A stretch of 48,864 nt of DNA, from positions 1 through 48,864 of IMG/VR virus record IMGVR_UViG_3300028802_000023; one strand, written 5' to 3'. The notes under the pieces were generated by a model, which worked only from the letters and a program-made list of their open reading frames with translations, was not told the DNA's origin and ran no database searches. Position 1 is the stretch's first letter; each line of letters opens with the position of its first letter. Source of the DNA: a virus. Position numbers and translations under genes: made by a program. Shown one piece after another: positions 1 to 48,864 of this stretch.

Positions 1-37
1 GCCGAGTAGAGTCTGGACACTCTACCCGGCTTTAAAA
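1..37 (+). terminator. Terminator-like hairpin at the left edge
   Basis: Positions 1-12 and 19-30 pair as a 12-bp stem with one A/C mismatch around a 6-nt loop, followed at once by TTTAAAA. This fits an intrinsic terminator or attenuator upstream of the polymerase gene. The short T run makes it weak, and the window edge hides what precedes it. Confidence 0.45.
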
Positions 38-60
38 CTCCCACCCACAGGAGACGCTCA

Positions 61-114
61 GTGAGCGCCCGCTACATATGGTGGGTTACGATTCCAGTGT
101 CAACAAGGAATTAA
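61..114 (+). CDS. Possible 17-residue leader peptide ahead of polA
   Basis: A GTG at 61 sits 7 nt after AGGAG (49-53), the best ribosome-binding site in this stretch, and opens a 17-codon frame ending at TAA 112-114. The polymerase ATG at 120 follows 5 nt later. It could be a translated leader coupling ribosomes to the polymerase gene. The peptide is rich in aromatic and hydrophobic residues and resembles nothing I recognise. It could equally be chance. Confidence 0.25.
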   Translation: MSARYIWWVTIPVSTRN

Positions 115-119
115 ATCCG

Positions 120-2012
120 ATGCGAACCGTCGTCTTGGACTTTGAAACCTACTACGACAAAGAGTTCTCGCTCAAGAAGATGACTCCGGTGGAGTACATC
201 CTTGATCCACGCTACGAGACAATCCTTTGTGCCATATCGGAACCGTGGGCGTCTGTCGCACAGCCGACACAAATTATAGACGGCGAGGATTTTACTTCGT
301 GGGTAACTAACGCAGGGTTGGAGGATGCCTGCGTCGTTTCTCATAACGCTTTGTTCGATATGTGCATTTTGTCTTGGCGCTACGGCATACGCCCTCGCCT
401 GATGGTTGATACTTTGGGAGTAAGCCGCGCCCTCTTAGCTCATAAGCTGAAGTACATGAGTCTAGCCAAGGTTGCGGATCATCTGGGGATAGGAATTAAA
501 GGTAGTGAAGTCGCCAACGTCATCGGAATGTCACGCGACGAGATCAAGCGCTCTGGACGCTGGGCAAGTTACGGGCAATATTCAGCTAACGACGCTGAAC
601 TCTGTGCCGGGATCTACGATAAGCTTGTAAGAAGCGGGTTATTTCCGGTTCGGGAAATAGCGGTAATGGATATGGTTCTGCGCTGCGCCACAGAGCCGAA
701 ATTTGTTCTGGATCAAAATGCCATTGCAGAACATCTGGCAGACGTACAACGGAGCAAACTGGAGCTGCTGGCCAGCGCTATGCTTTGCGGTGCCCAGAAC
801 GGTAAGAGCGACCTCATGTCCAATGAGAAGTTCGCCGAGATTCTTCGCAGCTTGGGTGTCGAGCCGCCCAAAAAACTTTCAAGAACAACGGGGCTATGGA
901 CTTATGCGTTCGCAAAGACGGACAAGGAATTCATCACGTTGGAGGAGCATCCGGACCCTGCTGTACAGGTTCTGGTCGCCGCGCGAACGGGTCACAAGAG
1001 CACGCTTGAGGAGAGCCGGTCGCAGAGGCTGCTCAACATAGCCAATCTTACTTGGCCGGGTAACTCGCAGGGGTTGATGCCGGTCCCGCTTAGATATGGC
1101 GGCGCGCACACCGGCCGCCTCAGTGGCGACTGGAAGTTGAACATGCAGAACCTCCCGCGCGGGGGAGCGTTGCGTCGCGCACTCATCGCACCGGCAGGTC
1201 ACACGGTTGTTACAGTTGATGCTTCGCAGATTGAAGCGCGTATCGTGGCGTGGGTCTGCGGACAAGACGATCTGGTCAAGGATTTTGCCGACGGCATCGA
1301 CGTCTACGCCAAGTTCGCTTCCGAGATTTTCGGTTACCTCGTAGGTAAGAAAACCCATCCCAATGAACGCTTCATGGGCAAGACGGCGATCTTGGGGCTG
1401 GGTTACCAAGTCGGCGCGACCAAATTCCAGAACACCATCGAAGTACAAAGCCAGCTTCAGCTTGGCCAGAAGATTGCCATGACAATGGACGACGCATTCA
1501 ACGTCGTCGATTTCTACCGGAAGAAATATCACAAGATCTCTTCCAAGTGGAAGAACCTGCAGAACGTCGGCATGGCTACGCTGACGGGCGGGCGAGCCAA
1601 GTACACGCTGGGACCGTGTGAATTTGAACACCACGCCATCCGGTTACCTAACGGGTTAAAGCTGCACTACCACAATCTGTTCTTCAGGGACGAACTAACG
1701 GAATTCGGCAGGGGTCAGTGGACGTTCGAATACGCCGAAGAACGCAAGAGCCTCTACGGTGGCAAGATCCTTGAGAACTGCGTGCAAGCCCTTGCCCGCA
1801 TCCATACCATGGATGCCGCCCTGCGCATCCGCAAGCAGCTCCCGCTCGCCATGCAGGTGCATGACGAACTGGTCTACGTCGTCCCCGACGCAGACGTCGT
1901 TAATGTTAAGCAACTGCTGCACGGCGAGATGTGCCGACCCCCGTCATGGGCCTATGATTTGCCGCTCGCGGCCGACGTCGGTACCGGGGAAAACTACGGG
2001 GAAGCAAAATAA
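120..2012 (+). CDS. DNA polymerase I-type replicative polymerase with 3'-5' exonuclease
   Basis: Family A DNA polymerase of the T7-like phage type, 630 residues, expected to replicate the phage genome. The N-terminal DEDD exonuclease starts immediately: Exo I has D7 and E9 in LDFETYY, Exo II is HNALFD, and Exo III is YSANDAEL. The polymerase domain shows motif A VDASQIE (D367), motif B starting at K421 with YQVG, and motif C HDE at 581-583. ATG 120 is preferred over the in-frame ATG at 78 because AAGGA lies 10 nt upstream of 120, nothing suitable precedes 78, and the exonuclease fold begins at residue 2. It is the first gene of the early operon. No thioredoxin-binding insertion was recognised. 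Confidence 0.95.
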   Translation: MRTVVLDFETYYDKEFSLKKMTPVEYILDPRYETILCAISEPWASVAQPTQIIDGEDFTSWVTNAGLEDACVVSHNALFDMCILSWRYGIRPRLMVDTLGVSRALLAHKLKYMSLAKVADHLGIGIKGSEVANVIGMSRDEIKRSGRWASYGQYSANDAELCAGIYDKLVRSGLFPVREIAVMDMVLRCATEPKFVLDQNAIAEHLADVQRSKLELLASAMLCGAQNGKSDLMSNEKFAEILRSLGVEPPKKLSRTTGLWTYAFAKTDKEFITLEEHPDPAVQVLVAARTGHKSTLEESRSQRLLNIANLTWPGNSQGLMPVPLRYGGAHTGRLSGDWKLNMQNLPRGGALRRALIAPAGHTVVTVDASQIEARIVAWVCGQDDLVKDFADGIDVYAKFASEIFGYLVGKKTHPNERFMGKTAILGLGYQVGATKFQNTIEVQSQLQLGQKIAMTMDDAFNVVDFYRKKYHKISSKWKNLQNVGMATLTGGRAKYTLGPCEFEHHAIRLPNGLKLHYHNLFFRDELTEFGRGQWTFEYAEERKSLYGGKILENCVQALARIHTMDAALRIRKQLPLAMQVHDELVYVVPDADVVNVKQLLHGEMCRPPSWAYDLPLAADVGTGENYGEAK

Positions 2013-2124
2013 CCCTTTACTTTAAAGTAACTTTCGAGTAACCTTCGAAGTTACTAATGTAGTGCAGAGCACAGCATGTTCTGTGCTTTGCGGTGCATTA
2101 CGCACCTAGCTAGGAGCAACTATA
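2013..2124 (+). promoter_or_regulatory. Intergenic region with repeat half-sites and two hairpins
   Basis: This 112-bp gap after polA holds a perfect 14-bp palindrome (2017-2030), two direct AGTAAC half-sites (2026-2031, 2037-2042) and the inverted partner GTTACT (2050-2055). A hairpin follows with stem AGCACAG/CTGTGCT, extendable to 11 bp with one G-T pair, and then a small GGTGC/GCACC hairpin. It is the densest cluster of the genome-wide GTTAC repeat and lies just before the PEP-CTERM gene. A regulatory or terminator role is inferred. I see no clear sigma-70 promoter. Confidence 0.4.
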
Positions 2125-2763
2125 ATGAGACGCTTACTATTAGCGACTACTGTCTTACTCACATTATCTACTGCGGCCTTTGCCGACGTAGTCATTACAA
2201 CTGATCCAAACATTGCAGTGATTGCTGGTACGGATGGATTGCTGGAGACCAAGTTGTTTCTGGTTGCAGCCGACAACGTCACGGCGTTCAACGCCAATTT
2301 CGGCAGTCAGAACGGCACGCCGCAGTTCAACTTCACCACCACCGGCATCGTCGACGTGGCTAACGGCTTCTCCACCGTCAGCCCTGAAGTCAGGGGTACT
2401 TTTACCAGCCTGACGATTAACGCTCCGACCAACTATACTTTCCAAGACTTCAACTTCTCGATCCTGCAGGCTCCCGATTTTATGGTTACGGCGTCCAATG
2501 GCGGCGTCGTCCATGTCTCCGGTGCGCCAAACGGTAACTTCGACTGGACGGCGTTCACGCTGAACGCTGCCGGGTTAACCTCGATCACCATCACCGCTGA
2601 AGGCGACGGCTTCTTCAAGGAGATGAAGCAGTTCCAGATCAGCGGCTTAGAACAGGTGGCGGCAGTACCAGAAGCTTCAACATGGGCAATGCTCCTGCTG
2701 GGCTTCGCTGGCATTGGCGCGATGGGCATGAAGCAATCGGGTCGCAAGTTCCGGTTCGCATAA
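2125..2763 (+). CDS. PEP-CTERM sorting-signal surface protein (phage-carried)
   Basis: A 212-residue secreted protein. Residues 1-20 are a classic signal peptide (basic start, Leu-rich core, AFA cleavage site before D21). The body is Asn/Thr/Gly-rich and looks beta-structured. The C-terminus has the three PEP-CTERM parts: VPEASTWAM, a hydrophobic segment LLLGFAGIGAMGM, and a basic tail ending RKFRFA. In hosts with exosortase and exopolysaccharide systems such proteins are processed and displayed at the surface. The motif reads PEA rather than PEP, a tolerated variant in my judgement. AGGAG at 2112-2116 gives an 8-nt spacing. Nothing else in the neighbourhood concerns surfaces, so it looks like acquired cargo. 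Possible roles are masking the receptor, superinfection exclusion or altering host aggregation; all three are inference. Confidence 0.85.
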   Translation: MRRLLLATTVLLTLSTAAFADVVITTDPNIAVIAGTDGLLETKLFLVAADNVTAFNANFGSQNGTPQFNFTTTGIVDVANGFSTVSPEVRGTFTSLTINAPTNYTFQDFNFSILQAPDFMVTASNGGVVHVSGAPNGNFDWTAFTLNAAGLTSITITAEGDGFFKEMKQFQISGLEQVAAVPEASTWAMLLLGFAGIGAMGMKQSGRKFRFA

Positions 2764-2782
2764 CTTCCGAGGGAGAGCGACG

Positions 2783-2887
2783 ATGCCGACCACGATGCCA
2801 TTACTCCAGTTAGTAGTATTAATGGCGCTGGTCTGCGTCGTCTCTTTCGGAATCGGTCATTTTGTTGCGTGGTGGACAGACCGCTAA
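2783..2887 (+). CDS. 34-residue single-span membrane protein
   Basis: This small gene starts at ATG 2783 after GGGAG (2771-2775) and stops at 2885-2887, sharing one base with the next ATG (TAATG). Residues 7-31 form one hydrophobic span that ends in the aromatic pair AWW, with a charged TDR tail. Its place between the PEP-CTERM gene and the regulator suggests an early membrane function, but no family is recognised. The clean ribosome-binding site and coupled stop/start support it being real. Confidence 0.6.
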   Translation: MPTTMPLLQLVVLMALVCVVSFGIGHFVAWWTDR

Positions 2888-3216
2888 TGGGCGACAATGA
2901 CGAAATTGCCGCCCTGCGGGCGCGGCTTCGCGCTCTTGAAGGTGCCGTCGAGTACAGCAGCACCAGACTCGGCGATGTGTTTCAGCTTCCGCCGATGCTG
3001 AGTAACCTCATGAGGTTACTTTTGGCAGTGCCAACCGTAACCAATGTGATGGTTCGTAAAATTACAGGCCAGCCCAAGGCCGCGATATCGCGCCTGCGCA
3101 GGCACATGAAAAAGCATAAGATACATATCTATTCGAGGCGCTATGTCGGTTACTGGATCGAGGACAAGGACAAGGCGCGTATTCGCGCCTACGTAGAAGC
3201 AAAGGAAGCGTCATGA
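2887..3216 (+). CDS. Winged-helix DNA-binding protein (OmpR C-terminal-like)
   Basis: A 109-residue protein. The start at 2887 overlaps the stop of the small membrane gene (TAATG) and is preferred over the upstream in-frame ATG at 2869. After a short helix with Leu/Arg heptads (about 7-19), residues 40-105 resemble the winged-helix fold of OmpR/PhoB effector domains: a helix-rich core, the basic recognition region SRLRRHMKKHK, then a beta-wing with SRRYVGYWI. There is no receiver domain. The gene contains a perfect 20-bp palindrome (3001-3020) related to the repeats scattered through this genome, which makes the protein the leading candidate for binding them. That link is inference. It overlaps the next gene by ATGA. 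Confidence 0.75.
   Translation: MGDNDEIAALRARLRALEGAVEYSSTRLGDVFQLPPMLSNLMRLLLAVPTVTNVMVRKITGQPKAAISRLRRHMKKHKIHIYSRRYVGYWIEDKDKARIRAYVEAKEAS
3001..3020. repeat. Perfect 20-bp palindrome of the GTTAC family
   Basis: AGTAACCTCATGAGGTTACT is identical to its own reverse complement. It lies inside the winged-helix gene and encodes SNLMRL there. The arms are the outward-facing version of the GTTAC half-site used in the dispersed repeats. It is a candidate autoregulatory operator. Confidence 0.8.
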
Positions 3217-3377
3217 AACGCTATGATTTCGACCGCTATGAGAAGACAAAGAAGCAGGAAGATCGTTATTATATCTTCGACCGGCAGGGCGGTATGACAA
3301 TCAAAATCGCAACCGTGTATGATGTAGCCGACGCGGAAATGATCTGCCGCGCACTCAACAAAGAGGTTACCTCATGA
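3213..3377 (+). CDS. Hypothetical 54-residue early protein
   Basis: Starts within ATGA shared with the winged-helix gene and ends within ATGA shared with the next gene, so it is translationally coupled on both sides. The protein is highly charged at the N-terminus (many Lys, Arg, Asp, Tyr) and then has a short alpha/beta-looking region ending in an ALN motif common in small phage proteins. No domain is recognised. Its last codons carry the palindrome GAGGTTACCTC, which doubles as the ribosome-binding site of the downstream gene. Confidence 0.65.
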   Translation: MKRYDFDRYEKTKKQEDRYYIFDRQGGMTIKIATVYDVADAEMICRALNKEVTS

Positions 3378-3613
3378 AGCAAATTTATCATGACACCGGG
3401 TACATGGCTTACGATTTGACCGAGTGCAAACTCAACCGTCTTGTCGATAAGGACGGCAAGTCGCATTTCATTATCAGCTATCCAAAGACATGGGATGCGG
3501 GTGAAAAACAAAAGCTGCCGACTATAACTGGTGGTGAAGTCGAACATCGCCTCTACATCGTCAAGGAGTGGGAAGAAGTTGAACTCGACGTCAAACCGTA
3601 CGAGGGCAAATGA
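3374..3613 (+). CDS. Hypothetical 79-residue early protein
   Basis: ATG overlaps the previous stop (ATGA), and the stop overlaps the nuclease start (ATGA) four bases from its end. The protein is soluble, acidic at its C-terminus (KEWEEVELD) and probably beta-rich. There is no signal peptide, membrane span or metal-binding cluster. Its position in a tightly coupled run leading into the Cas4-like nuclease suggests an early role, but no family is recognised. Confidence 0.65.
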   Translation: MKQIYHDTGYMAYDLTECKLNRLVDKDGKSHFIISYPKTWDAGEKQKLPTITGGEVEHRLYIVKEWEEVELDVKPYEGK

Positions 3614-4356
3614 GTATCACAACCTCATATGGCGGCGGCACCTACGCCCCCAAGCCGAAGCCGTTCGCTTGGTCTTATTCAAAGCTGAAAAACTTCGAAG
3701 TGTGCCCCAAGCGGCACTACAACGTGGATGTTATAAAAGCGTTCAAGGATGAAGAAGGCGAGGCGCTGCAGTGGGGCAACGCCGTCCATAAAGCGCTGGC
3801 CAATCGTTGCGGCAAGGGCAGGGTGCCGCTGCCGCATCCAATGGCGGGTTACGAGAAATGGGCGGAGCGGGTTACTTCGCCGGGTAAGACCATCCCGGTG
3901 CCAACGATACTGGTCGAGCAGCAGCTCGCCATTGACGAAAACTTCGCACCTACCAAATGGTTCGCCAACGACGCCAAGCGGGCGGGGATGGGAGAGCCGT
4001 GGTACCGGGGCATCGCCGACGTACTCAAAATAAAAGACAAGGGCGCGCTGGCGATAGACTGGAAGACGGGGAAGGTCATCGATGATGCGCCGCAACTGGC
4101 TCTATTGGCGGCATGCATCTTCGCGCATTACCCCGACGTAGAGAGGGTTCGCAGTGAGTTCATCTGGCTCAAGGAAGACGCGAGCACGCGCCAAGACTTC
4201 GACCGGGATCAAATGGCTGACATCTGGAAGGGCCTCTGGCCAAGAATTGAAGCGCTCAAGCTCGCTCATGAAACACTTAATTACCCCGCCAAGCCGGGCT
4301 TCCTCTGCCGACGATATTGTCCAGTTACAACATGCCCTCACCACGGCGAAGAATAA
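3610..4356 (+). CDS. Cas4/RecB-like PD-(D/E)XK exonuclease with 4-Cys cluster
   Basis: A 248-residue nuclease of the PDDEXK_1 (Cas4/RecB) type. It starts with the family signature SYSKLKNFEVCPKRHY, then GNAVH (H60), the catalytic run with D137 (YRGIADVLK), D150 and K152 (IDWKTGK) and motif QLALLA (Q162). Cysteines C32, C233, C237 and C242 form the pattern that binds a 4Fe-4S cluster in Cas4 and AddB relatives. It likely resects or processes DNA ends during replication and recombination, or degrades host DNA. There is no CRISPR array or other cas gene in the window, so a CRISPR role is not indicated. The start is coupled by ATGA to the gene before, with GAGGGC as ribosome-binding site. Confidence 0.9.
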   Translation: MSITTSYGGGTYAPKPKPFAWSYSKLKNFEVCPKRHYNVDVIKAFKDEEGEALQWGNAVHKALANRCGKGRVPLPHPMAGYEKWAERVTSPGKTIPVPTILVEQQLAIDENFAPTKWFANDAKRAGMGEPWYRGIADVLKIKDKGALAIDWKTGKVIDDAPQLALLAACIFAHYPDVERVRSEFIWLKEDASTRQDFDRDQMADIWKGLWPRIEALKLAHETLNYPAKPGFLCRRYCPVTTCPHHGEE

Positions 4357-4370
4357 CGGCGACGAGTTTG

Positions 4371-4982
4371 ATGGTCAGGAAGGGCAAGAGCACCGAGTGG
4401 GCCGTCAAGCAGGCGGTCAACAAGGTGCTTGCGAGTTACCCCGAAAGTTACTGGTTCATGCCGGTGCCCTACGGCTACGGCAAGAGCACGCTGGACTATC
4501 TGATTTGTCACTACGGTTTGTTTATCGGCATCGAGACCAAAGCGCCGGGGGAAGTACCCACAGCCCGCCAGCGCCAAATCATGAAAGAGATCGAGAACGC
4601 TGGCGGCGAGGCGTTCGTCATCGACGGCGTCGATAAGTGCCACGCCTTGAGAGTTTTTCTGGAACAGGTGAAGCAAAATGCTGCCAGTCAAAGTAAGCCC
4701 CAGACACAAGGTGGTGGGGGTTCCACACGCGGAGAACATAGCCAATCTATTTCCAGCAGCGAAGTCGATGGATTTCGGACAAGTACCGCATATCATTCTA
4801 CCGCACCAACCGACCGAGACGTATCTGTTGCGCAAGATGGGCTACGACGTACCAAGCCCTATCCTGACGCATTACGACTGGAGAGGGGGGTCGCCGTTCG
4901 TAAGCCAAAGATCGACGTCGGCACTACTCACCCTAGAACAACGGGCGTACGTCCTGAATGGGATGGGGACGGGGAAAACTAA
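4371..4982 (+). CDS. VRR-NUC domain nuclease
   Basis: A 203-residue protein whose first 100 residues are a VRR-NUC PD-(D/E)XK nuclease: D42 in KSTLDYL, E55 and K57 in GIETK, Q67 in ARQRQ, then GGEAFVIDG. These nucleases cut branched or Holliday-type DNA and are often paired with a helicase, as here. ATG 4371 is chosen; a TTG at 4317 and an ATG at 4332 are in frame but lack a ribosome-binding site and would overlap the upstream gene further. The last 100 or so residues, after VFLEQVKQ, are Ser/Gly/Arg-rich and lie opposite another frame of the helicase gene for 305 bp. They look like non-homologous read-through rather than a domain. Confidence 0.85.
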   Translation: MVRKGKSTEWAVKQAVNKVLASYPESYWFMPVPYGYGKSTLDYLICHYGLFIGIETKAPGEVPTARQRQIMKEIENAGGEAFVIDGVDKCHALRVFLEQVKQNAASQSKPQTQGGGGSTRGEHSQSISSSEVDGFRTSTAYHSTAPTDRDVSVAQDGLRRTKPYPDALRLERGVAVRKPKIDVGTTHPRTTGVRPEWDGDGEN

Positions 4983-6243
4983 AGCTGCATTGTGGGCGTT
5001 CGATTACCTCAGAAGTAACGGCATCTGCGGCAAGATGCTGGTCAGCGCCCCCTTAAGTACGCTCACATTCACTTGGGCGAAGGAGATCTTCGCCACCGTA
5101 CCGCATTTGAAATACGCGGTGCTGCATGGAAGCCGCGCCAAAAGATTAGAGTTGCTGGACACCGACGTCGATATCTTCATCATCAATCACGACGGTCATA
5201 AAGTCATCCTTAACGAGCTGATGGTCCGCAAGGACATCAACGTGCTCGTCATCGACGAGCTTGCCGTCTTCAGGAATGGGCAGTCATCGCGCCACAAGAC
5301 CATGAAGCGCTTGGCTGATCGGATGGACTGGGTGTGGGGCATGACCGGCAGTCCAATACCCACATCACCAACGGATGCATGGGCGCAAGCGCGACTGGTC
5401 ACGCCACAGCGGGTGCCGAAGTACTTCTCCCGGTTCCGCGAAGATCTGATGGTGAAAACCAGCCCCTTCAAATGGGTGCCCAAGGCCGATGCCGTTGAAA
5501 AAGCATTCGCGGCGATGCAGCCATCGGTACGCTTTACGCTGGATGATGTTGTCGAATTACCCCCATTGATCGAGCGTTACGTTGACGTTGAACTGGGGCC
5601 GCAGCAGGAGAAGATATACAAAGCGCTGATGGCGCAGTGCTATGTCGCCGTGCAGAACCACGAGATCACCGCAGCCAACGCGGGGGCCGTGATGATGAAA
5701 CTTCTGCAGGTGTCCACCGGCTGGGTGTACTCACGCACGCGGGACATCGTTACACTTGATAACAATAACCGCATCCAAGCTTTGATGGATGCCATCGAGA
5801 GCACCGACCGCAAGGTTCTGGTGTTTGCACCCTTCAAGCACGCATTGGGAGGGATATCGGAAGCACTTACTTCGGAAGGTTACGAGCATGCAACAGTGGA
5901 CGGAGACACCCCTGCCAGCGACCGTGCGAAAATTTTTAACCTATTTCAGAACACTGATCGATATCGCGTTATACTGGCTCATCCTCAATGTCTTGCGCAT
6001 GGGATTACGCTTACCGCTGCCGATACTGTTATTTGGTTCGCGCCTGTCATGTCTCTGGAAATCTATGATCAGGCCAATCACCGTATTCGTCGTGTGGGTC
6101 AGGCGCACAAGCAACTGATACTTCATTTGCAATCGACACCGATTGAGAAAAAGATTTACAGAATGCTTCAGACAAAACAAAAGATCCAAGACAAGCTGCT
6201 GAAGCTGTTTGAGGAGGACACGGACTCTAACCCACAGAGGTAA
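4678..6243 (+). CDS. SNF2/DEAD-type superfamily 2 helicase
   Basis: A 521-residue SF2 ATPase of the kind found beside phage polymerases. Walker A GTGKT is at 97-101, motif II VIDELA (D193, E194), motif III MTGSP near 222, and the C-terminal helicase lobe ends with motif VI QANHRIRRVGQ. The N-terminal region with HYDWRG and FVSQR leads into the ATPase and looks genuine, which supports ATG 4678 with AGGTG 7 nt upstream even though this start lies deep inside the nuclease frame. It probably remodels or unwinds DNA for replication or recombination. The stop is followed by GAGGTAAC, which serves the next gene and matches half of the dispersed repeat. Confidence 0.92.
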   Translation: MLPVKVSPRHKVVGVPHAENIANLFPAAKSMDFGQVPHIILPHQPTETYLLRKMGYDVPSPILTHYDWRGGSPFVSQRSTSALLTLEQRAYVLNGMGTGKTKAALWAFDYLRSNGICGKMLVSAPLSTLTFTWAKEIFATVPHLKYAVLHGSRAKRLELLDTDVDIFIINHDGHKVILNELMVRKDINVLVIDELAVFRNGQSSRHKTMKRLADRMDWVWGMTGSPIPTSPTDAWAQARLVTPQRVPKYFSRFREDLMVKTSPFKWVPKADAVEKAFAAMQPSVRFTLDDVVELPPLIERYVDVELGPQQEKIYKALMAQCYVAVQNHEITAANAGAVMMKLLQVSTGWVYSRTRDIVTLDNNNRIQALMDAIESTDRKVLVFAPFKHALGGISEALTSEGYEHATVDGDTPASDRAKIFNLFQNTDRYRVILAHPQCLAHGITLTAADTVIWFAPVMSLEIYDQANHRIRRVGQAHKQLILHLQSTPIEKKIYRMLQTKQKIQDKLLKLFEEDTDSNPQR

Positions 6244-6246
6244 CTT

Positions 6247-7491
6247 ATGAACAAAAGGAATAAGAGACGCGCCCGATATTATCGGGATAAACCACCAGCC
6301 GATCTGGAAGTCGGGCTGCAGGATAATAGCCCTGAGTCAATACAACAGGCATTCGACGTACTGGCGGAAGCAGAAAAATCAGGCGTCACTACTATCGTCA
6401 AGACATATAAGTCATCGCATCCGGACGGCGCAAACTTCCACCACTACAATGACATCCGTACAGAGCGAAGGGACGGCCCCGACCATAACGTAGCAAGTAT
6501 GCTGTTGAACGCGGCAAAAGCTAAAACTCCGCCGCTAATGCTGGACGACCGCCCGATCATCGACCAGTTGCACGAAGCGACGTTCACCCATCCGCTGGGG
6601 ATGTACGCCATCGGTGACGACTATGCGTTGCGCATGCTTCTTCGCAAGGCGCATTGCTTCACGCTGGACGAAGCGACGTCGTCTATGGTGGCAGACTTTT
6701 CAATGGCGACTACCGTTGATCTGGAAGCAGCACGACGGCTGGCGATTCCGCCGTTCGACGTGACGTGGATTGAACTGAACAACCATGCACGCCTCAAGCG
6801 CATGTTTGAACTCAAAGCCCCGTTGGGGACGTACGACCCGAAAGAACCACCGACCTCGCGTATTGGCTGGCTGATCCACCCCGCGACAGAACTTGGCGGC
6901 TGGTACGCCACCTATGTTTCCGTGATCGACGTTGGCGTCTGGATCGCACCACTGTCCTACTGGTGGCATTCCGGATCACCAAACCCGAAAGGCATGGTGC
7001 CCACTGACAAAGTCGCCAAGCTCATAGAGTGGTTACTGTTCGGCACTGCAGGCAACGTCTTTGGTGAGGATGCTCACATGCATGCATCCAACCTGCATGT
7101 TCCTATTCAAGTGCTCGACGTTGGCGACACCAAGGACATCATGGCGGAAATGGCGGGCGAGCTGCGTCACATCTGGGGGTTCCTGATCGCGCTCGCTGCC
7201 GGACAGAACGGCGTCAAGCTTACTTCGCAAAGTAACCCGACCCGCGCACCGCCGATCATGAAAAACGGCAAACCGCTATTGCCACTTGAACACAAAGTGC
7301 TTCACTTGCATTTGCGGAAAGCCCCGCAAAAACTGATCTCGCAAGCGATCACGCACCATCACAACCGCCAGCACGACGTCCGGGCGCATTGGCGGACACT
7401 TAAATCGGGCAAGCGCGTGCCGATCAAGTCGCATCAGCGTGGCGATGTAAAGCTGGGGCGGATCGAGAAGACCTATCACGTAGAGAGGTAG
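6247..7491 (+). CDS. Conserved-looking phage protein, function unknown
   Basis: A 414-residue soluble protein between the helicase and the winged-helix fusion gene. GAGGT 6 nt before ATG supports the start. It begins with a very basic stretch (KRNKRRARYYR), has a mixed alpha/beta middle, and ends in a His/Arg-rich region with VRAHWR and a closing RGD..G.I.K.Y motif that I associate with unassigned phage replication-region proteins. I recognise no catalytic motif. The basic ends and its position in the replication operon suggest nucleic-acid contact; this is inference. Confidence 0.75.
   Translation: MNKRNKRRARYYRDKPPADLEVGLQDNSPESIQQAFDVLAEAEKSGVTTIVKTYKSSHPDGANFHHYNDIRTERRDGPDHNVASMLLNAAKAKTPPLMLDDRPIIDQLHEATFTHPLGMYAIGDDYALRMLLRKAHCFTLDEATSSMVADFSMATTVDLEAARRLAIPPFDVTWIELNNHARLKRMFELKAPLGTYDPKEPPTSRIGWLIHPATELGGWYATYVSVIDVGVWIAPLSYWWHSGSPNPKGMVPTDKVAKLIEWLLFGTAGNVFGEDAHMHASNLHVPIQVLDVGDTKDIMAEMAGELRHIWGFLIALAAGQNGVKLTSQSNPTRAPPIMKNGKPLLPLEHKVLHLHLRKAPQKLISQAITHHHNRQHDVRAHWRTLKSGKRVPIKSHQRGDVKLGRIEKTYHVER
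7220..7235. repeat. Variant palindrome with 6-bp arms
   Basis: TTACTT-CGCA-AAGTAA, within the unknown 414-residue gene, encoding LTSQSN. Confidence 0.65.
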
Positions 7492-7494
7492 CTG

Positions 7495-8250
7495 ATGGGC
7501 AAAGTGTATCCTTGGCCGCACGCCCGACCGACCGATCCCAATACTTCGCATGCAGCGATTCCTCCGAATATAACTGATCAAGCGTGGAAGATCCTGCAAG
7601 TCTACAAGAACGGTCGTGAGTTGCTGGACCATGATGCATATGAACAGGCGGGTTACGGGCCTAATGCCCGTGACGGCCAACGATGTTCCGATCTGCGTGC
7701 AGCCGGACTAATTGCACGTACCGGCAATCGCGGCATAACACCATCCGGCAAGGCTGGACACCTTTGCCGTATTACAGAGGAAGGCAAGAACTACATCGCG
7801 AGCGGCGGTCTTTCAACCCACCCACCCCAAGGAGGAAAAATGCCAGTCGACATTTCAAAGCGCGTTGCACAATACGTCAAAATGCGTGACTTGATTAAGG
7901 TCAAGGAAACCGAGTTTAAAGAAGTAATCGGCCCCTATAAAAAGGCGCTTGATGATCTCAATACAGTGCTGCTAAACCATCTCAATGCCATCGGTGGAAA
8001 CAGTCTGAACACCGATGCTGGAACGGTCTACAGGACCGAAAAGAAGTCCGCCTCTCTTAGCGATCCTGCAGCCTTCATGGACTACGTGATCGCCAATAAA
8101 GCCTTTGATCTGCTTGATCGCAAGGCGAATACCACTGCAGTCACGGAATTTATCAAGGAGAACAACGCGCCCCCACCCGGCGTGAACTTCTCTTCCACCT
8201 ACGTCGTCGGCGTCCGCCGACCTACACAGGAGAAAGACAAGAATGACTAA
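7495..8250 (+). CDS. Winged-helix domain fused to a conserved replication-region protein
   Basis: A 251-residue frame. Residues 10-105 look like a compact winged helix: DPNTSHAA, a helix pair, then GQRCSDLRAAGLIARTG and a beta-hairpin before KAGHLCRITEEG. Residues 116-251 form an independent unit starting MPVDISKRVAQYVKMRD, with a coiled helix, GTVYRTEKKSAS and PPPGVNFSSTYVVGVRR, a pattern I know from stand-alone proteins in many phages. Between them lies a perfect ribosome-binding site (see 7840). Either two once-separate genes lost an intervening stop, or both a fusion and a short form are made. The start follows the upstream stop by 3 nt with GAGG. Confidence 0.75.
   Translation: MGKVYPWPHARPTDPNTSHAAIPPNITDQAWKILQVYKNGRELLDHDAYEQAGYGPNARDGQRCSDLRAAGLIARTGNRGITPSGKAGHLCRITEEGKNYIASGGLSTHPPQGGKMPVDISKRVAQYVKMRDLIKVKETEFKEVIGPYKKALDDLNTVLLNHLNAIGGNSLNTDAGTVYRTEKKSASLSDPAAFMDYVIANKAFDLLDRKANTTAVTEFIKENNAPPPGVNFSSTYVVGVRRPTQEKDKND
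7840..8250 (+). CDS. Internal in-frame product of the winged-helix fusion gene (136 residues)
   Basis: AAGGAGG (7829-7835) is followed 4 nt later by ATG 7840 in the same frame as the longer gene, which strongly suggests translation of the C-terminal unit on its own. The product holds a helical start (VKETEFKEVIGPYKK), a short beta part with KKSAS, then LLDRKANTTAVTEFIKENNAPPPG and VVGVRR. I recognise it as a widespread phage protein of unknown function, usually near the ssDNA-binding protein or primase. Its stop overlaps the next ATG by 8 nt. Confidence 0.6.
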   Translation: MPVDISKRVAQYVKMRDLIKVKETEFKEVIGPYKKALDDLNTVLLNHLNAIGGNSLNTDAGTVYRTEKKSASLSDPAAFMDYVIANKAFDLLDRKANTTAVTEFIKENNAPPPGVNFSSTYVVGVRRPTQEKDKND

Positions 8251-9295
8251 GATGCTTCCCCCCACATTTGGTCCTGTCTCGTCGGTATTCGGCAGCGACG
8301 ATACGGGCGACAGGTTGAACTCAGGCATCACCGCTGGTTATCCGATCCTCCGCATCAAGGGTAAGGTCTGGTCCATTACCCGTGGAGGTAACGAGCCGTT
8401 CGTGCTGATGCGGCCCGACGGCGACGGCCCGCGCAATTCGATCGATGTGGTATTGCTGTCGTCGTCAAAGTACGTCTCGAAGCTGTGGTACGAAAACGGT
8501 TACGAGGAAGGCAACACCAACCCGCCTGACTGTTTCGCACCCAACGGCATCGTGCCGGATGCTTCGTCAACCAAGAAGCAGCATGCTACCTGCGCCGGGT
8601 GCCCGCAGAACACATGGGGTTCGGCAATCAGCGCTTCAGGCAAAAAAGCGAAAGCCTGCCGGGACAGCAAGCGTGTGGCCGTTTCGCCACTCGGCGATAT
8701 CCGCAATGAAGCGTTTGGCGGTCCCATGTTGCTGCGGGTGCCCGCAGCATCGTTGTCCGACGTCGGGAACTACGGCATTGCCATGAAGGCGCGCGGCTAC
8801 GACTACTGGACCGTCGGCACCAAAATGTCGTTTGACTCGGCGGAAGCCTATCCGAAGCTGGTGCTGGAGCCGATCCGGCCGCTGACCGACGATGAAGCTG
8901 TCGCCGTATTGGAGCTGCGTGAGTCACCTGCAATTGCCGCGATTTTGGCGGAGGGAACTGACGTCATGCAGGAAGCGCCGGTTGAACCGGCGATCAAGCT
9001 GCCGCCTTCGTTCCCTCAACCTGCTGCTGTTACCCCACAGGTAACTGCTCCTCCGCCGTCCAAGCCAACGCTCGTTACCCCAGTGATGGGGGGTAATGGG
9101 TTTGGTGGGCCTGAACCGGCTGCGCCGCCTTCGAAGACAAGCCCGAAGGCAGTGAAGAAGGTTCAGGCCGCAGCGCCGCCGCCAGCGCCAACGCCTCCTA
9201 AGCCCCCAGTTCAGGAGGAAGCGGCAATGGCGGCGGCCGGTAGCTTTGAGGACACTCTGGACGCTCAAATAGAAGACTTGCTGCCGGGAGCATAA
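8243..9295 (+). CDS. Candidate phage ssDNA-binding protein
   Basis: A 350-residue protein. Residues 1-235 form a globular domain with a Cys cluster C119-x2-C122 (CAGCPQNTWGS) and a third Cys in ACRDSKR, suitable for zinc or a structural site. Residues 240-330 are a Pro/Ala-rich flexible linker. The extreme C-terminus is acidic and amphipathic (FEDTLDAQIEDLLPG), the arrangement seen in phage and bacterial SSBs where the tail recruits partners. Its place directly before the primase-helicase fits. The SSB call is inferred from architecture and context rather than a recognised OB-fold motif. AGGAG lies upstream of ATG 8243. The linker carries one dispersed repeat (9029-9045). Confidence 0.65.
   Translation: MTKMLPPTFGPVSSVFGSDDTGDRLNSGITAGYPILRIKGKVWSITRGGNEPFVLMRPDGDGPRNSIDVVLLSSSKYVSKLWYENGYEEGNTNPPDCFAPNGIVPDASSTKKQHATCAGCPQNTWGSAISASGKKAKACRDSKRVAVSPLGDIRNEAFGGPMLLRVPAASLSDVGNYGIAMKARGYDYWTVGTKMSFDSAEAYPKLVLEPIRPLTDDEAVAVLELRESPAIAAILAEGTDVMQEAPVEPAIKLPPSFPQPAAVTPQVTAPPPSKPTLVTPVMGGNGFGGPEPAAPPSKTSPKAVKKVQAAAPPPAPTPPKPPVQEEAAMAAAGSFEDTLDAQIEDLLPGA
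9029..9045. repeat. Dispersed 17-bp palindrome
   Basis: GTTAC-CCCACAG-GTAAC. It encodes VTPQVT in the linker of the candidate ssDNA-binding protein. Confidence 0.8.
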
Positions 9296-9302
9296 GACTA
9301 CT

Positions 9303-9325
9303 GGGGGGCGGGAAACCGTCCCCCC
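9303..9325 (+). promoter_or_regulatory. Strong GAAA-capped hairpin before the primase gene
   Basis: Six G (9303-9308) plus CGG pair with CCG and six C (9320-9325) around a GAAA tetraloop, with one bulged T. The 52-bp gap contains little else apart from GGAAGG before ATG 9348. There is no U tract, so it is probably an attenuator, mRNA stabiliser or processing site rather than a full terminator. Confidence 0.5.
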
Positions 9326-9347
9326 TTCCACCCACGGAAGGTAAACA

Positions 9348-12302
9348 ATGCTGGACGCTCAGGAATATCTGGCCAAGGTCTTACCTTGGCCACAAGACGA
9401 TGACGCACCCGCGTACATCAATATCCACTGGTCCACCGAAACGCTCAACCAGTACGGCAAGCCGTGGTGGTCCGGCCGCGCCACGCGCTCCGTCAAGGAA
9501 GCGATTAACACCATCAAGTGGGCGCTGACGCTTGCCGACGTCAAGGATATCTACGTCTGCATGTCCTCGCAAAGCGAGGCGACGCCGAAAGTTTCCAAGA
9601 AAGGAAATGGTTATTTACTGCCGATCCGCTCGCAGGCGAACGCCGTTGCGTTCAAAAGCCTGTTCATGGATCTCGACTTCAAGGACTACGCAACCCCCAA
9701 CGAGGCGACCAATGCACTGGCGGAATTCGTCAAGACTACCGGACTGCCCAAGCCAAATGTCATCGTCAAATCAGGCGGAGGATTGCACGTCTACTGGACC
9801 GTCGACCGCGCACTCACCCGTGATGAATGGCAACCACTATCGAATGCCCTCGCCAACGCTGCCAAGACTCATCATTTTAAATGCGATACGGGCTGTACTA
9901 TTGATGCTGCTCGTATTCTGCGTATCCCAGATACTTTTAACCGCAAGCTCGCTGTACCTCGTGCTGTTACCCTTGCTGGTGGGCGCACTGGCGGCGACTA
10001 CTCTGTGGCCCGACTGGAGAAATCGCTAGATCCCTATAAGGTTGCCATAGTTACCAAACAGGTAACTGCACCTGCATGGACCAGCGTGCTGCCGCCGAAG
10101 CCGCCGATTGCAGGCGACAGCGATCTGGCGATGGGCATCAACTTCAACACGGGTCCGCCGATCAACATCAACGATGTGGCGCGCGAATGCCCGTTCATCA
10201 ACGAAGCGATTACCTCGGGAGGTAAGAACTTTGCTAACCCACTTTGGAATCTTACAACGCTTCTCTCCACATTTACGGATGGAGGACGTAATGACGCTCA
10301 TGCGATGGCGCACGGACACGCTACGTATACAAAAGAGTCTACAGATGAACTCTTTGACCGCAAAGAAAACGAGCGCAAGAGCAAAAATCTTGGCTGGCCT
10401 GCGTGCAGCACGATCTCTAACAACGGATTCGCCGGGTGCCAAGGCTGTGTTCATCTTGCGGCAAATCGATCTCCTCTCAACTTTGCCGCAACTCAGCTTG
10501 TTACGACGAGCACAAGTACGCCAAATGCGCCCCAAAGCGCTGCAGCGCCTGTTATCGACTTACCCGTCGGGTATTCACGACGACCTGACGGAATTATTTG
10601 CGTCATCCTCGTTAATGAAGATGGCACGCATACCCACGAACCCATTTGCAGCTACCCCATGCACACCCCATCCATCCAAGTCTACCCAATCTACACCCTG
10701 AACTTCTCAAGCATTACCGAAAGCGGCAGAACCAACCAATTGATCGTGCCGACCGGCGATCTCTCGGCAAAGGATTCCATGCGTAGATGCCTGCTCAAAC
10801 AGGGTGTAGCCTTGAAGGAGAACGAGTCAAAGCGCGTGATGGAGTTCTTCATGTCGTGGATCGAGAAACTGCAGAAGACGAAGTCGATGGTCGTGAGCAG
10901 TGCTCCGTTTGGCTGGAGCATCGACTCCAAATCTGAAGTCGAAGGCTTTGTCTACGGCGGCAATCTGTGGATGCCAACCGGCGACCGCGCGGCGGCTAAC
11001 CCCGACCCCGTATTGGCTCGCAGGTACAAGCCAACAGGCGCGATTGATCCGTGGGTGGCGGCAGCGAAACTGATCACCGATCAGAAGCGTCCCGCGCTCG
11101 ATGCCATCGTGGCGTCGGCGTTCGCCGCACCGCTGGTCCGGTTCTGCCATGAACCGGGCGTGCTCATGAGCACGTATTCCACAAAATCAGGTATCGGTAA
11201 AACTTCCGCTATGCGTATAGCGCAGGCGGTATGGGGGCATCCGGTTCGTGCGATGCAGGGGCTGGACGACACCAGCAACTTCGTGTTCGGCAAAATCGGC
11301 CAAATTCAGAATTTACCGATGTACTGGGATGAACTGAAGACAGAGGAAGATCACAAACGGTTCGTCAAGATTGCGTTCAACCTGACCAAACAAAAAGAAA
11401 AGGACCGCATGACCCAGAACGCCACCATGCGTGAATCAGGTGCGTGGCAGACGCTATTGGTCAGCGCTTCCAACGACAGCATAATGAACTTCGTAGTTCA
11501 GCAGACTAAGCAGACGGCAGCCGGTATCTATCGTCTGTTCGAATACGAGGTGCCTGCTGCCACCAACAGCGTCGGGCAAATTGATCAAGCCGATTTCTCC
11601 CGTGTCGTTGGAAGGCTCGACGACAATTACGGCCACATAGGGCTTGAGTATGCTCGTTACCTCGGGAGTAACCATGTAGACATAAGTAAAGATGTCGAGG
11701 CTTTTTACAAGGCAATTGGCAACGAGATAAACACGCTGAACGAGGAACGCTATTGGCGCGTTATGCTTGCTACGTTGCTCAAGGGTGCGGAGTACGCCAA
11801 CAAGCTGGGCTTCACCAACATCGACGGCTTCGCGCTGAAAAAATTCCTGTTCGGCGTCATCGATTCGCTGCGTGCCGAGAAGAACGACCAGCCTGTGGAC
11901 TTGGGCAATGCGTTCAACGTCTCCAACGTGCTGGCGCAATTCCTCAACGCACATCGATCAAGACACACGCTACGCACCAACCGCATCCATATAGGACGCG
12001 GCAAACCCGCCAAGGGCACGATTGCGATCAAGACGGTCGATCCCAGCAGGCTGGAAGCTATTCGCGTTCACATTGGCGAAGACGACAAGCTGATCCGGAT
12101 CAGCAAGACTTACATGCAGGAGTGGTTACTGCAGAATGGCTACTCTTCCAGTGCTATCCTGAAGGCGATGGCGCTGGAATTCGGCTCGGTTTCGATGCAA
12201 GGGCGCATGGGGGCTGGCACTGAATATGCAGGCTCTGGCGAGTACCTGCTGGAGATGGACTTGGCCAAGAGTGCCCACACCAACTTTATCGACGAGGCGT
12301 AA
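9348..12302 (+). CDS. AEP-type primase fused to an SF3/DUF927-like helicase
   Basis: A 984-residue replication protein. The N-terminal third is an archaeo-eukaryotic primase-like domain: DLD at 108-110, SGGGLH with H147, and the CTIDAARILRIPDTFNRK motif. A linker with Cys clusters (WPACSTISNNGFAGCQGC) may bind zinc. The C-terminal half is a DUF927-type ATPase: Walker A SGIGKT (G617, K618, T619), Walker B MYWDE (D661, E662), then an Asn sensor region SASNDS. It should make primers and drive unwinding at the phage fork with the family A polymerase. GGAAGG precedes ATG 9348. It holds three of the dispersed GTTAC palindromes (10049, 10210, 11656). Confidence 0.88.
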   Translation: MLDAQEYLAKVLPWPQDDDAPAYINIHWSTETLNQYGKPWWSGRATRSVKEAINTIKWALTLADVKDIYVCMSSQSEATPKVSKKGNGYLLPIRSQANAVAFKSLFMDLDFKDYATPNEATNALAEFVKTTGLPKPNVIVKSGGGLHVYWTVDRALTRDEWQPLSNALANAAKTHHFKCDTGCTIDAARILRIPDTFNRKLAVPRAVTLAGGRTGGDYSVARLEKSLDPYKVAIVTKQVTAPAWTSVLPPKPPIAGDSDLAMGINFNTGPPININDVARECPFINEAITSGGKNFANPLWNLTTLLSTFTDGGRNDAHAMAHGHATYTKESTDELFDRKENERKSKNLGWPACSTISNNGFAGCQGCVHLAANRSPLNFAATQLVTTSTSTPNAPQSAAAPVIDLPVGYSRRPDGIICVILVNEDGTHTHEPICSYPMHTPSIQVYPIYTLNFSSITESGRTNQLIVPTGDLSAKDSMRRCLLKQGVALKENESKRVMEFFMSWIEKLQKTKSMVVSSAPFGWSIDSKSEVEGFVYGGNLWMPTGDRAAANPDPVLARRYKPTGAIDPWVAAAKLITDQKRPALDAIVASAFAAPLVRFCHEPGVLMSTYSTKSGIGKTSAMRIAQAVWGHPVRAMQGLDDTSNFVFGKIGQIQNLPMYWDELKTEEDHKRFVKIAFNLTKQKEKDRMTQNATMRESGAWQTLLVSASNDSIMNFVVQQTKQTAAGIYRLFEYEVPAATNSVGQIDQADFSRVVGRLDDNYGHIGLEYARYLGSNHVDISKDVEAFYKAIGNEINTLNEERYWRVMLATLLKGAEYANKLGFTNIDGFALKKFLFGVIDSLRAEKNDQPVDLGNAFNVSNVLAQFLNAHRSRHTLRTNRIHIGRGKPAKGTIAIKTVDPSRLEAIRVHIGEDDKLIRISKTYMQEWLLQNGYSSSAILKAMALEFGSVSMQGRMGAGTEYAGSGEYLLEMDLAKSAHTNFIDEA
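10049..10067. repeat. Dispersed palindrome with 7-bp arms
   Basis: AGTTACC-AAACA-GGTAACT, in the primase-helicase gene, encoding VTKQVT. Confidence 0.8.
10210..10225. repeat. Variant palindrome with 7-bp arms
   Basis: TTACCTC-GG-GAGGTAA, in the primase-helicase gene, encoding ITSGGK, the same residue class as EVTSGGN at 46028. Confidence 0.7.
11656..11672. repeat. Dispersed 17-bp palindrome
   Basis: GTTAC-CTCGGGA-GTAAC, in the primase-helicase gene. It encodes RYLGSN, the same frame as the copy at 17534-17550. Confidence 0.8.
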
Positions 12303-12503
12303 ATGAAACAGCATCGCGGTTTTGAACTAATAGAATGTGTATGTTGTCATCCGCCTGAACATGCGGGCGAGCGGCTAGTTTCGGTGCATGACGATCTGGC
12401 TGGAATCGTTGGCGATTTCCAGACAGAGCTGGAAGCAGTGCAGTGGATAGACAATTGGTGTTTCACAGCTAACCAGATGCTGGAACGAGCAACGGAGCGG
12501 TAG
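12303..12503 (+). CDS. Hypothetical 66-residue protein with CVCC motif
   Basis: ATG directly follows the primase stop. The protein is acidic and probably helical, with ECVCCH near residue 15 and a Trp-rich region WIDNWCF later. The paired cysteines with a nearby His could hold a metal, but too few ligands are visible to claim a zinc finger. No family is recognised. Translation probably depends on coupling to the primase gene, since no strong ribosome-binding site is seen. Confidence 0.55.
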   Translation: MKQHRGFELIECVCCHPPEHAGERLVSVHDDLAGIVGDFQTELEAVQWIDNWCFTANQMLERATER

Positions 12504-12505
12504 AC

Positions 12506-12664
12506 ATGCCGGACAAGTATCTAGCGATGCGCGACAAGTTTGCGAAGAAGATGCCGATGGCGGCAGCCAAGACCAAGGCGGCGAGGACGTTTAACCGGCA
12601 GCGACCGAAAGGCGCGAAGCCGGTGCTGAGTCGAGGCGGAGCCTCACATGGACCTAAAAAATAA
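12506..12664 (+). CDS. Small basic protein (52 residues)
   Basis: ATG 12506 follows GGAG (12495-12498) by 7 nt and the gene overlaps the next start by 17 nt. It is Lys/Arg/Ala-rich (KFAKKMPMAAAKTKAARTF, then RQRPKGAKP) with almost no acidic residues, and ends in HGPKK. Such composition suggests nucleic-acid binding or an inhibitor of a host protein. No family is recognised. Confidence 0.55.
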   Translation: MPDKYLAMRDKFAKKMPMAAAKTKAARTFNRQRPKGAKPVLSRGGASHGPKK

Positions 12665-12860
12665 GAAGCTCTACATGGACGAGGATATCGAGACTTTGCC
12701 GCGCGAAAAGCTGCTGGAAGTCATCGACTGTCTCTTCGACGAACTCGAATCCTGCCGGAAGACTGTTCGGTCAATACTTGAACTCAACAAGCTGACGCGA
12801 CGGGTGCGTGAACGCGAGCGGGACAGCATCCACCTGTTTCAGGAACGGATAAGGGAGTAG
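12648..12860 (+). CDS. Hypothetical charged helical protein (70 residues)
   Basis: ATG 12648 lies within the end of the upstream gene, with GCGGAG about 7 nt before it. The protein is almost entirely charged and helical: LPREKLLEVIDCLFDELES followed by an Arg-rich helix (RRVRERERDSIHLFQERIRE), a likely coiled coil. It may be an adaptor or host-takeover protein. No family is recognised. Confidence 0.6.
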   Translation: MDLKNKKLYMDEDIETLPREKLLEVIDCLFDELESCRKTVRSILELNKLTRRVRERERDSIHLFQERIRE

Positions 12861-12864
12861 CCCG

Positions 12865-13212
12865 ATGGCAATAACTGATCCGATGGTGCTTATATCCGGC
12901 CCGGTTTTCGATGCGGGGTCTGCAGTTTCCAATGTTGTTAGCCTTGGAAACGCGACGGCATACATCATCCTTATGCCAGATGACTGGACCCAGCCCGGCA
13001 ATATAAAATGCGCCTACTCGCCCGACAGTACAAACTTTTACCAGTTGTATGTTAGCGGCAAGGAGTGGGTGTCTCCCTGCATTCCGAATGCTGCAATGGT
13101 CATAGACAACCGGATGTGGCCTAAGGGGAGCTTTTTCAGGTTCACGTCGACTTTCGGCGGCGAACCAGTAAACCAAGAAGCGGAGCGCGTGTTCAAGATC
13201 GTAACGGAGTAA
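12865..13212 (+). CDS. Tandem paralogue A, beta-rich protein of unknown function
   Basis: A 115-residue protein with GGGAG before ATG 12865. It shares its layout with the next gene: GPVF-AG near the start, a LxxxxxYxxxxPDxWT-P-N segment, SPD...Y, then C-PNAA, W-P-G and a closing (E/R)xFK-IV. It appears beta-sandwich-like and has no signal peptide. Despite its place at the end of the early operon, the fold impression resembles small virion proteins. Duplication in tandem is clear from the matching motif order. Confidence 0.65.
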   Translation: MAITDPMVLISGPVFDAGSAVSNVVSLGNATAYIILMPDDWTQPGNIKCAYSPDSTNFYQLYVSGKEWVSPCIPNAAMVIDNRMWPKGSFFRFTSTFGGEPVNQEAERVFKIVTE

Positions 13213-13223
13213 GGGGAAACGTC

Positions 13224-13562
13224 ATGCAGATCAGAAACGGCCCAGTGTTTCAGGCAGGACAATTCCTCTCTGATGCTTTCAGTCTCGCGCAACTAGATCC
13301 GTACTTTCTTATTACACCGGATGCATGGACCGCACCCGCGAACCTGCGCTTCATGTTCTCGCCGGATGGCTTAACCTACAATGTAGTCCACTATGACGGG
13401 GTTCCGCTGGAAGTGCTATGCCCCGCGCCGAATGCTGCGGTCAAGCTACGGCCGGAAATGAGGACATGGCCTAACGGCACCTATCTTAAATTCTTGTCCG
13501 CCTATAATGATTCCAAGATTATCCAGCCCGTGCTGCGTACATTCAAACTGGTCGCAGCTTAG
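13224..13562 (+). CDS. Tandem paralogue B, beta-rich protein of unknown function
   Basis: A 112-residue protein with AGGGGAA before ATG 13224. It matches the upstream gene in motif order and spacing: GPVF, AG, PDAWTAPANLRFMFSPDG, C-APNAA, TWPNGTYLKF and RTFKLV. It is the last gene of the rightward early operon. Its stop TAG shares bases with the stop of the convergent late operon, leaving no room for a terminator between them. Confidence 0.65.
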   Translation: MQIRNGPVFQAGQFLSDAFSLAQLDPYFLITPDAWTAPANLRFMFSPDGLTYNVVHYDGVPLEVLCPAPNAAVKLRPEMRTWPNGTYLKFLSAYNDSKIIQPVLRTFKLVAA

Positions 13563-13840
13563 GGGCGCGAACCTTTATTACGTTCCCAGCCGCGATTGTG
13601 CTTTTTGGTTTCGACCCGCAAGTTACTTCGGGAGTTACTCCCGCCTGAGATCACCGACTTCTTGTGACCGACGTCTTTCCCGGCAATGGCGGCATCCCCC
13701 AGATCCTTGCGCACGATGGCGCGGGCTTGGTTCTGCTGCGAACGGTTCTTGATGATATGCGGCTGTGAATTGTACCCCCTGTCCATTTTTTTGATTTGCG
13801 CGGGTGTGCGGTGCGATGACGGATCGCGAGTGCCAGCCAT
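13559..13840 (-). CDS. HNH-like phage protein
   Basis: A 93-residue basic protein. The C-terminal half reads GKDVGHKKSVISGGSNSRSNLRV...HNRGW, the order of an HNH nuclease core (H of GHKK, N of SNLR, final H/N of HNR) as found in small phage proteins of this type. The usual acidic residue before the first His is Gly here, so activity is doubtful. It is the last gene of the leftward late operon, and its stop overlaps the early operon stop (13559-13562). The GSNSRSN part is encoded by a direct-arm copy of the dispersed repeat (13622-13638). Confidence 0.6.
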   Translation of the reverse strand: MAGTRDPSSHRTPAQIKKMDRGYNSQPHIIKNRSQQNQARAIVRKDLGDAAIAGKDVGHKKSVISGGSNSRSNLRVETKKHNRGWERNKGSRP

Positions 13841-14128
13841 CTAATCCTCCTCAAACTTCTTGCGGTCATAGAGTGGATTAGAGCGGTCGCGCTGACCTAA
13901 TTCCTGTTGCAACTCCCGGAATTTGGTACCTTCCCAAATACCACGAGCTGTCGCTAAAGCATGCTCGCCAAAGCTCCTACCACTGGAACCTTCGCTTTCC
14001 TTAGCCACGCGACGCACGGCTTTTTTATACTCGCTACCGCGAGGGTCCGGTAAAGGATACGGCACAGGCCCACCGTCTTCGAATCGAAACGACTTTCTAT
14101 AGTTGCGAGTATCCTTTACCGGCTTCAT
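13841..14128 (-). CDS. Small late protein with FRFEDGG motif
   Basis: A 95-residue charged protein. Its start has a strong GGAGG 5 nt upstream, embedded in a direct-arm copy of the dispersed repeat (14130-14147). The N-terminus YRKSFRFEDGGPVPYP matches the FAEGG-type motif of four other late proteins. The remainder is helical and rich in Arg/Glu/Lys. It is a candidate minor virion component based on location at the end of the internal-protein cluster. No family is recognised. Confidence 0.6.
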   Translation of the reverse strand: MKPVKDTRNYRKSFRFEDGGPVPYPLPDPRGSEYKKAVRRVAKESEGSSGRSFGEHALATARGIWEGTKFRELQQELGQRDRSNPLYDRKKFEED

Positions 14129-14143
14129 GGTTACCTCCCGAGG

Positions 14144-14542
14144 TTACTTGGCTTTCTTCTTGCGACGCTTCGCAACCCTGTCGGTTACTTTCTTCGCGGT
14201 CTTCTTGACGGAGGCCGCCTGCTTCTTGACAGCCGCTACGCGCTTCTTGGCTTTCGCCACGCGCTTCTTGGCCTTCGGAATGCCTCTAGGCATGTCGTCT
14301 ACCTCTTGTTGCTCACGATCTTCCTGATCGTGCTCAACACCCTTATCATCCATGTCTTCCTGCATCAACGCGGGTGGCGGTATGGCGTGGACCATTGCCA
14401 TGTACGCATTGGCTTCTTCCTGCTCGACAAATCGAGCACGCTCGATACCCGTCGCATCGCGAATCACATAAGACGTCGATGCAGTAGACTGATCGATTTC
14501 CATAGTGACTGGTTTGTCTTCGTCCTTGATGGTTGTCGGCAT
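14144..14542 (-). CDS. Late protein with acidic middle and histone H1-like basic tail
   Basis: A 132-residue protein in three parts. Residues 22-52 hold YVIRDATGIERARFVEQEEA, matching the 55-residue protein encoded just upstream. Residues 60-85 are strongly acidic (EDMDD, EHDQEDREQQEVDD). The last 45 residues are nearly all Lys, Ala and Val in a repeating KK-x-AK pattern ending KRRKKKAK. The tail resembles bacterial histone H1-like proteins and should bind DNA or RNA. It could condense DNA in the capsid or coat the injected genome; both are inference. ATG overlaps the previous stop (TAATG). Confidence 0.65.
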   Translation of the reverse strand: MPTTIKDEDKPVTMEIDQSTASTSYVIRDATGIERARFVEQEEANAYMAMVHAIPPPALMQEDMDDKGVEHDQEDREQQEVDDMPRGIPKAKKRVAKAKKRVAAVKKQAASVKKTAKKVTDRVAKRRKKKAK

Positions 14543-14709
14543 TATTCAGCTCCGGTGTTGATCTCTACGGCAGCAATCTGTGCCTCTACCAGAGTAACGA
14601 ATCGTTCGCGTTTGTCGCCATACGAATCCACGATGACGTAGGGCGTCTCCGAGTTCTTCTCGACCGCCACTGTTACCGGTCGTCTCTCGCGTGGGACATA
14701 GACAGTCAT
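14542..14709 (-). CDS. 55-residue late protein, short paralogue of its neighbour
   Basis: This short gene has TGATG coupling upstream and TAATG coupling downstream. It encodes MTVYVPRERRPVTVAVEKN, then YVIVDSYGDKRERFVTLVEA, which lines up with YVIRDATGIERARFVEQEEA in the next gene. The shared core suggests a duplicated mini-domain, with the neighbour having gained an acidic region and a basic tail. A longer opposite-frame reading of this stretch is not credible because it lacks coupling and has random composition. Confidence 0.65.
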   Translation of the reverse strand: MTVYVPRERRPVTVAVEKNSETPYVIVDSYGDKRERFVTLVEAQIAAVEINTGAE

Positions 14710-14954
14710 CAATATCGTTCCTGTAGTCTGCGTCTGCGACGTGCTTCGTCCGAAGGCATTGTCTCCTTGCCACCGCCAGCACCGGAAGCTTGGTCAAGAT
14801 CCATCCAAGTGCCCTCAACGTCCAAAGGCTTACGCCCGGCAACGCCAGCCGTACTACCTTTACCGGCACCGACAACGCCGCCCTCGGCGAACCTGAACCC
14901 CGACGGGGGCTTCCTGCCCTTGACGCTCTTCTTGGTAAATTTGGTGGTGAACAT
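14709..14954 (-). CDS. Small late protein with FRFAEGG motif (81 residues)
   Basis: The start at 14954 has GAGG about 5 nt upstream and lies 7 nt after the upstream stop, so it is preferred over an in-frame ATG at 15026 inside the previous gene. The N-terminus is Lys-rich (FTTKFTKKSVKGRKPP) and leads into FRFAEGGVVGAGKG. The tail is acidic and then Arg-rich (RRRRRLQERY). It is a probable minor virion protein by context. No family is recognised. Confidence 0.6.
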   Translation of the reverse strand: MFTTKFTKKSVKGRKPPSGFRFAEGGVVGAGKGSTAGVAGRKPLDVEGTWMDLDQASGAGGGKETMPSDEARRRRRLQERY

Positions 14955-14961
14955 AGCTACC

Positions 14962-15285
14962 TCACTTGTTCGCTGGGGGTACAAATTCGCCCTCGACCCA
15001 ATGTCCCGCACGATCCCGCTGGGCACCGGTCGCGTATTGCGACTCGTCGCTGAACGTCGGGTGGTTGGGCTTCTTGAATCGATCCTTCCAGTGCTGGCTT
15101 TCCGGGTCCTTGGTCATCTTGGCTTTGTAAGCCCCGCGCAGATCGTAGTCGTAGCCGCTATCGTTGGGTGCGTGCTGCTTCTTCCAGCTTTGGAACTTGG
15201 GTTCGTCACTACCCAGATCAGTATTGTAGTCGTCACCCACAGCCCCGCCTTCGGCAAACTTCTGCACTTTTCTGTAATCGCGCAT
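14962..15285 (-). CDS. Conserved small late phage protein with KFAEGG motif
   Basis: A 107-residue protein starting MRDYRKVQKFAEGGAV. The middle and end show YDYDLRGAYKAKMTKDP, HWKDRFKKPNHPTFSDESQY and a closing FVPP, a pattern I associate with small proteins found near internal virion genes in many podovirus-like phages. Function is unknown and a minor structural role is likely. GAGGTAAC just before ATG 15285 is its ribosome-binding site and half of the dispersed repeat. Confidence 0.65.
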   Translation of the reverse strand: MRDYRKVQKFAEGGAVGDDYNTDLGSDEPKFQSWKKQHAPNDSGYDYDLRGAYKAKMTKDPESQHWKDRFKKPNHPTFSDESQYATGAQRDRAGHWVEGEFVPPANK

Positions 15286-15292
15286 AGTTACC

Positions 15293-18200
15293 TCAGGGGT
15301 TAAAGATGCCTGCCGCTCGCTCGTAGATCGCTTCGGTACGCCTGCTGGTCGTAATGCCGTGCTCGGTAGTTTTCTCTTCGGTTTTGACGCGGCGTGCGGC
15401 GTTGGTCAGATCTTTCTGGGAAATCTGTTCGTCTCTGGGGCGGCCCTCGTTGTAACGCTGCACTGCACGCTGCGCCTTGACCTTGTCGGCCCCGGTGGCA
15501 GCTACCCACGCCTTCGTCAGTGCGGTGCGCTCACCACTCTCGCGCATGCTCTCACGCTTGAAGGCACCCTGCATCGCGCCCAGTTCAGCCTTGCTGGAGG
15601 GCGTGAAACCCAGCGCCCGAACCGTGGCGTCCCAACCACCGAACTGTTCCTGCGTGGTCTTGCCGCCCGCGCCTTTCTTTTCGCCTGACAAGCCAACCGC
15701 TGCTTTCGTGATGTCGCCAACCGTTCGAAGGGGAGAGATCTTTTCAATGGCCGTAGTCCAGTCGCCCTTGAACGCCGCCTGTGCCCCCTGCACTTGGTTG
15801 AGCAGGAAGCTGCCGGACGCACCTGCCATGGTGTCGAACAGGAACGTCTTGATATCGGTGTCCTTCTGGCTCTTTGGCGTGCCCCGTACCAGCAGCGAGT
15901 CCAGCCCCATGCGGCCCGACACCTCGATGCCCAGCCCGCGATATAATCCCTTCGATAGTATCTCCCCGCCCTTCTGTCCGGCCACCCGTGCAGCAAGCTG
16001 CCGCACCGCGTATTCGTAGTCGTCGGGGGTGAATCCGGTCGCGCCGACCATGTTGGCCGCCACCAGCGCAAGCTTGAACGGCTCCGTCGGCATGCCCAAA
16101 GCACCCGCCACCAGCCCGTGGGTCACCATCAGGCCAGCGAACTGCTTCATGGCTTGGGGGTCACCCTTCAACGCCCCACCCATGATGTTACCCAAGAGGT
16201 AATAAGTCTTCTGCGGGAACTTCTTGAACTGCAAAAGCGGCTTGCCGTACTTGGTATTGAACAGCGGCGCGGCGTTCCAGTTGGAATAGTCGCCCATCGT
16301 TTCGTGGGCCTTTGTATAGGCGTAGTGCATTGCGGCTTCGTGATTGCCGCCGTTTTTCTTGTATTCGAGATTGTACGCCGTCAGACCAGTGACGGTGCGG
16401 TTGACGGCTTCGATGGCGGTACCGACTTGGTTGGCCATCAGGTCCGCACGGTCCAGCGCCCGTCCGGCAACGTTGCCCTCGGGGTTGGCGAACTTGCCGA
16501 CTTCGAAGATGGAAGCGTTGGAATACAAATTGCGGGCGTCCATGTAGTCGATGACGTCCTGCATGCGGCTGATCTTGTCGGAGCCTGCGACCTTGGACTT
16601 GCCGATGGTTTCCTTGAACAGCTTGACGTAGTTGGTGAAGCCTGCGTCGTTAGTATATGCCTTCGCCATGTCGCGAACGCCCGACATTACGCCCGCGCGC
16701 CCACCGATTATGTTATAGGAATCAAGCAAGGCGCGTGTCGTTGCGGCAATGCCGTGGTCCCCACCAATCACTGGCAAGGACGTTGTCCACGGCTCGTGTG
16801 CGTTGATAAGATGGTAGCTAGGCCCAGCCAAGAACGACAACCGGGTAACCTGAAGCAGCCGACTGACAACACCGGGTTTATGTTCGTCCGCCGCCTTCGC
16901 GGCACTGCCGTAGACCCGGTCGACGAACTCTTGGTACACCTCCTCGCGGCGAATGTTGTCGTTGTCGTCCTTGTGAGCCTCTTTGTACTCGCGCATTTCA
17001 GCGAAGATTTTGTCGATCTTTGGTCGATGCTGAAGCTTGGCTAGGTGGTTTGTCGTCATACGGGCGTAGTCGCCGGTCACCCGTCCCAGATCGCGCGACA
17101 TGCCCGCCACGTTACGGCGTTGCTTCATCGAGTTTTTGATGCTGGTCGTCCCCGACATGCCCAGTGACAGGTCGTGGAACATCTCCCGCATTGCCTGCCG
17201 CTGGGTGGCGTCGGCATCCTTGTAGCGCTGCTGCTTCTCCAGCGACCGCAGTATCGTCCCCATCGCCCCCTGAATATCGCGGTCGTTCTGGTACGCCTTC
17301 TCGCGGGTGTGGACGCGGGAACCCACCAACCCCGCTTCCGCCAGCAGCGCCTTGCTGTTCAGCGCCTCGGCTTCGGTGGCGTGAAACTCGGTATGCTGGG
17401 TTTGCATGGCTACGCGATACGCCGGGATCGCGTCGGGCTGCTCCTTCTCCATGATTTCAGAGGGGTTATTCTTGTCCACCCAGACCTTCTGGATCTGGTG
17501 GGGGGTCAGCTTATTTCCCTGCGGGGTGTGTGAGTTACTTCGCAGGTAACCCTTCACGGCAGCGCGGGCGCGGGCGTTGCCGTACTCGCCGTTCTTGGGG
17601 GTTGGATCAATGAACTGCAGCGTGTTATCGTTGATCTTGGTGGCGTTGGCAGGCGTTGAAAGCTCGTGGCTGGCGGTTGAAGAGAAGTCGCCATAGCGCC
17701 GGAACGGCACGTACCAGCCGTGACGTCTTTTCAGCTCCTTCACCTGATCCAGCGCGTTAACCAGCTTCGAATCCGCCCACGTCTCCCGGTCGGCTTCAGT
17801 CAGTCCGTCGTTATGGATACGCTCCGCCAGCGCCGGGTCGTGGATGTTCCCCTCGGCGAGGATGTTGTTGATCGTTTCCCGTGAAACGGCGTTGTGGATA
17901 TCCTTGTAGAACTTCACCGCATTGCGAATGGTGTTTCGAACCGGATCAATACGCGGGTCCGCCCACGCCTTCTGCAGTCGGGCGACTTCGTTCTTGGCTT
18001 GCACCCCCATCAGCTTGTCTTTGCCAAGATGGTCGTTGTTGCCCTCGATATTGACGTCGTGCAGCGAGCCGTCGAACAGCACGTCCTTGGCAAGCCGCAT
18101 CGCTTCCGGGTGCGTCCGTTCGGCCTTGGCGATGGCGACCGTGGCTTTCAGCCCGCCGTACTTCTCCAAAATGGTGTCCTTGGCGCGCTCCATGAAAGCG

Positions 18201-21200
18201 CGGGCTTCGAACAGCCGATGGAGGATCTTGGACGGGCCGAAGTACTGCTCGTTGCGACGGGCCATCTGCCACAACGTGGAGATCTTGTTCTTGGCGCGGG
18301 CCAGACTGCCCTTGGTGTTGGTGCCGGTATCGGCCGTGTAGCCGGTCACCCGCTCCCGCAAAGCCGCCGTATCCAGTGCCCGCGTGCTGCCTTCCAAAGC
18401 TCTGGGGTACTGCCGATACGTCCCATCCCTAACGCGGTCACCACGTACATCCTCCAGCGCGGGGCTGATCACCTTCATCGCCTCGTCGAGGAACGAGTTG
18501 ACGTGCGGCAGATCCTTGAGGCCCAGCATCTCGCGGACCTTGTTGGTGAACGCCCCCCACAACGACCACGGCTTGGCTTTGGTCGGCAGTGCCAATTGCT
18601 TGGCCAGATGGTCCGACACCGTCAGACTGGCCATGACCTCCTGCAGTTCCGGGTTCGACATGGCCTCGGCGACGAACTCATGCATGTCCGTCAGGGCATA
18701 TTCGGCATGCTCCCGGCCCGCCTGTCGCGTGGTCTTGTAATCCAATTCCCGCATCAACAGCTCGACGCGGCGCTGAAACATCTTACTGTGGTCGAGCTTG
18801 TAGACCAGCGCGGCATGGATCGCCTCGTGGACCACCGTGTGGGTGAACTGCCTCTCGTCGTTGACGATATCGGATCGGATGGCGATAAAGCCGTGTGCCG
18901 TATCACCGTATTGATGATGGAAGCCCAAGGGCGCGGTACCGCGAGCGCGCTTCATCGCGTCGGTCATCAGGTCCGCATTGACGATGTAAAGCGGGACATG
19001 CTCCAGAATTTCCGCCAGCCGCCGCCGCGTAAAGTCCTGAATGTAACGCGGCATAGCGCTTAAGTGGCTGAAATCAAGCTGCTTTAAAACATCAGTCGTC
19101 TTCAACCTTGGGCTGATGGCGTCTTGGTCGTGATTGAAGATATCCCGCGCCTGATGGAGCTGCGTCTCCCAAATATCGCTTTCTTTCAAAGTGGAGTCGT
19201 TACTCAGCTTCCTTTCATTGGCAAGCCATGCATCCGCCCGTGTCCGGTATTCTTCGTTACGGGCCTCCTGAGCGGCTAGCTTAGCCATATGCTCTTCAAA
19301 TTCCGCGTCGAGTTCCGCATCGGTCATCGACGCCCATTCTTCGTTCAGGCGGATCTTGCCACCGCCAGCCTTGAACGCAGCCAGCTTCGCCGCCCGTGCC
19401 TCACTAGCAGCCTTGCGTTCGGCCGCCGCCTTTGTACGTGCCGCCAGCGCTTCAGCGTCCGCCTTTTCTTCTTTGAGCCGAATAATCCGCTCCTGCGGGG
19501 TCTCCTTGGCGACCGTCCCCGTAGTGTGTTTCTCCCCCTCGTCGGCTGCTTTTTCGGTTGCTTCGGGAATAACGTCTTTAACTACTTCGTCCTGTTCAGC
19601 TTTAGCCTTCGCCGCGATCTGTGTATCGCCATCAAAAGGCCCGCGCCCAAGATCCTCCTTGAACCACTTCCCGATCTTATGGACCGTGTCCACCGAGTTG
19701 GCGTCCTGCATCATCCGCAATGGCTGTTCGGACAGCTTGGCGTGATCAGCATCTGACAGGTTATTGACCCAGCGCCGCACCGTGTTGAGCGCTTCGGCAA
19801 CCGGCTTGTAGCCTTGATGGAAGCCCTCCTGACTGGTGTCGATAATGTGCCAGACTTTGCGCGGCTGCGGTTCGTCTTCGGTTACTTCAGAAGTAACCGG
19901 TTCCGGTTCAGGAAGTTTAGTCTCAGTTTTTTCTTCGACCTTTCCTTCCTGTTTCGGTTCAGGCTTGGTTGGTTCTGGTTTTGTTTTTTCCGTGATTTTT
20001 GTTTCAGGCTTCGTGATCGCCACTTTCTCGGCGACCTTCTTGGGCATCGGCTTCTTGGCCGGGGCAGGAGCCGGGGCAGGAGCCGGGGCTGGCGCTGCTG
20101 CGGCAGCGTCCTTCCTGATCTTGGCAAGTATTTCAGCGGCGGCTTTTTCCTTGGCTTCGCCTTCCAGTATTCGCTCGCTACCGGGGACCGCGCCGGTCGA
20201 TTCGGCGCTCTTGACCGCCCCCTTGGTTTCACCCCCGGCTTCGATCTTGGCCAGCGCGCCTTCGGCCTGTTCAGCCGTCGCGCCACGTTTAGCCGCCGCG
20301 ATAGCGTCCCCCGCTTCCGTACGACTCATATGGATCAGATCGGGGGCTTTCTCGTTGTAGGCGGCAATGAAATTCTCGACCCGCCGCTTCTGGTCAGCGT
20401 CAAGACTCTCGCCCTTCTCCAGCAGCTTCTGGATGTCAACTAGTTCACGCAAATACTGGGTGTGGACCGAACGCGCCTCGCCGGTCGCCGCTACCTTGCC
20501 ACCTACCCGCTTCGGCAGGCTGCGCGCCCAGCGAATAGCTTCTTTTTCCGTAGGCTTCTGACCCTTCCAACCCCTAGTATTGTAGTAGCCCTTAAGATGC
20601 GGCAGTTCCGTCGCGACGTCCTCGCGAAGCTCCATCTTGGTCTTGAGCGCTGTGACCAGCGGCTTCAGTCTTTCGCCCAGTGCCTGCCGCTCTTTCTTGT
20701 CCTTCGGGACTGGCAGCTTTCTGACTTTTTCAGCTTCTTCGTTCTCAGCCGCCGTGTGCTCCCCGAATATCTGCTCCGATTGTGTGGTGCGCTCCGCCTC
20801 TGCCGCTTTGATGTGGGACGCTTTCTTGCCCTTTTCGACTTTTTTCTCAGTCTTCTCAGCTAAGCCCTCTTTTTCCCGCCTCGCTTGGGCGACTTGCTGC
20901 GCCTTCTGCTTGCCTTTGCCCTCTGCCGATATGTCCTGCAGCACCCTACCAGTGGGTTTGCTTCCCGTACTTCCCGGAGCCGTCGGTACTTGCTCAGTTG
21001 TCGACGCCATAGGGGTAATAGCAGGGGGTAAGTTAGTCGGAGCCGTCGCTACTTGTTCAGGTACCGACGGCACCGCAGGCGACTCTGACGTTTCTGCCGG
21101 GGTACGCGCACGCGCAGAAACGTCCGTCGGCGCTCCGGGGGGCGCACTCACGGGCGTCTTGATAATCTGCTGGATCTGTTCGGGCGTGAGCTGCGCAGCT

Positions 21201-22603
21201 TCTTCCGGCAGGAAGCCCCGCTTCGCCATTTCCGTAAGCGTCGCTTCGTCCAATTGTGGCTTGGCTGGCGTTACACCAGCCGGTTGCTGTGACGGAGTTA
21301 CTTCCGGGGTAACGCCCGCAGCAGGCCCCGCAGGGGGGCTAACAGGAGCCTGCTGCGGCTGTGCCGCTGGAGGTGGAGGTGGAGCTTGCGGCGCAGGCTG
21401 TACCGCTGCCGCTGGGGGCGGCGCGGCTGGTTGTGGGACGGGAGGCTCGACTGGCGCGGCTTTTGCAGCGGGCGGTTGTTCGGCAACGAGCGCTGCTTCT
21501 ACGGCCGGATCGACGCCAACGGTTACGCCCTTCGCTGCTGCAACCTGTGTGGCTTTGGCGGGCGCTGCGGCTGTATCTTGTTGGGGAACGGCGACTTGCC
21601 CTTGCCCAGCCGGGGCTTGTATTTCAGTTGCTTCTTCTCCAGCCCTTTTGTCTCTGATTTCATCTGCTTTCGCCTTTCCCTTGCCACCGCCAATCCCGGA
21701 TGCCGCACCGAAGCCAGCGCCCAGCACCAGACCGGTCAGCGCCCGATCCAGCATCTCGCTCTGGTCGTAGCCCTTGCGTAAGCCGCCCTCGATCTCACCC
21801 TTCTGCGCCGCATAAGCGCCATAGCCTTCTTCGGCGAACTCGGTCGCGCCACCCTCCAGCGCAGACGCTGCAATGCCATGCTTGCCGAGAACACCACCAC
21901 CCTTTGACGCGGCGGTCTTGCCAGCGGCGATAGCGGCTTCCTCGGCAGCGCCGCGCCCCAGCCCACGAACGATATTGCCAGCCGGACCAAACACGCCGGT
22001 CCCGGCCCCCAGAATGAACGCCAGCGCGGGCTTCGCCCCCACCATGATCGCGTTGAGTTTCTGGCGGGCAGCAGCTTCCTCGTCCCCACCATCGCGGAAG
22101 CCGTTGTAAAGTTCGCTCTGCGCCCGCAAGTCCACATCCGACATTTTGTCGGGCTTCTTGGTGATCTCGTCGACGACGTCACCGGCCGCGAGCCAGCCTG
22201 CCGCGCCACCCGTGGCGGCCATCGCGGCGATGCCTTCACCCACCAGCGCGCCGGGAAGCGCCGCTGCCACGAGGTACGGCGACATGCCGACGGCCTTCAG
22301 GGCAAGGCTGGAGACCGGATGCTCCCAGAACTTTTCACTTGTCACACCTGCCGCGTTACGGGCGCGGCCTTCCTCGGTCATTCCACCTTCAATGTCTTCG
22401 CCAAGGTTACGCGACGCCGTCTGCAGCCCCCGGAATATCTGGGCCGCTTCCGGCTGCTGCCCGGCTTCGAACATCTGCCGCATCAGGCCCGCGCTGCCCG
22501 CGCCGATCCCGGCTACGGTAGAGCCAGCCGCCCGGCCGTAATCACCCCAAGTTACTTCTTTCGCTTCCTCGGGGTCGGGGGTCTTGAAATAATCATAGCT
22601 CAT
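15293..22603 (-). CDS. Giant polyvalent internal virion/ejection protein with HEXXH metalloprotease motif
   Basis: A 2436-residue protein, by far the largest here. Residues about 95-320 hold several Gly/Ala-rich hydrophobic stretches that could insert in a membrane. Residues 330-570 are a Pro/Ala/Gln linker, and 570-1140 are Lys/Glu-rich with coiled-coil segments. A zinc metalloprotease-like motif VHEAIHAAL sits near 1257, with a possible third ligand region DMHEFVAEA near 1307. The rest is helical, ending with LLQFKKFPQKTYYLLG and THGLVAGALGMP near 2125-2175, seen in phage polyvalent proteins. It probably enters the host with DNA, spans the envelope and clears or processes proteins. Start at 22603 overlaps the previous stop (ATGA). 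The linkers carry three dispersed repeats. Confidence 0.85.
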   Translation of the reverse strand: MSYDYFKTPDPEEAKEVTWGDYGRAAGSTVAGIGAGSAGLMRQMFEAGQQPEAAQIFRGLQTASRNLGEDIEGGMTEEGRARNAAGVTSEKFWEHPVSSLALKAVGMSPYLVAAALPGALVGEGIAAMAATGGAAGWLAAGDVVDEITKKPDKMSDVDLRAQSELYNGFRDGGDEEAAARQKLNAIMVGAKPALAFILGAGTGVFGPAGNIVRGLGRGAAEEAAIAAGKTAASKGGGVLGKHGIAASALEGGATEFAEEGYGAYAAQKGEIEGGLRKGYDQSEMLDRALTGLVLGAGFGAASGIGGGKGKAKADEIRDKRAGEEATEIQAPAGQGQVAVPQQDTAAAPAKATQVAAAKGVTVGVDPAVEAALVAEQPPAAKAAPVEPPVPQPAAPPPAAAVQPAPQAPPPPPAAQPQQAPVSPPAGPAAGVTPEVTPSQQPAGVTPAKPQLDEATLTEMAKRGFLPEEAAQLTPEQIQQIIKTPVSAPPGAPTDVSARARTPAETSESPAVPSVPEQVATAPTNLPPAITPMASTTEQVPTAPGSTGSKPTGRVLQDISAEGKGKQKAQQVAQARREKEGLAEKTEKKVEKGKKASHIKAAEAERTTQSEQIFGEHTAAENEEAEKVRKLPVPKDKKERQALGERLKPLVTALKTKMELREDVATELPHLKGYYNTRGWKGQKPTEKEAIRWARSLPKRVGGKVAATGEARSVHTQYLRELVDIQKLLEKGESLDADQKRRVENFIAAYNEKAPDLIHMSRTEAGDAIAAAKRGATAEQAEGALAKIEAGGETKGAVKSAESTGAVPGSERILEGEAKEKAAAEILAKIRKDAAAAAPAPAPAPAPAPAKKPMPKKVAEKVAITKPETKITEKTKPEPTKPEPKQEGKVEEKTETKLPEPEPVTSEVTEDEPQPRKVWHIIDTSQEGFHQGYKPVAEALNTVRRWVNNLSDADHAKLSEQPLRMMQDANSVDTVHKIGKWFKEDLGRGPFDGDTQIAAKAKAEQDEVVKDVIPEATEKAADEGEKHTTGTVAKETPQERIIRLKEEKADAEALAARTKAAAERKAASEARAAKLAAFKAGGGKIRLNEEWASMTDAELDAEFEEHMAKLAAQEARNEEYRTRADAWLANERKLSNDSTLKESDIWETQLHQARDIFNHDQDAISPRLKTTDVLKQLDFSHLSAMPRYIQDFTRRRLAEILEHVPLYIVNADLMTDAMKRARGTAPLGFHHQYGDTAHGFIAIRSDIVNDERQFTHTVVHEAIHAALVYKLDHSKMFQRRVELLMRELDYKTTRQAGREHAEYALTDMHEFVAEAMSNPELQEVMASLTVSDHLAKQLALPTKAKPWSLWGAFTNKVREMLGLKDLPHVNSFLDEAMKVISPALEDVRGDRVRDGTYRQYPRALEGSTRALDTAALRERVTGYTADTGTNTKGSLARAKNKISTLWQMARRNEQYFGPSKILHRLFEARAFMERAKDTILEKYGGLKATVAIAKAERTHPEAMRLAKDVLFDGSLHDVNIEGNNDHLGKDKLMGVQAKNEVARLQKAWADPRIDPVRNTIRNAVKFYKDIHNAVSRETINNILAEGNIHDPALAERIHNDGLTEADRETWADSKLVNALDQVKELKRRHGWYVPFRRYGDFSSTASHELSTPANATKINDNTLQFIDPTPKNGEYGNARARAAVKGYLRSNSHTPQGNKLTPHQIQKVWVDKNNPSEIMEKEQPDAIPAYRVAMQTQHTEFHATEAEALNSKALLAEAGLVGSRVHTREKAYQNDRDIQGAMGTILRSLEKQQRYKDADATQRQAMREMFHDLSLGMSGTTSIKNSMKQRRNVAGMSRDLGRVTGDYARMTTNHLAKLQHRPKIDKIFAEMREYKEAHKDDNDNIRREEVYQEFVDRVYGSAAKAADEHKPGVVSRLLQVTRLSFLAGPSYHLINAHEPWTTSLPVIGGDHGIAATTRALLDSYNIIGGRAGVMSGVRDMAKAYTNDAGFTNYVKLFKETIGKSKVAGSDKISRMQDVIDYMDARNLYSNASIFEVGKFANPEGNVAGRALDRADLMANQVGTAIEAVNRTVTGLTAYNLEYKKNGGNHEAAMHYAYTKAHETMGDYSNWNAAPLFNTKYGKPLLQFKKFPQKTYYLLGNIMGGALKGDPQAMKQFAGLMVTHGLVAGALGMPTEPFKLALVAANMVGATGFTPDDYEYAVRQLAARVAGQKGGEILSKGLYRGLGIEVSGRMGLDSLLVRGTPKSQKDTDIKTFLFDTMAGASGSFLLNQVQGAQAAFKGDWTTAIEKISPLRTVGDITKAAVGLSGEKKGAGGKTTQEQFGGWDATVRALGFTPSSKAELGAMQGAFKRESMRESGERTALTKAWVAATGADKVKAQRAVQRYNEGRPRDEQISQKDLTNAARRVKTEEKTTEHGITTSRRTEAIYERAAGIFNP
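17534..17550. repeat. Dispersed 17-bp palindrome
   Basis: GTTAC-TTCGCAG-GTAAC, N7 spacing. Inside the polyvalent gene, where the minus strand encodes YLRSN, a different reading frame from the VT-type copies. Confidence 0.8.
19880..19898. repeat. Dispersed palindrome, perfect 9-bp arms
   Basis: GGTTACTTC-A-GAAGTAACC is a perfect palindrome around one central A. Inside the polyvalent gene, encoding PVTSEVT. Confidence 0.85.
21297..21313. repeat. Dispersed 17-bp palindrome
   Basis: GTTACTTCCGGGGTAAC, identical base for base to the copy at 31028-31044 in an unrelated gene. It encodes VTPEVT in the Pro/Ala linker of the polyvalent protein. Confidence 0.85.
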
Positions 22604-24579
22604 AGCGGCCTGTCTTCGTCAGGGTTGACAGGTGCAGGTGCTGCCGATGCTCCACCACCAAGAAGGCTGCTAGCCCCTGCTCCAATAGCTCCCGCACCGC
22701 CTTTTTCGCTAATAGTTTTGCCGGCCTTACTAAGCCAGTCACTAGCTTCACTAGCGACATTCCCAGCAGCTCCTACGGCTTTCTTAAGTGTAGATGTGTC
22801 GTATGCGCTTCTAACGCTTTCATCGAACTCCTTCGCCCGCTTGTCCTGCGCTTGCGTAAACTTATCGAGTCCTTCAGCCGCATCCGCCAAACCGCTCGGC
22901 TTGTTGGCATCGTCATAGGCTTTCTTGGCTTTGATCGCCTCATTCTTGAGATGATCGGTACGCATCGCCCTAATGTTACTGTAATCGCTCTCGGGGACTT
23001 TCATCGAGAAGCCGTCATTAAACTGGATGATACGCATCTTGGTATCGGGGTCTTTGAACGTCTTGAACGCGGGTTGTTCGTCCTTGCCATAAGTTTCGGG
23101 TGCGGTGGCGAACTGCTGTAACCGCCGCAAACCCTCGTCATTGGTAACGTCGTTGCTGCGTCGAATATGGAACAGCGCATTCTTGGTTGCGGCAAGTTCA
23201 GACTTGGTAGGTTCTTCTTTACCCTTGTTCGCGGGGTCCGCCTTCGCCGCCGTGTTCCAGTTTTCGACATGCGTGGCAGTATCTTCCGCCAGCGCTGTAT
23301 GTTTCGCCGGGTCTTTCATCGGACCGGGCGTTTCATCCAGATCTTCTTCCTTCTTGCCCGCCCCGCCGACACCCTTGCCGCCAACTTTCGCGCCCGACGA
23401 CATCTGCACCAGATGCTGCTCGAATCCGCCCGGTGTCGCCAGCTTCGCCGCCGCCGAACCAATTTCTTCCGGGGTGGCGACGCCACCGCTTTTGTCACCA
23501 TCCTTGGTCGTTATCTTCCAGCCGATACGTCCAGTCTCCTCGTCCCGCCACATCTTCAGATCGTTGCCGTCGGGGATGTTGGCGTACTGCTTGAGCGCCA
23601 ACTTGATGCCCTCGTCGATATTGCCGCCTTTCATGGCAGCGGCAGCCAATGCTCCATAGCGTGTCTGCGCCGTCTTGAAATGCTGCAGCATCTGGAACGA
23701 AGCGCGCGCCGCGCCTTCGGGATCGCCTTGGTTCATCTTGAAGCTATGCACCGCCTGTAGCGCGATCAGGTTGCGCTCGCCCTCGCTATACTTCTTGCCG
23801 GTGGGATCGATCTTCCTGAAAATCTGGATCATGTCGTCGGTGGGCGCTGCCCCCGCACCCTGTGCATAACCTCGCACGCCGCGTTGCCGCGCCGATCCTA
23901 CCGCAGGAAGCTGCTGTAACTGCGATGCGCCGTATTTGAGCGCGTCATCGACCGGGTTAGGCGGGCGCGCTTGGGGAGTGGGGATCGCGCCAGCCGCAGC
24001 GCGACGCTGGGGCTGCTGCGTCGGCGTCAGCATACCGGGCTGGTTGGTGTACCCACCTATAGCAGGAAAGCCAGTGCCAGCCGTCGGACTTGCCCCCGGA
24101 GGTAACGCACCTTCGTCTTCATCCGGCGCGAGATCGTCTTCATCGACGACGCCACCGATAGCGAACTTCTTAACCAGCCCACCTCTGTTGTAGTTCAACT
24201 TCTTCGGTGGCTGCGGCCCGATAATCTTGGAAGGGTCTTCTTGTTGCGGCGGCGCGGCGGCAGCTACAGGCGCAGGACTATCGTCCGGTATCGCGCCAAC
24301 AACCGGGTTCACCTGCGGTTGCTGCGATTGCAGCATCAGCTTGTACTGCAGCGCCTGCAGTGGCGACATCTTGCCGATATTGCCCGTCGTCGCTTTCATA
24401 TGCGCCAGCTTGGCTTCCTTGAGCTGCTGGTTCAGCGGGTCATCCATCTCCTTCTGTTCCGCCGCTGCTTTCACGTCGGTATATTTTTTCTGCGAATCCT
24501 TCAGCTCGGTGTCGCTCATCAGCTTCCAAGAATCCTTGGCAGCTCCTAAGAACTCTTTGATCTCTGCTGCGAAGCCCAT
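22600..24579 (-). CDS. Internal virion protein candidate (659 residues)
   Basis: A helical, charged protein with a long N-terminal helix region (residues 1-75, many Lys/Glu/Gln), Pro/Gln-rich linkers and GGLVKKFAIGGVV near 135, one of the FAEGG-type motifs. The middle has a region of helical hairpins resembling TPR or internal-protein repeats (QAVHSFKMNQGDPEGAARAS). The C-terminal 60 residues are Gly/Ala-rich (GGAGAIGAGASSLLGGGASAAP). It lies between the giant polyvalent protein and the heptad protein, with ATGA and TGATG overlaps, so the three are co-expressed and are likely ejected together. No specific family is claimed. Confidence 0.7.
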   Translation of the reverse strand: MGFAAEIKEFLGAAKDSWKLMSDTELKDSQKKYTDVKAAAEQKEMDDPLNQQLKEAKLAHMKATTGNIGKMSPLQALQYKLMLQSQQPQVNPVVGAIPDDSPAPVAAAAPPQQEDPSKIIGPQPPKKLNYNRGGLVKKFAIGGVVDEDDLAPDEDEGALPPGASPTAGTGFPAIGGYTNQPGMLTPTQQPQRRAAAGAIPTPQARPPNPVDDALKYGASQLQQLPAVGSARQRGVRGYAQGAGAAPTDDMIQIFRKIDPTGKKYSEGERNLIALQAVHSFKMNQGDPEGAARASFQMLQHFKTAQTRYGALAAAAMKGGNIDEGIKLALKQYANIPDGNDLKMWRDEETGRIGWKITTKDGDKSGGVATPEEIGSAAAKLATPGGFEQHLVQMSSGAKVGGKGVGGAGKKEEDLDETPGPMKDPAKHTALAEDTATHVENWNTAAKADPANKGKEEPTKSELAATKNALFHIRRSNDVTNDEGLRRLQQFATAPETYGKDEQPAFKTFKDPDTKMRIIQFNDGFSMKVPESDYSNIRAMRTDHLKNEAIKAKKAYDDANKPSGLADAAEGLDKFTQAQDKRAKEFDESVRSAYDTSTLKKAVGAAGNVASEASDWLSKAGKTISEKGGAGAIGAGASSLLGGGASAAPAPVNPDEDRPL

Positions 24580-26219
24580 CAGATTGCTCCCCCCATCGCA
24601 CTAGGACCGGACGCAACGGCGGCTGGACCGGGCGGCATCGGGCCAATGGCAGGCTTGGCCTGCGCCTTGCCCTTTTCGTTCTGCGCCTTCGCAATCAGGT
24701 TCTGGAAGAACTTCTCGCCGTACCATTGGGTAACATCCTTCGGCACGATGAACTCGCCCGCGTTAAGCATGGCTTTCACATCGTCTGTCTGCGCACCGTT
24801 CGAAGGGGAAGTGCTCATCGGGATCGCGCCGCCTTCAGCGAAACTAAGTTTAAAATTCCCACTGCCACTGCCGTCATTGTCGGTCACGTTGGACATCGCC
24901 GCCCCAGCCACATCCCCCGGCAGGCTTAATCCACCTGTCAGTCCTGCTTTCAAAAGTGGACCGGCAACCGAACCCACCAGCGCGCCCAGACCGGACGTGT
25001 TGGTGGACTCGGCTTTGAAGTTGTCCATCTGGTTCTTGTAGTCCTGCCCGTACGCACCTGTCTGCGCGTTGACGCCGCCTGTAGCTGCGCCCACGTACGG
25101 CGCTGCCGCGCCTGACACCGCCCCTTCCGTCTGTAGTGTCTTGTTGGTCAGATCGCCCGCAGCGTTTGTAATATTCGCTGCTGCCGTATCCGCCGCGAGC
25201 GCACCAGTCTGTGCCTGCGTCGCACCTGTCAGTGCGCCAGTACCAGCCTGCGTTGCCCCCGTCGCCGAGTTGAGCGCCGCCGTTCCGGCGTTGCCTGCAC
25301 CAATGGCGTTCGCGCCTGCCTGATTGGCGACGCTGCCCGCTTGGTTAGCCACCGTGCCTGCGCTATTCGCGACGTTGCCTTGGCCGACGACATTGCTGCC
25401 TGCTTGATTGGCTACGCCCGAAGCTTGATTGGCTACAGCGGGCAAGTCCTTGCCCTGCGCAATCGCCGCCTGCCGCAACTGGAAGCCCTTGTCTTCGGCC
25501 TGCAATTGCGCCATCCGGTCGGCGGATGCTTTCTGCGCCGCTTCCTTGATGCGCGTGCCCAGATCCAGCGCAGCAAAGCGCGTGTCGGTTGGCTTGACGC
25601 CGAACGACTCCAACTGCCGAGTCGCAGCATCGCGCGCTGCCTGAAACTGCATGCCGACGCCCGCTTGAGCTTCGGCACCGGCCTGCTTCATCCTATCCGG
25701 GGTGCCGTAGGCTTCAGCGTCCGCCATGAAGCGGGCTTGGGCGGGCGCGTACTGCTGACTGTACTGCTCGAAGAGCTGATCGGCTTTTTGCTGCAGCGCC
25801 TGCTGATCTTGTCGGAAGTCCTGCTGCAGTCCAAGCTGTGCCTGTTGATTGGCAAGCTGCGTATCTTCTACACCAAGTTGCTTTTGCTGAATGCCAAGCT
25901 GCGTATCCTGCACCGCGCCCTGCTTGGTCGCCTGCTGCATCGCCGCTTCTTTGATTTCTCCCGCGCCTTCCGCCAATCCTAGCTGCTTGTTGGAAATATC
26001 CTGAAACTGCTGAACCATGCCGCGCGCAGCATCGCTGTCAGCGGTCATCTGGTCGACGAACTTGCCAATGTCCGCTTTGTTATCCGCAACCGCCTTCGTG
26101 GCCCAGTCGAAGGTCTCTTGGGCCATGTCCTTGGCCATTGTCGTGACTTCTTTGCCCGCATTGATCACACCGCTCATGTCGGGTGCGGGCGGTACTTCCT
26201 CTTTTTCGAAAAATCCCAC
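24579..26219 (-). CDS. Heptad-repeat internal virion/tail protein (546 residues)
   Basis: Starts at GTG 26219 with GAGGA 8 nt upstream. Residues 105-133 contain four tandem heptads of the QLGIQQK type (QLGVEDT, QLANQQA, QLGLQQD), a clear coiled coil. Residues 260-350 are Ala/Asn/Gly/Gln repeats built around ANQAG and TQAGTGAL. Near residue 470 comes LSFAEGGAIPMSTSPS, then VKAMLNAGEFIVPKDVTQW, the GEF(I/V)V motif found in phage tail-length and internal proteins. The composition suggests a long flexible rod or ejected channel component. Its first 140 bp overlap the GNAT gene in another frame. Confidence 0.72.
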   Translation of the reverse strand: MGFFEKEEVPPAPDMSGVINAGKEVTTMAKDMAQETFDWATKAVADNKADIGKFVDQMTADSDAARGMVQQFQDISNKQLGLAEGAGEIKEAAMQQATKQGAVQDTQLGIQQKQLGVEDTQLANQQAQLGLQQDFRQDQQALQQKADQLFEQYSQQYAPAQARFMADAEAYGTPDRMKQAGAEAQAGVGMQFQAARDAATRQLESFGVKPTDTRFAALDLGTRIKEAAQKASADRMAQLQAEDKGFQLRQAAIAQGKDLPAVANQASGVANQAGSNVVGQGNVANSAGTVANQAGSVANQAGANAIGAGNAGTAALNSATGATQAGTGALTGATQAQTGALAADTAAANITNAAGDLTNKTLQTEGAVSGAAAPYVGAATGGVNAQTGAYGQDYKNQMDNFKAESTNTSGLGALVGSVAGPLLKAGLTGGLSLPGDVAGAAMSNVTDNDGSGSGNFKLSFAEGGAIPMSTSPSNGAQTDDVKAMLNAGEFIVPKDVTQWYGEKFFQNLIAKAQNEKGKAQAKPAIGPMPPGPAAVASGPSAMGGAI

Positions 26220-26631
26220 GGCGTTTTCCTCGTTCTAGCCAGCGGCAATCTTCGCGGCGCATCGACATGATGACGAGGTCGGCATCGCGAAAGACACCCT
26301 CAATTCGCGCCTCTTCTTTAAATCCCAATTTCCTGTTGAAATCCAACGCTTTCAAGTTTGTGGAGTGGACGTGCCCGATGATCTTGCGCACGCCTAATTG
26401 CCCGAATGGATAATCAAAGATCATCCAAAGCAGGTCCTTATCGATCCAACGCGGCTTGAAACCAGCTATGTGGGCACGGATGCTGGCACCCGTGTAGCCC
26501 TGATAAATTACCCCGCCGAGTAACTCGTCGCCTTCGATCCTGATGATGGCGTGGTCGCATTCGGGATTGAAGAACACGCCTACTTCTTTGGCGATGGTGC
26601 GTGCGTGTTCGTTATGGTCAGCCGTAATCAT
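26080..26631 (-). CDS. GNAT-family N-acetyltransferase
   Basis: Residues 1-135 match a phage GNAT acetyltransferase: FFNPECDHAIIRIEGDELLGGVIYQGY forms the first strands, then a central helix/strand region, then GVRKIIGHVHSTNLKALDFNRKLGFKEEARIEGVF with the acetyl-CoA and C-terminal motifs, closing with DADLVIMSMRREDCRWL. Such genes often accompany internal virion genes in podovirus-like phages; the acceptor is unknown. The last 45 or so residues after RREDCRWLE are Arg/Gly/His-rich, lie inside the next gene in another frame, and do not look like GNAT sequence. ATG overlaps the previous stop. Confidence 0.85.
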   Translation of the reverse strand: MITADHNEHARTIAKEVGVFFNPECDHAIIRIEGDELLGGVIYQGYTGASIRAHIAGFKPRWIDKDLLWMIFDYPFGQLGVRKIIGHVHSTNLKALDFNRKLGFKEEARIEGVFRDADLVIMSMRREDCRWLERGKRRGIFRKRGSTARTRHERCDQCGQRSHDNGQGHGPRDLRLGHEGGCG

Positions 26632-26903
26632 ACACCGGGCGCACCGGCCAGCATCTTCTGCATATTTACTTCGTTACGTTCGGCGGCACTCGGCAGTGTA
26701 CTGCCCATCGCAATCTCTTCTCGCGTGCCGCTGACCGATCCCCCTTTAGACAGACTATCCTTAATGGTGTCGTTCACCAGTTCATCAACAGCAAGACGCG
26801 CCCGTTCATGCACCGCGTTCTGAATCCAGAAGTCTATATCGACCGCAACGTACTCCATCCCCTTCTGCTCGCAATCGTCCAGTGTGATTGTGTACGTGGG
26901 CAT
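26628..26903 (-). CDS. Hypothetical 91-residue late protein
   Basis: ATG 26903 has GGAGG 5 nt upstream within the repeat copy 26905-26921, so it is chosen over an upstream in-frame ATG at 27014 inside the next gene. The protein begins MPTYTITLDDCEQKGMEYVA and continues as a charged helix (VHERARLAVDELVNDTIKD). It resembles small unassigned proteins that sit before GNAT and internal virion genes. No domain is claimed. Confidence 0.65.
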   Translation of the reverse strand: MPTYTITLDDCEQKGMEYVAVDIDFWIQNAVHERARLAVDELVNDTIKDSLSKGGSVSGTREEIAMGSTLPSAAERNEVNMQKMLAGAPGV

Positions 26904-26904
26904 T

Positions 26905-26921
26905 GTTACCTCCGAAGTTAC
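26905..26921. repeat. Direct-arm copy of the dispersed repeat overlapping a ribosome-binding site
   Basis: GTTAC-CTCCGAA-GTTAC: both arms point the same way at the usual N7 spacing. On the minus strand it contains GGAGG serving ATG 26903, and it overlaps the 3' end of the C1q-like gene. Confidence 0.7.
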
Positions 26922-27433
26922 CCAACCAGCCAGATAGTGGATGCGTTGTGGTTTGCTCCATACGCCCCGGCACCCGTCGTGGAATCGGGGGCAGGCGCAA
27001 TATTGATAGCCCATGTTATCGTGTCACCCGCCGCACACTTGATCGTAACTTCCAGATGCTGCAATTCCCAAATGTTGTTGGTGTCGCGGTATGAATAGTA
27101 AAGCAAACCGCCATTCTTAATCAGACCAATAAAACCGTGAAGACCATAGGTACCGGCACCTGAACCGACAATGCTGGACCACGACATGTAGTAAACGCCC
27201 GTCACCGGACAGGTGAAAACAGAACCGTTCCAGCAACTGTTGACGTTGGTAGTGGTAGAGTCCATCACCCACGGATAGGTCCGAATAACACCAGCAGCAA
27301 CATCGGTTCTCGACCCGAAAACCGCAGGCAGAAACGGATCTGTAATTCCGGACGAATCAATCTTGGTCGATGACGCTCCAAAGGTCAGACCGGAAGCGTT
27401 AGAGAGATTATACCCATTGATGTTTATCGGCAT
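26918..27433 (-). CDS. C1q/TNF-like phage surface protein 1
   Basis: A 171-residue beta-sandwich protein. The core VFTCPVTGVYYMSWSS, HGFIGLIKNG, LEVTIKCAAGDTITWAI follows the C1q/TNF-like jellyroll pattern (G-x-F-x-C-P-x-x-G-x-Y ... KNG ... AGDT). Such domains trimerise and act as receptor-binding or capsid/tail decoration. It is the third of three tandem paralogues and the most divergent at its N-terminus, which begins with a short ININGYNLS tag shared in form with the others (DINGITLS, DIGGATI). Confidence 0.75.
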   Translation of the reverse strand: MPININGYNLSNASGLTFGASSTKIDSSGITDPFLPAVFGSRTDVAAGVIRTYPWVMDSTTTNVNSCWNGSVFTCPVTGVYYMSWSSIVGSGAGTYGLHGFIGLIKNGGLLYYSYRDTNNIWELQHLEVTIKCAAGDTITWAINIAPAPDSTTGAGAYGANHNASTIWLVG

Positions 27434-27434
27434 G

Positions 27435-27956
27435 TCACGCCATCAACGCTATGCTGAAGGAACCGTGTCCACCAGCCCCATGAATTCCTGCGTTAACATA
27501 ACTGAACAATTGCCATACAATGGTATCGCCAGCCGCTGCTGCAACAATACTGCTGAGACTGAGATAGTGCCAGTTACCGCCAAAATTCCAATGGTTGTGA
27601 CCGTATAGAACACCGTTTTTAAAGACACCGATATAGCCATAGGAATTGGTCTGCAGTGCCCCCGTGGCGATATTACCCATCGCCACCATGTAGTAGCCAG
27701 CGACCGGACAAGTCCACACCCCGGTAGAATTATTCCAGCACGAACCAATATTCTCATTGGCGATCACAAGCAGATTGCCACCCCCTGCATTATAGATCGC
27801 CGCCTGACCGGAGGTTGTTCCCCACATATAAGGCGTCTGCGGCCGACTCAGAATGCCATTGGCATTCACCGCCATCCAGTTGGTTGCGCCCGAGTTCATG
27901 GCCAGTGTAGTACCAGCGGCGGATGACAAAGTGATACCGTTGATATCAAAACCCAT
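27435..27956 (-). CDS. C1q/TNF-like phage surface protein 2
   Basis: A 173-residue paralogue of its neighbours with the same order: N-terminal FDINGITLSSAAG tag, VWTCPVAGYYMVAMGN, YIGVFKNG, an aromatic strand, then AAAGDTIVWQLF. The stop of the gene before it overlaps its start (27956). Three copies in tandem suggest either a heteromeric trimer or diversification of receptor specificity; this is inference. There are no membrane or signal segments. Confidence 0.75.
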   Translation of the reverse strand: MGFDINGITLSSAAGTTLAMNSGATNWMAVNANGILSRPQTPYMWGTTSGQAAIYNAGGGNLLVIANENIGSCWNNSTGVWTCPVAGYYMVAMGNIATGALQTNSYGYIGVFKNGVLYGHNHWNFGGNWHYLSLSSIVAAAAGDTIVWQLFSYVNAGIHGAGGHGSFSIALMA

Positions 27957-28504
27957 CAGCCAACCCTCTTACACCAGACAACATTAAGCGTGTCCGGATA
28001 CACTCCGTAATTCTGCGAGATCACATCAGGACCAGCCGGTGATGGCGAGCGGTTGACAAAGAGCGCTAGCGTGTCTCCCGCCGCACACTGAAATAGTGCC
28101 GAAGTACCGCCTGTCCCCCACGCATTGGTGACGTGGTTAAGATTCCAATGAATGAAATAACTCAATGCGCCGTTCTTGGCGAAACCGGCGTAACCATAAG
28201 TGTTGAGACCAGCAGGTGAATTCGACCCGCCCCTGTGGATCGCATTGTAACCCATCGCGTAATAGCCAGCGACCGGACAGGTGAACACACCATTCGTGGT
28301 GTTAAGGTTAGATTGCCATAGTGCAGTATTAATTTCCCAACCTGTAACAGCCGAATAATAGAGAGTAGCACCCGTCTTGGACCCCATATAGCCTTGAGGG
28401 CTTAAGAAAGCGCCATGCCCGGAAGCGTTAAACACCAGCGCTGAGTTAAGCGCGATGCCCGAACCGGATGTTGCTATGGTTGCGCCACCGATATCAATGC
28501 CCAT
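27956..28504 (-). CDS. C1q/TNF-like phage surface protein 3
   Basis: A 182-residue paralogue: N-terminal DIGGATIATSGSGIAL, VFTCPVAGYYAMGYNA, YAGFAKNG, then CAAGDTLALFVNRSPSP. The TCPVAGYY block is nearly identical to that of copy 2, so these two are the closest pair. It lies directly downstream of the fibre-type gene, in keeping with a role at the virion surface. Confidence 0.75.
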   Translation of the reverse strand: MGIDIGGATIATSGSGIALNSALVFNASGHGAFLSPQGYMGSKTGATLYYSAVTGWEINTALWQSNLNTTNGVFTCPVAGYYAMGYNAIHRGGSNSPAGLNTYGYAGFAKNGALSYFIHWNLNHVTNAWGTGGTSALFQCAAGDTLALFVNRSPSPAGPDVISQNYGVYPDTLNVVWCKRVG

Positions 28505-28506
28505 GG

Positions 28507-29073
28507 CTACTTCTTTGGCGGCACAAGACCGCGTTCCGCTTCAATCAAGGCGAACTTGTAGACCCGGTTCTTCTTGTTGTTATAGAGAAAGAGGTCATCC
28601 TCGCCCTCGACAATGGTCCAGTCGCCAATCCCGTTATTTAAACTCAAGTCGGAAGTGTAGACCGTCGCCCAGCGAAACGTCGCCGAGCCGAGATTAAGCG
28701 TGCCGTTGACACTGGGCAGCAAACTGCCCGACATGCTGTCGCCCGCCTTGGCGACTTTAAGCGCATCAGCCGTATCTACGTAATCCTTACGCACAGCATT
28801 CGCCGCTGCCGGGGTAGTCGGCAACGTCAAATGCCCCGTCATAGTGTCGCCAGCTTTAGCGACTTTAGCGGCATCTACAGCAGCAATATCAGCCGTATTA
28901 TCAGCAACGCTATTTGTAAGGCTCACCACGTCTTCCGGCAGCAGTGCCGCGTAATTAGCGTTACCGCGTTGTCCCGTCAGCACTTCGAACGCCTGCTTAA
29001 GCGTTAATACAGCATCGCGCAGGCTTTCCGGTTTGATCGTTGGCTCCGGAATTGATGGGTACTTCGGGGCCAT
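28507..29073 (-). CDS. Tail fibre-type protein with GDTMTG repeats
   Basis: A 188-residue protein. Residues 65-115 contain two copies of the AKVAKAGD(T/S)M(T/S)G motif typical of phage fibre beta-repeats. The C-terminal part has LNLGSATFRWATVYTSDLSL and GDWTIVEGEDDLFLYNN, a pattern I know from fibre or tail-tip proteins of rhizobial phages. It ends in a basic PPKK tail. It lies next to the nozzle-like protein and the C1q-like trio, so a distal or side-fibre role is probable. Confidence 0.72.
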   Translation of the reverse strand: MAPKYPSIPEPTIKPESLRDAVLTLKQAFEVLTGQRGNANYAALLPEDVVSLTNSVADNTADIAAVDAAKVAKAGDTMTGHLTLPTTPAAANAVRKDYVDTADALKVAKAGDSMSGSLLPSVNGTLNLGSATFRWATVYTSDLSLNNGIGDWTIVEGEDDLFLYNNKKNRVYKFALIEAERGLVPPKK

Positions 29074-29074
29074 C

Positions 29075-30856
29075 TTAAGCCTTCAGCAGTTCTTTGACGC
29101 TGGTCGCGAACTGCACCGAGTTGATCTTGACGATAGTCTCCAGTTCGATCTGCCAGTAGTCCGCCTTGAACCCGCTGGGCAACCGCATCAGCTCCCCCGA
29201 CGTTCGCAACTCGCGCGTCATCACAAGCCTATCATCGGCATACACCCGCAGCAGTCCGTACTGGGTCGTCCTGTCGAACGTCTGACCTTCGTTCGTGTTA
29301 CGCGGCTGGCTCTGGAACGGTGCCCATGTCGGGACTTCAAAGTACACCCGTACGGCGGCGAAGTTCTTCCTATCAGGCGATTGAAAGATCTTCGACCGCC
29401 ATAGGGCCGTATCCCGCGAGTACGTCAGATCCGCGAGATCCAGACGATAAAGCTTGTCGTCACGAAGGATCATGGTCTCGCCAGACCAGCCATCGTTGAA
29501 GATATTGGTGGTGATGGTCTCACTGGTGAGGGTGTTGAACGCAATGCGCTGGTTGGCGTTATCCAGAAGAATGCCCTTATAAGAACCAGCGAAGTCATCC
29601 TGCTGGGTCGCAGACGTCAAAAACGCATCCGTCTGCATGAAGCCGGTGCGCTCACTGCCGAAGGCATAATACGCGCTGCCCATGCGGGTGGCACGCAAGG
29701 TCGCCACCTTGTTGTAGTTATTCCATTCGTCTTTCTGGATCATGCCCTCGGTCACCAGATTGGCGACGCCATTGGCCACCAGCACCAGTCCATTCGGCGA
29801 AGCGTAGAACACCCCCTCGGGGATCGAGAGGATACTCCCGCGCGACATGCAGGGTTCAAACGACGCCAGTTTACTCATCGAAATCGAGTCAGGATGAATG
29901 CCGGTCGCCACGATGGGATAACCCGCCGTACACACAACAAGTGTCTGGTTGATAACCCCCAACCCGATGATCGGATACTCGACCACGTTAGAATACGCTG
30001 CAGGCCACGCATGCGGCCGGTAAGGTTCGCAGAACCACAGCTCGCTGCCCTTCCACCCGGCAATCATGCCGTTCGGCATTGTCACCCACCCCAGAAGATC
30101 TTCGGGCGGTGCGGTCCAAGTAGTCGAAGCCATGATCTCGTTCGACGCCACGGTACTGTTGGGAATGTTATCGGCGAAGGTCGTCGTGGCAATCGGCAGC
30201 TCCGTGACAAAGAAAAAATCAGCCGCGTCCGCCGACGTCTGGGTACGATAAATCCTGACCTTATCCAGATTGTGCTCGGTAATCTCAGACCCGGCTGGCG
30301 GCACCAGCGTCAGGTTCCACGTCGCATCGTTCTTGCCAAGGCTCGATACCGGCAAGCTTGGTGGGCCTTCTTCCTTGAATGCCGTCATCCACGTCGTGAC
30401 ATACGACCGTGTTTCGTTCACGCCGACACCCCCGACAATCGACGAGATAACAGGGGGCACTGTCGGCTGCGGCACTCCCAGCGTATAGGACGGTTGCCCT
30501 GCAATGATCCGCGCCAGTGAGTTAACCCGTGGCGGCTCCAGCGGGCTGACCCAGTAATACCTGTCAAACTGATCGCCGACCATCGGCGAACGAATAACGT
30601 CGGTGTCGATACTCGTGAACTCCATCCAGTAAGCGTCTTCGATGTGTTCAGCGTCGTAGTAGTTCTTAGGGATTCGGAAAGCCTTGCCGTAGTCCAAGTT
30701 GGTCATGTTGCGGATAAACTTAGGCGCGACCATCCCCACCAATTGCCCGGTATAGAGGTAGCAATTACGCGAGAGGGCCGCAGCCGTATCTGACAAAAGC
30801 CGGTCGTCCGTCGCCGGAATCATCCCGCCGAATGCCATGATCTTGACTACGGCCAT
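29075..30856 (-). CDS. Tail nozzle/hub-like structural protein (593 residues)
   Basis: A large beta-rich protein of the type found in many podovirus-like phages. The N-terminus GGMIPATDDRLLSDTAAALSRN, the AFRIPKNYY and YYWVSP segments, a fibronectin-like middle (RSYVTTWMTAFKEEGPPSLPVS ... DKVRIYRT), then repeated propeller-like strands (GMIAGWKGSELWFCEP, GVFYASPNGLVLVANG). It likely forms the tail nozzle or hub below the adaptor. The assignment rests on motif order and neighbours. It has no signal peptide despite its size. Confidence 0.7.
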   Translation of the reverse strand: MAVVKIMAFGGMIPATDDRLLSDTAAALSRNCYLYTGQLVGMVAPKFIRNMTNLDYGKAFRIPKNYYDAEHIEDAYWMEFTSIDTDVIRSPMVGDQFDRYYWVSPLEPPRVNSLARIIAGQPSYTLGVPQPTVPPVISSIVGGVGVNETRSYVTTWMTAFKEEGPPSLPVSSLGKNDATWNLTLVPPAGSEITEHNLDKVRIYRTQTSADAADFFFVTELPIATTTFADNIPNSTVASNEIMASTTWTAPPEDLLGWVTMPNGMIAGWKGSELWFCEPYRPHAWPAAYSNVVEYPIIGLGVINQTLVVCTAGYPIVATGIHPDSISMSKLASFEPCMSRGSILSIPEGVFYASPNGLVLVANGVANLVTEGMIQKDEWNNYNKVATLRATRMGSAYYAFGSERTGFMQTDAFLTSATQQDDFAGSYKGILLDNANQRIAFNTLTSETITTNIFNDGWSGETMILRDDKLYRLDLADLTYSRDTALWRSKIFQSPDRKNFAAVRVYFEVPTWAPFQSQPRNTNEGQTFDRTTQYGLLRVYADDRLVMTRELRTSGELMRLPSGFKADYWQIELETIVKINSVQFATSVKELLKA

Positions 30857-30861
30857 CCACG

Positions 30862-31095
30862 TTATTCCTTCTCTTCTTTCGCTTTTGGTTCTTTTGCGTC
30901 TTCTGGCGGCTGCATACGCTTCAGCGATTCACGACCGGCAGCCTGCTCGTCCAGCGTCTTTTGACTGAGCGGGGCTTCGTCAGCCGGGGCTGCCTCGGCA
31001 GCGTCAGGCTTGGTTTCAGCTACAGGAGTTACTTCCGGGGTAACTTCCGGAATAGCTTCCGGGGCGTCGTCCCTGTCCTTCTTATCCTTGGCCAT
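30862..31095 (-). CDS. Acidic low-complexity protein (77 residues)
   Basis: ATG 31095 has GGGAG 5-6 nt upstream and is preferred over an ATG at 31116 without one. The protein is Lys/Glu/Asp/Ala/Pro-rich and probably disordered, with VTPEVTP encoded by the dispersed repeat at 31028-31044. It resembles small acidic proteins near phage tail genes. No function is recognised. Confidence 0.55.
   Translation of the reverse strand: MAKDKKDRDDAPEAIPEVTPEVTPVAETKPDAAEAAPADEAPLSQKTLDEQAAGRESLKRMQPPEDAKEPKAKEEKE
31028..31044. repeat. Dispersed 17-bp palindrome
   Basis: GTTACTTCCGGGGTAAC, identical to the copy at 21297-21313. It encodes VTPEVT in an acidic disordered protein. Confidence 0.85.
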
Positions 31096-31119
31096 TTCAT
31101 CTCCCTTGATTAGCACCCT

Positions 31120-31395
31120 TTACAGATAGATGGTGGCGGCGGTGGATAGGGCGGCAAAGACTCCACTTCCGAAGGCTTCTGATCGAAACGGACTAGACAG
31201 CTTAAACGATCCACCACCCAGAACCATCTGTACCAGCCACAGGATGGCAATCAAGGCGACAATGACCCACAGGATCTGGATTACTTTTTCGGGGATGGGC
31301 AGTCCAACGATGTCACGCAGAACCCAGATGACGAGATAAATCACAATCGCCAGCAGACAGATATAGATCAGGAACGTGATGATTGAAGTCAGCAT
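31120..31395 (-). CDS. Small membrane protein, holin candidate
   Basis: A 91-residue protein with two strong spans, about residues 3-26 (IITFLIYICLLAIVIYLVIW) and 38-59 (VIQILWVIVALIAILWLV), separated by RDIVGLPIPEK, plus a weaker hydrophobic C-terminus. The pattern matches a small phage membrane family with a PxP loop that I associate with Thivi_2564-type proteins. It sits directly after the endolysin gene with a 2-nt gap, so a holin role is likely but unproven. Confidence 0.7.
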   Translation of the reverse strand: MLTSIITFLIYICLLAIVIYLVIWVLRDIVGLPIPEKVIQILWVIVALIAILWLVQMVLGGGSFKLSSPFRSEAFGSGVFAALSTAATIYL

Positions 31396-31397
31396 GA

Positions 31398-32369
31398 TCA
31401 GTCCTCCCGGTAGGGAAAGATGACCTCAACCTCGTCGTCGGTGGCGAGTCCAAGGTCATTGAGTAGACAGGGAGAGAGATCGGCAACCCGGCCCGTGTTC
31501 TGGTGCGGACCCCAGTCGGCGGGAAACGCCTTCAGCGCCAGCCCGGTTTCGGTGTTACGCACCAGTGCCACGTCCTTCAACATGGATGGTTTAGGCGTGA
31601 CGTTGTAATCCCAGCGGCAGGCAACGTAGTGGATAAAGGGGTTCAATTTCCGAGCCAACCCCTTGCCTTCGGTGCCGGGGGTGTCTTCCGGCAGGAACAG
31701 ATGTGGAGCATCCTCGACCTTCTGGATGAACGCCAGCCCCTCGTCGTCGGAAACGCCCATGTCATCCGGCCCACCGAAATAGCTGCAACGACCAACAGTG
31801 TGGAACAATACTTCCGTGGTTGGCGGACCGGGGGACACTTCGTCTTCGTCCTCGCCGCCCAGCACGCTGGCGATGTTGTCGCAGATCTCGTCAAACATCT
31901 CGTCGTAGATATCGCAGTCCGCCTGACTGTCGACGAAGCAGATTTCCAAGAGTATCGCAGGCTTGGCGGTCTTATTCAGGAAGAACAAGTCCGTCCGTTT
32001 TTTAGCGCCCCGATTTATAAACCCAACGGACGCAATCGCACTGGACACTTTCGACGCCAGCGTCTGCTGCGACACATACAGCACTTCGCAACCCATCGGT
32101 CCCGACTTCTGTTCGTAAGCGTTGAAGTGGACCGAAACGTCCAACTCGCGTTGCTGCTTGTTGTGAAAGTTCACGATGGCGTTGAGGTTCTCGTTCTGAC
32201 TTTTCGACTTGTCGTCGTGGAACGTCTTAACGGCAACACCGCGCGTCTCCAGTTCGCCCGCCAGCTTCTCGACCACTTTGCGGGCTTCATCGACCTCGTC
32301 GATGATCCCTGACGCACCGCGCACATACTTGCCGTGTCCTGATGATACGACGATGCTGCTGTATGTCAT
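31398..32369 (-). CDS. Endolysin: N-acetylmuramoyl-L-alanine amidase with DPBB domain
   Basis: A 323-residue lysis enzyme that should cut the bond between MurNAc and L-Ala. The N-terminal Amidase_3 domain shows zinc ligands H12 (SSGHGK), E25 (IDEVDEAR) and H81 (SVHFNA) and catalytic E142 (LLEICFVD). After an acidic linker (GGEDEDEVSPGPP), residues 190-323 form a double-psi beta-barrel-like domain with YVACRWDYN, VRNTETG, ADWGPHQNTGRVADLSP and a closing LGLATDDEVEV, similar to RlpA-type barrels that bind glycan strands. There is no signal peptide, so release depends on a holin. It is flanked by a two-span membrane protein and a TM/coiled-coil protein. Confidence 0.9.
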   Translation of the reverse strand: MTYSSIVVSSGHGKYVRGASGIIDEVDEARKVVEKLAGELETRGVAVKTFHDDKSKSQNENLNAIVNFHNKQQRELDVSVHFNAYEQKSGPMGCEVLYVSQQTLASKVSSAIASVGFINRGAKKRTDLFFLNKTAKPAILLEICFVDSQADCDIYDEMFDEICDNIASVLGGEDEDEVSPGPPTTEVLFHTVGRCSYFGGPDDMGVSDDEGLAFIQKVEDAPHLFLPEDTPGTEGKGLARKLNPFIHYVACRWDYNVTPKPSMLKDVALVRNTETGLALKAFPADWGPHQNTGRVADLSPCLLNDLGLATDDEVEVIFPYRED

Positions 32370-32385
32370 GTGTCACCCGATAGGT

Positions 32386-32682
32386 TTACTTCGGTGGAAT
32401 GGTCTTACCGAAGTCGCGCAACAGAAGTTCACGAACACGCGCAATAGTATCTTCGTTTTTCTCGATCTGGTTTTCGAGCACGGCAATCTTCAGTTTCATC
32501 TCGTCCATGCGCGACACCGTGTAGGCCGCGCCGCGTTCCTCCATGATCGTGACGCGGGTTTCGAGCTTGACCATGTAGGCGAGACCGCTAGCTGCGAACG
32601 CCCCAATCGCAATCACCTGCGCGATCAAAAAGTAGATCAGCGTCGAGTTTTCTTTGAACCATGATTTTACTTCTTCAACCAT
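32386..32682 (-). CDS. TM plus coiled-coil protein, inner-spanin or holin candidate
   Basis: A 98-residue protein starting at ATG 32682, coupled to the upstream stop (TAATG); an ATG at 32715 inside the previous gene is less likely. One N-terminal membrane span (about 15-37, LIYFLIAQVIAIGAFAASGLA) is followed by a charged coiled coil (ETRVTIMEERGAA ... VLENQIEKNEDTIARVRELL). This is the layout of inner-membrane spanins (Rz), or of some holins. Its place right before the endolysin supports a lysis role. No overlapping o-spanin with a lipobox was found. Confidence 0.65.
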   Translation of the reverse strand: MVEEVKSWFKENSTLIYFLIAQVIAIGAFAASGLAYMVKLETRVTIMEERGAAYTVSRMDEMKLKIAVLENQIEKNEDTIARVRELLLRDFGKTIPPK

Positions 32683-33845
32683 TAGAGTCTGATCATGATG
32701 TTCCAAGCAGTCCACGGCTGCATATTATTATGCGCGTTACCACCACCCGTATTGTCATTGGTAGTGCCAGCACAAGTACCACTCAGAGAAACAGTCACAC
32801 TGTTAATGGTGCAAGTGCCGCTCACAGCAATACTGGCGAGAGGATGGGTGTGGTTGGCGGCTTGGGGATAACCAGCAGTAGCACCACCCATAGTGGCGGA
32901 TATGCTATGACCATGCGTGTGGTTAAGGTCAGCATTGGAAATGGCGATGACGCCCGAAGCTGCGCCTGCGTTGTTAGGAGCAAAATACGTACCGCCACCT
33001 TGTACGGCAACGACCCCGGTACCACCATAAACACCACCTGTTACACCATGAGCGTGCAACCACGACCCCGTACCTGCAATACCGCCAGCTACCGTTATGT
33101 CGTGAATATGGTCAGTGTATGTGCTTCCGGTTGTAGCACTGGGACCGGTAGCACCACTCATCGTCCCCGAACCAGAACTGGCTCCGCCCGTTCCTGTTCC
33201 AGATATCGTACCGCTAAAACCATGACCGTGAGCAGCGAGTTCAGCGAGCGTTAGTTGATGCGTTTCCGCACCGCCCGTTATACCCAGCGTGCGACTGGTC
33301 AATCCCGCACCCGCACCAGCGATAATCAGCGCACGACCCAATGTCTTAGGCAACACCATGCGACAATGATTGTTGAACGCCGCCGTCGCCGTACCCTGCG
33401 ATACGCGCGTCGTTGCGCCGCCCGTACTTAATTGCACCGGGCAAATCGCATCAGAGAAACCATTATAGAAAAACGTAAACAACGCCGTTGTCGAAGTAGC
33501 GTGAGCAAGCGTAGCTCCCGACGACGCATCGCCAATCGTGCCGTCGTTTGCCATCACCCAGCCGGTGTCGGCTGTACTTTTGAACGTTAGCTTGGCGTCA
33601 CCCGTCGTTGGCAAGCCCAGCAACGCCGCAAGCGCGGCGTAGTCCGCCGCGTTAAGTAGTCCAATCATGTACGACGTAACGGGGAGTTCTTCGGCGTCGC
33701 CGGGGCCAGCCGTCAGACGACCGACAATCCTGTTGCTCGCCAGCTCGATATCGTGATTGGCGTTCCAGTTCGATGGCCGCACCAGCGTCGCGTCGGAGCC
33801 GTCGCCCTTGGCCGACACAAACGTATGTTTGATCGTGAGCGCCAT
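32682..33845 (-). CDS. Tail fibre with HxH metal-binding repeats
   Basis: A 387-residue fibre protein. The N-terminus MALTIKHTFVSAKGDGSD with VRPSNWNANH is an attachment region common in phage fibres. The C-terminal half is Gly/Thr-rich with repeated His pairs (DHIHD, HAHG, HTHGH, NHTHP), which in trimeric fibres bind iron along the axis as in T4 gp37. It ends with NAHNNMQPWTAWNIMIRL, a phage collar-type closing motif. It is likely a receptor-binding fibre. It lies beside the fibre-tail adaptor gene. Confidence 0.8.
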   Translation of the reverse strand: MALTIKHTFVSAKGDGSDATLVRPSNWNANHDIELASNRIVGRLTAGPGDAEELPVTSYMIGLLNAADYAALAALLGLPTTGDAKLTFKSTADTGWVMANDGTIGDASSGATLAHATSTTALFTFFYNGFSDAICPVQLSTGGATTRVSQGTATAAFNNHCRMVLPKTLGRALIIAGAGAGLTSRTLGITGGAETHQLTLAELAAHGHGFSGTISGTGTGGASSGSGTMSGATGPSATTGSTYTDHIHDITVAGGIAGTGSWLHAHGVTGGVYGGTGVVAVQGGGTYFAPNNAGAASGVIAISNADLNHTHGHSISATMGGATAGYPQAANHTHPLASIAVSGTCTINSVTVSLSGTCAGTTNDNTGGGNAHNNMQPWTAWNIMIRL

Positions 33846-34138
33846 TACGGAGCCTTCACCGTGTACTGGACTGTATCTTCTTTAATCTGTCCGCCACTCG
33901 TTGTCATGGTCGCGATAGCCTTGTAGGATTTTCCATCGAGTCCAGCCGACGCATAGAACACAACGCTTTTATTGCCAGTTTCGATAGCGATTCCGTTGAT
34001 GACGATAGGGCTGGCATCGATGGGAGTTACTTCGAAAGTAACATTGGAAAGTTGCTCCCCGGTGTCGAGCCAGTCAGTGTAGTCAATCGAGTAGCGTTTT
34101 CGCTCGTCGGGTGACTTGAAGTATTTTCCCAAATTCAT
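33845..34138 (-). CDS. Small fibre-tail adaptor-like protein
   Basis: A 97-residue beta-rich protein. The opening SPDERKRYSIDYTDWLDTGE followed by an Ig-like strand pattern (NVTFEVTPID, VVFYASAGLDGKSYKAIATMTTSGG) matches small proteins described as phage fibre-tail adaptors. Both neighbours are fibre-type genes and it overlaps both by one to four bases. The dispersed repeat at 34026-34042 encodes its VTFEVT. Confidence 0.65.
   Translation of the reverse strand: MNLGKYFKSPDERKRYSIDYTDWLDTGEQLSNVTFEVTPIDASPIVINGIAIETGNKSVVFYASAGLDGKSYKAIATMTTSGGQIKEDTVQYTVKAP
34026..34042. repeat. Dispersed 17-bp palindrome
   Basis: GTTACTT-CGA-AAGTAAC, arms of 7 bp. It encodes VTFEVT in the fibre-tail adaptor-like gene. 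Confidence 0.8.
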
Positions 34139-35202
34139 CAGCAGGCCCTCCTTCGCGGATAGCTGTCCATTGCATGATCTTCACCCGGCACGCCCATCGT
34201 CGTGTCTTCTGCCGGGACTATCATCCATCGATAGTCCGCCAGCGCACTCATGCGGCGATCTTCATAGCGGGCGCAGATGACTTCCGTGTCGTCGTAAAAT
34301 ATCGCAACCGTATGCGCGTAGAAGATATCCGGGTCGACGTAACGCTGTGGCGTTATGGTCGCCGGACCAGCAAGTCCAACCGTGTGCCCGTAGAACGTAT
34401 CCGGCAGATTGTCGTAACGCGCGGTCTGCGTCAGTGTGACTGCACCGCTGCCAGCTACGACGTGTGCGTAGAATGTATCGGGCAAATTGTCGTAACGCGC
34501 AGCCTGCGTCAACGCAGCAGAGCCACTACCAGTTACAACATGCCCATAGAAAATATCCGGCAGATCGTCAAAGCGCACAGTCTGCGTCAGCGTAACCGAA
34601 CCGCTGCCAGCAACCGTATGCCCGTAGAACGTATCCGGCAAATTGTCGTAACGCGCAGTTTGCGTCAGCCCGCCCGCAACGACAATCGCAACCGTATGCC
34701 CGTAAAACGTATCTGGCAGATCATCAAAGCGCGCGGGCGTCAGCGTCGCCGCGCCCGTAGCAGTAACAACATGCCCGTAGAACGTGTCTGGTAAATTGTC
34801 GTAGCGCGTGTTCTGCGTCAGCGCCGCCGCGCCGCTGCCAACTACGACGTGCCCGTAGAACGTGTCGGGTAAATTGTCGTAGCGCGTGTTTTGCGTCAGC
34901 GCTGCTGCGCCACTGCCAACTACGACGTGCCCGTAGAACGTATCCGGCAGATCGTCGTAGCGCGTGTTCTGCGTCAGCGTAACTGCGCCACTACCCGCTA
35001 CAACATGCCCGTAGAACGTATCCGGCAGATTGTCGTAGCGCGTGTTTTGCGTCAGCGTTACCGCGCCGCTAGCTACAACATGCCCGTAAAACGTATCCGC
35101 GTCAGTGTAGAGCGACGGGAACAGATATTGATCAGCACCAGCCGTCGTAGTAGGAAGCGTTGAAAGCGGAACTACCGAAAGTGGGTTGAACCCAAGGGGC
35201 AT
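34138..35202 (-). CDS. Tandem-repeat fibre-region protein (11 x about 26 residues)
   Basis: A 354-residue protein. After a 35-residue head come ten near-identical repeats of 24-26 residues of the form DTFYGHVVxGSGAxxLTQ-xRYDNLP, then a partial eleventh (DIFYAHTVAI) and a unique C-terminus ending CTSYPRRR-like basic residues before the stop. Each unit probably folds as a beta hairpin or blade, giving an elongated or solenoid structure. The repeat arrangement suits a shaft or adhesin whose length can change by slippage. No catalytic motif is seen. It sits between the glycine-rich adhesins and the adaptor. Confidence 0.75.
   Translation of the reverse strand: MPLGFNPLSVVPLSTLPTTTAGADQYLFPSLYTDADTFYGHVVASGAVTLTQNTRYDNLPDTFYGHVVAGSGAVTLTQNTRYDDLPDTFYGHVVVGSGAAALTQNTRYDNLPDTFYGHVVVGSGAAALTQNTRYDNLPDTFYGHVVTATGAATLTPARFDDLPDTFYGHTVAIVVAGGLTQTARYDNLPDTFYGHTVAGSGSVTLTQTVRFDDLPDIFYGHVVTGSGSAALTQAARYDNLPDTFYAHVVAGSGAVTLTQTARYDNLPDTFYGHTVGLAGPATITPQRYVDPDIFYAHTVAIFYDDTEVICARYEDRRMSALADYRWMIVPAEDTTMGVPGEDHAMDSYPRRRAC
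34330..35097 (-). repeat. Tandem array of about 78-bp coding repeats
   Basis: Ten direct repeats with a 72-78 bp period, in frame, encoding DTFYGHVV...RYDNLP units. Copies 3 and 4 are identical at the protein level, indicating recent duplication or gene conversion. The copies are contiguous with no spacers, so this is not a CRISPR array. Confidence 0.9.
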
Positions 35203-35203
35203 A

Positions 35204-36088
35204 TCAAATCGCCCAAATCGCTACATAACCCGGACCACCATTCCCACCATTTCCACCAGTGACCCCTCCACCACCGCCTCCTCCACCCGCACCGGGCGAC
35301 ATGCCATCGCCGCCACGTCCACCCGTTCCGGCGAAGTTCGACCCGCCCCCCGTGCCACCGTAATGCATCAATATCGGCTTGCGCACCGTGAAACCGGAAT
35401 TGCCGTTCCCGCCGCCCGCCGTGCCGCCAGCGCTACCGGGAAATATCATAAACGAAATCCAACTTCCCGGCGGCGTTGAATTATCCACCCCGCCAGTGGT
35501 GCTGCCGCCCGTCGTCCCGCCATTCGTTTGACCAGTTGCCGTACTATTTACCACCGACCCAATGTTGGCTGAATTCATTCCCGACACACAACACCAATTA
35601 GCGAACCCCACAGGATTGTACGAACCCGTCGCTCCATTAGAGCCAGTAGCACCAGAAGTCCCCACCGCACCAAAACCACCACCACCATTGAACGTAATGA
35701 TCTGAACAGGAGTAGCAGCACCGGGCGAAGGCACCGTCATGTTGGTATTAGACCCACCCACTGCAATCGCGCCGCCCGCAATTCCTCCAAGACCACCCGC
35801 CCCCACCTTCACTACGATAATAGGCGGTAGAAACCACGTCGGAATTAACGCCACAGTGTAACCACTTCCTCCGCCTGCACCGCCCCCTCCAGCCGCAGCG
35901 CCAGATGATCCGCTTGAGAATCCCGCACCGCCGCCTCCACCGCCGCATATCAGTTGAACCAGAAGAAATGTTTTCTTCGGCACCACATAATAATACGGCG
36001 TAGTCGTAGTGGCGACCGTCGCACCCGTTAATCCCCAATACTCCGTTGGAGGTCCAAGTCCTTCGAACTTTGGGATATAATCAAACAT
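35204..36088 (-). CDS. Glycine-rich adhesin 1
   Basis: A 294-residue protein starting at ATG 36088, which overlaps the upstream stop (TGATG); an ATG at 36178 lies inside the previous gene. After a 40-residue aromatic start, it has VPKKTFLLVQLICGGGGGGAGF, then long Gly/Ala/Ser/Asn stretches with evenly spaced GGxGG blocks, ending GGNGGPGYVAIWAI. This is the pattern of polyglycine-II sandwich tips of phage fibre adhesins and glycine-rich receptor-binding proteins. First of three neighbouring proteins of the same design. Probably defines receptor specificity. Confidence 0.75.
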   Translation of the reverse strand: MFDYIPKFEGLGPPTEYWGLTGATVATTTTPYYYVVPKKTFLLVQLICGGGGGGAGFSSGSSGAAAGGGGAGGGSGYTVALIPTWFLPPIIVVKVGAGGLGGIAGGAIAVGGSNTNMTVPSPGAATPVQIITFNGGGGFGAVGTSGATGSNGATGSYNPVGFANWCCVSGMNSANIGSVVNSTATGQTNGGTTGGSTTGGVDNSTPPGSWISFMIFPGSAGGTAGGGNGNSGFTVRKPILMHYGGTGGGSNFAGTGGRGGDGMSPGAGGGGGGGGVTGGNGGNGGPGYVAIWAI

Positions 36089-36972
36089 CAGTACCACACT
36101 ATCGTTATGAGGCCGGGACCACCGCGACCACCCTTGCCGCCCGTCGTACCCGACCCCCCTCCGGTCCCTCCGCAACAAAACCCGATACTATCAATCGCGT
36201 CAGGCGTCACGCCGTTCGTGCTGAGCACTCCTGTCCCACACCCAGAAATCACACTTCGATGGGCATTACTCCCCGGTTGGTTAGTGCCGCCTGCAAGGTT
36301 TGCAGACTGGTACCCCGTAGAAGTAACGGTACCCGGATTATTCCCGCCACTTTGAAAAGAAGTATTACTCGTATTCATTCCAGCGCCGCCCGGTCCACCG
36401 CCGCCATGCGTGCGATTATTGAATGCCGTTGCGCCAGCGCCATTAGTAGCAGTGCCGCCCGCAAGACCTGTATTTCCAGATCCACTAGTTATAGCCGACC
36501 AAAATCCAAGATTCATGCCGGGACACTGCGTCAATGGCGTAATATTCGCGCCGATCCCTCCAGCGCCACCCGTTCCACCCGCGCCCGGACTTCCACCGTT
36601 ACCGCTATGTGCCATCACAAGTAAATCAACCACATCAGTAGACGGCTGAAACGCTACCATCGTATCTTCGCCAGCGCTTCCGCTCGCCCCCGCAACGCCA
36701 CCCGCACCGCCGCCACCGACATAGCAATAAAGCGTGCACGGCAACACAGCGCACACTACCGTCAGCGTATATATCGTGCCGCTCTGTCCACCTCCTCCAC
36801 CACCCCGCGCCGTTCCACTCGCGCCACTTTGTCCGCCACCACCTCCACCTCCGGGACCAGCACAACTAATCATGGCGAGACGTCTACGCGGCACCACAAT
36901 CGGTATCCACGCGCTTATAGGGCTTCGCAGGACCACCGGCTCACTGACGCTCGTTGCAAGATCACCAAACAT
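36088..36972 (-). CDS. Glycine-rich adhesin 2
   Basis: A 294-residue paralogue with the same plan: an N-terminal strand region with VVPRRRLAMISCAGPGGGGGGG, Gly-rich core with many Asn and Thr, six or more Cys scattered through the core (PCTLYCYV, CPGMN, GCGTG, FCCGG), and the closing GGRGGPGLITIVWY. The cysteines set it apart from its neighbours. A polyglycine-sandwich fold is inferred from composition and spacing. Confidence 0.75.
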   Translation of the reverse strand: MFGDLATSVSEPVVLRSPISAWIPIVVPRRRLAMISCAGPGGGGGGGQSGASGTARGGGGGGQSGTIYTLTVVCAVLPCTLYCYVGGGGAGGVAGASGSAGEDTMVAFQPSTDVVDLLVMAHSGNGGSPGAGGTGGAGGIGANITPLTQCPGMNLGFWSAITSGSGNTGLAGGTATNGAGATAFNNRTHGGGGPGGAGMNTSNTSFQSGGNNPGTVTSTGYQSANLAGGTNQPGSNAHRSVISGCGTGVLSTNGVTPDAIDSIGFCCGGTGGGSGTTGGKGGRGGPGLITIVWY

Positions 36973-36975
36973 TTT

Positions 36976-37839
36976 TCACAACCACACAAACATAGCGAAC
37001 GACGAACCACCGGCACCGCCTGCACCACCCGTCGTGCCAGCGCCACCACCTCCGCCACCTGAACCAAACCCACCATCGCCTCCGCGTCCACCAACACCAG
37101 AGTTGTTCGACGCACCGCCCGCGCCACCTGTAGTCATGAATGGCTGCATAGTGAACGAACCATTGCCACCCGCCTCACCAGCGCTAACGCCGCCAATAAC
37201 GTCGGGTACATACGGACTATTCCCTGTGACGCTGCCGCCACTGAAATTCGTCGAACTGTTACAACCCGCACCGCTCGCACCAAGCGTAGTACGAACAACG
37301 CGGGTCGATTGATTTGTCCCGTTAGCCCCAGTATGTGCCCCACCAACATTCGAAGCGCTCATAGTCACGGCGTTGGTTGACTCAATCATCCCGCGTGAAC
37401 TACCAAATGACGCAGTCCCGGTTACAACGACACCAGTCCCGCCGCCGCTCGCTGATCCGGCACCACCCGTACCACCCGCAACACAAGAACCTATTTGATA
37501 ACGACCGTCAGTATTCGGAAACACATGCAAGGCAGTATTAACGGAACTGGGACCACCCTTGCCGATACTCAGATAAAGAGTATCAGGCAACAAAATGCGC
37601 GGAATAATCTGAATGATCTGTCCACCCGCACCGCCACCTGCGCCGCCACCTCCGGGATTATTCGCCGCACGCGAAAACCCCGCACCGCCCGCACCGCCTC
37701 CCGCAAGTAAATGCACATAGACCGCACTACAACTCTTCGGTATCTGGACGGGTTGGTACAGACCAGTCACAGTAACCATACTGCCCATAAAGGTTAGCGT
37801 CTGATCCGGGTCAAAGAGATGGCTGAGACCAAGGGTCAT
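36976..37839 (-). CDS. Glycine-rich adhesin 3
   Basis: A 287-residue paralogue. It has VQIPKSCSAVYVHLLAGGGAGG near the start, a regular Gly-rich core and the closing GGAGGSSFAMFVWL. The shared ending (Gly-rich, then alternating hydrophobic residues with a terminal Trp) in all three proteins points to a common C-terminal strand. It is upstream of the other two in transcription and follows a run of small tail proteins. Confidence 0.75.
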   Translation of the reverse strand: MTLGLSHLFDPDQTLTFMGSMVTVTGLYQPVQIPKSCSAVYVHLLAGGGAGGAGFSRAANNPGGGGAGGGAGGQIIQIIPRILLPDTLYLSIGKGGPSSVNTALHVFPNTDGRYQIGSCVAGGTGGAGSASGGGTGVVVTGTASFGSSRGMIESTNAVTMSASNVGGAHTGANGTNQSTRVVRTTLGASGAGCNSSTNFSGGSVTGNSPYVPDVIGGVSAGEAGGNGSFTMQPFMTTGGAGGASNNSGVGGRGGDGGFGSGGGGGGAGTTGGAGGAGGSSFAMFVWL

Positions 37840-37852
37840 TCGTCACTCTCAC

Positions 37853-38302
37853 TCAATAATCGCCAGCAATACACGACGCCGCCCAGCCATTCGCCGACGC
37901 CGTCGCCACCGTCAGGTAAATCTTCCACCCGGCAGGCAACGCAAAGTTCATCGGCAAGTCGTAACCAATCGTCTGAGCTGCCAAAGCCTCCGTTGTCAGC
38001 GGTAACCCAATCTCGTCATACATCACACTGTTAGCCGCCGTCGCAATCGTGCTTCCATTATTCAGCCACACCCGCACCTTGGTCGCCGTCGTCGACACCG
38101 CCGACGTCTGCGGTATCATCCTGAAGCGCAACCGCTGGACATAAGATCCTTGCGCGCCCGCCGTGAAGACGAGATGAACACTGGTCCCGATAGTGGCCCC
38201 CGTGATGTCGCTCGCCGCCCATATCGTTCCCGTGAAGCTTCCCGTGACGAACTGAATTTCCGGTACTACCGTGAAGATTGGTTGTGTATTTGGTGCGGTC
38301 AT
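37853..38302 (-). CDS. Small tail/fibre-region structural protein
   Basis: A 149-residue beta-rich protein with TGTIWAASDITGATIGTSVHLVF, a Lys/Arg-containing middle (RLRFRMIP) and an Ala/Thr-rich end. It resembles small virion proteins found next to fibre genes in rhizobial phages. The start overlaps the preceding stop by 4 nt. No enzyme motif is visible. Specific role unknown. Confidence 0.65.
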   Translation of the reverse strand: MTAPNTQPIFTVVPEIQFVTGSFTGTIWAASDITGATIGTSVHLVFTAGAQGSYVQRLRFRMIPQTSAVSTTATKVRVWLNNGSTIATAANSVMYDEIGLPLTTEALAAQTIGYDLPMNFALPAGWKIYLTVATASANGWAASCIAGDY

Positions 38303-38655
38303 ATCAGCATCCAGTTGTTGGAGTACCCAATCAGCGTCCCATAAGTGTTATTCACGAACGCCGCTGGCAAATCATTGAACACCGTCGTCGCGCCCGAAAA
38401 CGTCACGTTAGTACCCGGCCCGCTCGACCCGTCGAGCACAACGTCACGCGAAAACGTCGTCGCGGTGAGTAACGTGGCAATCCCTACTTCCCACAATCCA
38501 CTTCCACCACCCTGAATGATCGCGTAGTGAAAGCTATTACCCACATCGAACCGCGACCCAAACGCCTGATACTGCGTCGGCGGCGTTCCACTCAGCGTGA
38601 AGTTGCCGGTGCCCGTCGTGCTCGACGTGTCCTGAACGCGATCTGCGGTCTTCAT
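38299..38655 (-). CDS. Conserved small phage structural protein
   Basis: A 118-residue protein: DRVQDTSSTTGTGNFTLSG near the start, then YAIIQGGGSGLWEVGIATLL, FSRDVVLDGSSGPGTNVTFSG and VFNDLPAAFV. I recognise this order from proteins common in phage tail/fibre clusters (EWEVG...LSR..VL.SS..G). It probably forms part of the tail or fibre attachment. Stop overlaps the next start. Confidence 0.7.
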   Translation of the reverse strand: MKTADRVQDTSSTTGTGNFTLSGTPPTQYQAFGSRFDVGNSFHYAIIQGGGSGLWEVGIATLLTATTFSRDVVLDGSSGPGTNVTFSGATTVFNDLPAAFVNNTYGTLIGYSNNWMLI

Positions 38656-38662
38656 ACGTCAC

Positions 38663-39082
38663 CTATATCGTGAAGATACCAGTGGCGTGCCACGTAATGG
38701 TAATGTTGGAGCCGTTTGGCGTGATCGGCAAACCGGTAATGCCAGTGTCGAGAAACGCCACCAGCCGCCACGTCGTGTTCGCACCTGCGTTTTTGCGATA
38801 CAGCACGATGGCTTCGCAGTTCACGCTGCCGTTGCTGACAGCCAGCATCGTGACGTCGGCACCATCAACCGTGCCATTGGACTTGGTAACCGACGTGATC
38901 TCGATATCGGACCCGGCAACGCCCGTCAGCGAAGAGTAGAACTGGTGTGCCGCGTTATAAGTGTAAGTGCCAGTGTCAACCAGCACCGCCCACAGCCCGG
39001 TACTGCCTGTGCCGGTCAGCGCACTTTCAGTCGAAGCATTGAGCAGAGCGTCTTTCCAGAGTGGGTAAATCGCATTCGCCAT
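38663..39082 (-). CDS. Conserved small phage structural protein
   Basis: A 139-residue protein starting MANAIYPLWKDALLNAS, with LWAVLVDTGTYTYNAAHQFYSSL, CEAIVLYRKNAG and a beta-rich end (ITITWHATGIFTI). The pattern matches small proteins beside phage neck genes. It follows the neck/adaptor pair with a 3-nt gap. Function probably structural. Confidence 0.7.
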   Translation of the reverse strand: MANAIYPLWKDALLNASTESALTGTGSTGLWAVLVDTGTYTYNAAHQFYSSLTGVAGSDIEITSVTKSNGTVDGADVTMLAVSNGSVNCEAIVLYRKNAGANTTWRLVAFLDTGITGLPITPNGSNITITWHATGIFTI

Positions 39083-39085
39083 TGT

Positions 39086-39694
39086 TTATCTCCGTCGTGA
39101 ACGTGTTGAGAACTGCTGCGGGAACATCCACGCCTGCGCATTGTGGACATTACGATGAAGGCTCTCGGTGCCTGCAATCGATATCGTCCTGCGAAACGCC
39201 ATCAGATGCGCCGCCGCCAGTTGCGTATTGGTGTAAGGCTTGGCGGGCTGCGCCATCATCCGCCCCAGCACGCCGTCGAGAATGCCCATACCGTACTTGG
39301 TCAGTATCCATTCCGGAAACTCGGGGTAGCCGTCGCGCTGCGTCGGATCGACAATGCTCAACGCGACATTCGCCATGAACGTGCCCGCCTGACTGGGCGG
39401 CGTGTCCAGAGTTACTTCACCGGGTAACTGCATCGACGCCCGCTGCCGGAAGTCACTCTCGTCGAGCACGCTGAACAGTCGTACGATGGTCGAGACGCTT
39501 TCCGGCTCGATGTAGTAGACCGTCCCTGCGGGGTCCGCCGCATTCACCGAAAACGGGATCTCCTCGGTCCAGATGCTGGAGTCCTTGAAGAACTGGTCCA
39601 GCACGTTGTACAGCTCCAGCAGGATCACATTGTCGAGCGACCCCGGCAGCGAGGTACGAGCATTCTTGATCAGGCGTTCGGTTGCATAGCTCAT
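39086..39694 (-). CDS. Tail tubular/neck protein candidate
   Basis: A 202-residue protein of helical N-terminus (ERLIKNARTSLPGSLDNVILLELYNVLDQFFKD), a beta middle (VYYIEPESVSTIVRLFSV) and a C-terminal helix region (RTISIAGTESLHRNVHNAQAW). Size and position after the adaptor suggest a neck or tail tubular A-like protein. Its EVTLDTP is encoded by the dispersed repeat at 39411-39428. Start overlaps the adaptor stop by 4 nt. Confidence 0.65.
   Translation of the reverse strand: MSYATERLIKNARTSLPGSLDNVILLELYNVLDQFFKDSSIWTEEIPFSVNAADPAGTVYYIEPESVSTIVRLFSVLDESDFRQRASMQLPGEVTLDTPPSQAGTFMANVALSIVDPTQRDGYPEFPEWILTKYGMGILDGVLGRMMAQPAKPYTNTQLAAAHLMAFRRTISIAGTESLHRNVHNAQAWMFPQQFSTRSRRR
39411..39428. repeat. 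Dispersed palindrome, N8 spacing
   Basis: GTTAC-TTCACCGG-GTAAC, two arms of 5 bp. The minus strand encodes LPGEVT, another frame from most copies. Confidence 0.75.
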
Positions 39695-40041
39695 GTCAAT
39701 GTCATCAGTTGCTGGGTGAACTTGGTGATGAAGGCGATAGCACGCTGATCCTGCGTATCTTCCTCGTCACGCAGTTGCGCGAAACCCACCATGAAAAACA
39801 GGAATGCAACCCGGTACTGCGAGTCCATCGCGAACGGCGTCCCGTTGGTAATGTCTGATGTAACGAATTGCGGGATGGTAACCACTTCCAGAAACAGATC
39901 CGGCCGGTTACGACGCGCGGTCATGATTGCCAGATTAAGCGCCGATATCAGTTCGGCATCGGCATAGCGATATGTCGGCACGAGATCCTGCAACAGGACA
40001 CGCGCCTCGCCGACATACTGCGTGACAGTATCAAGCGCCAT
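39691..40041 (-). CDS. Phage head-tail adaptor protein (DUF6682-like)
   Basis: A 116-residue mainly helical protein: YVGEARVLLQDLVPTYRYADAELISALNLAI, then RRNRPDLFLEVV and a C-terminal helix bundle (FLFFMVGFAQLRDEEDTQDQRAIAFI). The LQD...RY-DAEL..ALN and RPDLF motifs are those of phage adaptors that join portal to tail. GGAGG precedes ATG 40041. Located one gene after the coat protein, as expected. Confidence 0.78.
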   Translation of the reverse strand: MALDTVTQYVGEARVLLQDLVPTYRYADAELISALNLAIMTARRNRPDLFLEVVTIPQFVTSDITNGTPFAMDSQYRVAFLFFMVGFAQLRDEEDTQDQRAIAFITKFTQQLMTLT

Positions 40042-40109
40042 CGGTGCCTCCTTAAGGGGTGAACAGGCAGTCGAGGTACCGCCCCGACTGCCTGCGTCAC
40101 TGTGGGCAC

Positions 40110-41102
40110 TTAACCGACGCTGATAACAGCCTGAGCGATAGCTGTAGGATCGACGACCTTGTAGCCGTAGACCTGCAGTCCTCTCATGACCGTTCCGAAA
40201 GTCTGTTCGGAGCGGAGCGTCTCCATCTTGGTCATCTGCGATGCGAACGTCAGCCCGTGGGCGTGGCCCGCGTACACCAGATACTCACCCGCGACGATAC
40301 CGGCAGCGGTACCGCTCGGGATCAGGTTTGACGTATAAAGCGTGAAACGGTCAACCATGCCGATCCGGCCATTGCGCAGGATCGAGGTGGCATCGCCCGA
40401 CAAATAGGCTTCACGCAGCTCGCTCATCTTGATCAGCGTCGCCGCCCACGTCGGCAGTACGACCCAACGCCCCGTCTCGGGAACGTTGTATTCGTCCAGC
40501 GCCTGACCGAGACGCAAAATAATATCAACGATTTCAGTCTTGCCAGTCGTCGGGCTTCTCGCGACCGCTGCCAACGGCGTGGTGGTGGCACCGAGGTTGA
40601 TGACGTTGGTGATGATACCCGCCGTGGCACCCCGGTTCTTGGCCGCCGCCTGATCCTTCAATCCAAGAAGTACCGCCGTATCGATGGTGATCTTCATCTG
40701 TTCAGCGGCATCGTCGGACCACATGCTCAGGAGATTCAGATCGCTCTGAACATCCATGACGTCGTCGAGAATCGTATTAAAATATTTGCCCTTGTCGATC
40801 AGCAGATCGATGACAGAACCGGACGGGCGCTGCAGCAGCAACGATTGGTCGGCGGCGTAGTCGGCAATGGTAATCGTCGGCTTGGTACGAATACGAACCT
40901 TGTCGCCTTGGTTCTTGATCTCGCCTTCGTAATCGGTGTTGGAAATAGCCGCAAGCACGGTGCTCGCATAGAACTTTTCAACGAGTTTGCCAGACCAGAT
41001 TTCAGGAATGAAACCGGTCGCCTGAAGGGTGTTAGCTGCAACGGTGAACGGATAAGCGGAAGTACCAAGGGTACTTCCGGTTGGTGCGAGAGGATATGCC
41101 AT
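40110..41102 (-). CDS. Major capsid protein (P22-like coat)
   Basis: A 330-residue coat protein. ATG 41102 is chosen: GGAG lies 9 nt upstream, while an in-frame TTG at 41108 is too close to it. The sequence has the P22/HK97-fold opening FIPEIWSGKLVEKFYASTVLAAISN, the E-loop-like region VRIRTKPTITIADYAADQSL, then helices (DDAAEQMKITIDTAVLLG) and the domain around GRWVVLPTWAATLIKMSEL. It ends with VYGYKVVDPTAIAQAVISVG. It lies between scaffold and adaptor, the usual order. Confidence 0.9.
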   Translation of the reverse strand: MAYPLAPTGSTLGTSAYPFTVAANTLQATGFIPEIWSGKLVEKFYASTVLAAISNTDYEGEIKNQGDKVRIRTKPTITIADYAADQSLLLQRPSGSVIDLLIDKGKYFNTILDDVMDVQSDLNLLSMWSDDAAEQMKITIDTAVLLGLKDQAAAKNRGATAGIITNVINLGATTTPLAAVARSPTTGKTEIVDIILRLGQALDEYNVPETGRWVVLPTWAATLIKMSELREAYLSGDATSILRNGRIGMVDRFTLYTSNLIPSGTAAGIVAGEYLVYAGHAHGLTFASQMTKMETLRSEQTFGTVMRGLQVYGYKVVDPTAIAQAVISVG

Positions 41103-41126
41103 AGCCAATGGCTCCTGTGAGAAGGG

Positions 41127-42158
41127 TTATCGGATACGCCCCTCTCGTTCCGCATCGAAGATCATGGCTTCGAGACGGCCCTTCTCTGCCTCACGTCCCC
41201 GGTATTTGCCCGAAGCCGAGTCGGCATAGAACTGCGAGATCTGGGCGCGGGTGATAATCGGCTTCTCAGCAGGGGCGAGGGTCGCCGCTGAAGTCTTGGC
41301 TCTGCCCGGTGCAGCTAAGTCTTCCAGCGAGAGCTTGCCGTTTTCGACAGGCTGTGACTGTTGACCCTGCGGGACGAAGGCAGCCTCTTGATCAAGGAAG
41401 CCTTTGAAGAAGGCGAGCACACGGGGAGTGTTGTTCTGCGCGTATGCCGTCCTCAACAACTCATGTCTAATAGCACCGGAATACATATCCGGCAACGCCA
41501 ACCACGCATGGAAGTCCGGTAACACGTTGATATCGCGCCAGTGTGGAATGCGCTGATCGAGCGCTGACTCCAGCTCGAACCGCGCCTTGGCGTTGTTCTG
41601 TTCGGCAGTGGTCGAGAGCTGCTTCTCCAGATTGATCAGCTTCTGCCGCAACGCGGCGACTTCGGGTGTGAGTTCTTCCTTAGCCTTCTTGGCGACCACG
41701 CTGAGAAACTCACTGCCGTATTCAGAGACTTCTTCCGGTGTGAGTAAGCTCTGTGGACGTAGTTCTGCCGGTGTTTCGCTTGATGGTTTCTGCATTGACG
41801 CCAGCAGGCTCTGCATCGACGCAAGCTGGCTGCTCATGGAATGGATATCGCCTTCGGCGCGTTTGTATCGTCCTTCCATTGATTTGTATCGACGCTCCCA
41901 GCTCTCCTCGGAGACCTGTTCAGGCGGCGTTACCTGTGGGGTAACTTCCGGGGGCGGCGCGAACGACGGCGCAGCACCGGGGGGATCGGCTGGCGGCAGG
42001 GTTTCAGGCGGGGCTTCGGATGGTGCAGCACCGGGGGATTCTTGCGGCGGCTGCCCGCTTTGGGCACGGAACGCGGCATCGGCTTGCGCCGCCATTTTCC
42101 GTACGGCCGGGGGAATGAAGGTGTTGGGGTCGTCTTTGACTTGCGTCTTCGGGGCCAT
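41127..42158 (-). CDS. Scaffolding protein candidate
   Basis: A 343-residue protein. The first 95 residues are Pro/Ala/Glu-rich and disordered (VTPQVTPPEQ is encoded by the dispersed repeat at 41929-41945). Residues 95-215 form a long coiled coil (YKSMEGRYKRAEGDIHSMSSQLASM, LRQKLINLEKQL). The rest is charged, with a basic, helical C-terminus, as needed for coat contact. GGAGG precedes ATG 42158. Lies directly upstream of the coat gene, where phage scaffolds are normally found. Confidence 0.8.
   Translation of the reverse strand: MAPKTQVKDDPNTFIPPAVRKMAAQADAAFRAQSGQPPQESPGAAPSEAPPETLPPADPPGAAPSFAPPPEVTPQVTPPEQVSEESWERRYKSMEGRYKRAEGDIHSMSSQLASMQSLLASMQKPSSETPAELRPQSLLTPEEVSEYGSEFLSVVAKKAKEELTPEVAALRQKLINLEKQLSTTAEQNNAKARFELESALDQRIPHWRDINVLPDFHAWLALPDMYSGAIRHELLRTAYAQNNTPRVLAFFKGFLDQEAAFVPQGQQSQPVENGKLSLEDLAAPGRAKTSAATLAPAEKPIITRAQISQFYADSASGKYRGREAEKGRLEAMIFDAEREGRIR
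41929..41945. repeat. Dispersed 17-bp palindrome
   Basis: GTTAC-CTGTGGG-GTAAC. It encodes VTPQVT in the disordered N-terminus of the scaffold candidate, the same residues as the copy at 9029-9045 in the ssDNA-binding candidate. Confidence 0.8.
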
Positions 42159-42181
42159 GGGGTCCTCCTGTAGAGCGTGGG

Positions 42182-42439
42182 CTAGGGCCGGTGGGCGCTA
42201 GACGAGGCTCTCTTGTCGATGGTCTCAGCGGTCTTGGTACAGTCATCCAGCAGGCGTCCAAGCGACACCAGCGCCTGCGCGCGACCTTGGGCGGTCGGCA
42301 GCATGTCGATCTGGGCGGAGACGCACTCGACGATCCTGCCGTCGGTGTAGTCGCCGTAGGCTTTCACGAACCGTTGCCACAGATCAGGCGCGGCACGCGC
42401 CAACTGGGCTGCAGCCATGACTAACTCTTTATCGCTCAA
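42182..42439 (-). CDS. Hypothetical head-region protein (85 residues)
   Basis: A helical protein that appears to start at TTG 42439, overlapping the previous stop (TTGA) with AGGTG 5 nt upstream. The alternative is ATG 42418, seven codons later, with only a weak ribosome-binding site. Content: AAAQLARAAPDLWQRFVKAYGDY, then Asp/Gln-rich helices. It is located between scaffold and portal-side small genes. No family is claimed. Confidence 0.6.
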   Translation of the reverse strand: MSDKELVMAAAQLARAAPDLWQRFVKAYGDYTDGRIVECVSAQIDMLPTAQGRAQALVSLGRLLDDCTKTAETIDKRASSSAHRP

Positions 42440-42627
42440 TACTTCACCTGAGCCATCTCCAGCACGCTGGGTGCCTCAAGGGCGTTCTCGCCGCTTGGCG
42501 TTACTTTGGCGTAGTTGTTGATCGACCGTTCCCACGTCTCACCCCCCGTGAGACGATTGACGGCATGGCGGTTGGGAAGCAGCTCCTGCTGACTCCCTTT
42601 GCCAATATGTTTAACGATCTTCCTCAT
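42436..42627 (-). CDS. Hypothetical head-region protein (63 residues)
   Basis: A small basic protein starting MRKIVKHIGKGSQQELLPNR and ending SVLEMAQVKY. The ATG overlaps the upstream stop (ATGA). I have seen NRHAVNRLTGG...NYAK-TP-type motifs in phage head clusters; they are unassigned. A minor head protein is probable. Confidence 0.6.
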   Translation of the reverse strand: MRKIVKHIGKGSQQELLPNRHAVNRLTGGETWERSINNYAKVTPSGENALEAPSVLEMAQVKY

Positions 42628-43115
42628 ACCGGATACACGCTGTGTGTGCCGGACTGCGTGCCAGTCGTAATGACCGACGCACCACCGGGTACGGTAGAGA
42701 ACTGGAACGTACCTGCGGGAGGACCACCCACCGCACTGACGTAATAGGTCGTGCCCATAACGACGCCCGTCGGCAGGGCAATAGTCGTAAAGAACCGGAA
42801 CGGCTGGTTCGCCACCCAGCCGTGGGTGGCCAACGTAACAACGGCAGGACTCGCAATGCTGATCGTAACCGTCCGCAAGTTTAGCTGCTGCTGAACCCGT
42901 ATCAGCGCCCGTTCCCAGTCCTGACGGTCCAGCCGCAGGAACCGCTCCGAAAGCTGGACGCTTGCCGACACCTGAAGCTGCATCAGCCTCGCGGCGACAT
43001 CGCCGTCATCCAGCCGCAGATTGATAGGAGTGACGCCCGCTCCGGTCTGACCGAGTGGGACGGCTTTTTCGAAGTCGTTATTGCCAATTTTAGAATAGGC
43101 GGTAACCGCTGCCAT
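42624..43115 (-). CDS. Head-associated structural protein candidate (163 residues)
   Basis: GGGAG precedes ATG 43115. Residues 1-80 are helical with charged Arg/Asp (ARLMQLQVSASVQLSERFLRLDRQDWERALIRVQQQLN). Residues 85-163 form an Ig-like or beta-sandwich domain (VTLATHGWVANQPFRFFT, YYVSAVGGPPAGTFQFS). Such two-part proteins between portal and coat may be head decoration or completion proteins. Function inferred from location only. Confidence 0.6.
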   Translation of the reverse strand: MAAVTAYSKIGNNDFEKAVPLGQTGAGVTPINLRLDDGDVAARLMQLQVSASVQLSERFLRLDRQDWERALIRVQQQLNLRTVTISIASPAVVTLATHGWVANQPFRFFTTIALPTGVVMGTTYYVSAVGGPPAGTFQFSTVPGGASVITTGTQSGTHSVYPV

Positions 43116-43126
43116 CGGAATACTCC

Positions 43127-43158
43127 CTTGTCGCGCCGAAGCGCGCCTTCGCGCGCAG
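43127..43158 (-). repeat. GC-rich hairpin with a second partial copy at 47561
   Basis: In the 48-bp gap between two head genes, GCGCGAAG pairs with CTTCG(G)CGC around GCGCG. Positions 43127-43143 read on the minus strand match 47561-47577 on the plus strand in 16 of 17 bases (CGCT-T/A-CGGCGCGACAAG). Each lies in a gap followed within about 30 nt by a ribosome-binding site. It resembles short palindromic intergenic repeats of Rhizobiales genomes (recall, not a search). Confidence 0.55.
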
Positions 43159-43163
43159 GCGGG

Positions 43164-43388
43164 TTACTTGCCGGTCACGCCGGGACGGCGCGGGTTGGCG
43201 CTCTGCTTGCCGAACATATGCGTCGACCCACCCTTCATAAACTTGCCACCGGGGGACTTGTCGGTCTTGCCGGTGCCGCCTTCCGACAGCGACTTGGTCA
43301 AGCCCGCCGCCTGCTTGCCGAACATCTTGGTGTTGCCGCCTTTGTGGAACGCGGGTGTGCTTGACTTCATCAGTTTGCTCTTAGCCAT
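43164..43388 (-). CDS. Small basic head-region protein with KGG-T-MFGKQ repeats
   Basis: A 74-residue protein with AGGAG before ATG 43388. It contains the motif twice: HKGGNTKMFGKQAAG near residue 16 and MKGGSTHMFGKQSAN near 51. This element is common in small proteins encoded next to phage portal genes, where function is unknown. The Lys/Gly/Thr composition without hydrophobic core suggests an extended protein bound to portal or DNA. It follows the portal gene with a 9-nt gap. Confidence 0.65.
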   Translation of the reverse strand: MAKSKLMKSSTPAFHKGGNTKMFGKQAAGLTKSLSEGGTGKTDKSPGGKFMKGGSTHMFGKQSANPRRPGVTGK

Positions 43389-43397
43389 ATCATTCTC

Positions 43398-45491
43398 CTA
43401 TCCTGCACCACCTTGGATGCTGTTGGTACGTGGACCCATATCGCCGTTCATCGGCGACCCCTGTTGCGCGCCCTGTGCCTGCGCCGCCTGCTGCTGCATC
43501 GCCTGCGCCTGCATCTCCTGCTGCTTCTTCTTGAGGTCGTCTTCCGACGGCACGACGTTCTCGCCGGGAATGCCGATGCTTTCAGACACCTTGCGCAACA
43601 CGACCGCACGTCCTTCCGGACCCATGATGCCCATGTCGATGGGGTTGGCGGTAGCCTGCAGGAACTCGATCTGGCGCGAGCGTTCAGTTTCACGCTGAAT
43701 GGCTACACTAACGCCCTTGACGCGAATTGATTCTTCGCCCGTCAGCATGCCGCTTTGATCCGTCAGCATGATCATGTCGAACAAATTCGACAACAACCCC
43801 TGAAACACGTCACGGTCGACGTTGGCGGCAACCGTTTGCAGTATTTTCGAAGCGTTGCCCATCAGCATCGCTAATCCGCTGGCCGTCCTGCCAGCGCCGC
43901 CCGACGCACCCCCCGACAGATACTTGGGGATAGCTGACAGTTCGTCCGCAAGATCGGAGAACTTTTGATACGTTTGAAGTAGCTCGCCCGCGTTGGAGTT
44001 GGGCTGGAAGAAATCGATGGGTTTTTGCGCCGACGAATTGTTGCCCATCGGATCGGACGTGACCCGCCAGCGCTTCCACGGGTAGAGATCTTCACCATCT
44101 TCATCGGGCGACAGACGGTCGGTATTGACGACGACTTGAGGACCGGAAGAAATGGATAGATTGTTGACCAAGGCGCGAAGCGTTGCATTGCAGACTTCCT
44201 GAATATCACTCAAGATATCCGGCAACCCGTTACCAACCGGGGTACCGGGTACTTTTTCGAAACTGGTGATAAAGTAGGGGTGCCTTTTGCGGGGGCTTGG
44301 GGAGAGCTGCACCTTGATGACGTGGCGTCCGATCACCCACGCCTGCACGAAGTAGTCCCGCAGTTCGTCCGGCACCTGCTTCTTGCTCATGCCGTACTCG
44401 CGCAACATGCGTCCTTGGACGTTGCCATGGTACTCGATACATGAAATCAACCCCGACCGGTTCATGTTGGGATTTTCACGCGACTCCTGATTGGCGCGTT
44501 CGGCATCGGTGGTGTCCCAGTCCTCGTTGAGACCCCCTCTGCCGTACTCGTCGAGCACGGCGCGAATTTCCTCGACGTTGTAGCCGGGCAAATCCAACAG
44601 ATCATTGAGGTCCGCACGCGAGACGCGCGTACGTTCGATGACGGCGGCGTCCTCGATATCGGCACAGCCCGGCGTCCACCACAGATCGAACGGCGACTTG
44701 CGCTCCCAGAACAGGCGCGGCTTCTGGGTGATGGTCGCCGTACCATTCTTCCAGTCCACCGCAGGGACGATCTTGACAATCGGCCCCTTGATGCAGGCAA
44801 ACGGAAACATCGGCAGGTCGACCAAGAACGCCGCCAGCGCCTCGTAGAATTTTCCTTCGGATAAAATTTCGTCGATCTTGTCTTCGGCCACCAAGGCTTG
44901 CTTGGCGGCACGCTTCTTCGCCGCTTGCCGCGCGGCTTCCATCAACGAGAAAGTCCTGTCACGTATCGACGTCGCGTCTATCGGCTGTCCCGCCTGCGCC
45001 TGCGTCTGCGCTTCGACGCCGACGAGCTGAGAGATGGCTGCGACGATCTCGGGAGGTACATCCGGATCGTCAGGGGGTTCAAGTCCCCAAGGCCGTTCGT
45101 TTGACAGGTAGACGTCGCGGAGCAGGGAGGAAGCGCCACGACATTTCATGGAAATCAAGCGAGCGTAGACTTCAGAGCCGCCGAACTGTTTTATTTCCTG
45201 TATTTTCGTCGCGTCGTATTGCCCGTTGAACACGCGCAGGCAACTGAGGAGACGCTCGCTCCAACCGGCAGACGAGTTGTTGCGATGCTGCTTGAATGTT
45301 TCGAACTCGGTCCGGATAAAGCCAGCGAGCGACGTCAGGACGACGTCGTCCAATGGCTTCGCCGCTTGGGCTTTCTGTTCGTCGGCGAGCTTGATGGCGG
45401 CATTGAGCTGCGCAGGCGGCACCACCCGCAGCACGCCACGCCCGCCAAAATTACTGTTCCCCTGAAAAGGTCCGATAGCTCCAACAGGCAT
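43398..45491 (-). CDS. Portal protein
   Basis: A 697-residue portal of podovirus-type phages, forming the ring through which DNA enters and leaves the head. It opens with VGAIGPFQGN, followed by a helix-rich wing region (WSERLLSCLRVFNGQYD), clip/stem features (ARLISMKCRGASSLLRDVYLSNERPW), the core with DLPMFPFACIKGPIV and SPFDLWWTPG, the region NGLPDILSDIQEVCNATLRALVNN and a Gln/Ala-rich coiled C-terminus (QQEMQAQAMQQQAAQAQGAQQ) like the barrel of P22 portal. It is the first gene of the leftward operon, diverging from the terminase. Confidence 0.9.
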   Translation of the reverse strand: MPVGAIGPFQGNSNFGGRGVLRVVPPAQLNAAIKLADEQKAQAAKPLDDVVLTSLAGFIRTEFETFKQHRNNSSAGWSERLLSCLRVFNGQYDATKIQEIKQFGGSEVYARLISMKCRGASSLLRDVYLSNERPWGLEPPDDPDVPPEIVAAISQLVGVEAQTQAQAGQPIDATSIRDRTFSLMEAARQAAKKRAAKQALVAEDKIDEILSEGKFYEALAAFLVDLPMFPFACIKGPIVKIVPAVDWKNGTATITQKPRLFWERKSPFDLWWTPGCADIEDAAVIERTRVSRADLNDLLDLPGYNVEEIRAVLDEYGRGGLNEDWDTTDAERANQESRENPNMNRSGLISCIEYHGNVQGRMLREYGMSKKQVPDELRDYFVQAWVIGRHVIKVQLSPSPRKRHPYFITSFEKVPGTPVGNGLPDILSDIQEVCNATLRALVNNLSISSGPQVVVNTDRLSPDEDGEDLYPWKRWRVTSDPMGNNSSAQKPIDFFQPNSNAGELLQTYQKFSDLADELSAIPKYLSGGASGGAGRTASGLAMLMGNASKILQTVAANVDRDVFQGLLSNLFDMIMLTDQSGMLTGEESIRVKGVSVAIQRETERSRQIEFLQATANPIDMGIMGPEGRAVVLRKVSESIGIPGENVVPSEDDLKKKQQEMQAQAMQQQAAQAQGAQQGSPMNGDMGPRTNSIQGGAG

Positions 45492-45556
45492 ATCTATGTC
45501 GCTCTTGCGATCATTTGGGACTACATATCCCGTGAGGCAAACTACCGGGTGCCACC
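45492..45556. promoter_or_regulatory. Divergent control region between portal and terminase genes
   Basis: This 65-bp gap separates the start of the long leftward late operon from the rightward terminase genes, so promoters for both should lie here or within the flanking genes. It has no GTTAC palindrome. No convincing sigma-70 elements with proper spacing are visible, so promoter recognition could need a phage or host activator. Location-based call. Confidence 0.4.
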
Positions 45557-46105
45557 ATGGATGCAGTCACAAGCCCAAGCAACAGCGATCTGACGATGAT
45601 CAAACTGGCGCGCGAAATCGCGATGGACATTCAGCCGCTGCCAGAAATATTCAAACAATATGCAATCACCGACGAAACATGGGCTGAGTTACAACGAAAC
45701 ACAAAATTCCAGATGCTGCTCGCGACCGAAGTCGAGGCGTGGCAGACCGCATTAAATACCCACGAGCGGGTAAAGATGAAGTCGGCATCGATGCTGGAAG
45801 AGTGGCTGCCGACGCTGTACCGCCGCATGAGCGATGACGAAGAGGCGCTCCCGGCAACCATCGAAGCCGGAAAAATGCTGGCGCGGATCGCCGGACTCGG
45901 CATGCCCACCGACATAAGTGGCGCGATTGGCGAGCGTTTCGTGATCAACATTTCAATGGGACCTCAAGCTACGCCCGTCGAATTTACCAAGGACGTAACG
46001 CCGGTGCCGAAGATCATCGACAACGAAGTTACTTCCGGAGGTAACGCGCCAAGCGCGTCCAAAGAAGCGCGTGCAAACGCGCAGCGTTGGGGAGACATGA
46101 AATGA
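45557..46105 (+). CDS. Terminase small subunit candidate
   Basis: A 182-residue protein just before the large terminase gene. It is helical with an N-terminal HTH-like region (LAREIAMDIQPLPEIFKQYAITDETWAELQRN), a long central helix with an acidic/basic mix (VKMKSASMLEEWLPTLYRRMSDDEEALPATIEAGKMLARIAG), as needed for oligomer formation, and a short disordered tail with EVTSGGN from the dispersed repeat. No strong ribosome-binding site precedes ATG 45557. It should recognise the packaging site. The stop overlaps the next ATG. Confidence 0.75.
   Translation: MDAVTSPSNSDLTMIKLAREIAMDIQPLPEIFKQYAITDETWAELQRNTKFQMLLATEVEAWQTALNTHERVKMKSASMLEEWLPTLYRRMSDDEEALPATIEAGKMLARIAGLGMPTDISGAIGERFVINISMGPQATPVEFTKDVTPVPKIIDNEVTSGGNAPSASKEARANAQRWGDMK
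46028..46045. repeat. Dispersed palindrome, N8 spacing
   Basis: GTTAC-TTCCGGAG-GTAAC, palindromic except for one base pair. It encodes EVTSGGN near the end of the small terminase gene. Confidence 0.8.
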
Positions 46106-47547
46106 AAGCCATTAACTACACCGCACCGCCGACATGCGGACGGTTCATGCAGAGTTCTGCATTCGGCAGACTGCTCGCCGGTCCCGTGGGTAGTGGGAAG
46201 ACAACGTGTTGCGTGTTTGAGTTATTGAGAAGGAGTTGCGAGCAGGCACCGTCGCATGACGGCATCAGATATACGCGCTGGGCTATCGTGCGGCAGACGC
46301 TCAAGCAACTCAAAGACACCGTGCTGAAGGATATCACCGGATGGCTGGAAGGCATTGCCAGTTACAAGGTCAGCGACAACACGGTCTACATTACTATGGG
46401 GGACGTGAGGTCGGAGTGGATATTGATCCCACTCGACAGTCCCGAGGACCAACGTCGGTTACTGTCTATGCAGTTGACGGGCGTGTGGATGAGCGAAGCC
46501 ATCGAGATGCATGTGGACCTTGTGGATGCCCTCGCCGGACGACTTGGCAGATATCCGTCAGCAGCTATGGGCGGTGCGACATGGTTTGGCATGATTGCGG
46601 ACACCAACATGCCCTCGGAGGGGAGTGAGTGGCATAAATTCATGAATGAAGACACGCCGATGGACTGGCAGATCTTCATCCAGCCCGGTGGGCTGGAGAA
46701 AGAAGCTGAAAATTTGCCGTGGCTGACGCAGACGGCAGAGACGATGAAACTGGCGGTGGACGATGAACGACGGATCGCACAAGGAAGAAGTTATTATGAA
46801 CGACTCGCACGCGGTCATGGCACCGACTGGGTTCTACGTTACGTTCATGCCAAATACGGCAATGACCCATCCGGTACGGCTGTGTTTCGGGAATCCTTCA
46901 ATCGACCGTTCCACGTTAGAGACGACGTACTCCCCGTCTCCGCAACTCCCCTTATTGTCGGTCAGGATTTCGGACGCGATCCCTGTTCAGTCATTGGTCA
47001 ACTGGATCATAAAGGAAGACTTCTGGTCCTGCAGGAAGTCATCGCTGAAGACACTGGACTGGAGATGCATATAAACAAGGCGCTGCGGCCGGTGTTGATG
47101 CATGAGAGGTACTTGGGCAAGCCGGTTGCGATGGTGGGAGATCCAAGTGGCATCAGCAAGAGTTCTATTTACGAGGAGACAACTTTTGACGTCCTCAAGC
47201 GAATGGGCATGCATGCCTTCCCGGCACCCACCAACGACATCGACCCGCGTCTTCGAGCAGTTGAAGCGTTTTTGCTTGGACAGCGAGATGGCGGGCCTGC
47301 CTTTATCATCGACCGAGATCGCTGTCCTGTTCTCGTTAGAGCACTCGGAGGAGGTTACCGTTACGCCAAAACCCGCAACGGCATGAGAAAACTTCTGCCG
47401 GACAAGAACGAGTATAGTCACGTCATGGACGCGCTGCAGTACTTATGCTTGGCAGCACACGGCGGCATGGCGGGGATGTTCGCTGTCAGGCTTACCAGAC
47501 GACCGCGTGTCGTCAGAACGAAGATGCGCGCGGGAGCGTGGACTTGA
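46102..47547 (+). CDS. Terminase large subunit
   Basis: A 481-residue DNA-packaging motor. ATG 46102 has GGGGAG 7 nt upstream and is preferred over an in-frame TTG at 46087. The ATPase has Walker A GPVGSGKTT (27-35, K33) and a Walker B/coupling region near LTGVWMSEAIEM. The RNase H-like nuclease shows D289 in VGQDFGRD, DPSG in MVGDPSGISKSS and D443 in HVMDALQYL. The architecture matches P22-type podovirus terminases, suggesting headful or cos packaging from a defined start; which one cannot be told from the protein alone. Confidence 0.93.
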   Translation: MKAINYTAPPTCGRFMQSSAFGRLLAGPVGSGKTTCCVFELLRRSCEQAPSHDGIRYTRWAIVRQTLKQLKDTVLKDITGWLEGIASYKVSDNTVYITMGDVRSEWILIPLDSPEDQRRLLSMQLTGVWMSEAIEMHVDLVDALAGRLGRYPSAAMGGATWFGMIADTNMPSEGSEWHKFMNEDTPMDWQIFIQPGGLEKEAENLPWLTQTAETMKLAVDDERRIAQGRSYYERLARGHGTDWVLRYVHAKYGNDPSGTAVFRESFNRPFHVRDDVLPVSATPLIVGQDFGRDPCSVIGQLDHKGRLLVLQEVIAEDTGLEMHINKALRPVLMHERYLGKPVAMVGDPSGISKSSIYEETTFDVLKRMGMHAFPAPTNDIDPRLRAVEAFLLGQRDGGPAFIIDRDRCPVLVRALGGGYRYAKTRNGMRKLLPDKNEYSHVMDALQYLCLAAHGGMAGMFAVRLTRRPRVVRTKMRAGAWT

Positions 47548-47605
47548 TCCGCCTTCGCTGCGCTACGGCGCGACAAGCTAAGCGTGAGCGAACGAGGGTA
47601 AGGCT

Positions 47606-47701
47606 ATGAGCGCCTCGCGCTCAAGCACCACGGTAGCCATTGCCATCGTGCTGGCAGGCATCATGGCGCTGCTGGTCACTGCGATACTACTGCTGGACTA
47701 G
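47606..47701 (+). CDS. 31-residue single-span membrane peptide
   Basis: ATG 47606 after GAGGG. The product is MSASRSSTTV followed by one hydrophobic span (AIAIVLAGIMALLVTAILLL) and a final Asp. Its 3' end overlaps the convergent HTH gene by 15 bp. It could be a small holin-like or host-membrane peptide expressed with the terminase. The intact ribosome-binding site supports it, but its small size limits confidence. Confidence 0.5.
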   Translation: MSASRSSTTVAIAIVLAGIMALLVTAILLLD

Positions 47702-47989
47702 CGCAAGCTCTTCTTCAACTGCACTCGCTTGCCGCACGACGCGGGGTTTGCGGGGTCGTGAAGCACGTACATCTTCGCGTTGCCGCGTCACCTCGTCCTG
47801 CATCCACTGACTGAAATCAGCCAGCAAGTAGAAGACCTTCTTTCCCAGCTTGATCGAGGGCGGGCCGCGCTTCTTGCAGCGCCACGTCGCCAGTGTCTGG
47901 GTTGACACCTTCAACACGTCAGACATTTCATCGGCAGAGAGCAACCCTACCGTCGCGCATATCGCTGCTGTGGTTGGTACATCTGTCAT
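47687..47989 (-). CDS. Excisionase/AlpA-type HTH regulator
   Basis: A 100-residue protein starting at ATG 47989 with AGGAG 10 nt upstream; a GTG at 48028 is in frame but lacks a ribosome-binding site. Residues 14-62 match the HTH_17 family: LLSADEMSDVLKVSTQTLATWRCKKRGPPSIKLGKKVFYLLADFSQWM, with helix-turn-helix followed by a wing and the typical Y-xxx-D-xxxW end. The C-terminal tail is Arg/Glu-rich. These proteins are usually transcription factors or recombination directionality factors. No integrase is present, so a regulatory role is more likely. A good -10 and an inverted repeat lie just upstream. Confidence 0.78.
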   Translation of the reverse strand: MTDVPTTAAICATVGLLSADEMSDVLKVSTQTLATWRCKKRGPPSIKLGKKVFYLLADFSQWMQDEVTRQREDVRASRPRKPRVVRQASAVEEELALVQQ

Positions 47990-48028
47990 TGGTTGGATAC
48001 TCCTAGTGGGTGGTTGGGAAGCTACCAC

Positions 48029-48114
48029 GACGGGTTGGAGTAGATAGTGACCTGATGGTCAAGTGATTGTATCATTATACCGGTAGGGTTTTATAGTTCT
48101 AGGATTTTTCCGGA
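48029..48114 (-). promoter_or_regulatory. Promoter and operator candidate for the HTH gene
   Basis: Reading leftward, a perfect TATAAT (48079-48074) lies about 90 bp before ATG 47989. No good -35 matches at 17 bp (only weak TAGAAC-like sequence). Between them lies an inverted repeat TGACC-TGAT-GGTCA (48048-48061), which is suited to a dimeric repressor. The AT content is clearly above the rest of the window. Autoregulation by the HTH protein is inferred. Confidence 0.5.
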
Positions 48115-48663
48115 CTACGTCAAATCATTAAAGCCCACCTGAAAGACCCCCTTCGCCCGCAGCTTCCGCAAGCGCCGCTTAAGAGTGCTCTGCCTGATGT
48201 TCAGGACATGAGCGGCTTCCACGTAGGTCATCCTGCGACCGTCAATGTTTCGCAGATCCGTCTTCGGCGCTCCCGAACCGGCAGCCCTTGGACGTCCGGA
48301 CATGGGGAGCTTTAATGGTGTAAGGGTGTCAGGGCCAACAGTGTGGTTCGTATTTAGTAGCTTATCCGGGTTACGCCTTGAGAGCTTCTCGATGGTGTAT
48401 TCTTCAAGCTGCAGCAGCTTCGCGTGATCCTGCTTGGTGCCTTCTTTCAAGATCACAAACTCCCAGTCTTCCGGTGGCGAAGCTTTCATGATCCGCAGCA
48501 CATGCTCGGGGATTGCCGCCTTGTGATAAGCCCCGCCCCACCACGCCATGAAACGCCTGCGCAAGTTTGCCGTGCAGCCGACGTAGACCTGAAAAGTTTT
48601 TATGTTTTTTAGGGCATACACGCCGGGGGTCTCTGGGGGTCGTTCGAGTTTGAATGTTTTCAT
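48115..48663 (-). CDS. GIY-YIG endonuclease with C-terminal HTH
   Basis: A 182-residue protein. The GIY-YIG fold starts at residue 10: GVY (14-16), YVG (27-29), R35-R36 following TANLRR, and E87/E88 in LLQLEEYTIEKL. The C-terminal 40 residues (MTYVEAAHVLNIRQSTLKRRLRKL) form an HTH like those that direct homing endonucleases. ATG 48663 is used rather than a TTG at 48702. It stands alone at the end of the genome next to the control region, consistent with a free-standing homing endonuclease or a phage DNA-processing enzyme. No intron or disrupted gene is seen nearby. Confidence 0.82.
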   Translation of the reverse strand: MKTFKLERPPETPGVYALKNIKTFQVYVGCTANLRRRFMAWWGGAYHKAAIPEHVLRIMKASPPEDWEFVILKEGTKQDHAKLLQLEEYTIEKLSRRNPDKLLNTNHTVGPDTLTPLKLPMSGRPRAAGSGAPKTDLRNIDGRRMTYVEAAHVLNIRQSTLKRRLRKLRAKGVFQVGFNDLT

Positions 48664-48702
48664 GATTTGATGGTGTAATGGTTTAAGGTACCCGTCAAGC
48701 AA

Positions 48703-48864
48703 ATTTTTGGGTATTTGGGTTCGGGAAAATCTATATACCCGGAGTCCCTAATCAAAGCCCGGCCACCCCCAGCCCCCCGGTGGCCACTCCACCCCCCGGA
48801 GGCCCCTCCTCCCCCGTTGCTAGGTTGTAGCTCGGTGAGTTACCCGGCGAGGTTGCCTCCCCGG
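48703..48864. other. C-rich right-terminal region with repeats
   Basis: No gene. Positions 48755-48815 on the plus strand are extremely C-rich. CCCCCCGG-(t/a)-GGCC occurs twice, 19 bp apart (48773-48785, 48792-48804), and GGCCACC (48761-48767) pairs with GGTGGCC (48779-48785). A loose copy of the GTTAC repeat (GAGTTACCCGG...) ends the window. The first 48 bases are AT-richer. This could be part of an origin, packaging site or genome end. No direct repeat of the left edge is seen. Confidence 0.4.

Follow-up and report, generated by a model that had tools for sequence, protein, structure and literature searches.

The window analyzed here, positions 1-48,864 of IMG/VR record IMGVR_UViG_3300028802_000023 (48,864 nucleotides), is an incomplete phage genome carrying many copies of a short palindrome. 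Its genes include one for a winged-helix protein (gene A, 2869..3216, plus strand; PHROG 1687, MarR-like, E 2e-4, and a winged-helix model), one for a 93-residue basic protein with homologues across the phage family (gene B, 13559..13840, minus strand), and one encoding 2436 amino acids. Scanning with a matrix built from relatives (score ≥12) located 34 sites, to which no strand is assigned. Exact GTTAC-N7-GTAAC copies lie at 9029..9045 (matrix score 23.8), 10050..10066 (20.2), 11656..11672 (23.4), 31028..31044 (23.4), 34026..34042 (20.4), 41929..41945 (23.8) and, within the 2436-residue gene, at 17534..17550 (22.9), 19881..19897 (20.0) and 21297..21313 (23.4). The same gene holds a site at 16187..16203 (20.6), and another, of the N7 form, on its stop codon (15287..15303; 17.4). 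Exact N8 copies are found at 39411..39428 (19.3) and 46028..46045 (23.6). Other N7 forms occur at 291..307 (17.1), 1333..1349 (21.7), 1643..1659 (13.8), 4435..4451 (18.8), 5003..5019 (20.6), 13622..13638 (16.4) and 26905..26921 (20.7), and other N8 forms at 1047..1064 (15.1), 3871..3888 (17.0), 5866..5883 (15.4), 7219..7236 (15.7), 8375..8392 (21.6), 10209..10226 (22.3), 24089..24106 (16.3), 26507..26524 (16.4), 44229..44246 (15.3) and 48839..48856 (13.9). Two further N8 forms sit at 6227..6244 (15.6), on the stop codon of the ORF ending at 6243, and at 14130..14147 (23.3), which the ORF positions place at a gene junction. The variant GTAAC..GTTAC is present between ORFs at 2038..2054 (16.1) and, in N8 form, within the winged-helix ORF at 3002..3019 (16.4).

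A sequence-only reading of this DNA had described nine exact N7 copies, two N8 copies and seven near copies. The nine N7 and two N8 copies are all present; dinucleotide-shuffled sequences contain a mean of 0.03 exact N7 copies, none of 100 shuffles reaches nine, and 18 matches with one mismatch compare with 0.61 expected. In 9/9 N7 copies the core begins with C or T and ends with G or A, as had been noted. The near copies were likewise all recovered, those at 1047 and 3871 with the same start and the rest shifted by one base (1334, 7220, 8376 and 10210 to 1333, 7219, 8375 and 10209, and 3001 to 3002). The 34 window sites from the matrix scan compare with 3 when the sequence is reversed and with 0.3 on average (maximum 1) in 10 triplet shuffles. 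The original list was thus real and an undercount, having missed, for example, the sites at 291, 4435, 5003, 13622, 14130, 15287, 16187 and 26905. Sites were found in genes of both coding strands, as claimed, and also outside genes.

The palindrome is a property of a phage family. Each of 15 family records contains 28-100 motif copies at ≤2 mismatches, versus 2-12 in reversed sequence, and the outgroups KPP25 and Rollin show no excess (3 sites each versus 4 reversed). The cultured relative, Rhizobium phage RHph_TM27A (MN988461), is 68% identical to the window in the major capsid protein, 47% in primase and 49% in polA, and bears 64 sites at ≤2 mismatches, mostly of the N6-gap form (20 exact N8 copies versus 8 N7); its annotation names no such feature. 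At least 119 viral contig stretches contain one exact long form of the motif, and 80 of these (L164-L243) were scored. Among them, 7/7 contigs longer than 2 kb with ≥5 sites per 10 kb encode family proteins. Three contigs shorter than 1.6 kb reach this density through the matched site only, L240 with family proteins and L232 and L204 without them. L194, L241 and L211 carry 3-4 sites each, confined to ~160 bp in L194 and ~270 bp in L211; those of L241 fall in a gene whose product shares 29-32% identity with a family protein. G021, considered as an unrelated motif carrier, proved to be a full family member. No description of this motif was found in the titles and abstract openings of the open-licence PMC papers listed by literature searches. 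A different dispersed palindrome, CTAC-N-GTAG, was seen in L151.

Across the family the motif takes the form GTTACC-N5/6-GGTAAC, with the strongest bases (G)TTACCY..RGGTAA(C). When inward arm pairs with ≤1 mismatch per arm were counted, gap 5 gave 178 and gap 6 gave 415, whereas each of the remaining gaps in the range 0-25 gave 5-26 (6-26 in the reversed control). Enrichment limited to gaps 5 and 6 fits a dimeric protein on duplex DNA and does not fit a hairpin whose loop size is free. Background was also exceeded by direct repeats, with 99 at gap 6 and 115 at gap 7, and by outward pairs, with 44 at gap 7 and 36 at gap 8. These peaks probably come from recounting the same palindromes with one arm read a base out of register: within GGTAACC lies GTAACC, which differs from GTTACC at one position. 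The flanks of 333 strict sites bear no signal (~0.01-0.07 bit per position beyond the outer G) and no T-run. Once transcribed, a palindrome can fold, and the sites might act as RNA hairpins that serve as processing, stability or termination signals. We consider this highly improbable, since the free choice of loop length expected of hairpins is not seen, and since the sites are intragenic and have no flanking T-run, in contrast to the palindromes of Aeromonas phage MQM1, which resemble terminators. A T-run behind a GC-rich stem, in intergenic DNA, marks intrinsic terminators in general, and the present sites do not fit that pattern. The MQM1 palindrome, CGGACA-N2-TGTCCG, is itself dispersed and reads as terminators.

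Synonymous-codon shuffling shows that the sites are maintained at a cost to codon choice. In 34 window ORFs (40.1 kb), the control suggested along with the original observation, 13 sites at ≤1 mismatch compare with a mean of 0.88 and a maximum of 3 in 60 shuffles, and in all 90 annotated CDS of RHph_TM27A 35 sites compare with 2.3 expected (maximum 5 in 60 shuffles). As the excess is removed by synonymous shuffling, selection acts on the DNA; these shuffles support the earlier claim of selection at the nucleic-acid level, as does the better conservation of arms than of cores in close relatives (identities of 0.91 and 0.95 versus 0.77 and 0.68). In these relatives 7/9 and 5/5 sites are retained in place, and third positions give 0.80 and 0.88 (28/35 and 15/17) versus 0.56 and 0.67. 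Unchanged residues with synonymous loss of the palindrome, which the sequence-only reading had named as evidence against its claim, were found at one of the nine window sites aligned to relative G001; seven of the nine retain the site, and that at 1333..1349 does so despite a residue change (GYLVGK/SYPVSK). Distant relatives exhibit positional turnover, with 7/15, 6/20, 2/7, 1/8 and 2/18 sites in place (chance 0.003-0.005 each), and between G016 and RHph_TM27A third-position conservation is gone (0.53 versus 0.49).

Short palindromes are common targets of restriction-modification or homing enzymes, and a mobile mini-palindrome had also been suggested. Taken together, we regard these as the least probable of the explanations considered. 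A restriction target would be expected to be under-represented, whereas these sites are enriched. Furthermore, fewer than 4 of the 17 genomes contain relatives of a methyltransferase gene of RHph_TM27A (at 21005), which argues against modification, and the mobile element is rejected because the arms have no homologous signal beyond them and the sites avoid one another.

This mutual avoidance is one of several features of site placement. Sites occur at a density of approximately one per 0.6-2.0 kb across the whole phage genome, and the early region is twice as dense in both genomes measured. With overlapping random sites merged in the control, 8 gaps of <150 bp were observed versus 35.5 expected (minimum of 20 in 300 runs). 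Spacing is regular at P≤0.0002 in 7/15 records, four are not different from random, and G012 shows the opposite trend; the longest gap in G016 is 1492 bp. In RHph_TM27A, 20/64 sites lie ≤20 bp from a stop codon (3.9 expected) and 20/64 site centres are intergenic (6.0 expected), with 40/64 sites entirely within a CDS. Mismatches in these 40 intragenic sites are distributed as 16 in upstream arms and 17 in downstream arms, revealing no single orientation.

Coverage of the whole genome, avoidance of close pairs and the 1492-bp maximum gap in G016 are properties that a genome-architecture system would share. A sequence-guided chromatin-like or bridging protein could act during lytic growth, with little direct control of transcription, in compaction, segregation or the self-marking of phage DNA against phage nucleases, a possibility that we hold tentatively. 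The six sites distributed through a single 6.9-kb gene are also in its favor; this number is more than silencing needs, and counts against transcriptional control. A regulatory role is suggested instead by the preference for junctions (the sites near stop codons) and by the site that is conserved ahead of one early gene. In addition, several records are no more regular than random, and no known nucleoid protein was recognized among the proteins scanned. MatP/matS, Noc/NBS and SlmA are host chromosomal systems in which palindromic sites of a DNA-organizing protein extend over a replicon, also within genes; the consensus here differs from theirs, and no homologue was recognized. The dispersed, anti-clustered arrangement is unlike that of parS sites, which cluster near parA/parB, and neither ParA nor ParB was found in the subset of ORFs scanned.

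Additional evidence came from two Bradyrhizobium assemblies (16.6 Mb), in which 20/25 strict matches fall in phage-carrying contigs. The 5/25 outside these contigs (1, 0, 2 and 2 per search) compare with 4, 7, 5 and 3 in backward-read controls. In these two genomes, then, phage DNA carries the motif, and the remaining sequence shows no more than background. This bears on the idea that a host regulator, nucleoid-occlusion or segregation factor binds the sites and is exploited or titrated by the phage. Two considerations favor such a factor: we infer rather than observe that the binder is phage-encoded, and conservation of the motif spans phages whose hosts may have such a factor in common. The below-control counts outside phage contigs in the two Bradyrhizobium assemblies render it unlikely. 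Bradyrhizobium sp. 139 harbors an integrated prophage that encodes a serine recombinase. The sites end near its borders, and the host stretches examined on both sides contain none. The prophage and its recombinase indicate that at least one family member can lysogenize. A search for homologues of that recombinase revealed none in the other family sequences examined. Because several genomes without the homologue hold more sites, a function confined to lysogeny is a poor fit, and the occurrence of the highest site counts in such members is a further point in favor of genome architecture.

Dispersed sites of a transcriptional repressor provide the closest precedents. As described in PMC5712189, the stoperators of mycobacteriophages L5 and D29 are repressor-bound sites, 24 of them in L5 (GGTGGMTGTCAAG), that are asymmetric, 13 bp long, predominantly intergenic and in one orientation. 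Binding of L5-type stoperators by the immunity repressor of a temperate phage lowers transcription; in the present family, one prophage indicates a temperate member. The present sites resemble L5 stoperators in being many copies of a short site spread genome-wide (34 in the window), in keeping their position in close relatives and in preferring junctions; they differ in being palindromic, in having two spacings, in being mostly intragenic, in reaching counts as high as 100 (≤2 mismatches allowed) and in having no known repressor. The stoperator-like role put forward in the sequence-only reading is retained as the leading proposed mechanism, the likeness to L5 itself being partial in that the sites are palindromic and mostly intragenic. 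The part of PMC8546580 dealing with the phage P1 C1 repressor gives 22 operators of 17 bp, all sites of one repressor. On that account the P1 operators are likewise dispersed and similar in length, but are asymmetric and fewer, whereas the motif here is symmetric and its link to a repressor and lysogeny is a proposal.

Several phage proteins were considered as the binder. The winged-helix protein, which the sequence-only reading had singled out for binding tests, corresponds to gene A and was the first choice as a general binder; profile search and gene order show that it is absent from G004 and G015, which nevertheless carry 59 and 38 sites, leaving it as a possible binder that is not required. 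Gene B, putatively HNH-like by motif, has no Pfam match. The notion that it tracks the motif exactly was rejected when a deeper profile search found it in G012, and as it is family-wide its presence cannot discriminate it as the binder. From sequence comparisons, the best candidate is a 242-residue all-helical early protein (RHph_TM27A 18372-19100) that is absent from the window and present in 10/10 near-complete genomes. A site lies at -160..+15 of its gene in 9/10 genomes (background 0.15), although 25 genes were tested, of which this one gave the best result, and the genomes are not independent. The protein has no recognized DNA-binding domain. Foldseek and VIA-align yielded no clear PDB match, and BFVD yielded two matches at E<0.001, both without known function. 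A single-protein search returned its own record only, and tblastn returned four Rhizobium phage records and no plasmid record. Since all of the motif-dense contigs >2 kb scored encode family proteins, and G021 also belongs to the family, co-occurrence cannot single this protein out.

We propose that the palindromes, which selection maintains across the entire phage genome, at junctions and within genes, are recognition sites of a sequence-specific, probably dimeric, phage-encoded DNA-binding protein. Binding would most likely govern phage transcription genome-wide, through dispersed stoperator-like operators or roadblocks as in P1 C1 and L5, this being the least certain step; the binder may also regulate its own gene. 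We give such a phage-encoded binder, controlling the transcription of the phage genome-wide, about an even chance of being correct. Alternatively, the effect of binding is possibly a genome-organizing array. In a version that we regard as more tentative still than lytic genome architecture, a genome-organizing protein at selected, self-avoiding sites approximately one per kb apart, in lytic or integrated DNA, would build a sequence-encoded scaffold by which phage DNA is labelled as self and told apart from host DNA.

A few temperate phages, among them L5 and P1, are known to have dispersed operators. The site described here offers a computational means of recognizing family members in metagenomes. 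Silencing, self-marking and packing of phage DNA can be directly distinguished using cultured RHph_TM27A and the natural prophage border in Bradyrhizobium. The only integrase found is in a single family member, and a podovirus-like family of many metagenomes keeps 28-100 copies of a palindrome, in and between genes, at the expense of codon choice.

The nine copies of the gapped palindrome GTTAC-N7-GTAAC reported by the sequence-only reading are present in the window, an IMG/VR virus record of 48,864 bases, against 0.03 expected, and none of 100 shuffles reached nine. The commonest perfect five-base gapped palindrome in the window (gaps 0-20 compared) is GTTAC with a 7-base gap; GTTAC..GTAAC pairs occur there at spacings of 7 (n = 9), 8 (n = 2), and 17 (n = 1), and none was found at the remaining spacings from -2 to 30. 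When inward pairs of six-base arms, with up to one mismatch per arm, were pooled from 15 records, 178 had a gap of 5 and 415 a gap of 6, equivalent to the N7 and N8 forms respectively, compared with only 5-26 at each other gap from 0 to 25 and 6-26 throughout in the reversed control. Exact N7 and N8 copies number 9 and 2 in the window, 8 and 20 in the cultured Rhizobium phage RHph_TM27A (TM27A; MN988461), and 5 and 25 in the related record G016. Taken together, 333 strict sites give the profile (G)TTACCYC..GRGGTAA(C), with near-zero information in their flanks. Judged by title and abstract opening, none of the papers found in full-text searches describes the motif.

A scan of 30 window ORFs gave PHROG matches to a DNA polymerase, exonuclease, helicase, primase/helicase, and a 2436-aa protein, as well as to an internal virion protein, endolysin, major head protein, portal/head-tail adaptor, and terminase. 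The closest cultured relatives of the window phage are the Rhizobium phages RHph_TM27A, TM27B, TM29, and TM3_14A (47% identity in primase, 49% in polA, and 68% in capsid), and the Pseudomonas phages KPP25 and Rollin are distant relatives. By comparison with the closest record, G001 (61,965 bases), approximately 12 kb including the early region appears to be missing from the window.

The motif is a trait of this phage family. Relatives gathered by primase (13 loci) and capsid (the best 80 of 598) comprised 93 loci (1.04 Mb) in which the same word is present, with 588 sites at up to two mismatches versus 95 in the reversed sequences; site density is uneven among them, and one locus of 7.5 kb (L049) has none. 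Counted in each record at up to two mismatches to GTTACC-N5/6-GGTAAC, with the reversed sequence as control, sites number 34 in the window, 48 in G001, 35 in G006, 37 in G008, 44 in G007, 73 in G011, 100 in G016, 28 in G017, 59 in G004, 31 in G012 (which has a degenerate form and few exact copies), 38 in G015, 59 in G018, 36 in G019, 65 in G020, and 64 in TM27A; the reversed controls of these 15 family records hold 2-12. The outgroups KPP25 and Rollin show no excess (3 sites each, control 4 each). Among 15 loci from bacterial assemblies, the two from Bradyrhizobium hold 5 and 9 sites, with none in either control; the remaining 13 (L148-L160), whose capsids are 44-58% identical, are more distant and have no site excess.

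The proposal that selection acts on the nucleic acid was upheld by shuffling synonymous codons in 60 runs that preserved the codon pool, with sites counted at up to one mismatch: 13 sites were observed in 34 window ORFs (40.1 kb) against a mean of 0.88 and a maximum of 3, and 35 in all 90 TM27A coding sequences against 2.3 and a maximum of 5. The contrary pattern, identical residues with the palindrome lost, was seen at one of nine window sites aligned by codon with G001; seven of the nine were retained, as were eight of 10 in the opposite direction. Between G007 and G008, 5/5 G007 sites and, in the opposite direction, 6/6 were retained, and in distant pairs 7/15, 6/20, 2/7, 1/8, and 2/18 were, where chance gives 0.003-0.005 each. 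Some sites are retained despite altered residues (e.g., GYLVGK/SYPVSK), and one retained between TM27A and G016 has moved one base into another frame (VTFEVT/LPYEVI). Identity in close pairs is 0.91 in arms versus 0.77 in cores, and 0.95 versus 0.68. Where codons encode the same residue, their third positions are identical at 28/35 in arms versus 0.56 elsewhere, and at 15/17 versus 0.67. This third-position difference is smaller between G007 and G030 (8/11 versus 0.63) and not of note in the distant pair G016-TM27A (21/40 versus 0.49): site positions turn over, with their number retained.

The early region is about twice as dense in sites (1.46 versus 0.70 per kb in TM27A; 1.13 versus 0.52 in the window), and close pairs of sites are avoided. 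Against sites redistributed within 4-kb bins (300 runs, 16 records), gaps below 150 bp number 8 at up to one mismatch, with 35.5 expected (minimum 20), and 32 at up to two mismatches, with 96.7 expected (minimum 71). The coefficient of variation of the gaps is below random in G016, G004, G015, G018, G019, G020, and TM27A (P ≤ 0.0002), with P values of 0.02 in G011, 0.01 in G017, and 0.05 in the window; it is indistinguishable from random in G001, G006, G007, and G008, and above random in G012. In TM27A, 20 of the 64 site centres are intergenic (6.0 expected); a stop codon is found no more than 20 bp from 20 of the 64 and a start codon from 15, against an expectation of 3.9 in either case. Because the right arm contains TAA, a site can provide the stop codon. 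Forty of the 64 are wholly within genes, a 6.9-kb gene holding six and three other genes longer than 1.7 kb holding none, and no orientation to transcription was found in the TM27A arms (16 versus 17 mismatches). This intragenic and self-avoiding layout favors an architectural or self-marking role of the sites, which we nevertheless regard as rather improbable, and it also counts against dispersed operators. Phage L5 has 24 stoperators, mostly intergenic and in a single orientation (PMC5712189); the TM27A sites lack two tested features of that class, intergenic predominance and single orientation, and may work like L5 stoperators.

Computation shows that the motif is confined to phage DNA, not host sequence, in two Bradyrhizobium isolate assemblies where family phages were found, strain SA-3 (8.7 Mb) and sp. 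139 (7.9 Mb). Strict matches within the SA-3 phage contig, C42, are 5/6 for the N8 form and 4/6 for the N7 form, and those within the two phage-DNA contigs of sp. 139 are 9/9 and 2/4; backward-read controls for the two assemblies gave 4 and 7 N8 and 5 and 3 N7 matches. The sp. 139 phage reads as an integrated prophage split over two contigs, C166, with early genes as far as primase at 23,036, followed by the gene for a 576-aa recombinase (23,435-25,165), and C111, with late genes from about 29 kb onward. The recombinase is of the large serine type (L291 3435-5162, with loci L290 and L292-L295; Pfam Resolvase, Recombinase, and Zn_ribbon_recom). An att-like 17-bp repeat lies at the end of its gene (C166:25,142) and again at C111:25,004; if these are attachment sites, and with the contig order inferred, the prophage would be about 61.2 kb, a size matching its relatives. 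Sites end near the prophage borders, none being found in C111 1-28,004 or in C166 between 23,948 and 40,000, where the examined sequence stops. A tblastn search with this recombinase found no homologue in the other family genomes and loci examined, and that many members have none again favors the architectural or self-marking role and counts against dispersed operators.

Profile searches with 69 of the 90 TM27A proteins over 17 genomes identified proteins that each of the 10 near-complete family genomes has and that KPP25 and Rollin lack: an early 242-aa protein (TM27A 18372-19100), a 76-aa protein (26298), an ATPase (26629), a VWA/DUF2201 protein (28817), a 257-aa protein (30500-31273; weak in G004), the 93-aa basic product of gene B (46863; window 13559-13840, minus strand), and an 80-aa structural-region protein (7909). 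The 242-aa gene has a site at -160 to +15 of its inferred start in 9 of the 10 genomes with a tblastn match (background 0.15). Among the 24 other genes tested, a 113-aa structural-region gene has one in 11/16 and the 76-aa gene in 4/6, and the rest in at most half. As the best of 25 genes in related genomes, this upstream site provides a lead to the 242-aa protein as candidate binder. Its AlphaFold2 model is all-helical (mean pLDDT 82.8, pTM 0.58), with a 49-residue last helix of low confidence at its end, and gave no clear fold match. Gene A (window 2869-3216, plus strand) is absent from G004 and G015; its winged-helix model (mean pLDDT 81.6) most resembles ST1889 (Z 8.8, rmsd 3.0, 88 aligned) and is also close to TrmBL2 and OmpR/PhoB-type domains, matches whose Z values may reflect the common fold only.

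Other features of these phages were also observed. In the product of window 48115-48702 (minus strand), a GIY-YIG nuclease domain precedes a helix-turn-helix-like region. An AMLLG-type start region is common to seven short TM27A early proteins (L095 21659-25035), which also match the same relatives and form a putative expanded paralogue family. The C-terminal tail FPSDxLxxKLMLL is common to small early proteins of different members (L135, L110, and L094; near polA), in 14 frames from 9/21 sequence sets (reversed-motif control 1). Predicted exported proteins encoded beside the polymerase gene end in a PEPxxWA-CTERM-like sorting tail (window 2125-2763, plus strand; L096 8819-9634 and 9780-10328; NF035944 E 2e-5, 2e-6, and 1e-4, all under the curated cut-off); phage-encoded PEP-CTERM proteins would be unusual. 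CCWGG occurs 0 times in the window and G001, once in G016, and 3 times in TM27A (CCSGG 137-231), but G007, a Bradyrhizobium phage, has as many as 135; the window is also without GGCGCC, CAGCTG, CCGCGG, CCCGGG, ACGCGT, and GGATCC. The pattern looks like restriction avoidance differing by host. A more distant relative, a Betaproteobacteria MAG contig (L151), has ten CTAC-N-GTAG palindromes over 17 kb where 0.14 are expected, which may belong to an analogous system of different consensus. Aeromonas phage MQM1 (L161) has 13 near-identical CGGACA-N2-TGTCCG palindromes between A- and T-runs, 11 of them between annotated genes, which read as a uniform bidirectional terminator set.

The computed parts of the case are the sites, the spacing rule, selection, layout, and, for the two Bradyrhizobium assemblies, the confinement of sites to phage DNA. 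Dispersed operators are suggested by the preference for gene junctions, the prophage, and likeness to L5 stoperators and to phage P1 C1, which has 22 dispersed, asymmetric operators of 17 bp (PMC8546580). In the proposed mechanism, a dimer of a phage-encoded protein would bind the sites, control its own gene, and act on transcription over the whole phage genome. We consider the chances about even that phage transcription in this family is under such dispersed control by a site-bound protein.

Follow-up and report, generated by a model that had tools for sequence, protein, structure and literature searches.

PEP-CTERM genes as a recurrent, mobile cargo of uncultivated phages, often preceded by a structured RNA leader and with products probably exported through the host exosortase

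Phages encode small exported surface proteins such as Cor and Llp, which act in superinfection exclusion or lysogenic conversion; these are lipoproteins or membrane proteins, and their genes are often morons. Exosortase systems, on the other side, have so far been treated as a matter of host biofilm and floc formation. In PEP-CTERM/exosortase (EpsH) sorting, the substrate carries a signal peptide, a PEP-type motif, a transmembrane helix and a basic end, and the exosortase belongs to an EPS locus (Haft et al. 2006, PMC1569441). PepA of Aquincola is a single small, floc-forming PEP-CTERM protein under RpoN control whose dose can change EPS binding: its overexpression decreased soluble EPS and increased bound polymer (PMC9850573).

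We analyzed a gene with the same architecture at positions 2125-2763 (+ strand) of a 48,864-nt stretch, hereafter the window, which is the whole of a 48.9 kb IMG/VR viral contig. Like Cor and Llp, its product is small, phage-coded and predicted to be exported, but differs from them in the predicted route through the host exosortase. It resembles PepA in being a single small PEP-CTERM protein, although PepA is encoded by a host gene and the window gene is phage-borne. Unlike the described EpsH systems, the gene lies on a phage in which no exosortase was found, and its product has a PEAS motif and an extended tail, KFRFA; the inferred hosts likewise have an exosortase in an EPS locus. The NCBIfam floc_PepA model did not match the window protein, and matched three other phage PEP-CTERM proteins (L083, L103 and L125) far below its cut-off. 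Weak similarity to the FxDxF PEP-CTERM family (NF038126) included the motif TFQDFNF. Membership in that family was rejected at 30.9 bits against a cut-off of 50.

The gene starts with ATG and encodes 212 amino acids. The original prediction, made from the sequence alone, claimed a complete PEP-CTERM architecture, and every part of it was found. Residues 1-20 (2125-2184, +) form a Sec signal peptide, read by inspection as MRRLLLATTVLLTLSTAAFA|D, with probable cleavage after AFA and a helix at residues 3-13 in the AlphaFold2 model. The mature domain (residues 21-180; 2185-2664, +; Bradyrhizobium homologues at 37-38%) is beta-rich, almost entirely beta in this model (pLDDT 74). The tripartite C-terminal sorting signal (2665-2760, +) is VPEASTWAMLLLGFAGIGAMGMKQSGRKFRFA, in summary form VPEASTWAMLLLGFAGIGAMG-basic tail, and consists of VPEASTWAM, a hydrophobic transmembrane helix at residues 184-204 of the model and a K/R tail ending in KFRFA. 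The TWAM had been read correctly, and the motif is PEAS, not PEPS, with alanine replacing the second proline of the usual PEP. The HMM search suggested along with the prediction was positive in part: PF07589 scored 21.8 bits, above its gathering score of 20.7, whereas the NCBIfam PEPxxWA model NF035944 (24.2 against 35) and TIGR02595 (11.5 against 16) stayed below their cut-offs. A TIGR02595 search of the whole window record gave no match anywhere and was uninformative. In Foldseek searches, the window protein model gave no strong structural match and no diagnostic fold. FlaA1, cupins and carbohydrate-binding modules were set aside as fold relatives at TM <0.5.

Upstream of the gene lies DNA polymerase A (78-2012, +; phrog_17, E=3e-71), and downstream a winged-helix-like gene (2887-3216, +) with a weak MarR PHROG match. 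Genes for a RecB-like exonuclease, VRR-Nuc, an SNF2-like helicase and a primase-helicase are nearby, in agreement with the predicted placement between phage replication genes, and endolysin, portal-like and terminase genes follow farther along. The window derives from a soil-type phage, and is probably a fragment, because its relatives are longer (62 kb in the relative L001 and 61 kb in Rhizobium phage RHph_TM27A). In L001, the nearest phage relative, the polymerase is 74% and the winged-helix-like gene 62% identical to those of the window, and two PEP-CTERM ORFs occupy the same site between them. In the next nearest relatives, L002 and L003, polA is directly followed by the winged-helix-like gene. 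Comparison with related phages, another check proposed earlier, thus found such genes in L001 but none there in L002 and L003, which points to an accessory locus with polA marking the insertion site common to the window and L001. Like a moron, the gene is missing from the same site in close relatives and has its own leader. Scans for sigma-70 promoters and terminators, which were uninformative, found no clear promoter or terminator for it. A strong fold (z=-3.5) was observed 3ʹ of the gene at 2761-2890, bridging the gap to the next gene. The gene at 9348-12302 of the window matched primase/helicase PHROGs, and its Rhizobium phage homologue (MN988461.1, 42248-45331) is annotated as a putative integrase.

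That the protein family also occurs on bacterial chromosomes could point to a chimeric assembly or to bacterial contamination of the viral contig, and a chimera had been named as a possible refutation. This was excluded by L001, where PEP-CTERM genes occupy the same site between the same flanking phage genes; such genes were also seen on about 40 further viral contigs. Two findings confirmed at the level of sequence that the window ORF is a genuine PEP-CTERM gene and not a chance reading frame: Bradyrhizobium chromosomes encode a homologue that matches it over the full length and in architecture (40% identity, E=2e-34 per genome), and L001 has PEP-CTERM ORFs at the corresponding position.

The window protein alone, used as a query, retrieved no relatives in INPHARED, IMG/VR or genome_contigs, because the pattern step of the search needs near-identical words; motif and profile scans were needed instead. 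A DNA-motif scan of IMG/VR revealed at least 46 more ORFs for PEP-CTERM proteins, spread over about 40 contigs, among the matches listed. Their neighbours in the sampled contigs were phage hallmark genes: terminase and portal (L103), polA (L105, L118, L089), tail proteins (L120, L122, L154), and endolysin with tail (L166). The viral ORFs fell into several mature-domain families with no detectable similarity to one another, and only the signal peptide and the C-terminal signal were common to unrelated families. The largest, which we call the LNGQ family after its motifs TGxNVxF and LGxLNGQ, had 161 relatives in IMG/VR, of which 80 were kept, all from metagenomes. By profile comparison it is distantly related to the window protein, helped by the signals common to both. 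The structure models of the window protein and of LNGQ proteins are rich in beta strands and show a weak, non-diagnostic likeness to sheath, cupin and carbohydrate-binding folds. Among phages, the window protein itself stands almost alone. The claim that this is unusual phage cargo held for deposited phages, since three tested proteins including the window protein were missing from 50,697 deposited records, but not for uncultivated phages, where such genes are common. An LNGQ protein had no match among PLSDB plasmids, an order-wide search with the LNGQ family at E<=1e-22, run without a positive control, was empty, and no phage PEP-CTERM protein was reported in the open-access literature searched. 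Paired genes for sorted proteins, some in tandem, were seen in several phages (L001:7921-9433, L141, L183, L191, L401/L402, L364, and contig 3300045110_000102 with L369 and L412); at L401 and L364, each such gene has its own leader.

Endolysin genes are found close to several of the phage homologues on their contigs, as would be expected if the protein were a virion or lysis part, transiently anchored and used in adsorption, virion decoration or envelope disruption at lysis. However, the location differs between phages (polA, primase, tail, lysin), the window gene has a leader of its own and replication genes around it, and its product matched no PHROG family. We regard this role as very unlikely and favor a cargo gene that acts on the host surface.

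In close pairs of phage genes, dN/dS was 0.08-0.33 and low over the whole protein, indicating purifying selection. Over the DNA compared, the contigs of L001 and L154 resemble each other only in a PEP-CTERM cassette of about 0.84 kb (81.5% DNA identity), suggesting that one cassette moved between otherwise unrelated phages. Purifying selection and cassette transfer together give the picture of a selected, mobile cargo gene. Selection of this kind also bears on the idea of a sorting decoy, in which a phage substrate would flood the exosortase and keep the host's own PEP-CTERM proteins, which may serve as phage barriers or EPS anchors, from being displayed, the exported domain being of little importance. 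A decoy would need only what the unrelated phage families have in common, and would profit from there being a single exosortase per host genome. It would not, however, need the low dN/dS over the whole protein, nor a mature domain kept within a family, as seen in 16 members with 59% mean column identity. We consider the decoy unlikely, and a cargo with a working exported domain the better reading.

The window gene is preceded by a structured 5ʹ leader at 2055-2127 (+), found with the covariance model R2. It consists of a variable covarying stem, a hairpin of the form GGTGC-N5-GCACC and a Shine-Dalgarno sequence, and ends at the ATG. The conserved hairpin, GGTGC-ATTAC-GCACC in the window (2092-2106, +), has a 5 bp helix in which 96% of cells were paired across 28 sequences, with compensatory changes to GATGC/GCATC and GGTAC/GTACC. 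The Shine-Dalgarno AGGAG (2112-2116, +) lies inside the palindrome CTAGCTAG(GAG), and a short hairpin may mask it; at this position, CTCTGATCAGGAG or CTTCCTGCAGGAG occurs in other phages. This location of the Shine-Dalgarno sequence suggests that the leader acts in translational control. RNA folding of 2010-2130 gave z=-4.3. R2, which was built without the window, found the leader at 43.8 bits (E=9e-12) as the sole significant match in the window. In the alignment of 28 sequences, 94% of cells pair, and double-change cells numbered 63 against 19 in shuffles (0/500). An alternative pairing of TGCACCGC with GCGGTGCA to the conserved hairpin was paired in 80% of cells and covaried more weakly, which leaves a two-state switch as only a possibility.

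The same layout was found in unrelated phages, ahead of PEP-CTERM genes that belong to several families. When 777 kb of phage loci were searched, every match of the covariance model above 45 bits lay at the start codon of a PEP-CTERM ORF, two untrained cases included. When all of IMG/VR was scanned with a 16-base core, blind to protein, every readable high-scoring match led to a sorted protein, among them previously unseen PEP-CTERM genes (L446, L457, L474, L475) and one GAGLPG-like protein (L449); three further ORFs were cut by the end of the stretch, and their starts resemble known families. Rfam gave no family at gathering scores and only irrelevant weak matches. The leader is thus previously uncatalogued and a new candidate regulatory RNA. 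Weaker cousins (23-29 bits) formed two groups (L445:6114-6188, L452, L455, L460-L462 and L476; L458, L464, L465, L467 and L472); one group has no ORF, and the other precedes an ORF for a 57-60 aa membrane protein in other phages. The unit of stem and CGGTGCATTCCGCACC may be a wider phage RNA motif.

Copies of the leader were few on Bradyrhizobium chromosomes. One precedes a secreted DUF4440/SnoaL-like protein in four Bradyrhizobium genomes (L435-L438), a weaker one a B. erythrophlei PEP-CTERM gene, and four copies stand before small ORFs within 6.5 kb (L434, L439-L441; G069:C1:3072125-3078603), a region that is possibly prophage-like. No such leader was found at the host homologues of the window protein. 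This difference counts against a neutral passenger, a host gene taken up by accident and left unselected. Patchy presence and the want of a close phage relative of the window protein would suit a passenger; the finding of such genes in many phage types, their purifying selection, the tandem pairs and the cassette transfer would not, and we judge this origin highly improbable. Phage PEP-CTERM genes instead appear as a recurrent, selected and mobile cargo class, much of it with a common leader RNA.

Chromosomal, full-length homologues of the window protein with 38-40% identity were found in three Bradyrhizobium genomes, and in two of the three the gene adjoins the same regulator-like gene. Among the matches listed, bacteria with the tail type of the window were mostly Bradyrhizobium and other Hyphomicrobiales. 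The tetranucleotide profile of the window was also nearest to Bradyrhizobium (0.75, against 0.58-0.72 for the other bacterial groups tried). From the protein homologues and this profile, we infer that the host is an exosortase-bearing Bradyrhizobium-like bacterium. One exosortase was found in 15 of 18 motif-bearing bacterial genomes. Of 149 Bradyrhizobium genomes, 20 had an exosortase and 26 a PEP-CTERM protein matching P0001, and 18 had both (p=4e-15); those with PEP-CTERM only are likely incomplete assemblies, because they are often small. The exosortase region of B. manausense contains polysaccharide-export and glycosyltransferase genes. In 24 phage records with PEP-CTERM or GAGLPG proteins, window included, no exosortase was detected, and any sorting would therefore have to rely on the host, supporting the dependence on host exosortase that had been proposed. 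The tail form xR[LVIF][AV] occurred in 24 of 47 phage and 21 of 163 bacterial PEP-CTERM proteins (p=2e-7), a difference that is indicative only, as the samples were drawn with different patterns. A record labelled Frankia sp. RB7 (L216, L249, L260, L295, L318) contained many Bradyrhizobium-type PEP-CTERM genes and an exosortase, and is probably mislabelled.

Based on the architecture, recurrence, selection, cassette transfer, host homologues, exosortase co-occurrence and leader covariation, we propose, with a probability of roughly 0.62, that the window gene is phage cargo exported via the host exosortase and altering the exopolysaccharide or surface of the host. The missed NCBIfam cut-offs, the non-diagnostic structure, the indirect assignment of the host, the scarcity of phage relatives of the window protein and the fact that L002 and L003 manage without the gene count against this. 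The gene would have been captured as a moron from an exosortase-bearing Bradyrhizobium-like host and have settled between polA and the small regulator-like gene. During infection, the folded leader would control its translation; the protein would be exported by Sec and held by its C-terminal helix, and the host exosortase would cut it and pass the product outward to the exopolysaccharide or outer surface. There it might change the way polysaccharide is retained around the infected cell, the dose effect of PepA being a precedent, and the phage would most likely gain from less adsorption of further phages, or from altered aggregation. The original observation was right and understated, and the purposes suggested with it, a block to superinfection or a change of biofilm or aggregation, are plausible. 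The data suggest that phages routinely rework the coat of Bradyrhizobium-like hosts, a group that includes nitrogen-fixing Bradyrhizobium. If phages use exosortase for export, an infecting phage can directly change the coat and the aggregation of bacteria in soil.

LNGQ members without a recognized PEP tail had another ending: all 24 inspected end in a VPxPxxGAGLPG-like motif followed by a helix and basic residues. Such tails were found at viral loci L356, L361, L369, L371, L372, L377-L379, L384, L388-L392, L394-L396, L398, L400, L403, L404, L406, L407 and L418, at the bacterial loci L431 and L432, and, as GAGLPG-type tails, in 2 of 61 Bradyrhizobium genomes. NCBIfam gave no signal model for the five GAGLPG-tailed proteins scanned. 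For genome G071, in which GAGLPG tails cluster around polysaccharide genes, no PF09721 exosortase was reported, which places it outside the exosortase-positive set; another sorting enzyme for these tails may therefore exist. The occurrence of one mature domain with either of two sorting tails speaks for a tail that has a function and is matched to the host. For work on exosortase specificity, the phage proteins whose C-terminal signals have been exchanged would be natural test substrates. In a wider form, the proposal is that many soil phages of exosortase-bearing Alphaproteobacteria carry mobile cargo that remodels host EPS via exosortase or GAGLPG-reading machinery, many of the genes having in common a leader that times or tunes translation; we give this an even chance. 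As far as our searches reached, neither the cargo class nor the leader was previously described. At L367 (5950-6642), the C-terminus reads ...AVPGPVAGVPEPATWAM..., where the two sorting motifs stand one after the other; this protein may be an intermediate in tail swapping.

Follow-up and report, generated by a model that had tools for sequence, protein, structure and literature searches.

Apparent direct repeats in a rhizobial phage family belong to one class of dyad-symmetric sites, possibly stoperator-like operators

Several host regulators of alphaproteobacteria recognize split sites, as exemplified by the LexA boxes (GTTC-N7-GTTC) and the CtrA sites (TTAA-N7-TTAA), and repressors of the MarR winged-helix type bind palindromes of 16-20 bp. 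Among phages, the stoperators of cluster A mycobacteriophages (L5, Bxb1, TipsytheTRex) are asymmetric sites of 13-14 bp that follow the direction of transcription and are each occupied by a protein monomer (PMC9283540, PMC6550527). The SAS/ESAS elements of cluster K mycobacteriophages consist of a 13-bp asymmetric repeat that is found only at starts in the non-structural half (PMC3203893).

The window considered here, that is, the whole stretch of 48,864 nt analysed from IMGVR_UViG_3300028802_000023, carries exact GTTAC/GTAAC pairs in inverted (nine at N7, two at N8), direct (one at N6, three at N7, one at N8) and divergent (one each at N7 and N8) arrangement, and next to none at adjacent spacings. 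The inverted GTTAC-N7-GTAAC sites lie at 9029-9045, 10050-10066, 11656-11672, 17534-17550, 19881-19897, 21297-21313, 31028-31044, 34026-34042 and 41929-41945, and the GTTAC-N8-GTAAC sites at 39411-39428 and 46028-46045; L007 has a site similar to that at 11656 in a similar context, and L015 one identical to that at 17534 with almost unchanged flanks. An earlier note had described six direct-pair strings made of the palindromic half-site at the same 12-bp pitch, and all six are present (2027-2042, 4435-4451, 5866-5883, 13622-13638, 14130-14147 and 26905-26921). Half-site and spacing are indeed those of the palindromes, except that a pitch of 13 bp occurs beside that of 12 bp, with a site length of 16-18 bp. 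Direct pairs at N6-N8 also exceed the background, with five in the window compared to 0.85 in 400 codon-shuffled and 0.10 in 300 first-order Markov controls, none of which reaches five. When the core TTACY-N5/6-RGTAA is counted, the window holds 21 inverted and 8 direct sites versus 0.76 and 1.05 after codon shuffling. Altogether, about 31 core sites are spread genome-wide, mostly outside promoters.

The direct pairs had been interpreted as palindromes whose second arm is flipped. Only the centre base of the arm changes, however, this being the sole difference between GTTAC and its reverse complement GTAAC. Inversion is retained in the inner flanks, with a pyrimidine after the left arm in 80 of 82 direct pairs and a purine before the right arm in 80 of 82, and the base following the right arm is unbiased, with no repeat visible outside. 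Across the phage family, the pair excess is strong at N7/N8 only, and the Y..R inner flank is present in 78 of 81 direct pairs at these spacings versus 3 of 10 at N6; the N6 pair at 2027-2042 is outside the family-wide site class. Substitutions at the arm centre are T to A in 79 cases, T to C in three and T to G in one, and the arms combine into 426 inverted, 177 direct and 15 divergent sites, against 437, 156 and 26 expected from independent arms. The two arms are therefore close to independent of each other, with direct sites slightly above expectation. The half-site is GTWACY, always inverted. Taken together, these data demonstrate a single class, the inverted repeat GTWACY-N5/6-RGTWAC, in which the outer G/C is degenerate and a centre T is favoured over A about 5:1. 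The 'direct' pairs are members of this class with one T-arm and one A-arm, and they resemble direct repeats because one arm centre has changed from T to A while the flanks are still inverted. Constraint acts at the DNA level, since in the comparison with G009 the arms are 88.6% identical and the flanks 71.8% (p=4e-10).

Several of these sites lie within coding sequence. The direct site at 4435-4451 (GTTACCCCGAAAGTTAC) is inside ORF 4317-4982(+), whose product resembles a phage endonuclease family; four relatives have it in the same place, where the codon before TAC varies (AGT, CGT, TGT) and its GT is constant. Another direct site, at 13622-13638 (GTTACTTCGGGAGTTAC), lies inside ORF 13559-13840(-), encoding a small conserved HNH-like protein. 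Two further genes contain a direct site with an outer mismatch, namely the SNF2-type helicase gene 4678-6243 (5866-5883, CTTACTTCGGAAGGTTAC, with CTTAC) and the gene of the family A DNA polymerase, 78-2012 (1643-1659, GTTACCTAACGGGTTAA). Behind the polymerase gene, a cluster of overlapping half-sites at 2016-2054, TTTAC-N6-GTAAC-N6-GTAAC-N7-GTTAC, includes the N6 direct pair and a divergent pair at 2038-2054. A further divergent pair at 3002-3019 (GTAACCTCATGAGGTTAC), inside the winged-helix gene 2887-3216, is a perfect palindrome with both centres changed from T to A.

The sites belong to phages and not to their hosts. In an 8.7-Mb Bradyrhizobium genome, 9 of the 12 matches lie on a 60-kb phage contig, and in Bradyrhizobium sp. 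139 all 15 lie on two phage-bearing contigs; a host motif was ruled out on the grounds of this confinement. Scanning IMG/VR for the pattern gave ten stretches, of which every one with shared genes is from the same phage family, and no core site occurs in the more distant Rollin (Pseudomonas; its sequence has runs of N) or DC1 (Burkholderia), 49 kb each. Relatives carry tens of sites, up to 68 in G017. The most inverted sites are found in G017 and RHph_TM27A. A tyrosine integrase is encoded in six records of the family, and the Bradyrhizobium sp. 139 prophage has, where phage and host DNA meet, a serine recombinase gene that contains a site. Both point to temperate relatives; the window, G009 and G017 yielded no integrase, so a temperate lifestyle is indicated for relatives rather than for this phage itself.

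On sequence grounds, we lean towards the view that the sites, all of one class, serve a phage protein as dyad-symmetric operators resembling stoperators. A phage-encoded dimeric DNA-binding protein would read each arm separately and would be blind to T:A versus A:T at the arm centre, as in minor-groove or shape readout. Less certainly, in the prophage state this protein might be bound genome-wide, at its highest density along the early operon, and might block the initiation or elongation of transcription in the manner of stoperators; given the dyad symmetry, the sites would act in either direction.

Alternatively, instead of a repressor, the sites could serve a protein of DNA architecture, segregation or replication that acts over the whole phage genome, in the manner of nucleoid proteins or ParB, which we consider a less probable reading that nevertheless has some weight. 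The 68 sites of G017 are over-dispersed, with no gap below 200 bp (CV 0.58, P<0.001 with regional densities kept), and so are those of RHph_TM27A (CV 0.62, P<0.001 likewise), an even spacing that would suit such a protein equally well, as would the occurrence of sites not only between genes but also within long structural ones, and the lack of an integrase match in G017, which is among the richest in inverted sites. On the other hand, neither the window nor G009 shows over-dispersion, and density tracks gene class, with 12-16 sites per 10 kb in early genes versus 3-8 in late genes (2-5 times higher early). Moreover, sites are in excess at gene boundaries (64% of direct and 34% of inverted sites versus 15% at random), and no ParA/ParB-like gene was recognized among the scanned proteins.

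Direct sites often act as stop/start linkers. On the minus strand, the left-arm TAA of the site at 14130-14147 (GTAACCTCGGGAGGTAAC-c-ATG) is the stop of ORF 14144-14542(-), GGGAGG is the Shine-Dalgarno sequence, and the ATG starts ORF 13841-14128(-). Likewise, the TAA of the minus-strand site at 26905-26921 (GTAACTTCGGAGGTAAC-a-ATG) terminates ORF 26918-27433(-), and the next minus-strand ORF (26628 onward) begins directly behind the site. In two direct sites with an outer mismatch the stop is placed differently: at 15287-15303 (TTAACCCCTGAGGTAAC-t-ATG, minus strand) a TGA in the spacer ends ORF 15293-22603(-) and the ATG starts ORF 14962-15285(-), and at 6227-6244 (CTAACCCACAGAGGTAAC-tt-ATG, plus strand) it is the right-arm TAA that stops the SNF2-type helicase gene (to 6243), the ATG at 6247 opening the next ORF. 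The stop of a called gene coincides with the left-arm TAA in 28 of 79 direct sites and with the right-arm TAA in one of 79, and the right-arm TAA of inverted sites is used in 3 of 288. In a test independent of gene calling, the TAA closes an open frame in 88 of 177 direct sites versus 37/177 and 189/852 of other TAAs (21-22%), and a Shine-Dalgarno sequence and a start codon often follow. In this layout, which recurs many times in the Bradyrhizobium sp. 139 prophage, the inner flank of the other, right arm holds the Shine-Dalgarno-like GAGG, and a start codon follows within a few bases. In half of the direct sites, the arm has its A-form because GTAAC then also supplies a TAA closing an open frame, in many cases as stop codon of the upstream gene; the surplus of direct sites is accounted for by this linker effect only qualitatively. 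Directionality is confined to these direct linkers among all sites.

These linkers could also suggest an element that acts at gene starts through RNA or on translation, similar to SAS, with the two arms pairing into a hairpin across the ribosome site. A called start lies 0-10 nt downstream of 25 of 79 exact direct sites versus 10 of 144 exact inverted sites, an association that derives in part from a home-made gene caller favouring Shine-Dalgarno sequences. The GAGG in the inner right flank is also in keeping with this reading, and the sites are placed as SAS are (PMC3203893). Nonetheless, such an element is unlikely, as 98 of the 144 exact inverted sites are intragenic, and the compensated A..T (divergent) form is rarer than the mismatched direct form (15 versus 177), the opposite of what pairing predicts.

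Regarding the protein that would read these operators, the earlier note had assigned an OmpR/PhoB-type domain to 2887-3216. A winged helix is indeed predicted in this 109-aa, plus-strand protein (mean pLDDT 82), preceded by an N-terminal helix (3-31), but fold comparison gave weak best matches, to the MarR type, and PHROG likewise a weak MarR-type match (E 1.5e-4); the OmpR/PhoB C-terminal profile is not matched, nor is any Pfam or NCBIfam family above cut-off. It is one candidate reader. No homologue was found in G017, despite its 68 sites, or in G018 or G014, which speaks against it as sole or universal reader, and its absence from G020 is uninformative, as polA and the helicase gene are truncated and abutting there. 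Direct sites make up 97 of 325 in genomes with the winged helix versus 2 of 89 in those without it (p=9e-10), a difference confounded by descent. A second candidate, the 100-aa HTH_17 protein at 47687-47989(-), is present in seven of eight near-complete or window sequences and was rejected as universal reader given that RHph_TM27A lacks it. One non-structural protein of ~250 aa, with no family or fold match, is common to near-complete genomes, and none of the proteins found in every site-bearing genome has a recognizable DNA-binding domain.

Recognition by a modification enzyme or nuclease would fit a bipartite palindrome with a spacer of fixed length, and these phages do conserve a small protein of HNH-like type. 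We regard it as very improbable, since that protein family also occurs in G019, a genome without sites, two spacer lengths are used, and the sites accumulate instead of being avoided and are placed at gene junctions. Slightly less credible still is the proposal of the earlier note, in which an OmpR/PhoB-type protein would occupy genuine direct repeats in tandem and the palindromes would be another, distinct use of the half-site. The strings are real and above chance, and a winged-helix gene is present, yet the pairs are not GTTACY...GTTACY: the inner flanks are inverted, the outer flank is unbiased, the centre base alone differs, the pitch is 12-13 bp and the fold matches are weak and MarR-type. 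Because T to A is tolerated at the arm centre, unlike T to C or T to G, a symmetric dimer is enough and tandem binding is unnecessary; the simplest assumption is that one protein reads direct pairs and palindromes alike. Chance or codon usage can practically be discarded, for even if GTWAC alone is over-represented in the window (139 versus 84 codon-shuffled), core sites number 29 versus 1.8, arms are more conserved than flanks, and relatives share the spacing.

Tentatively, and with less confidence than the operator assignment itself, we propose that temperate rhizobial phages may possess a dense, regular, symmetric stoperator network that one phage protein, blind to T:A/A:T, would read in both directions, and in which 17-18 bp would combine operator, stop codon and ribosome site in the early operon. 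Such an overlap is a clear case of three constraints on one stretch of DNA, and it accounts for the apparent direct repeat with no need for a new mode of binding. If the sites silence transcription, they would offer a second, independent case for how roadblocks halt RNA polymerase.

Compared with known systems, the sites share length and symmetry with the targets of MarR-type repressors, to which the weak fold matches of 2887-3216 also point, although this protein has no sequence family match above cut-off in Pfam/NCBIfam. The LexA boxes and CtrA sites of this bacterial class likewise look like direct pairs with a pitch of roughly one helical turn, but they have other half-sites and belong to host regulators, and the present sites are nearly missing from the host chromosome. 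Like SAS, they can cover the Shine-Dalgarno sequence just before starts and sometimes enclose the upstream stop codon (PMC3203893), whereas most of them are palindromes within genes over the whole genome and do not share the proximity of a few nucleotides to starts. Unlike cluster A stoperators, the present sites are 16-18 bp long, dyad-symmetric, often intragenic and found in rhizobial phages. Like those stoperators, which occur in temperate phages, they number 20-30 or more per genome, many of them in short intergenic spaces, with a consensus that drifts among relatives (PMC9283540, PMC6550527). The genome-wide repressor sites that mycobacteriophages carry outside promoters are asymmetric and strand-oriented; a symmetric alphaproteobacterial network, if it is silencing, would make orientation dispensable.

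The strings singled out in the earlier note, in which GTTAC half-sites are repeated directly (GTTAC..GTTAC or GTAAC..GTAAC) and might be bound by an OmpR/PhoB-type winged-helix protein, are all six found in the window where it had placed them. Exact direct pairs with spacers of 6 to 8 nt (N6-N8) occur five times versus 0.85 times in codon-shuffled copies, none of 400 reaching five; the strings are therefore real and above chance. Exact inverted pairs (GTTAC-N7/8-GTAAC) number 11 versus 0.59 in 400 codon-shuffled copies, and divergent pairs (GTAAC..GTTAC) number two. The N6 pair at 2027-2042 lies outside the N7/N8 class, as part of a cluster of four overlapping half-sites (2016-2054) behind the polymerase gene; a comparable N6 pair is present at 6010 of L015 (L and G numbers denote related sequence records and phage genomes compared with the window).

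Since GTTAC differs from its reverse complement GTAAC by a single base, each "direct" pair amounts to a palindromic site mismatched at just one position, the centre of the arms. In the window and its relatives, GTWAC-N-GTWAC pairs (W = T or A) accumulate solely at N7 and N8, where a pyrimidine inside the left arm and a purine inside the right arm accompany 137/140 inverted and 78/81 direct pairs. When direct pairs are oriented as GTTAC...GTTAC, a pyrimidine (Y) lies 3' of the left arm and a purine (R) 5' of the right arm in 80/82 each. A direct repeat of GTTACY would also require Y after the right arm, and is rejected by the bases observed there (A 19, C 17, G 30, T 16). Left-arm substitutions, counted at N7/N8 with a perfect right arm, are T to A (79), T to C (3) and T to G (1) at position 3, and A (103), C (71) and T (23) at position 1, with six in total at position 4 and two at position 5, a pattern that defines the half-site as (G)TWACY. 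The sites constitute one class of inverted site in which W is free. Across 24 sequence sets, core sites (T[AT]ACY-N5/6-RGT[AT]A) comprise 426 inverted, 177 direct and 15 divergent examples, where independent arms, computed per genome, would give 437, 156 and 26, these pooled counts not being independent because the genomes are related; the window holds 21, 8 and 2, with 20.2, 9.7 and 1.2 expected. The two arms vary nearly independently of each other. Base pairing between the arms predicts more divergent than direct sites, the reverse of what is observed (15 versus 177).

Sequence comparison shows that constraint acts on the sites at the DNA level. Arms are 88.6% and flanks 71.8% identical between the window and G009 (p=4e-10), and arms likewise exceed flanks for G004 (p=0.0016) and G005 (p=0.003); for G003 the excess is not significant. 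In addition, among the in-gene direct sites (1643, 4435, 5866 and 13622), that at 4435 occupies the same place in four relatives, the codon preceding TAC being AGT, CGT or TGT.

Many direct sites double as stop/start linkers, a role that accounts for many of the direct forms. Among 79 exact direct sites, the left-GTAAC TAA is the stop of a called upstream gene in 28 and the right-arm TAA that of a called gene in one; the corresponding figures are 3/288 for inverted sites and 102/1756 for any GTAAC. A called start follows within 0-10 nt in 25/79 exact direct versus 10/144 inverted sites (p=4e-6), calls being made, except in the annotated relative RHph_TM27A, by a simple caller of our own that rewards Shine-Dalgarno sequences. 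The stop-codon test is independent of the caller and agrees with these figures: frames open for 60 codons or more terminate at the left-arm TAA of 88/177 direct sites and at the right-arm TAA of 37/177, the value for inverted sites being 189/852. Moreover, four of the five direct sites of RHph_TM27A lie immediately ahead of annotated starts, and the Bradyrhizobium sp. 139 prophage carries a run of direct sites, each forming the entire gap between successive early genes, as in TAACCCCACGAGGTAAcc-ATG. Linkers of the window include the direct sites at 14130-14147 and 26905-26921 and a linker with its stop TGA inside the spacer at 15287-15303 (all minus strand); the direct site at 6227-6244 carries a stop in its right arm.

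The phage family is rhizobial: its members include RHph_TM27A, a phage of Rhizobium phaseoli, a contig of 60.6 kb from Bradyrhizobium genosp. SA-3 and, in Bradyrhizobium sp. 139, a prophage divided between two contigs. Matches of two exact patterns fall on the phage contig in 9/12 cases in the 8.7-Mb SA-3 genome and on the two phage-bearing contigs in 15/15 cases in strain 139, where core sites end at the onset of host genes. G017 has 68 inverted and no direct core sites, G020 has 21 and 31, and a search of G019 found none; several of the compared records are fragments. Density per 10 kb is 12-16 in early and 3-8 in late regions. Sites are over-dispersed in G017 and RHph_TM27A (P<0.001, regional densities kept); in the window and G009 the CV reveals no over-dispersion. 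In G020, polA and an SNF2-type helicase are both truncated and abutting (L037 8396-9956), so that the intervening genes are missing, seemingly by deletion or misassembly. Other over-represented pairs are ACCAT-N3-ACCAT or its complement (G003, G004, G005, G008) and ACTGG-N4-ACTGG and ACCGG-N4 types (G016, G018).

Integrase type varies inside the family: the strain 139 prophage has a serine recombinase at the host-gene boundary (L094 3486-5162), its gene containing a core site, versus tyrosine integrases in six records (G003, G004, G005, G015, G020, G024). An integrase search of the window, G009 and G017 found none. Although EVB29_077 of RHph_TM27A (L077 23936-27019) carries the annotation putative integrase, the homologous protein of the window (9348-12302) has matches to primase/helicase families.

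Candidate readers of the sites are the winged helix at 2887-3216 (pLDDT 82, weak MarR-type fold matches), not found in G017; an HTH_17 protein (47687-47989), not found in RHph_TM27A; and a 250-aa helical protein common to the near-complete genomes, with no family or fold match. Elsewhere in the window, 2125-2763 (plus strand) encodes a PEP-CTERM motif protein (PF07589, E 2e-4, above the cut-off), unusual for a phage, with a homologue only in G009 among the genomes compared. An open frame at 48118-48747 (minus strand) resembles by eye a GIY-YIG-type nuclease (GVYALKN...YVGCTANLRRR) with an HTH end, has weak HTH Pfam matches, and is possibly a homing endonuclease.

A putative dimer would read the two arms one at a time and would be blind to T:A versus A:T at the arm centre, as with minor-groove or shape readout. 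With less confidence, we suggest that the sites silence the prophage in a stoperator-like way. Stoperators, the repressor sites of cluster A mycobacteriophages outside promoters, are asymmetric, monomer-bound and lose function on reversal (PMC9283540, PMC6550527), whereas the sites described here form an inverted class and thus fall outside the stoperators on a defining feature; their mode of action may nevertheless be alike. With Start-Associated Sequences (PMC3203893) they share the linker position, but those sequences are without the in-gene palindromes found here.
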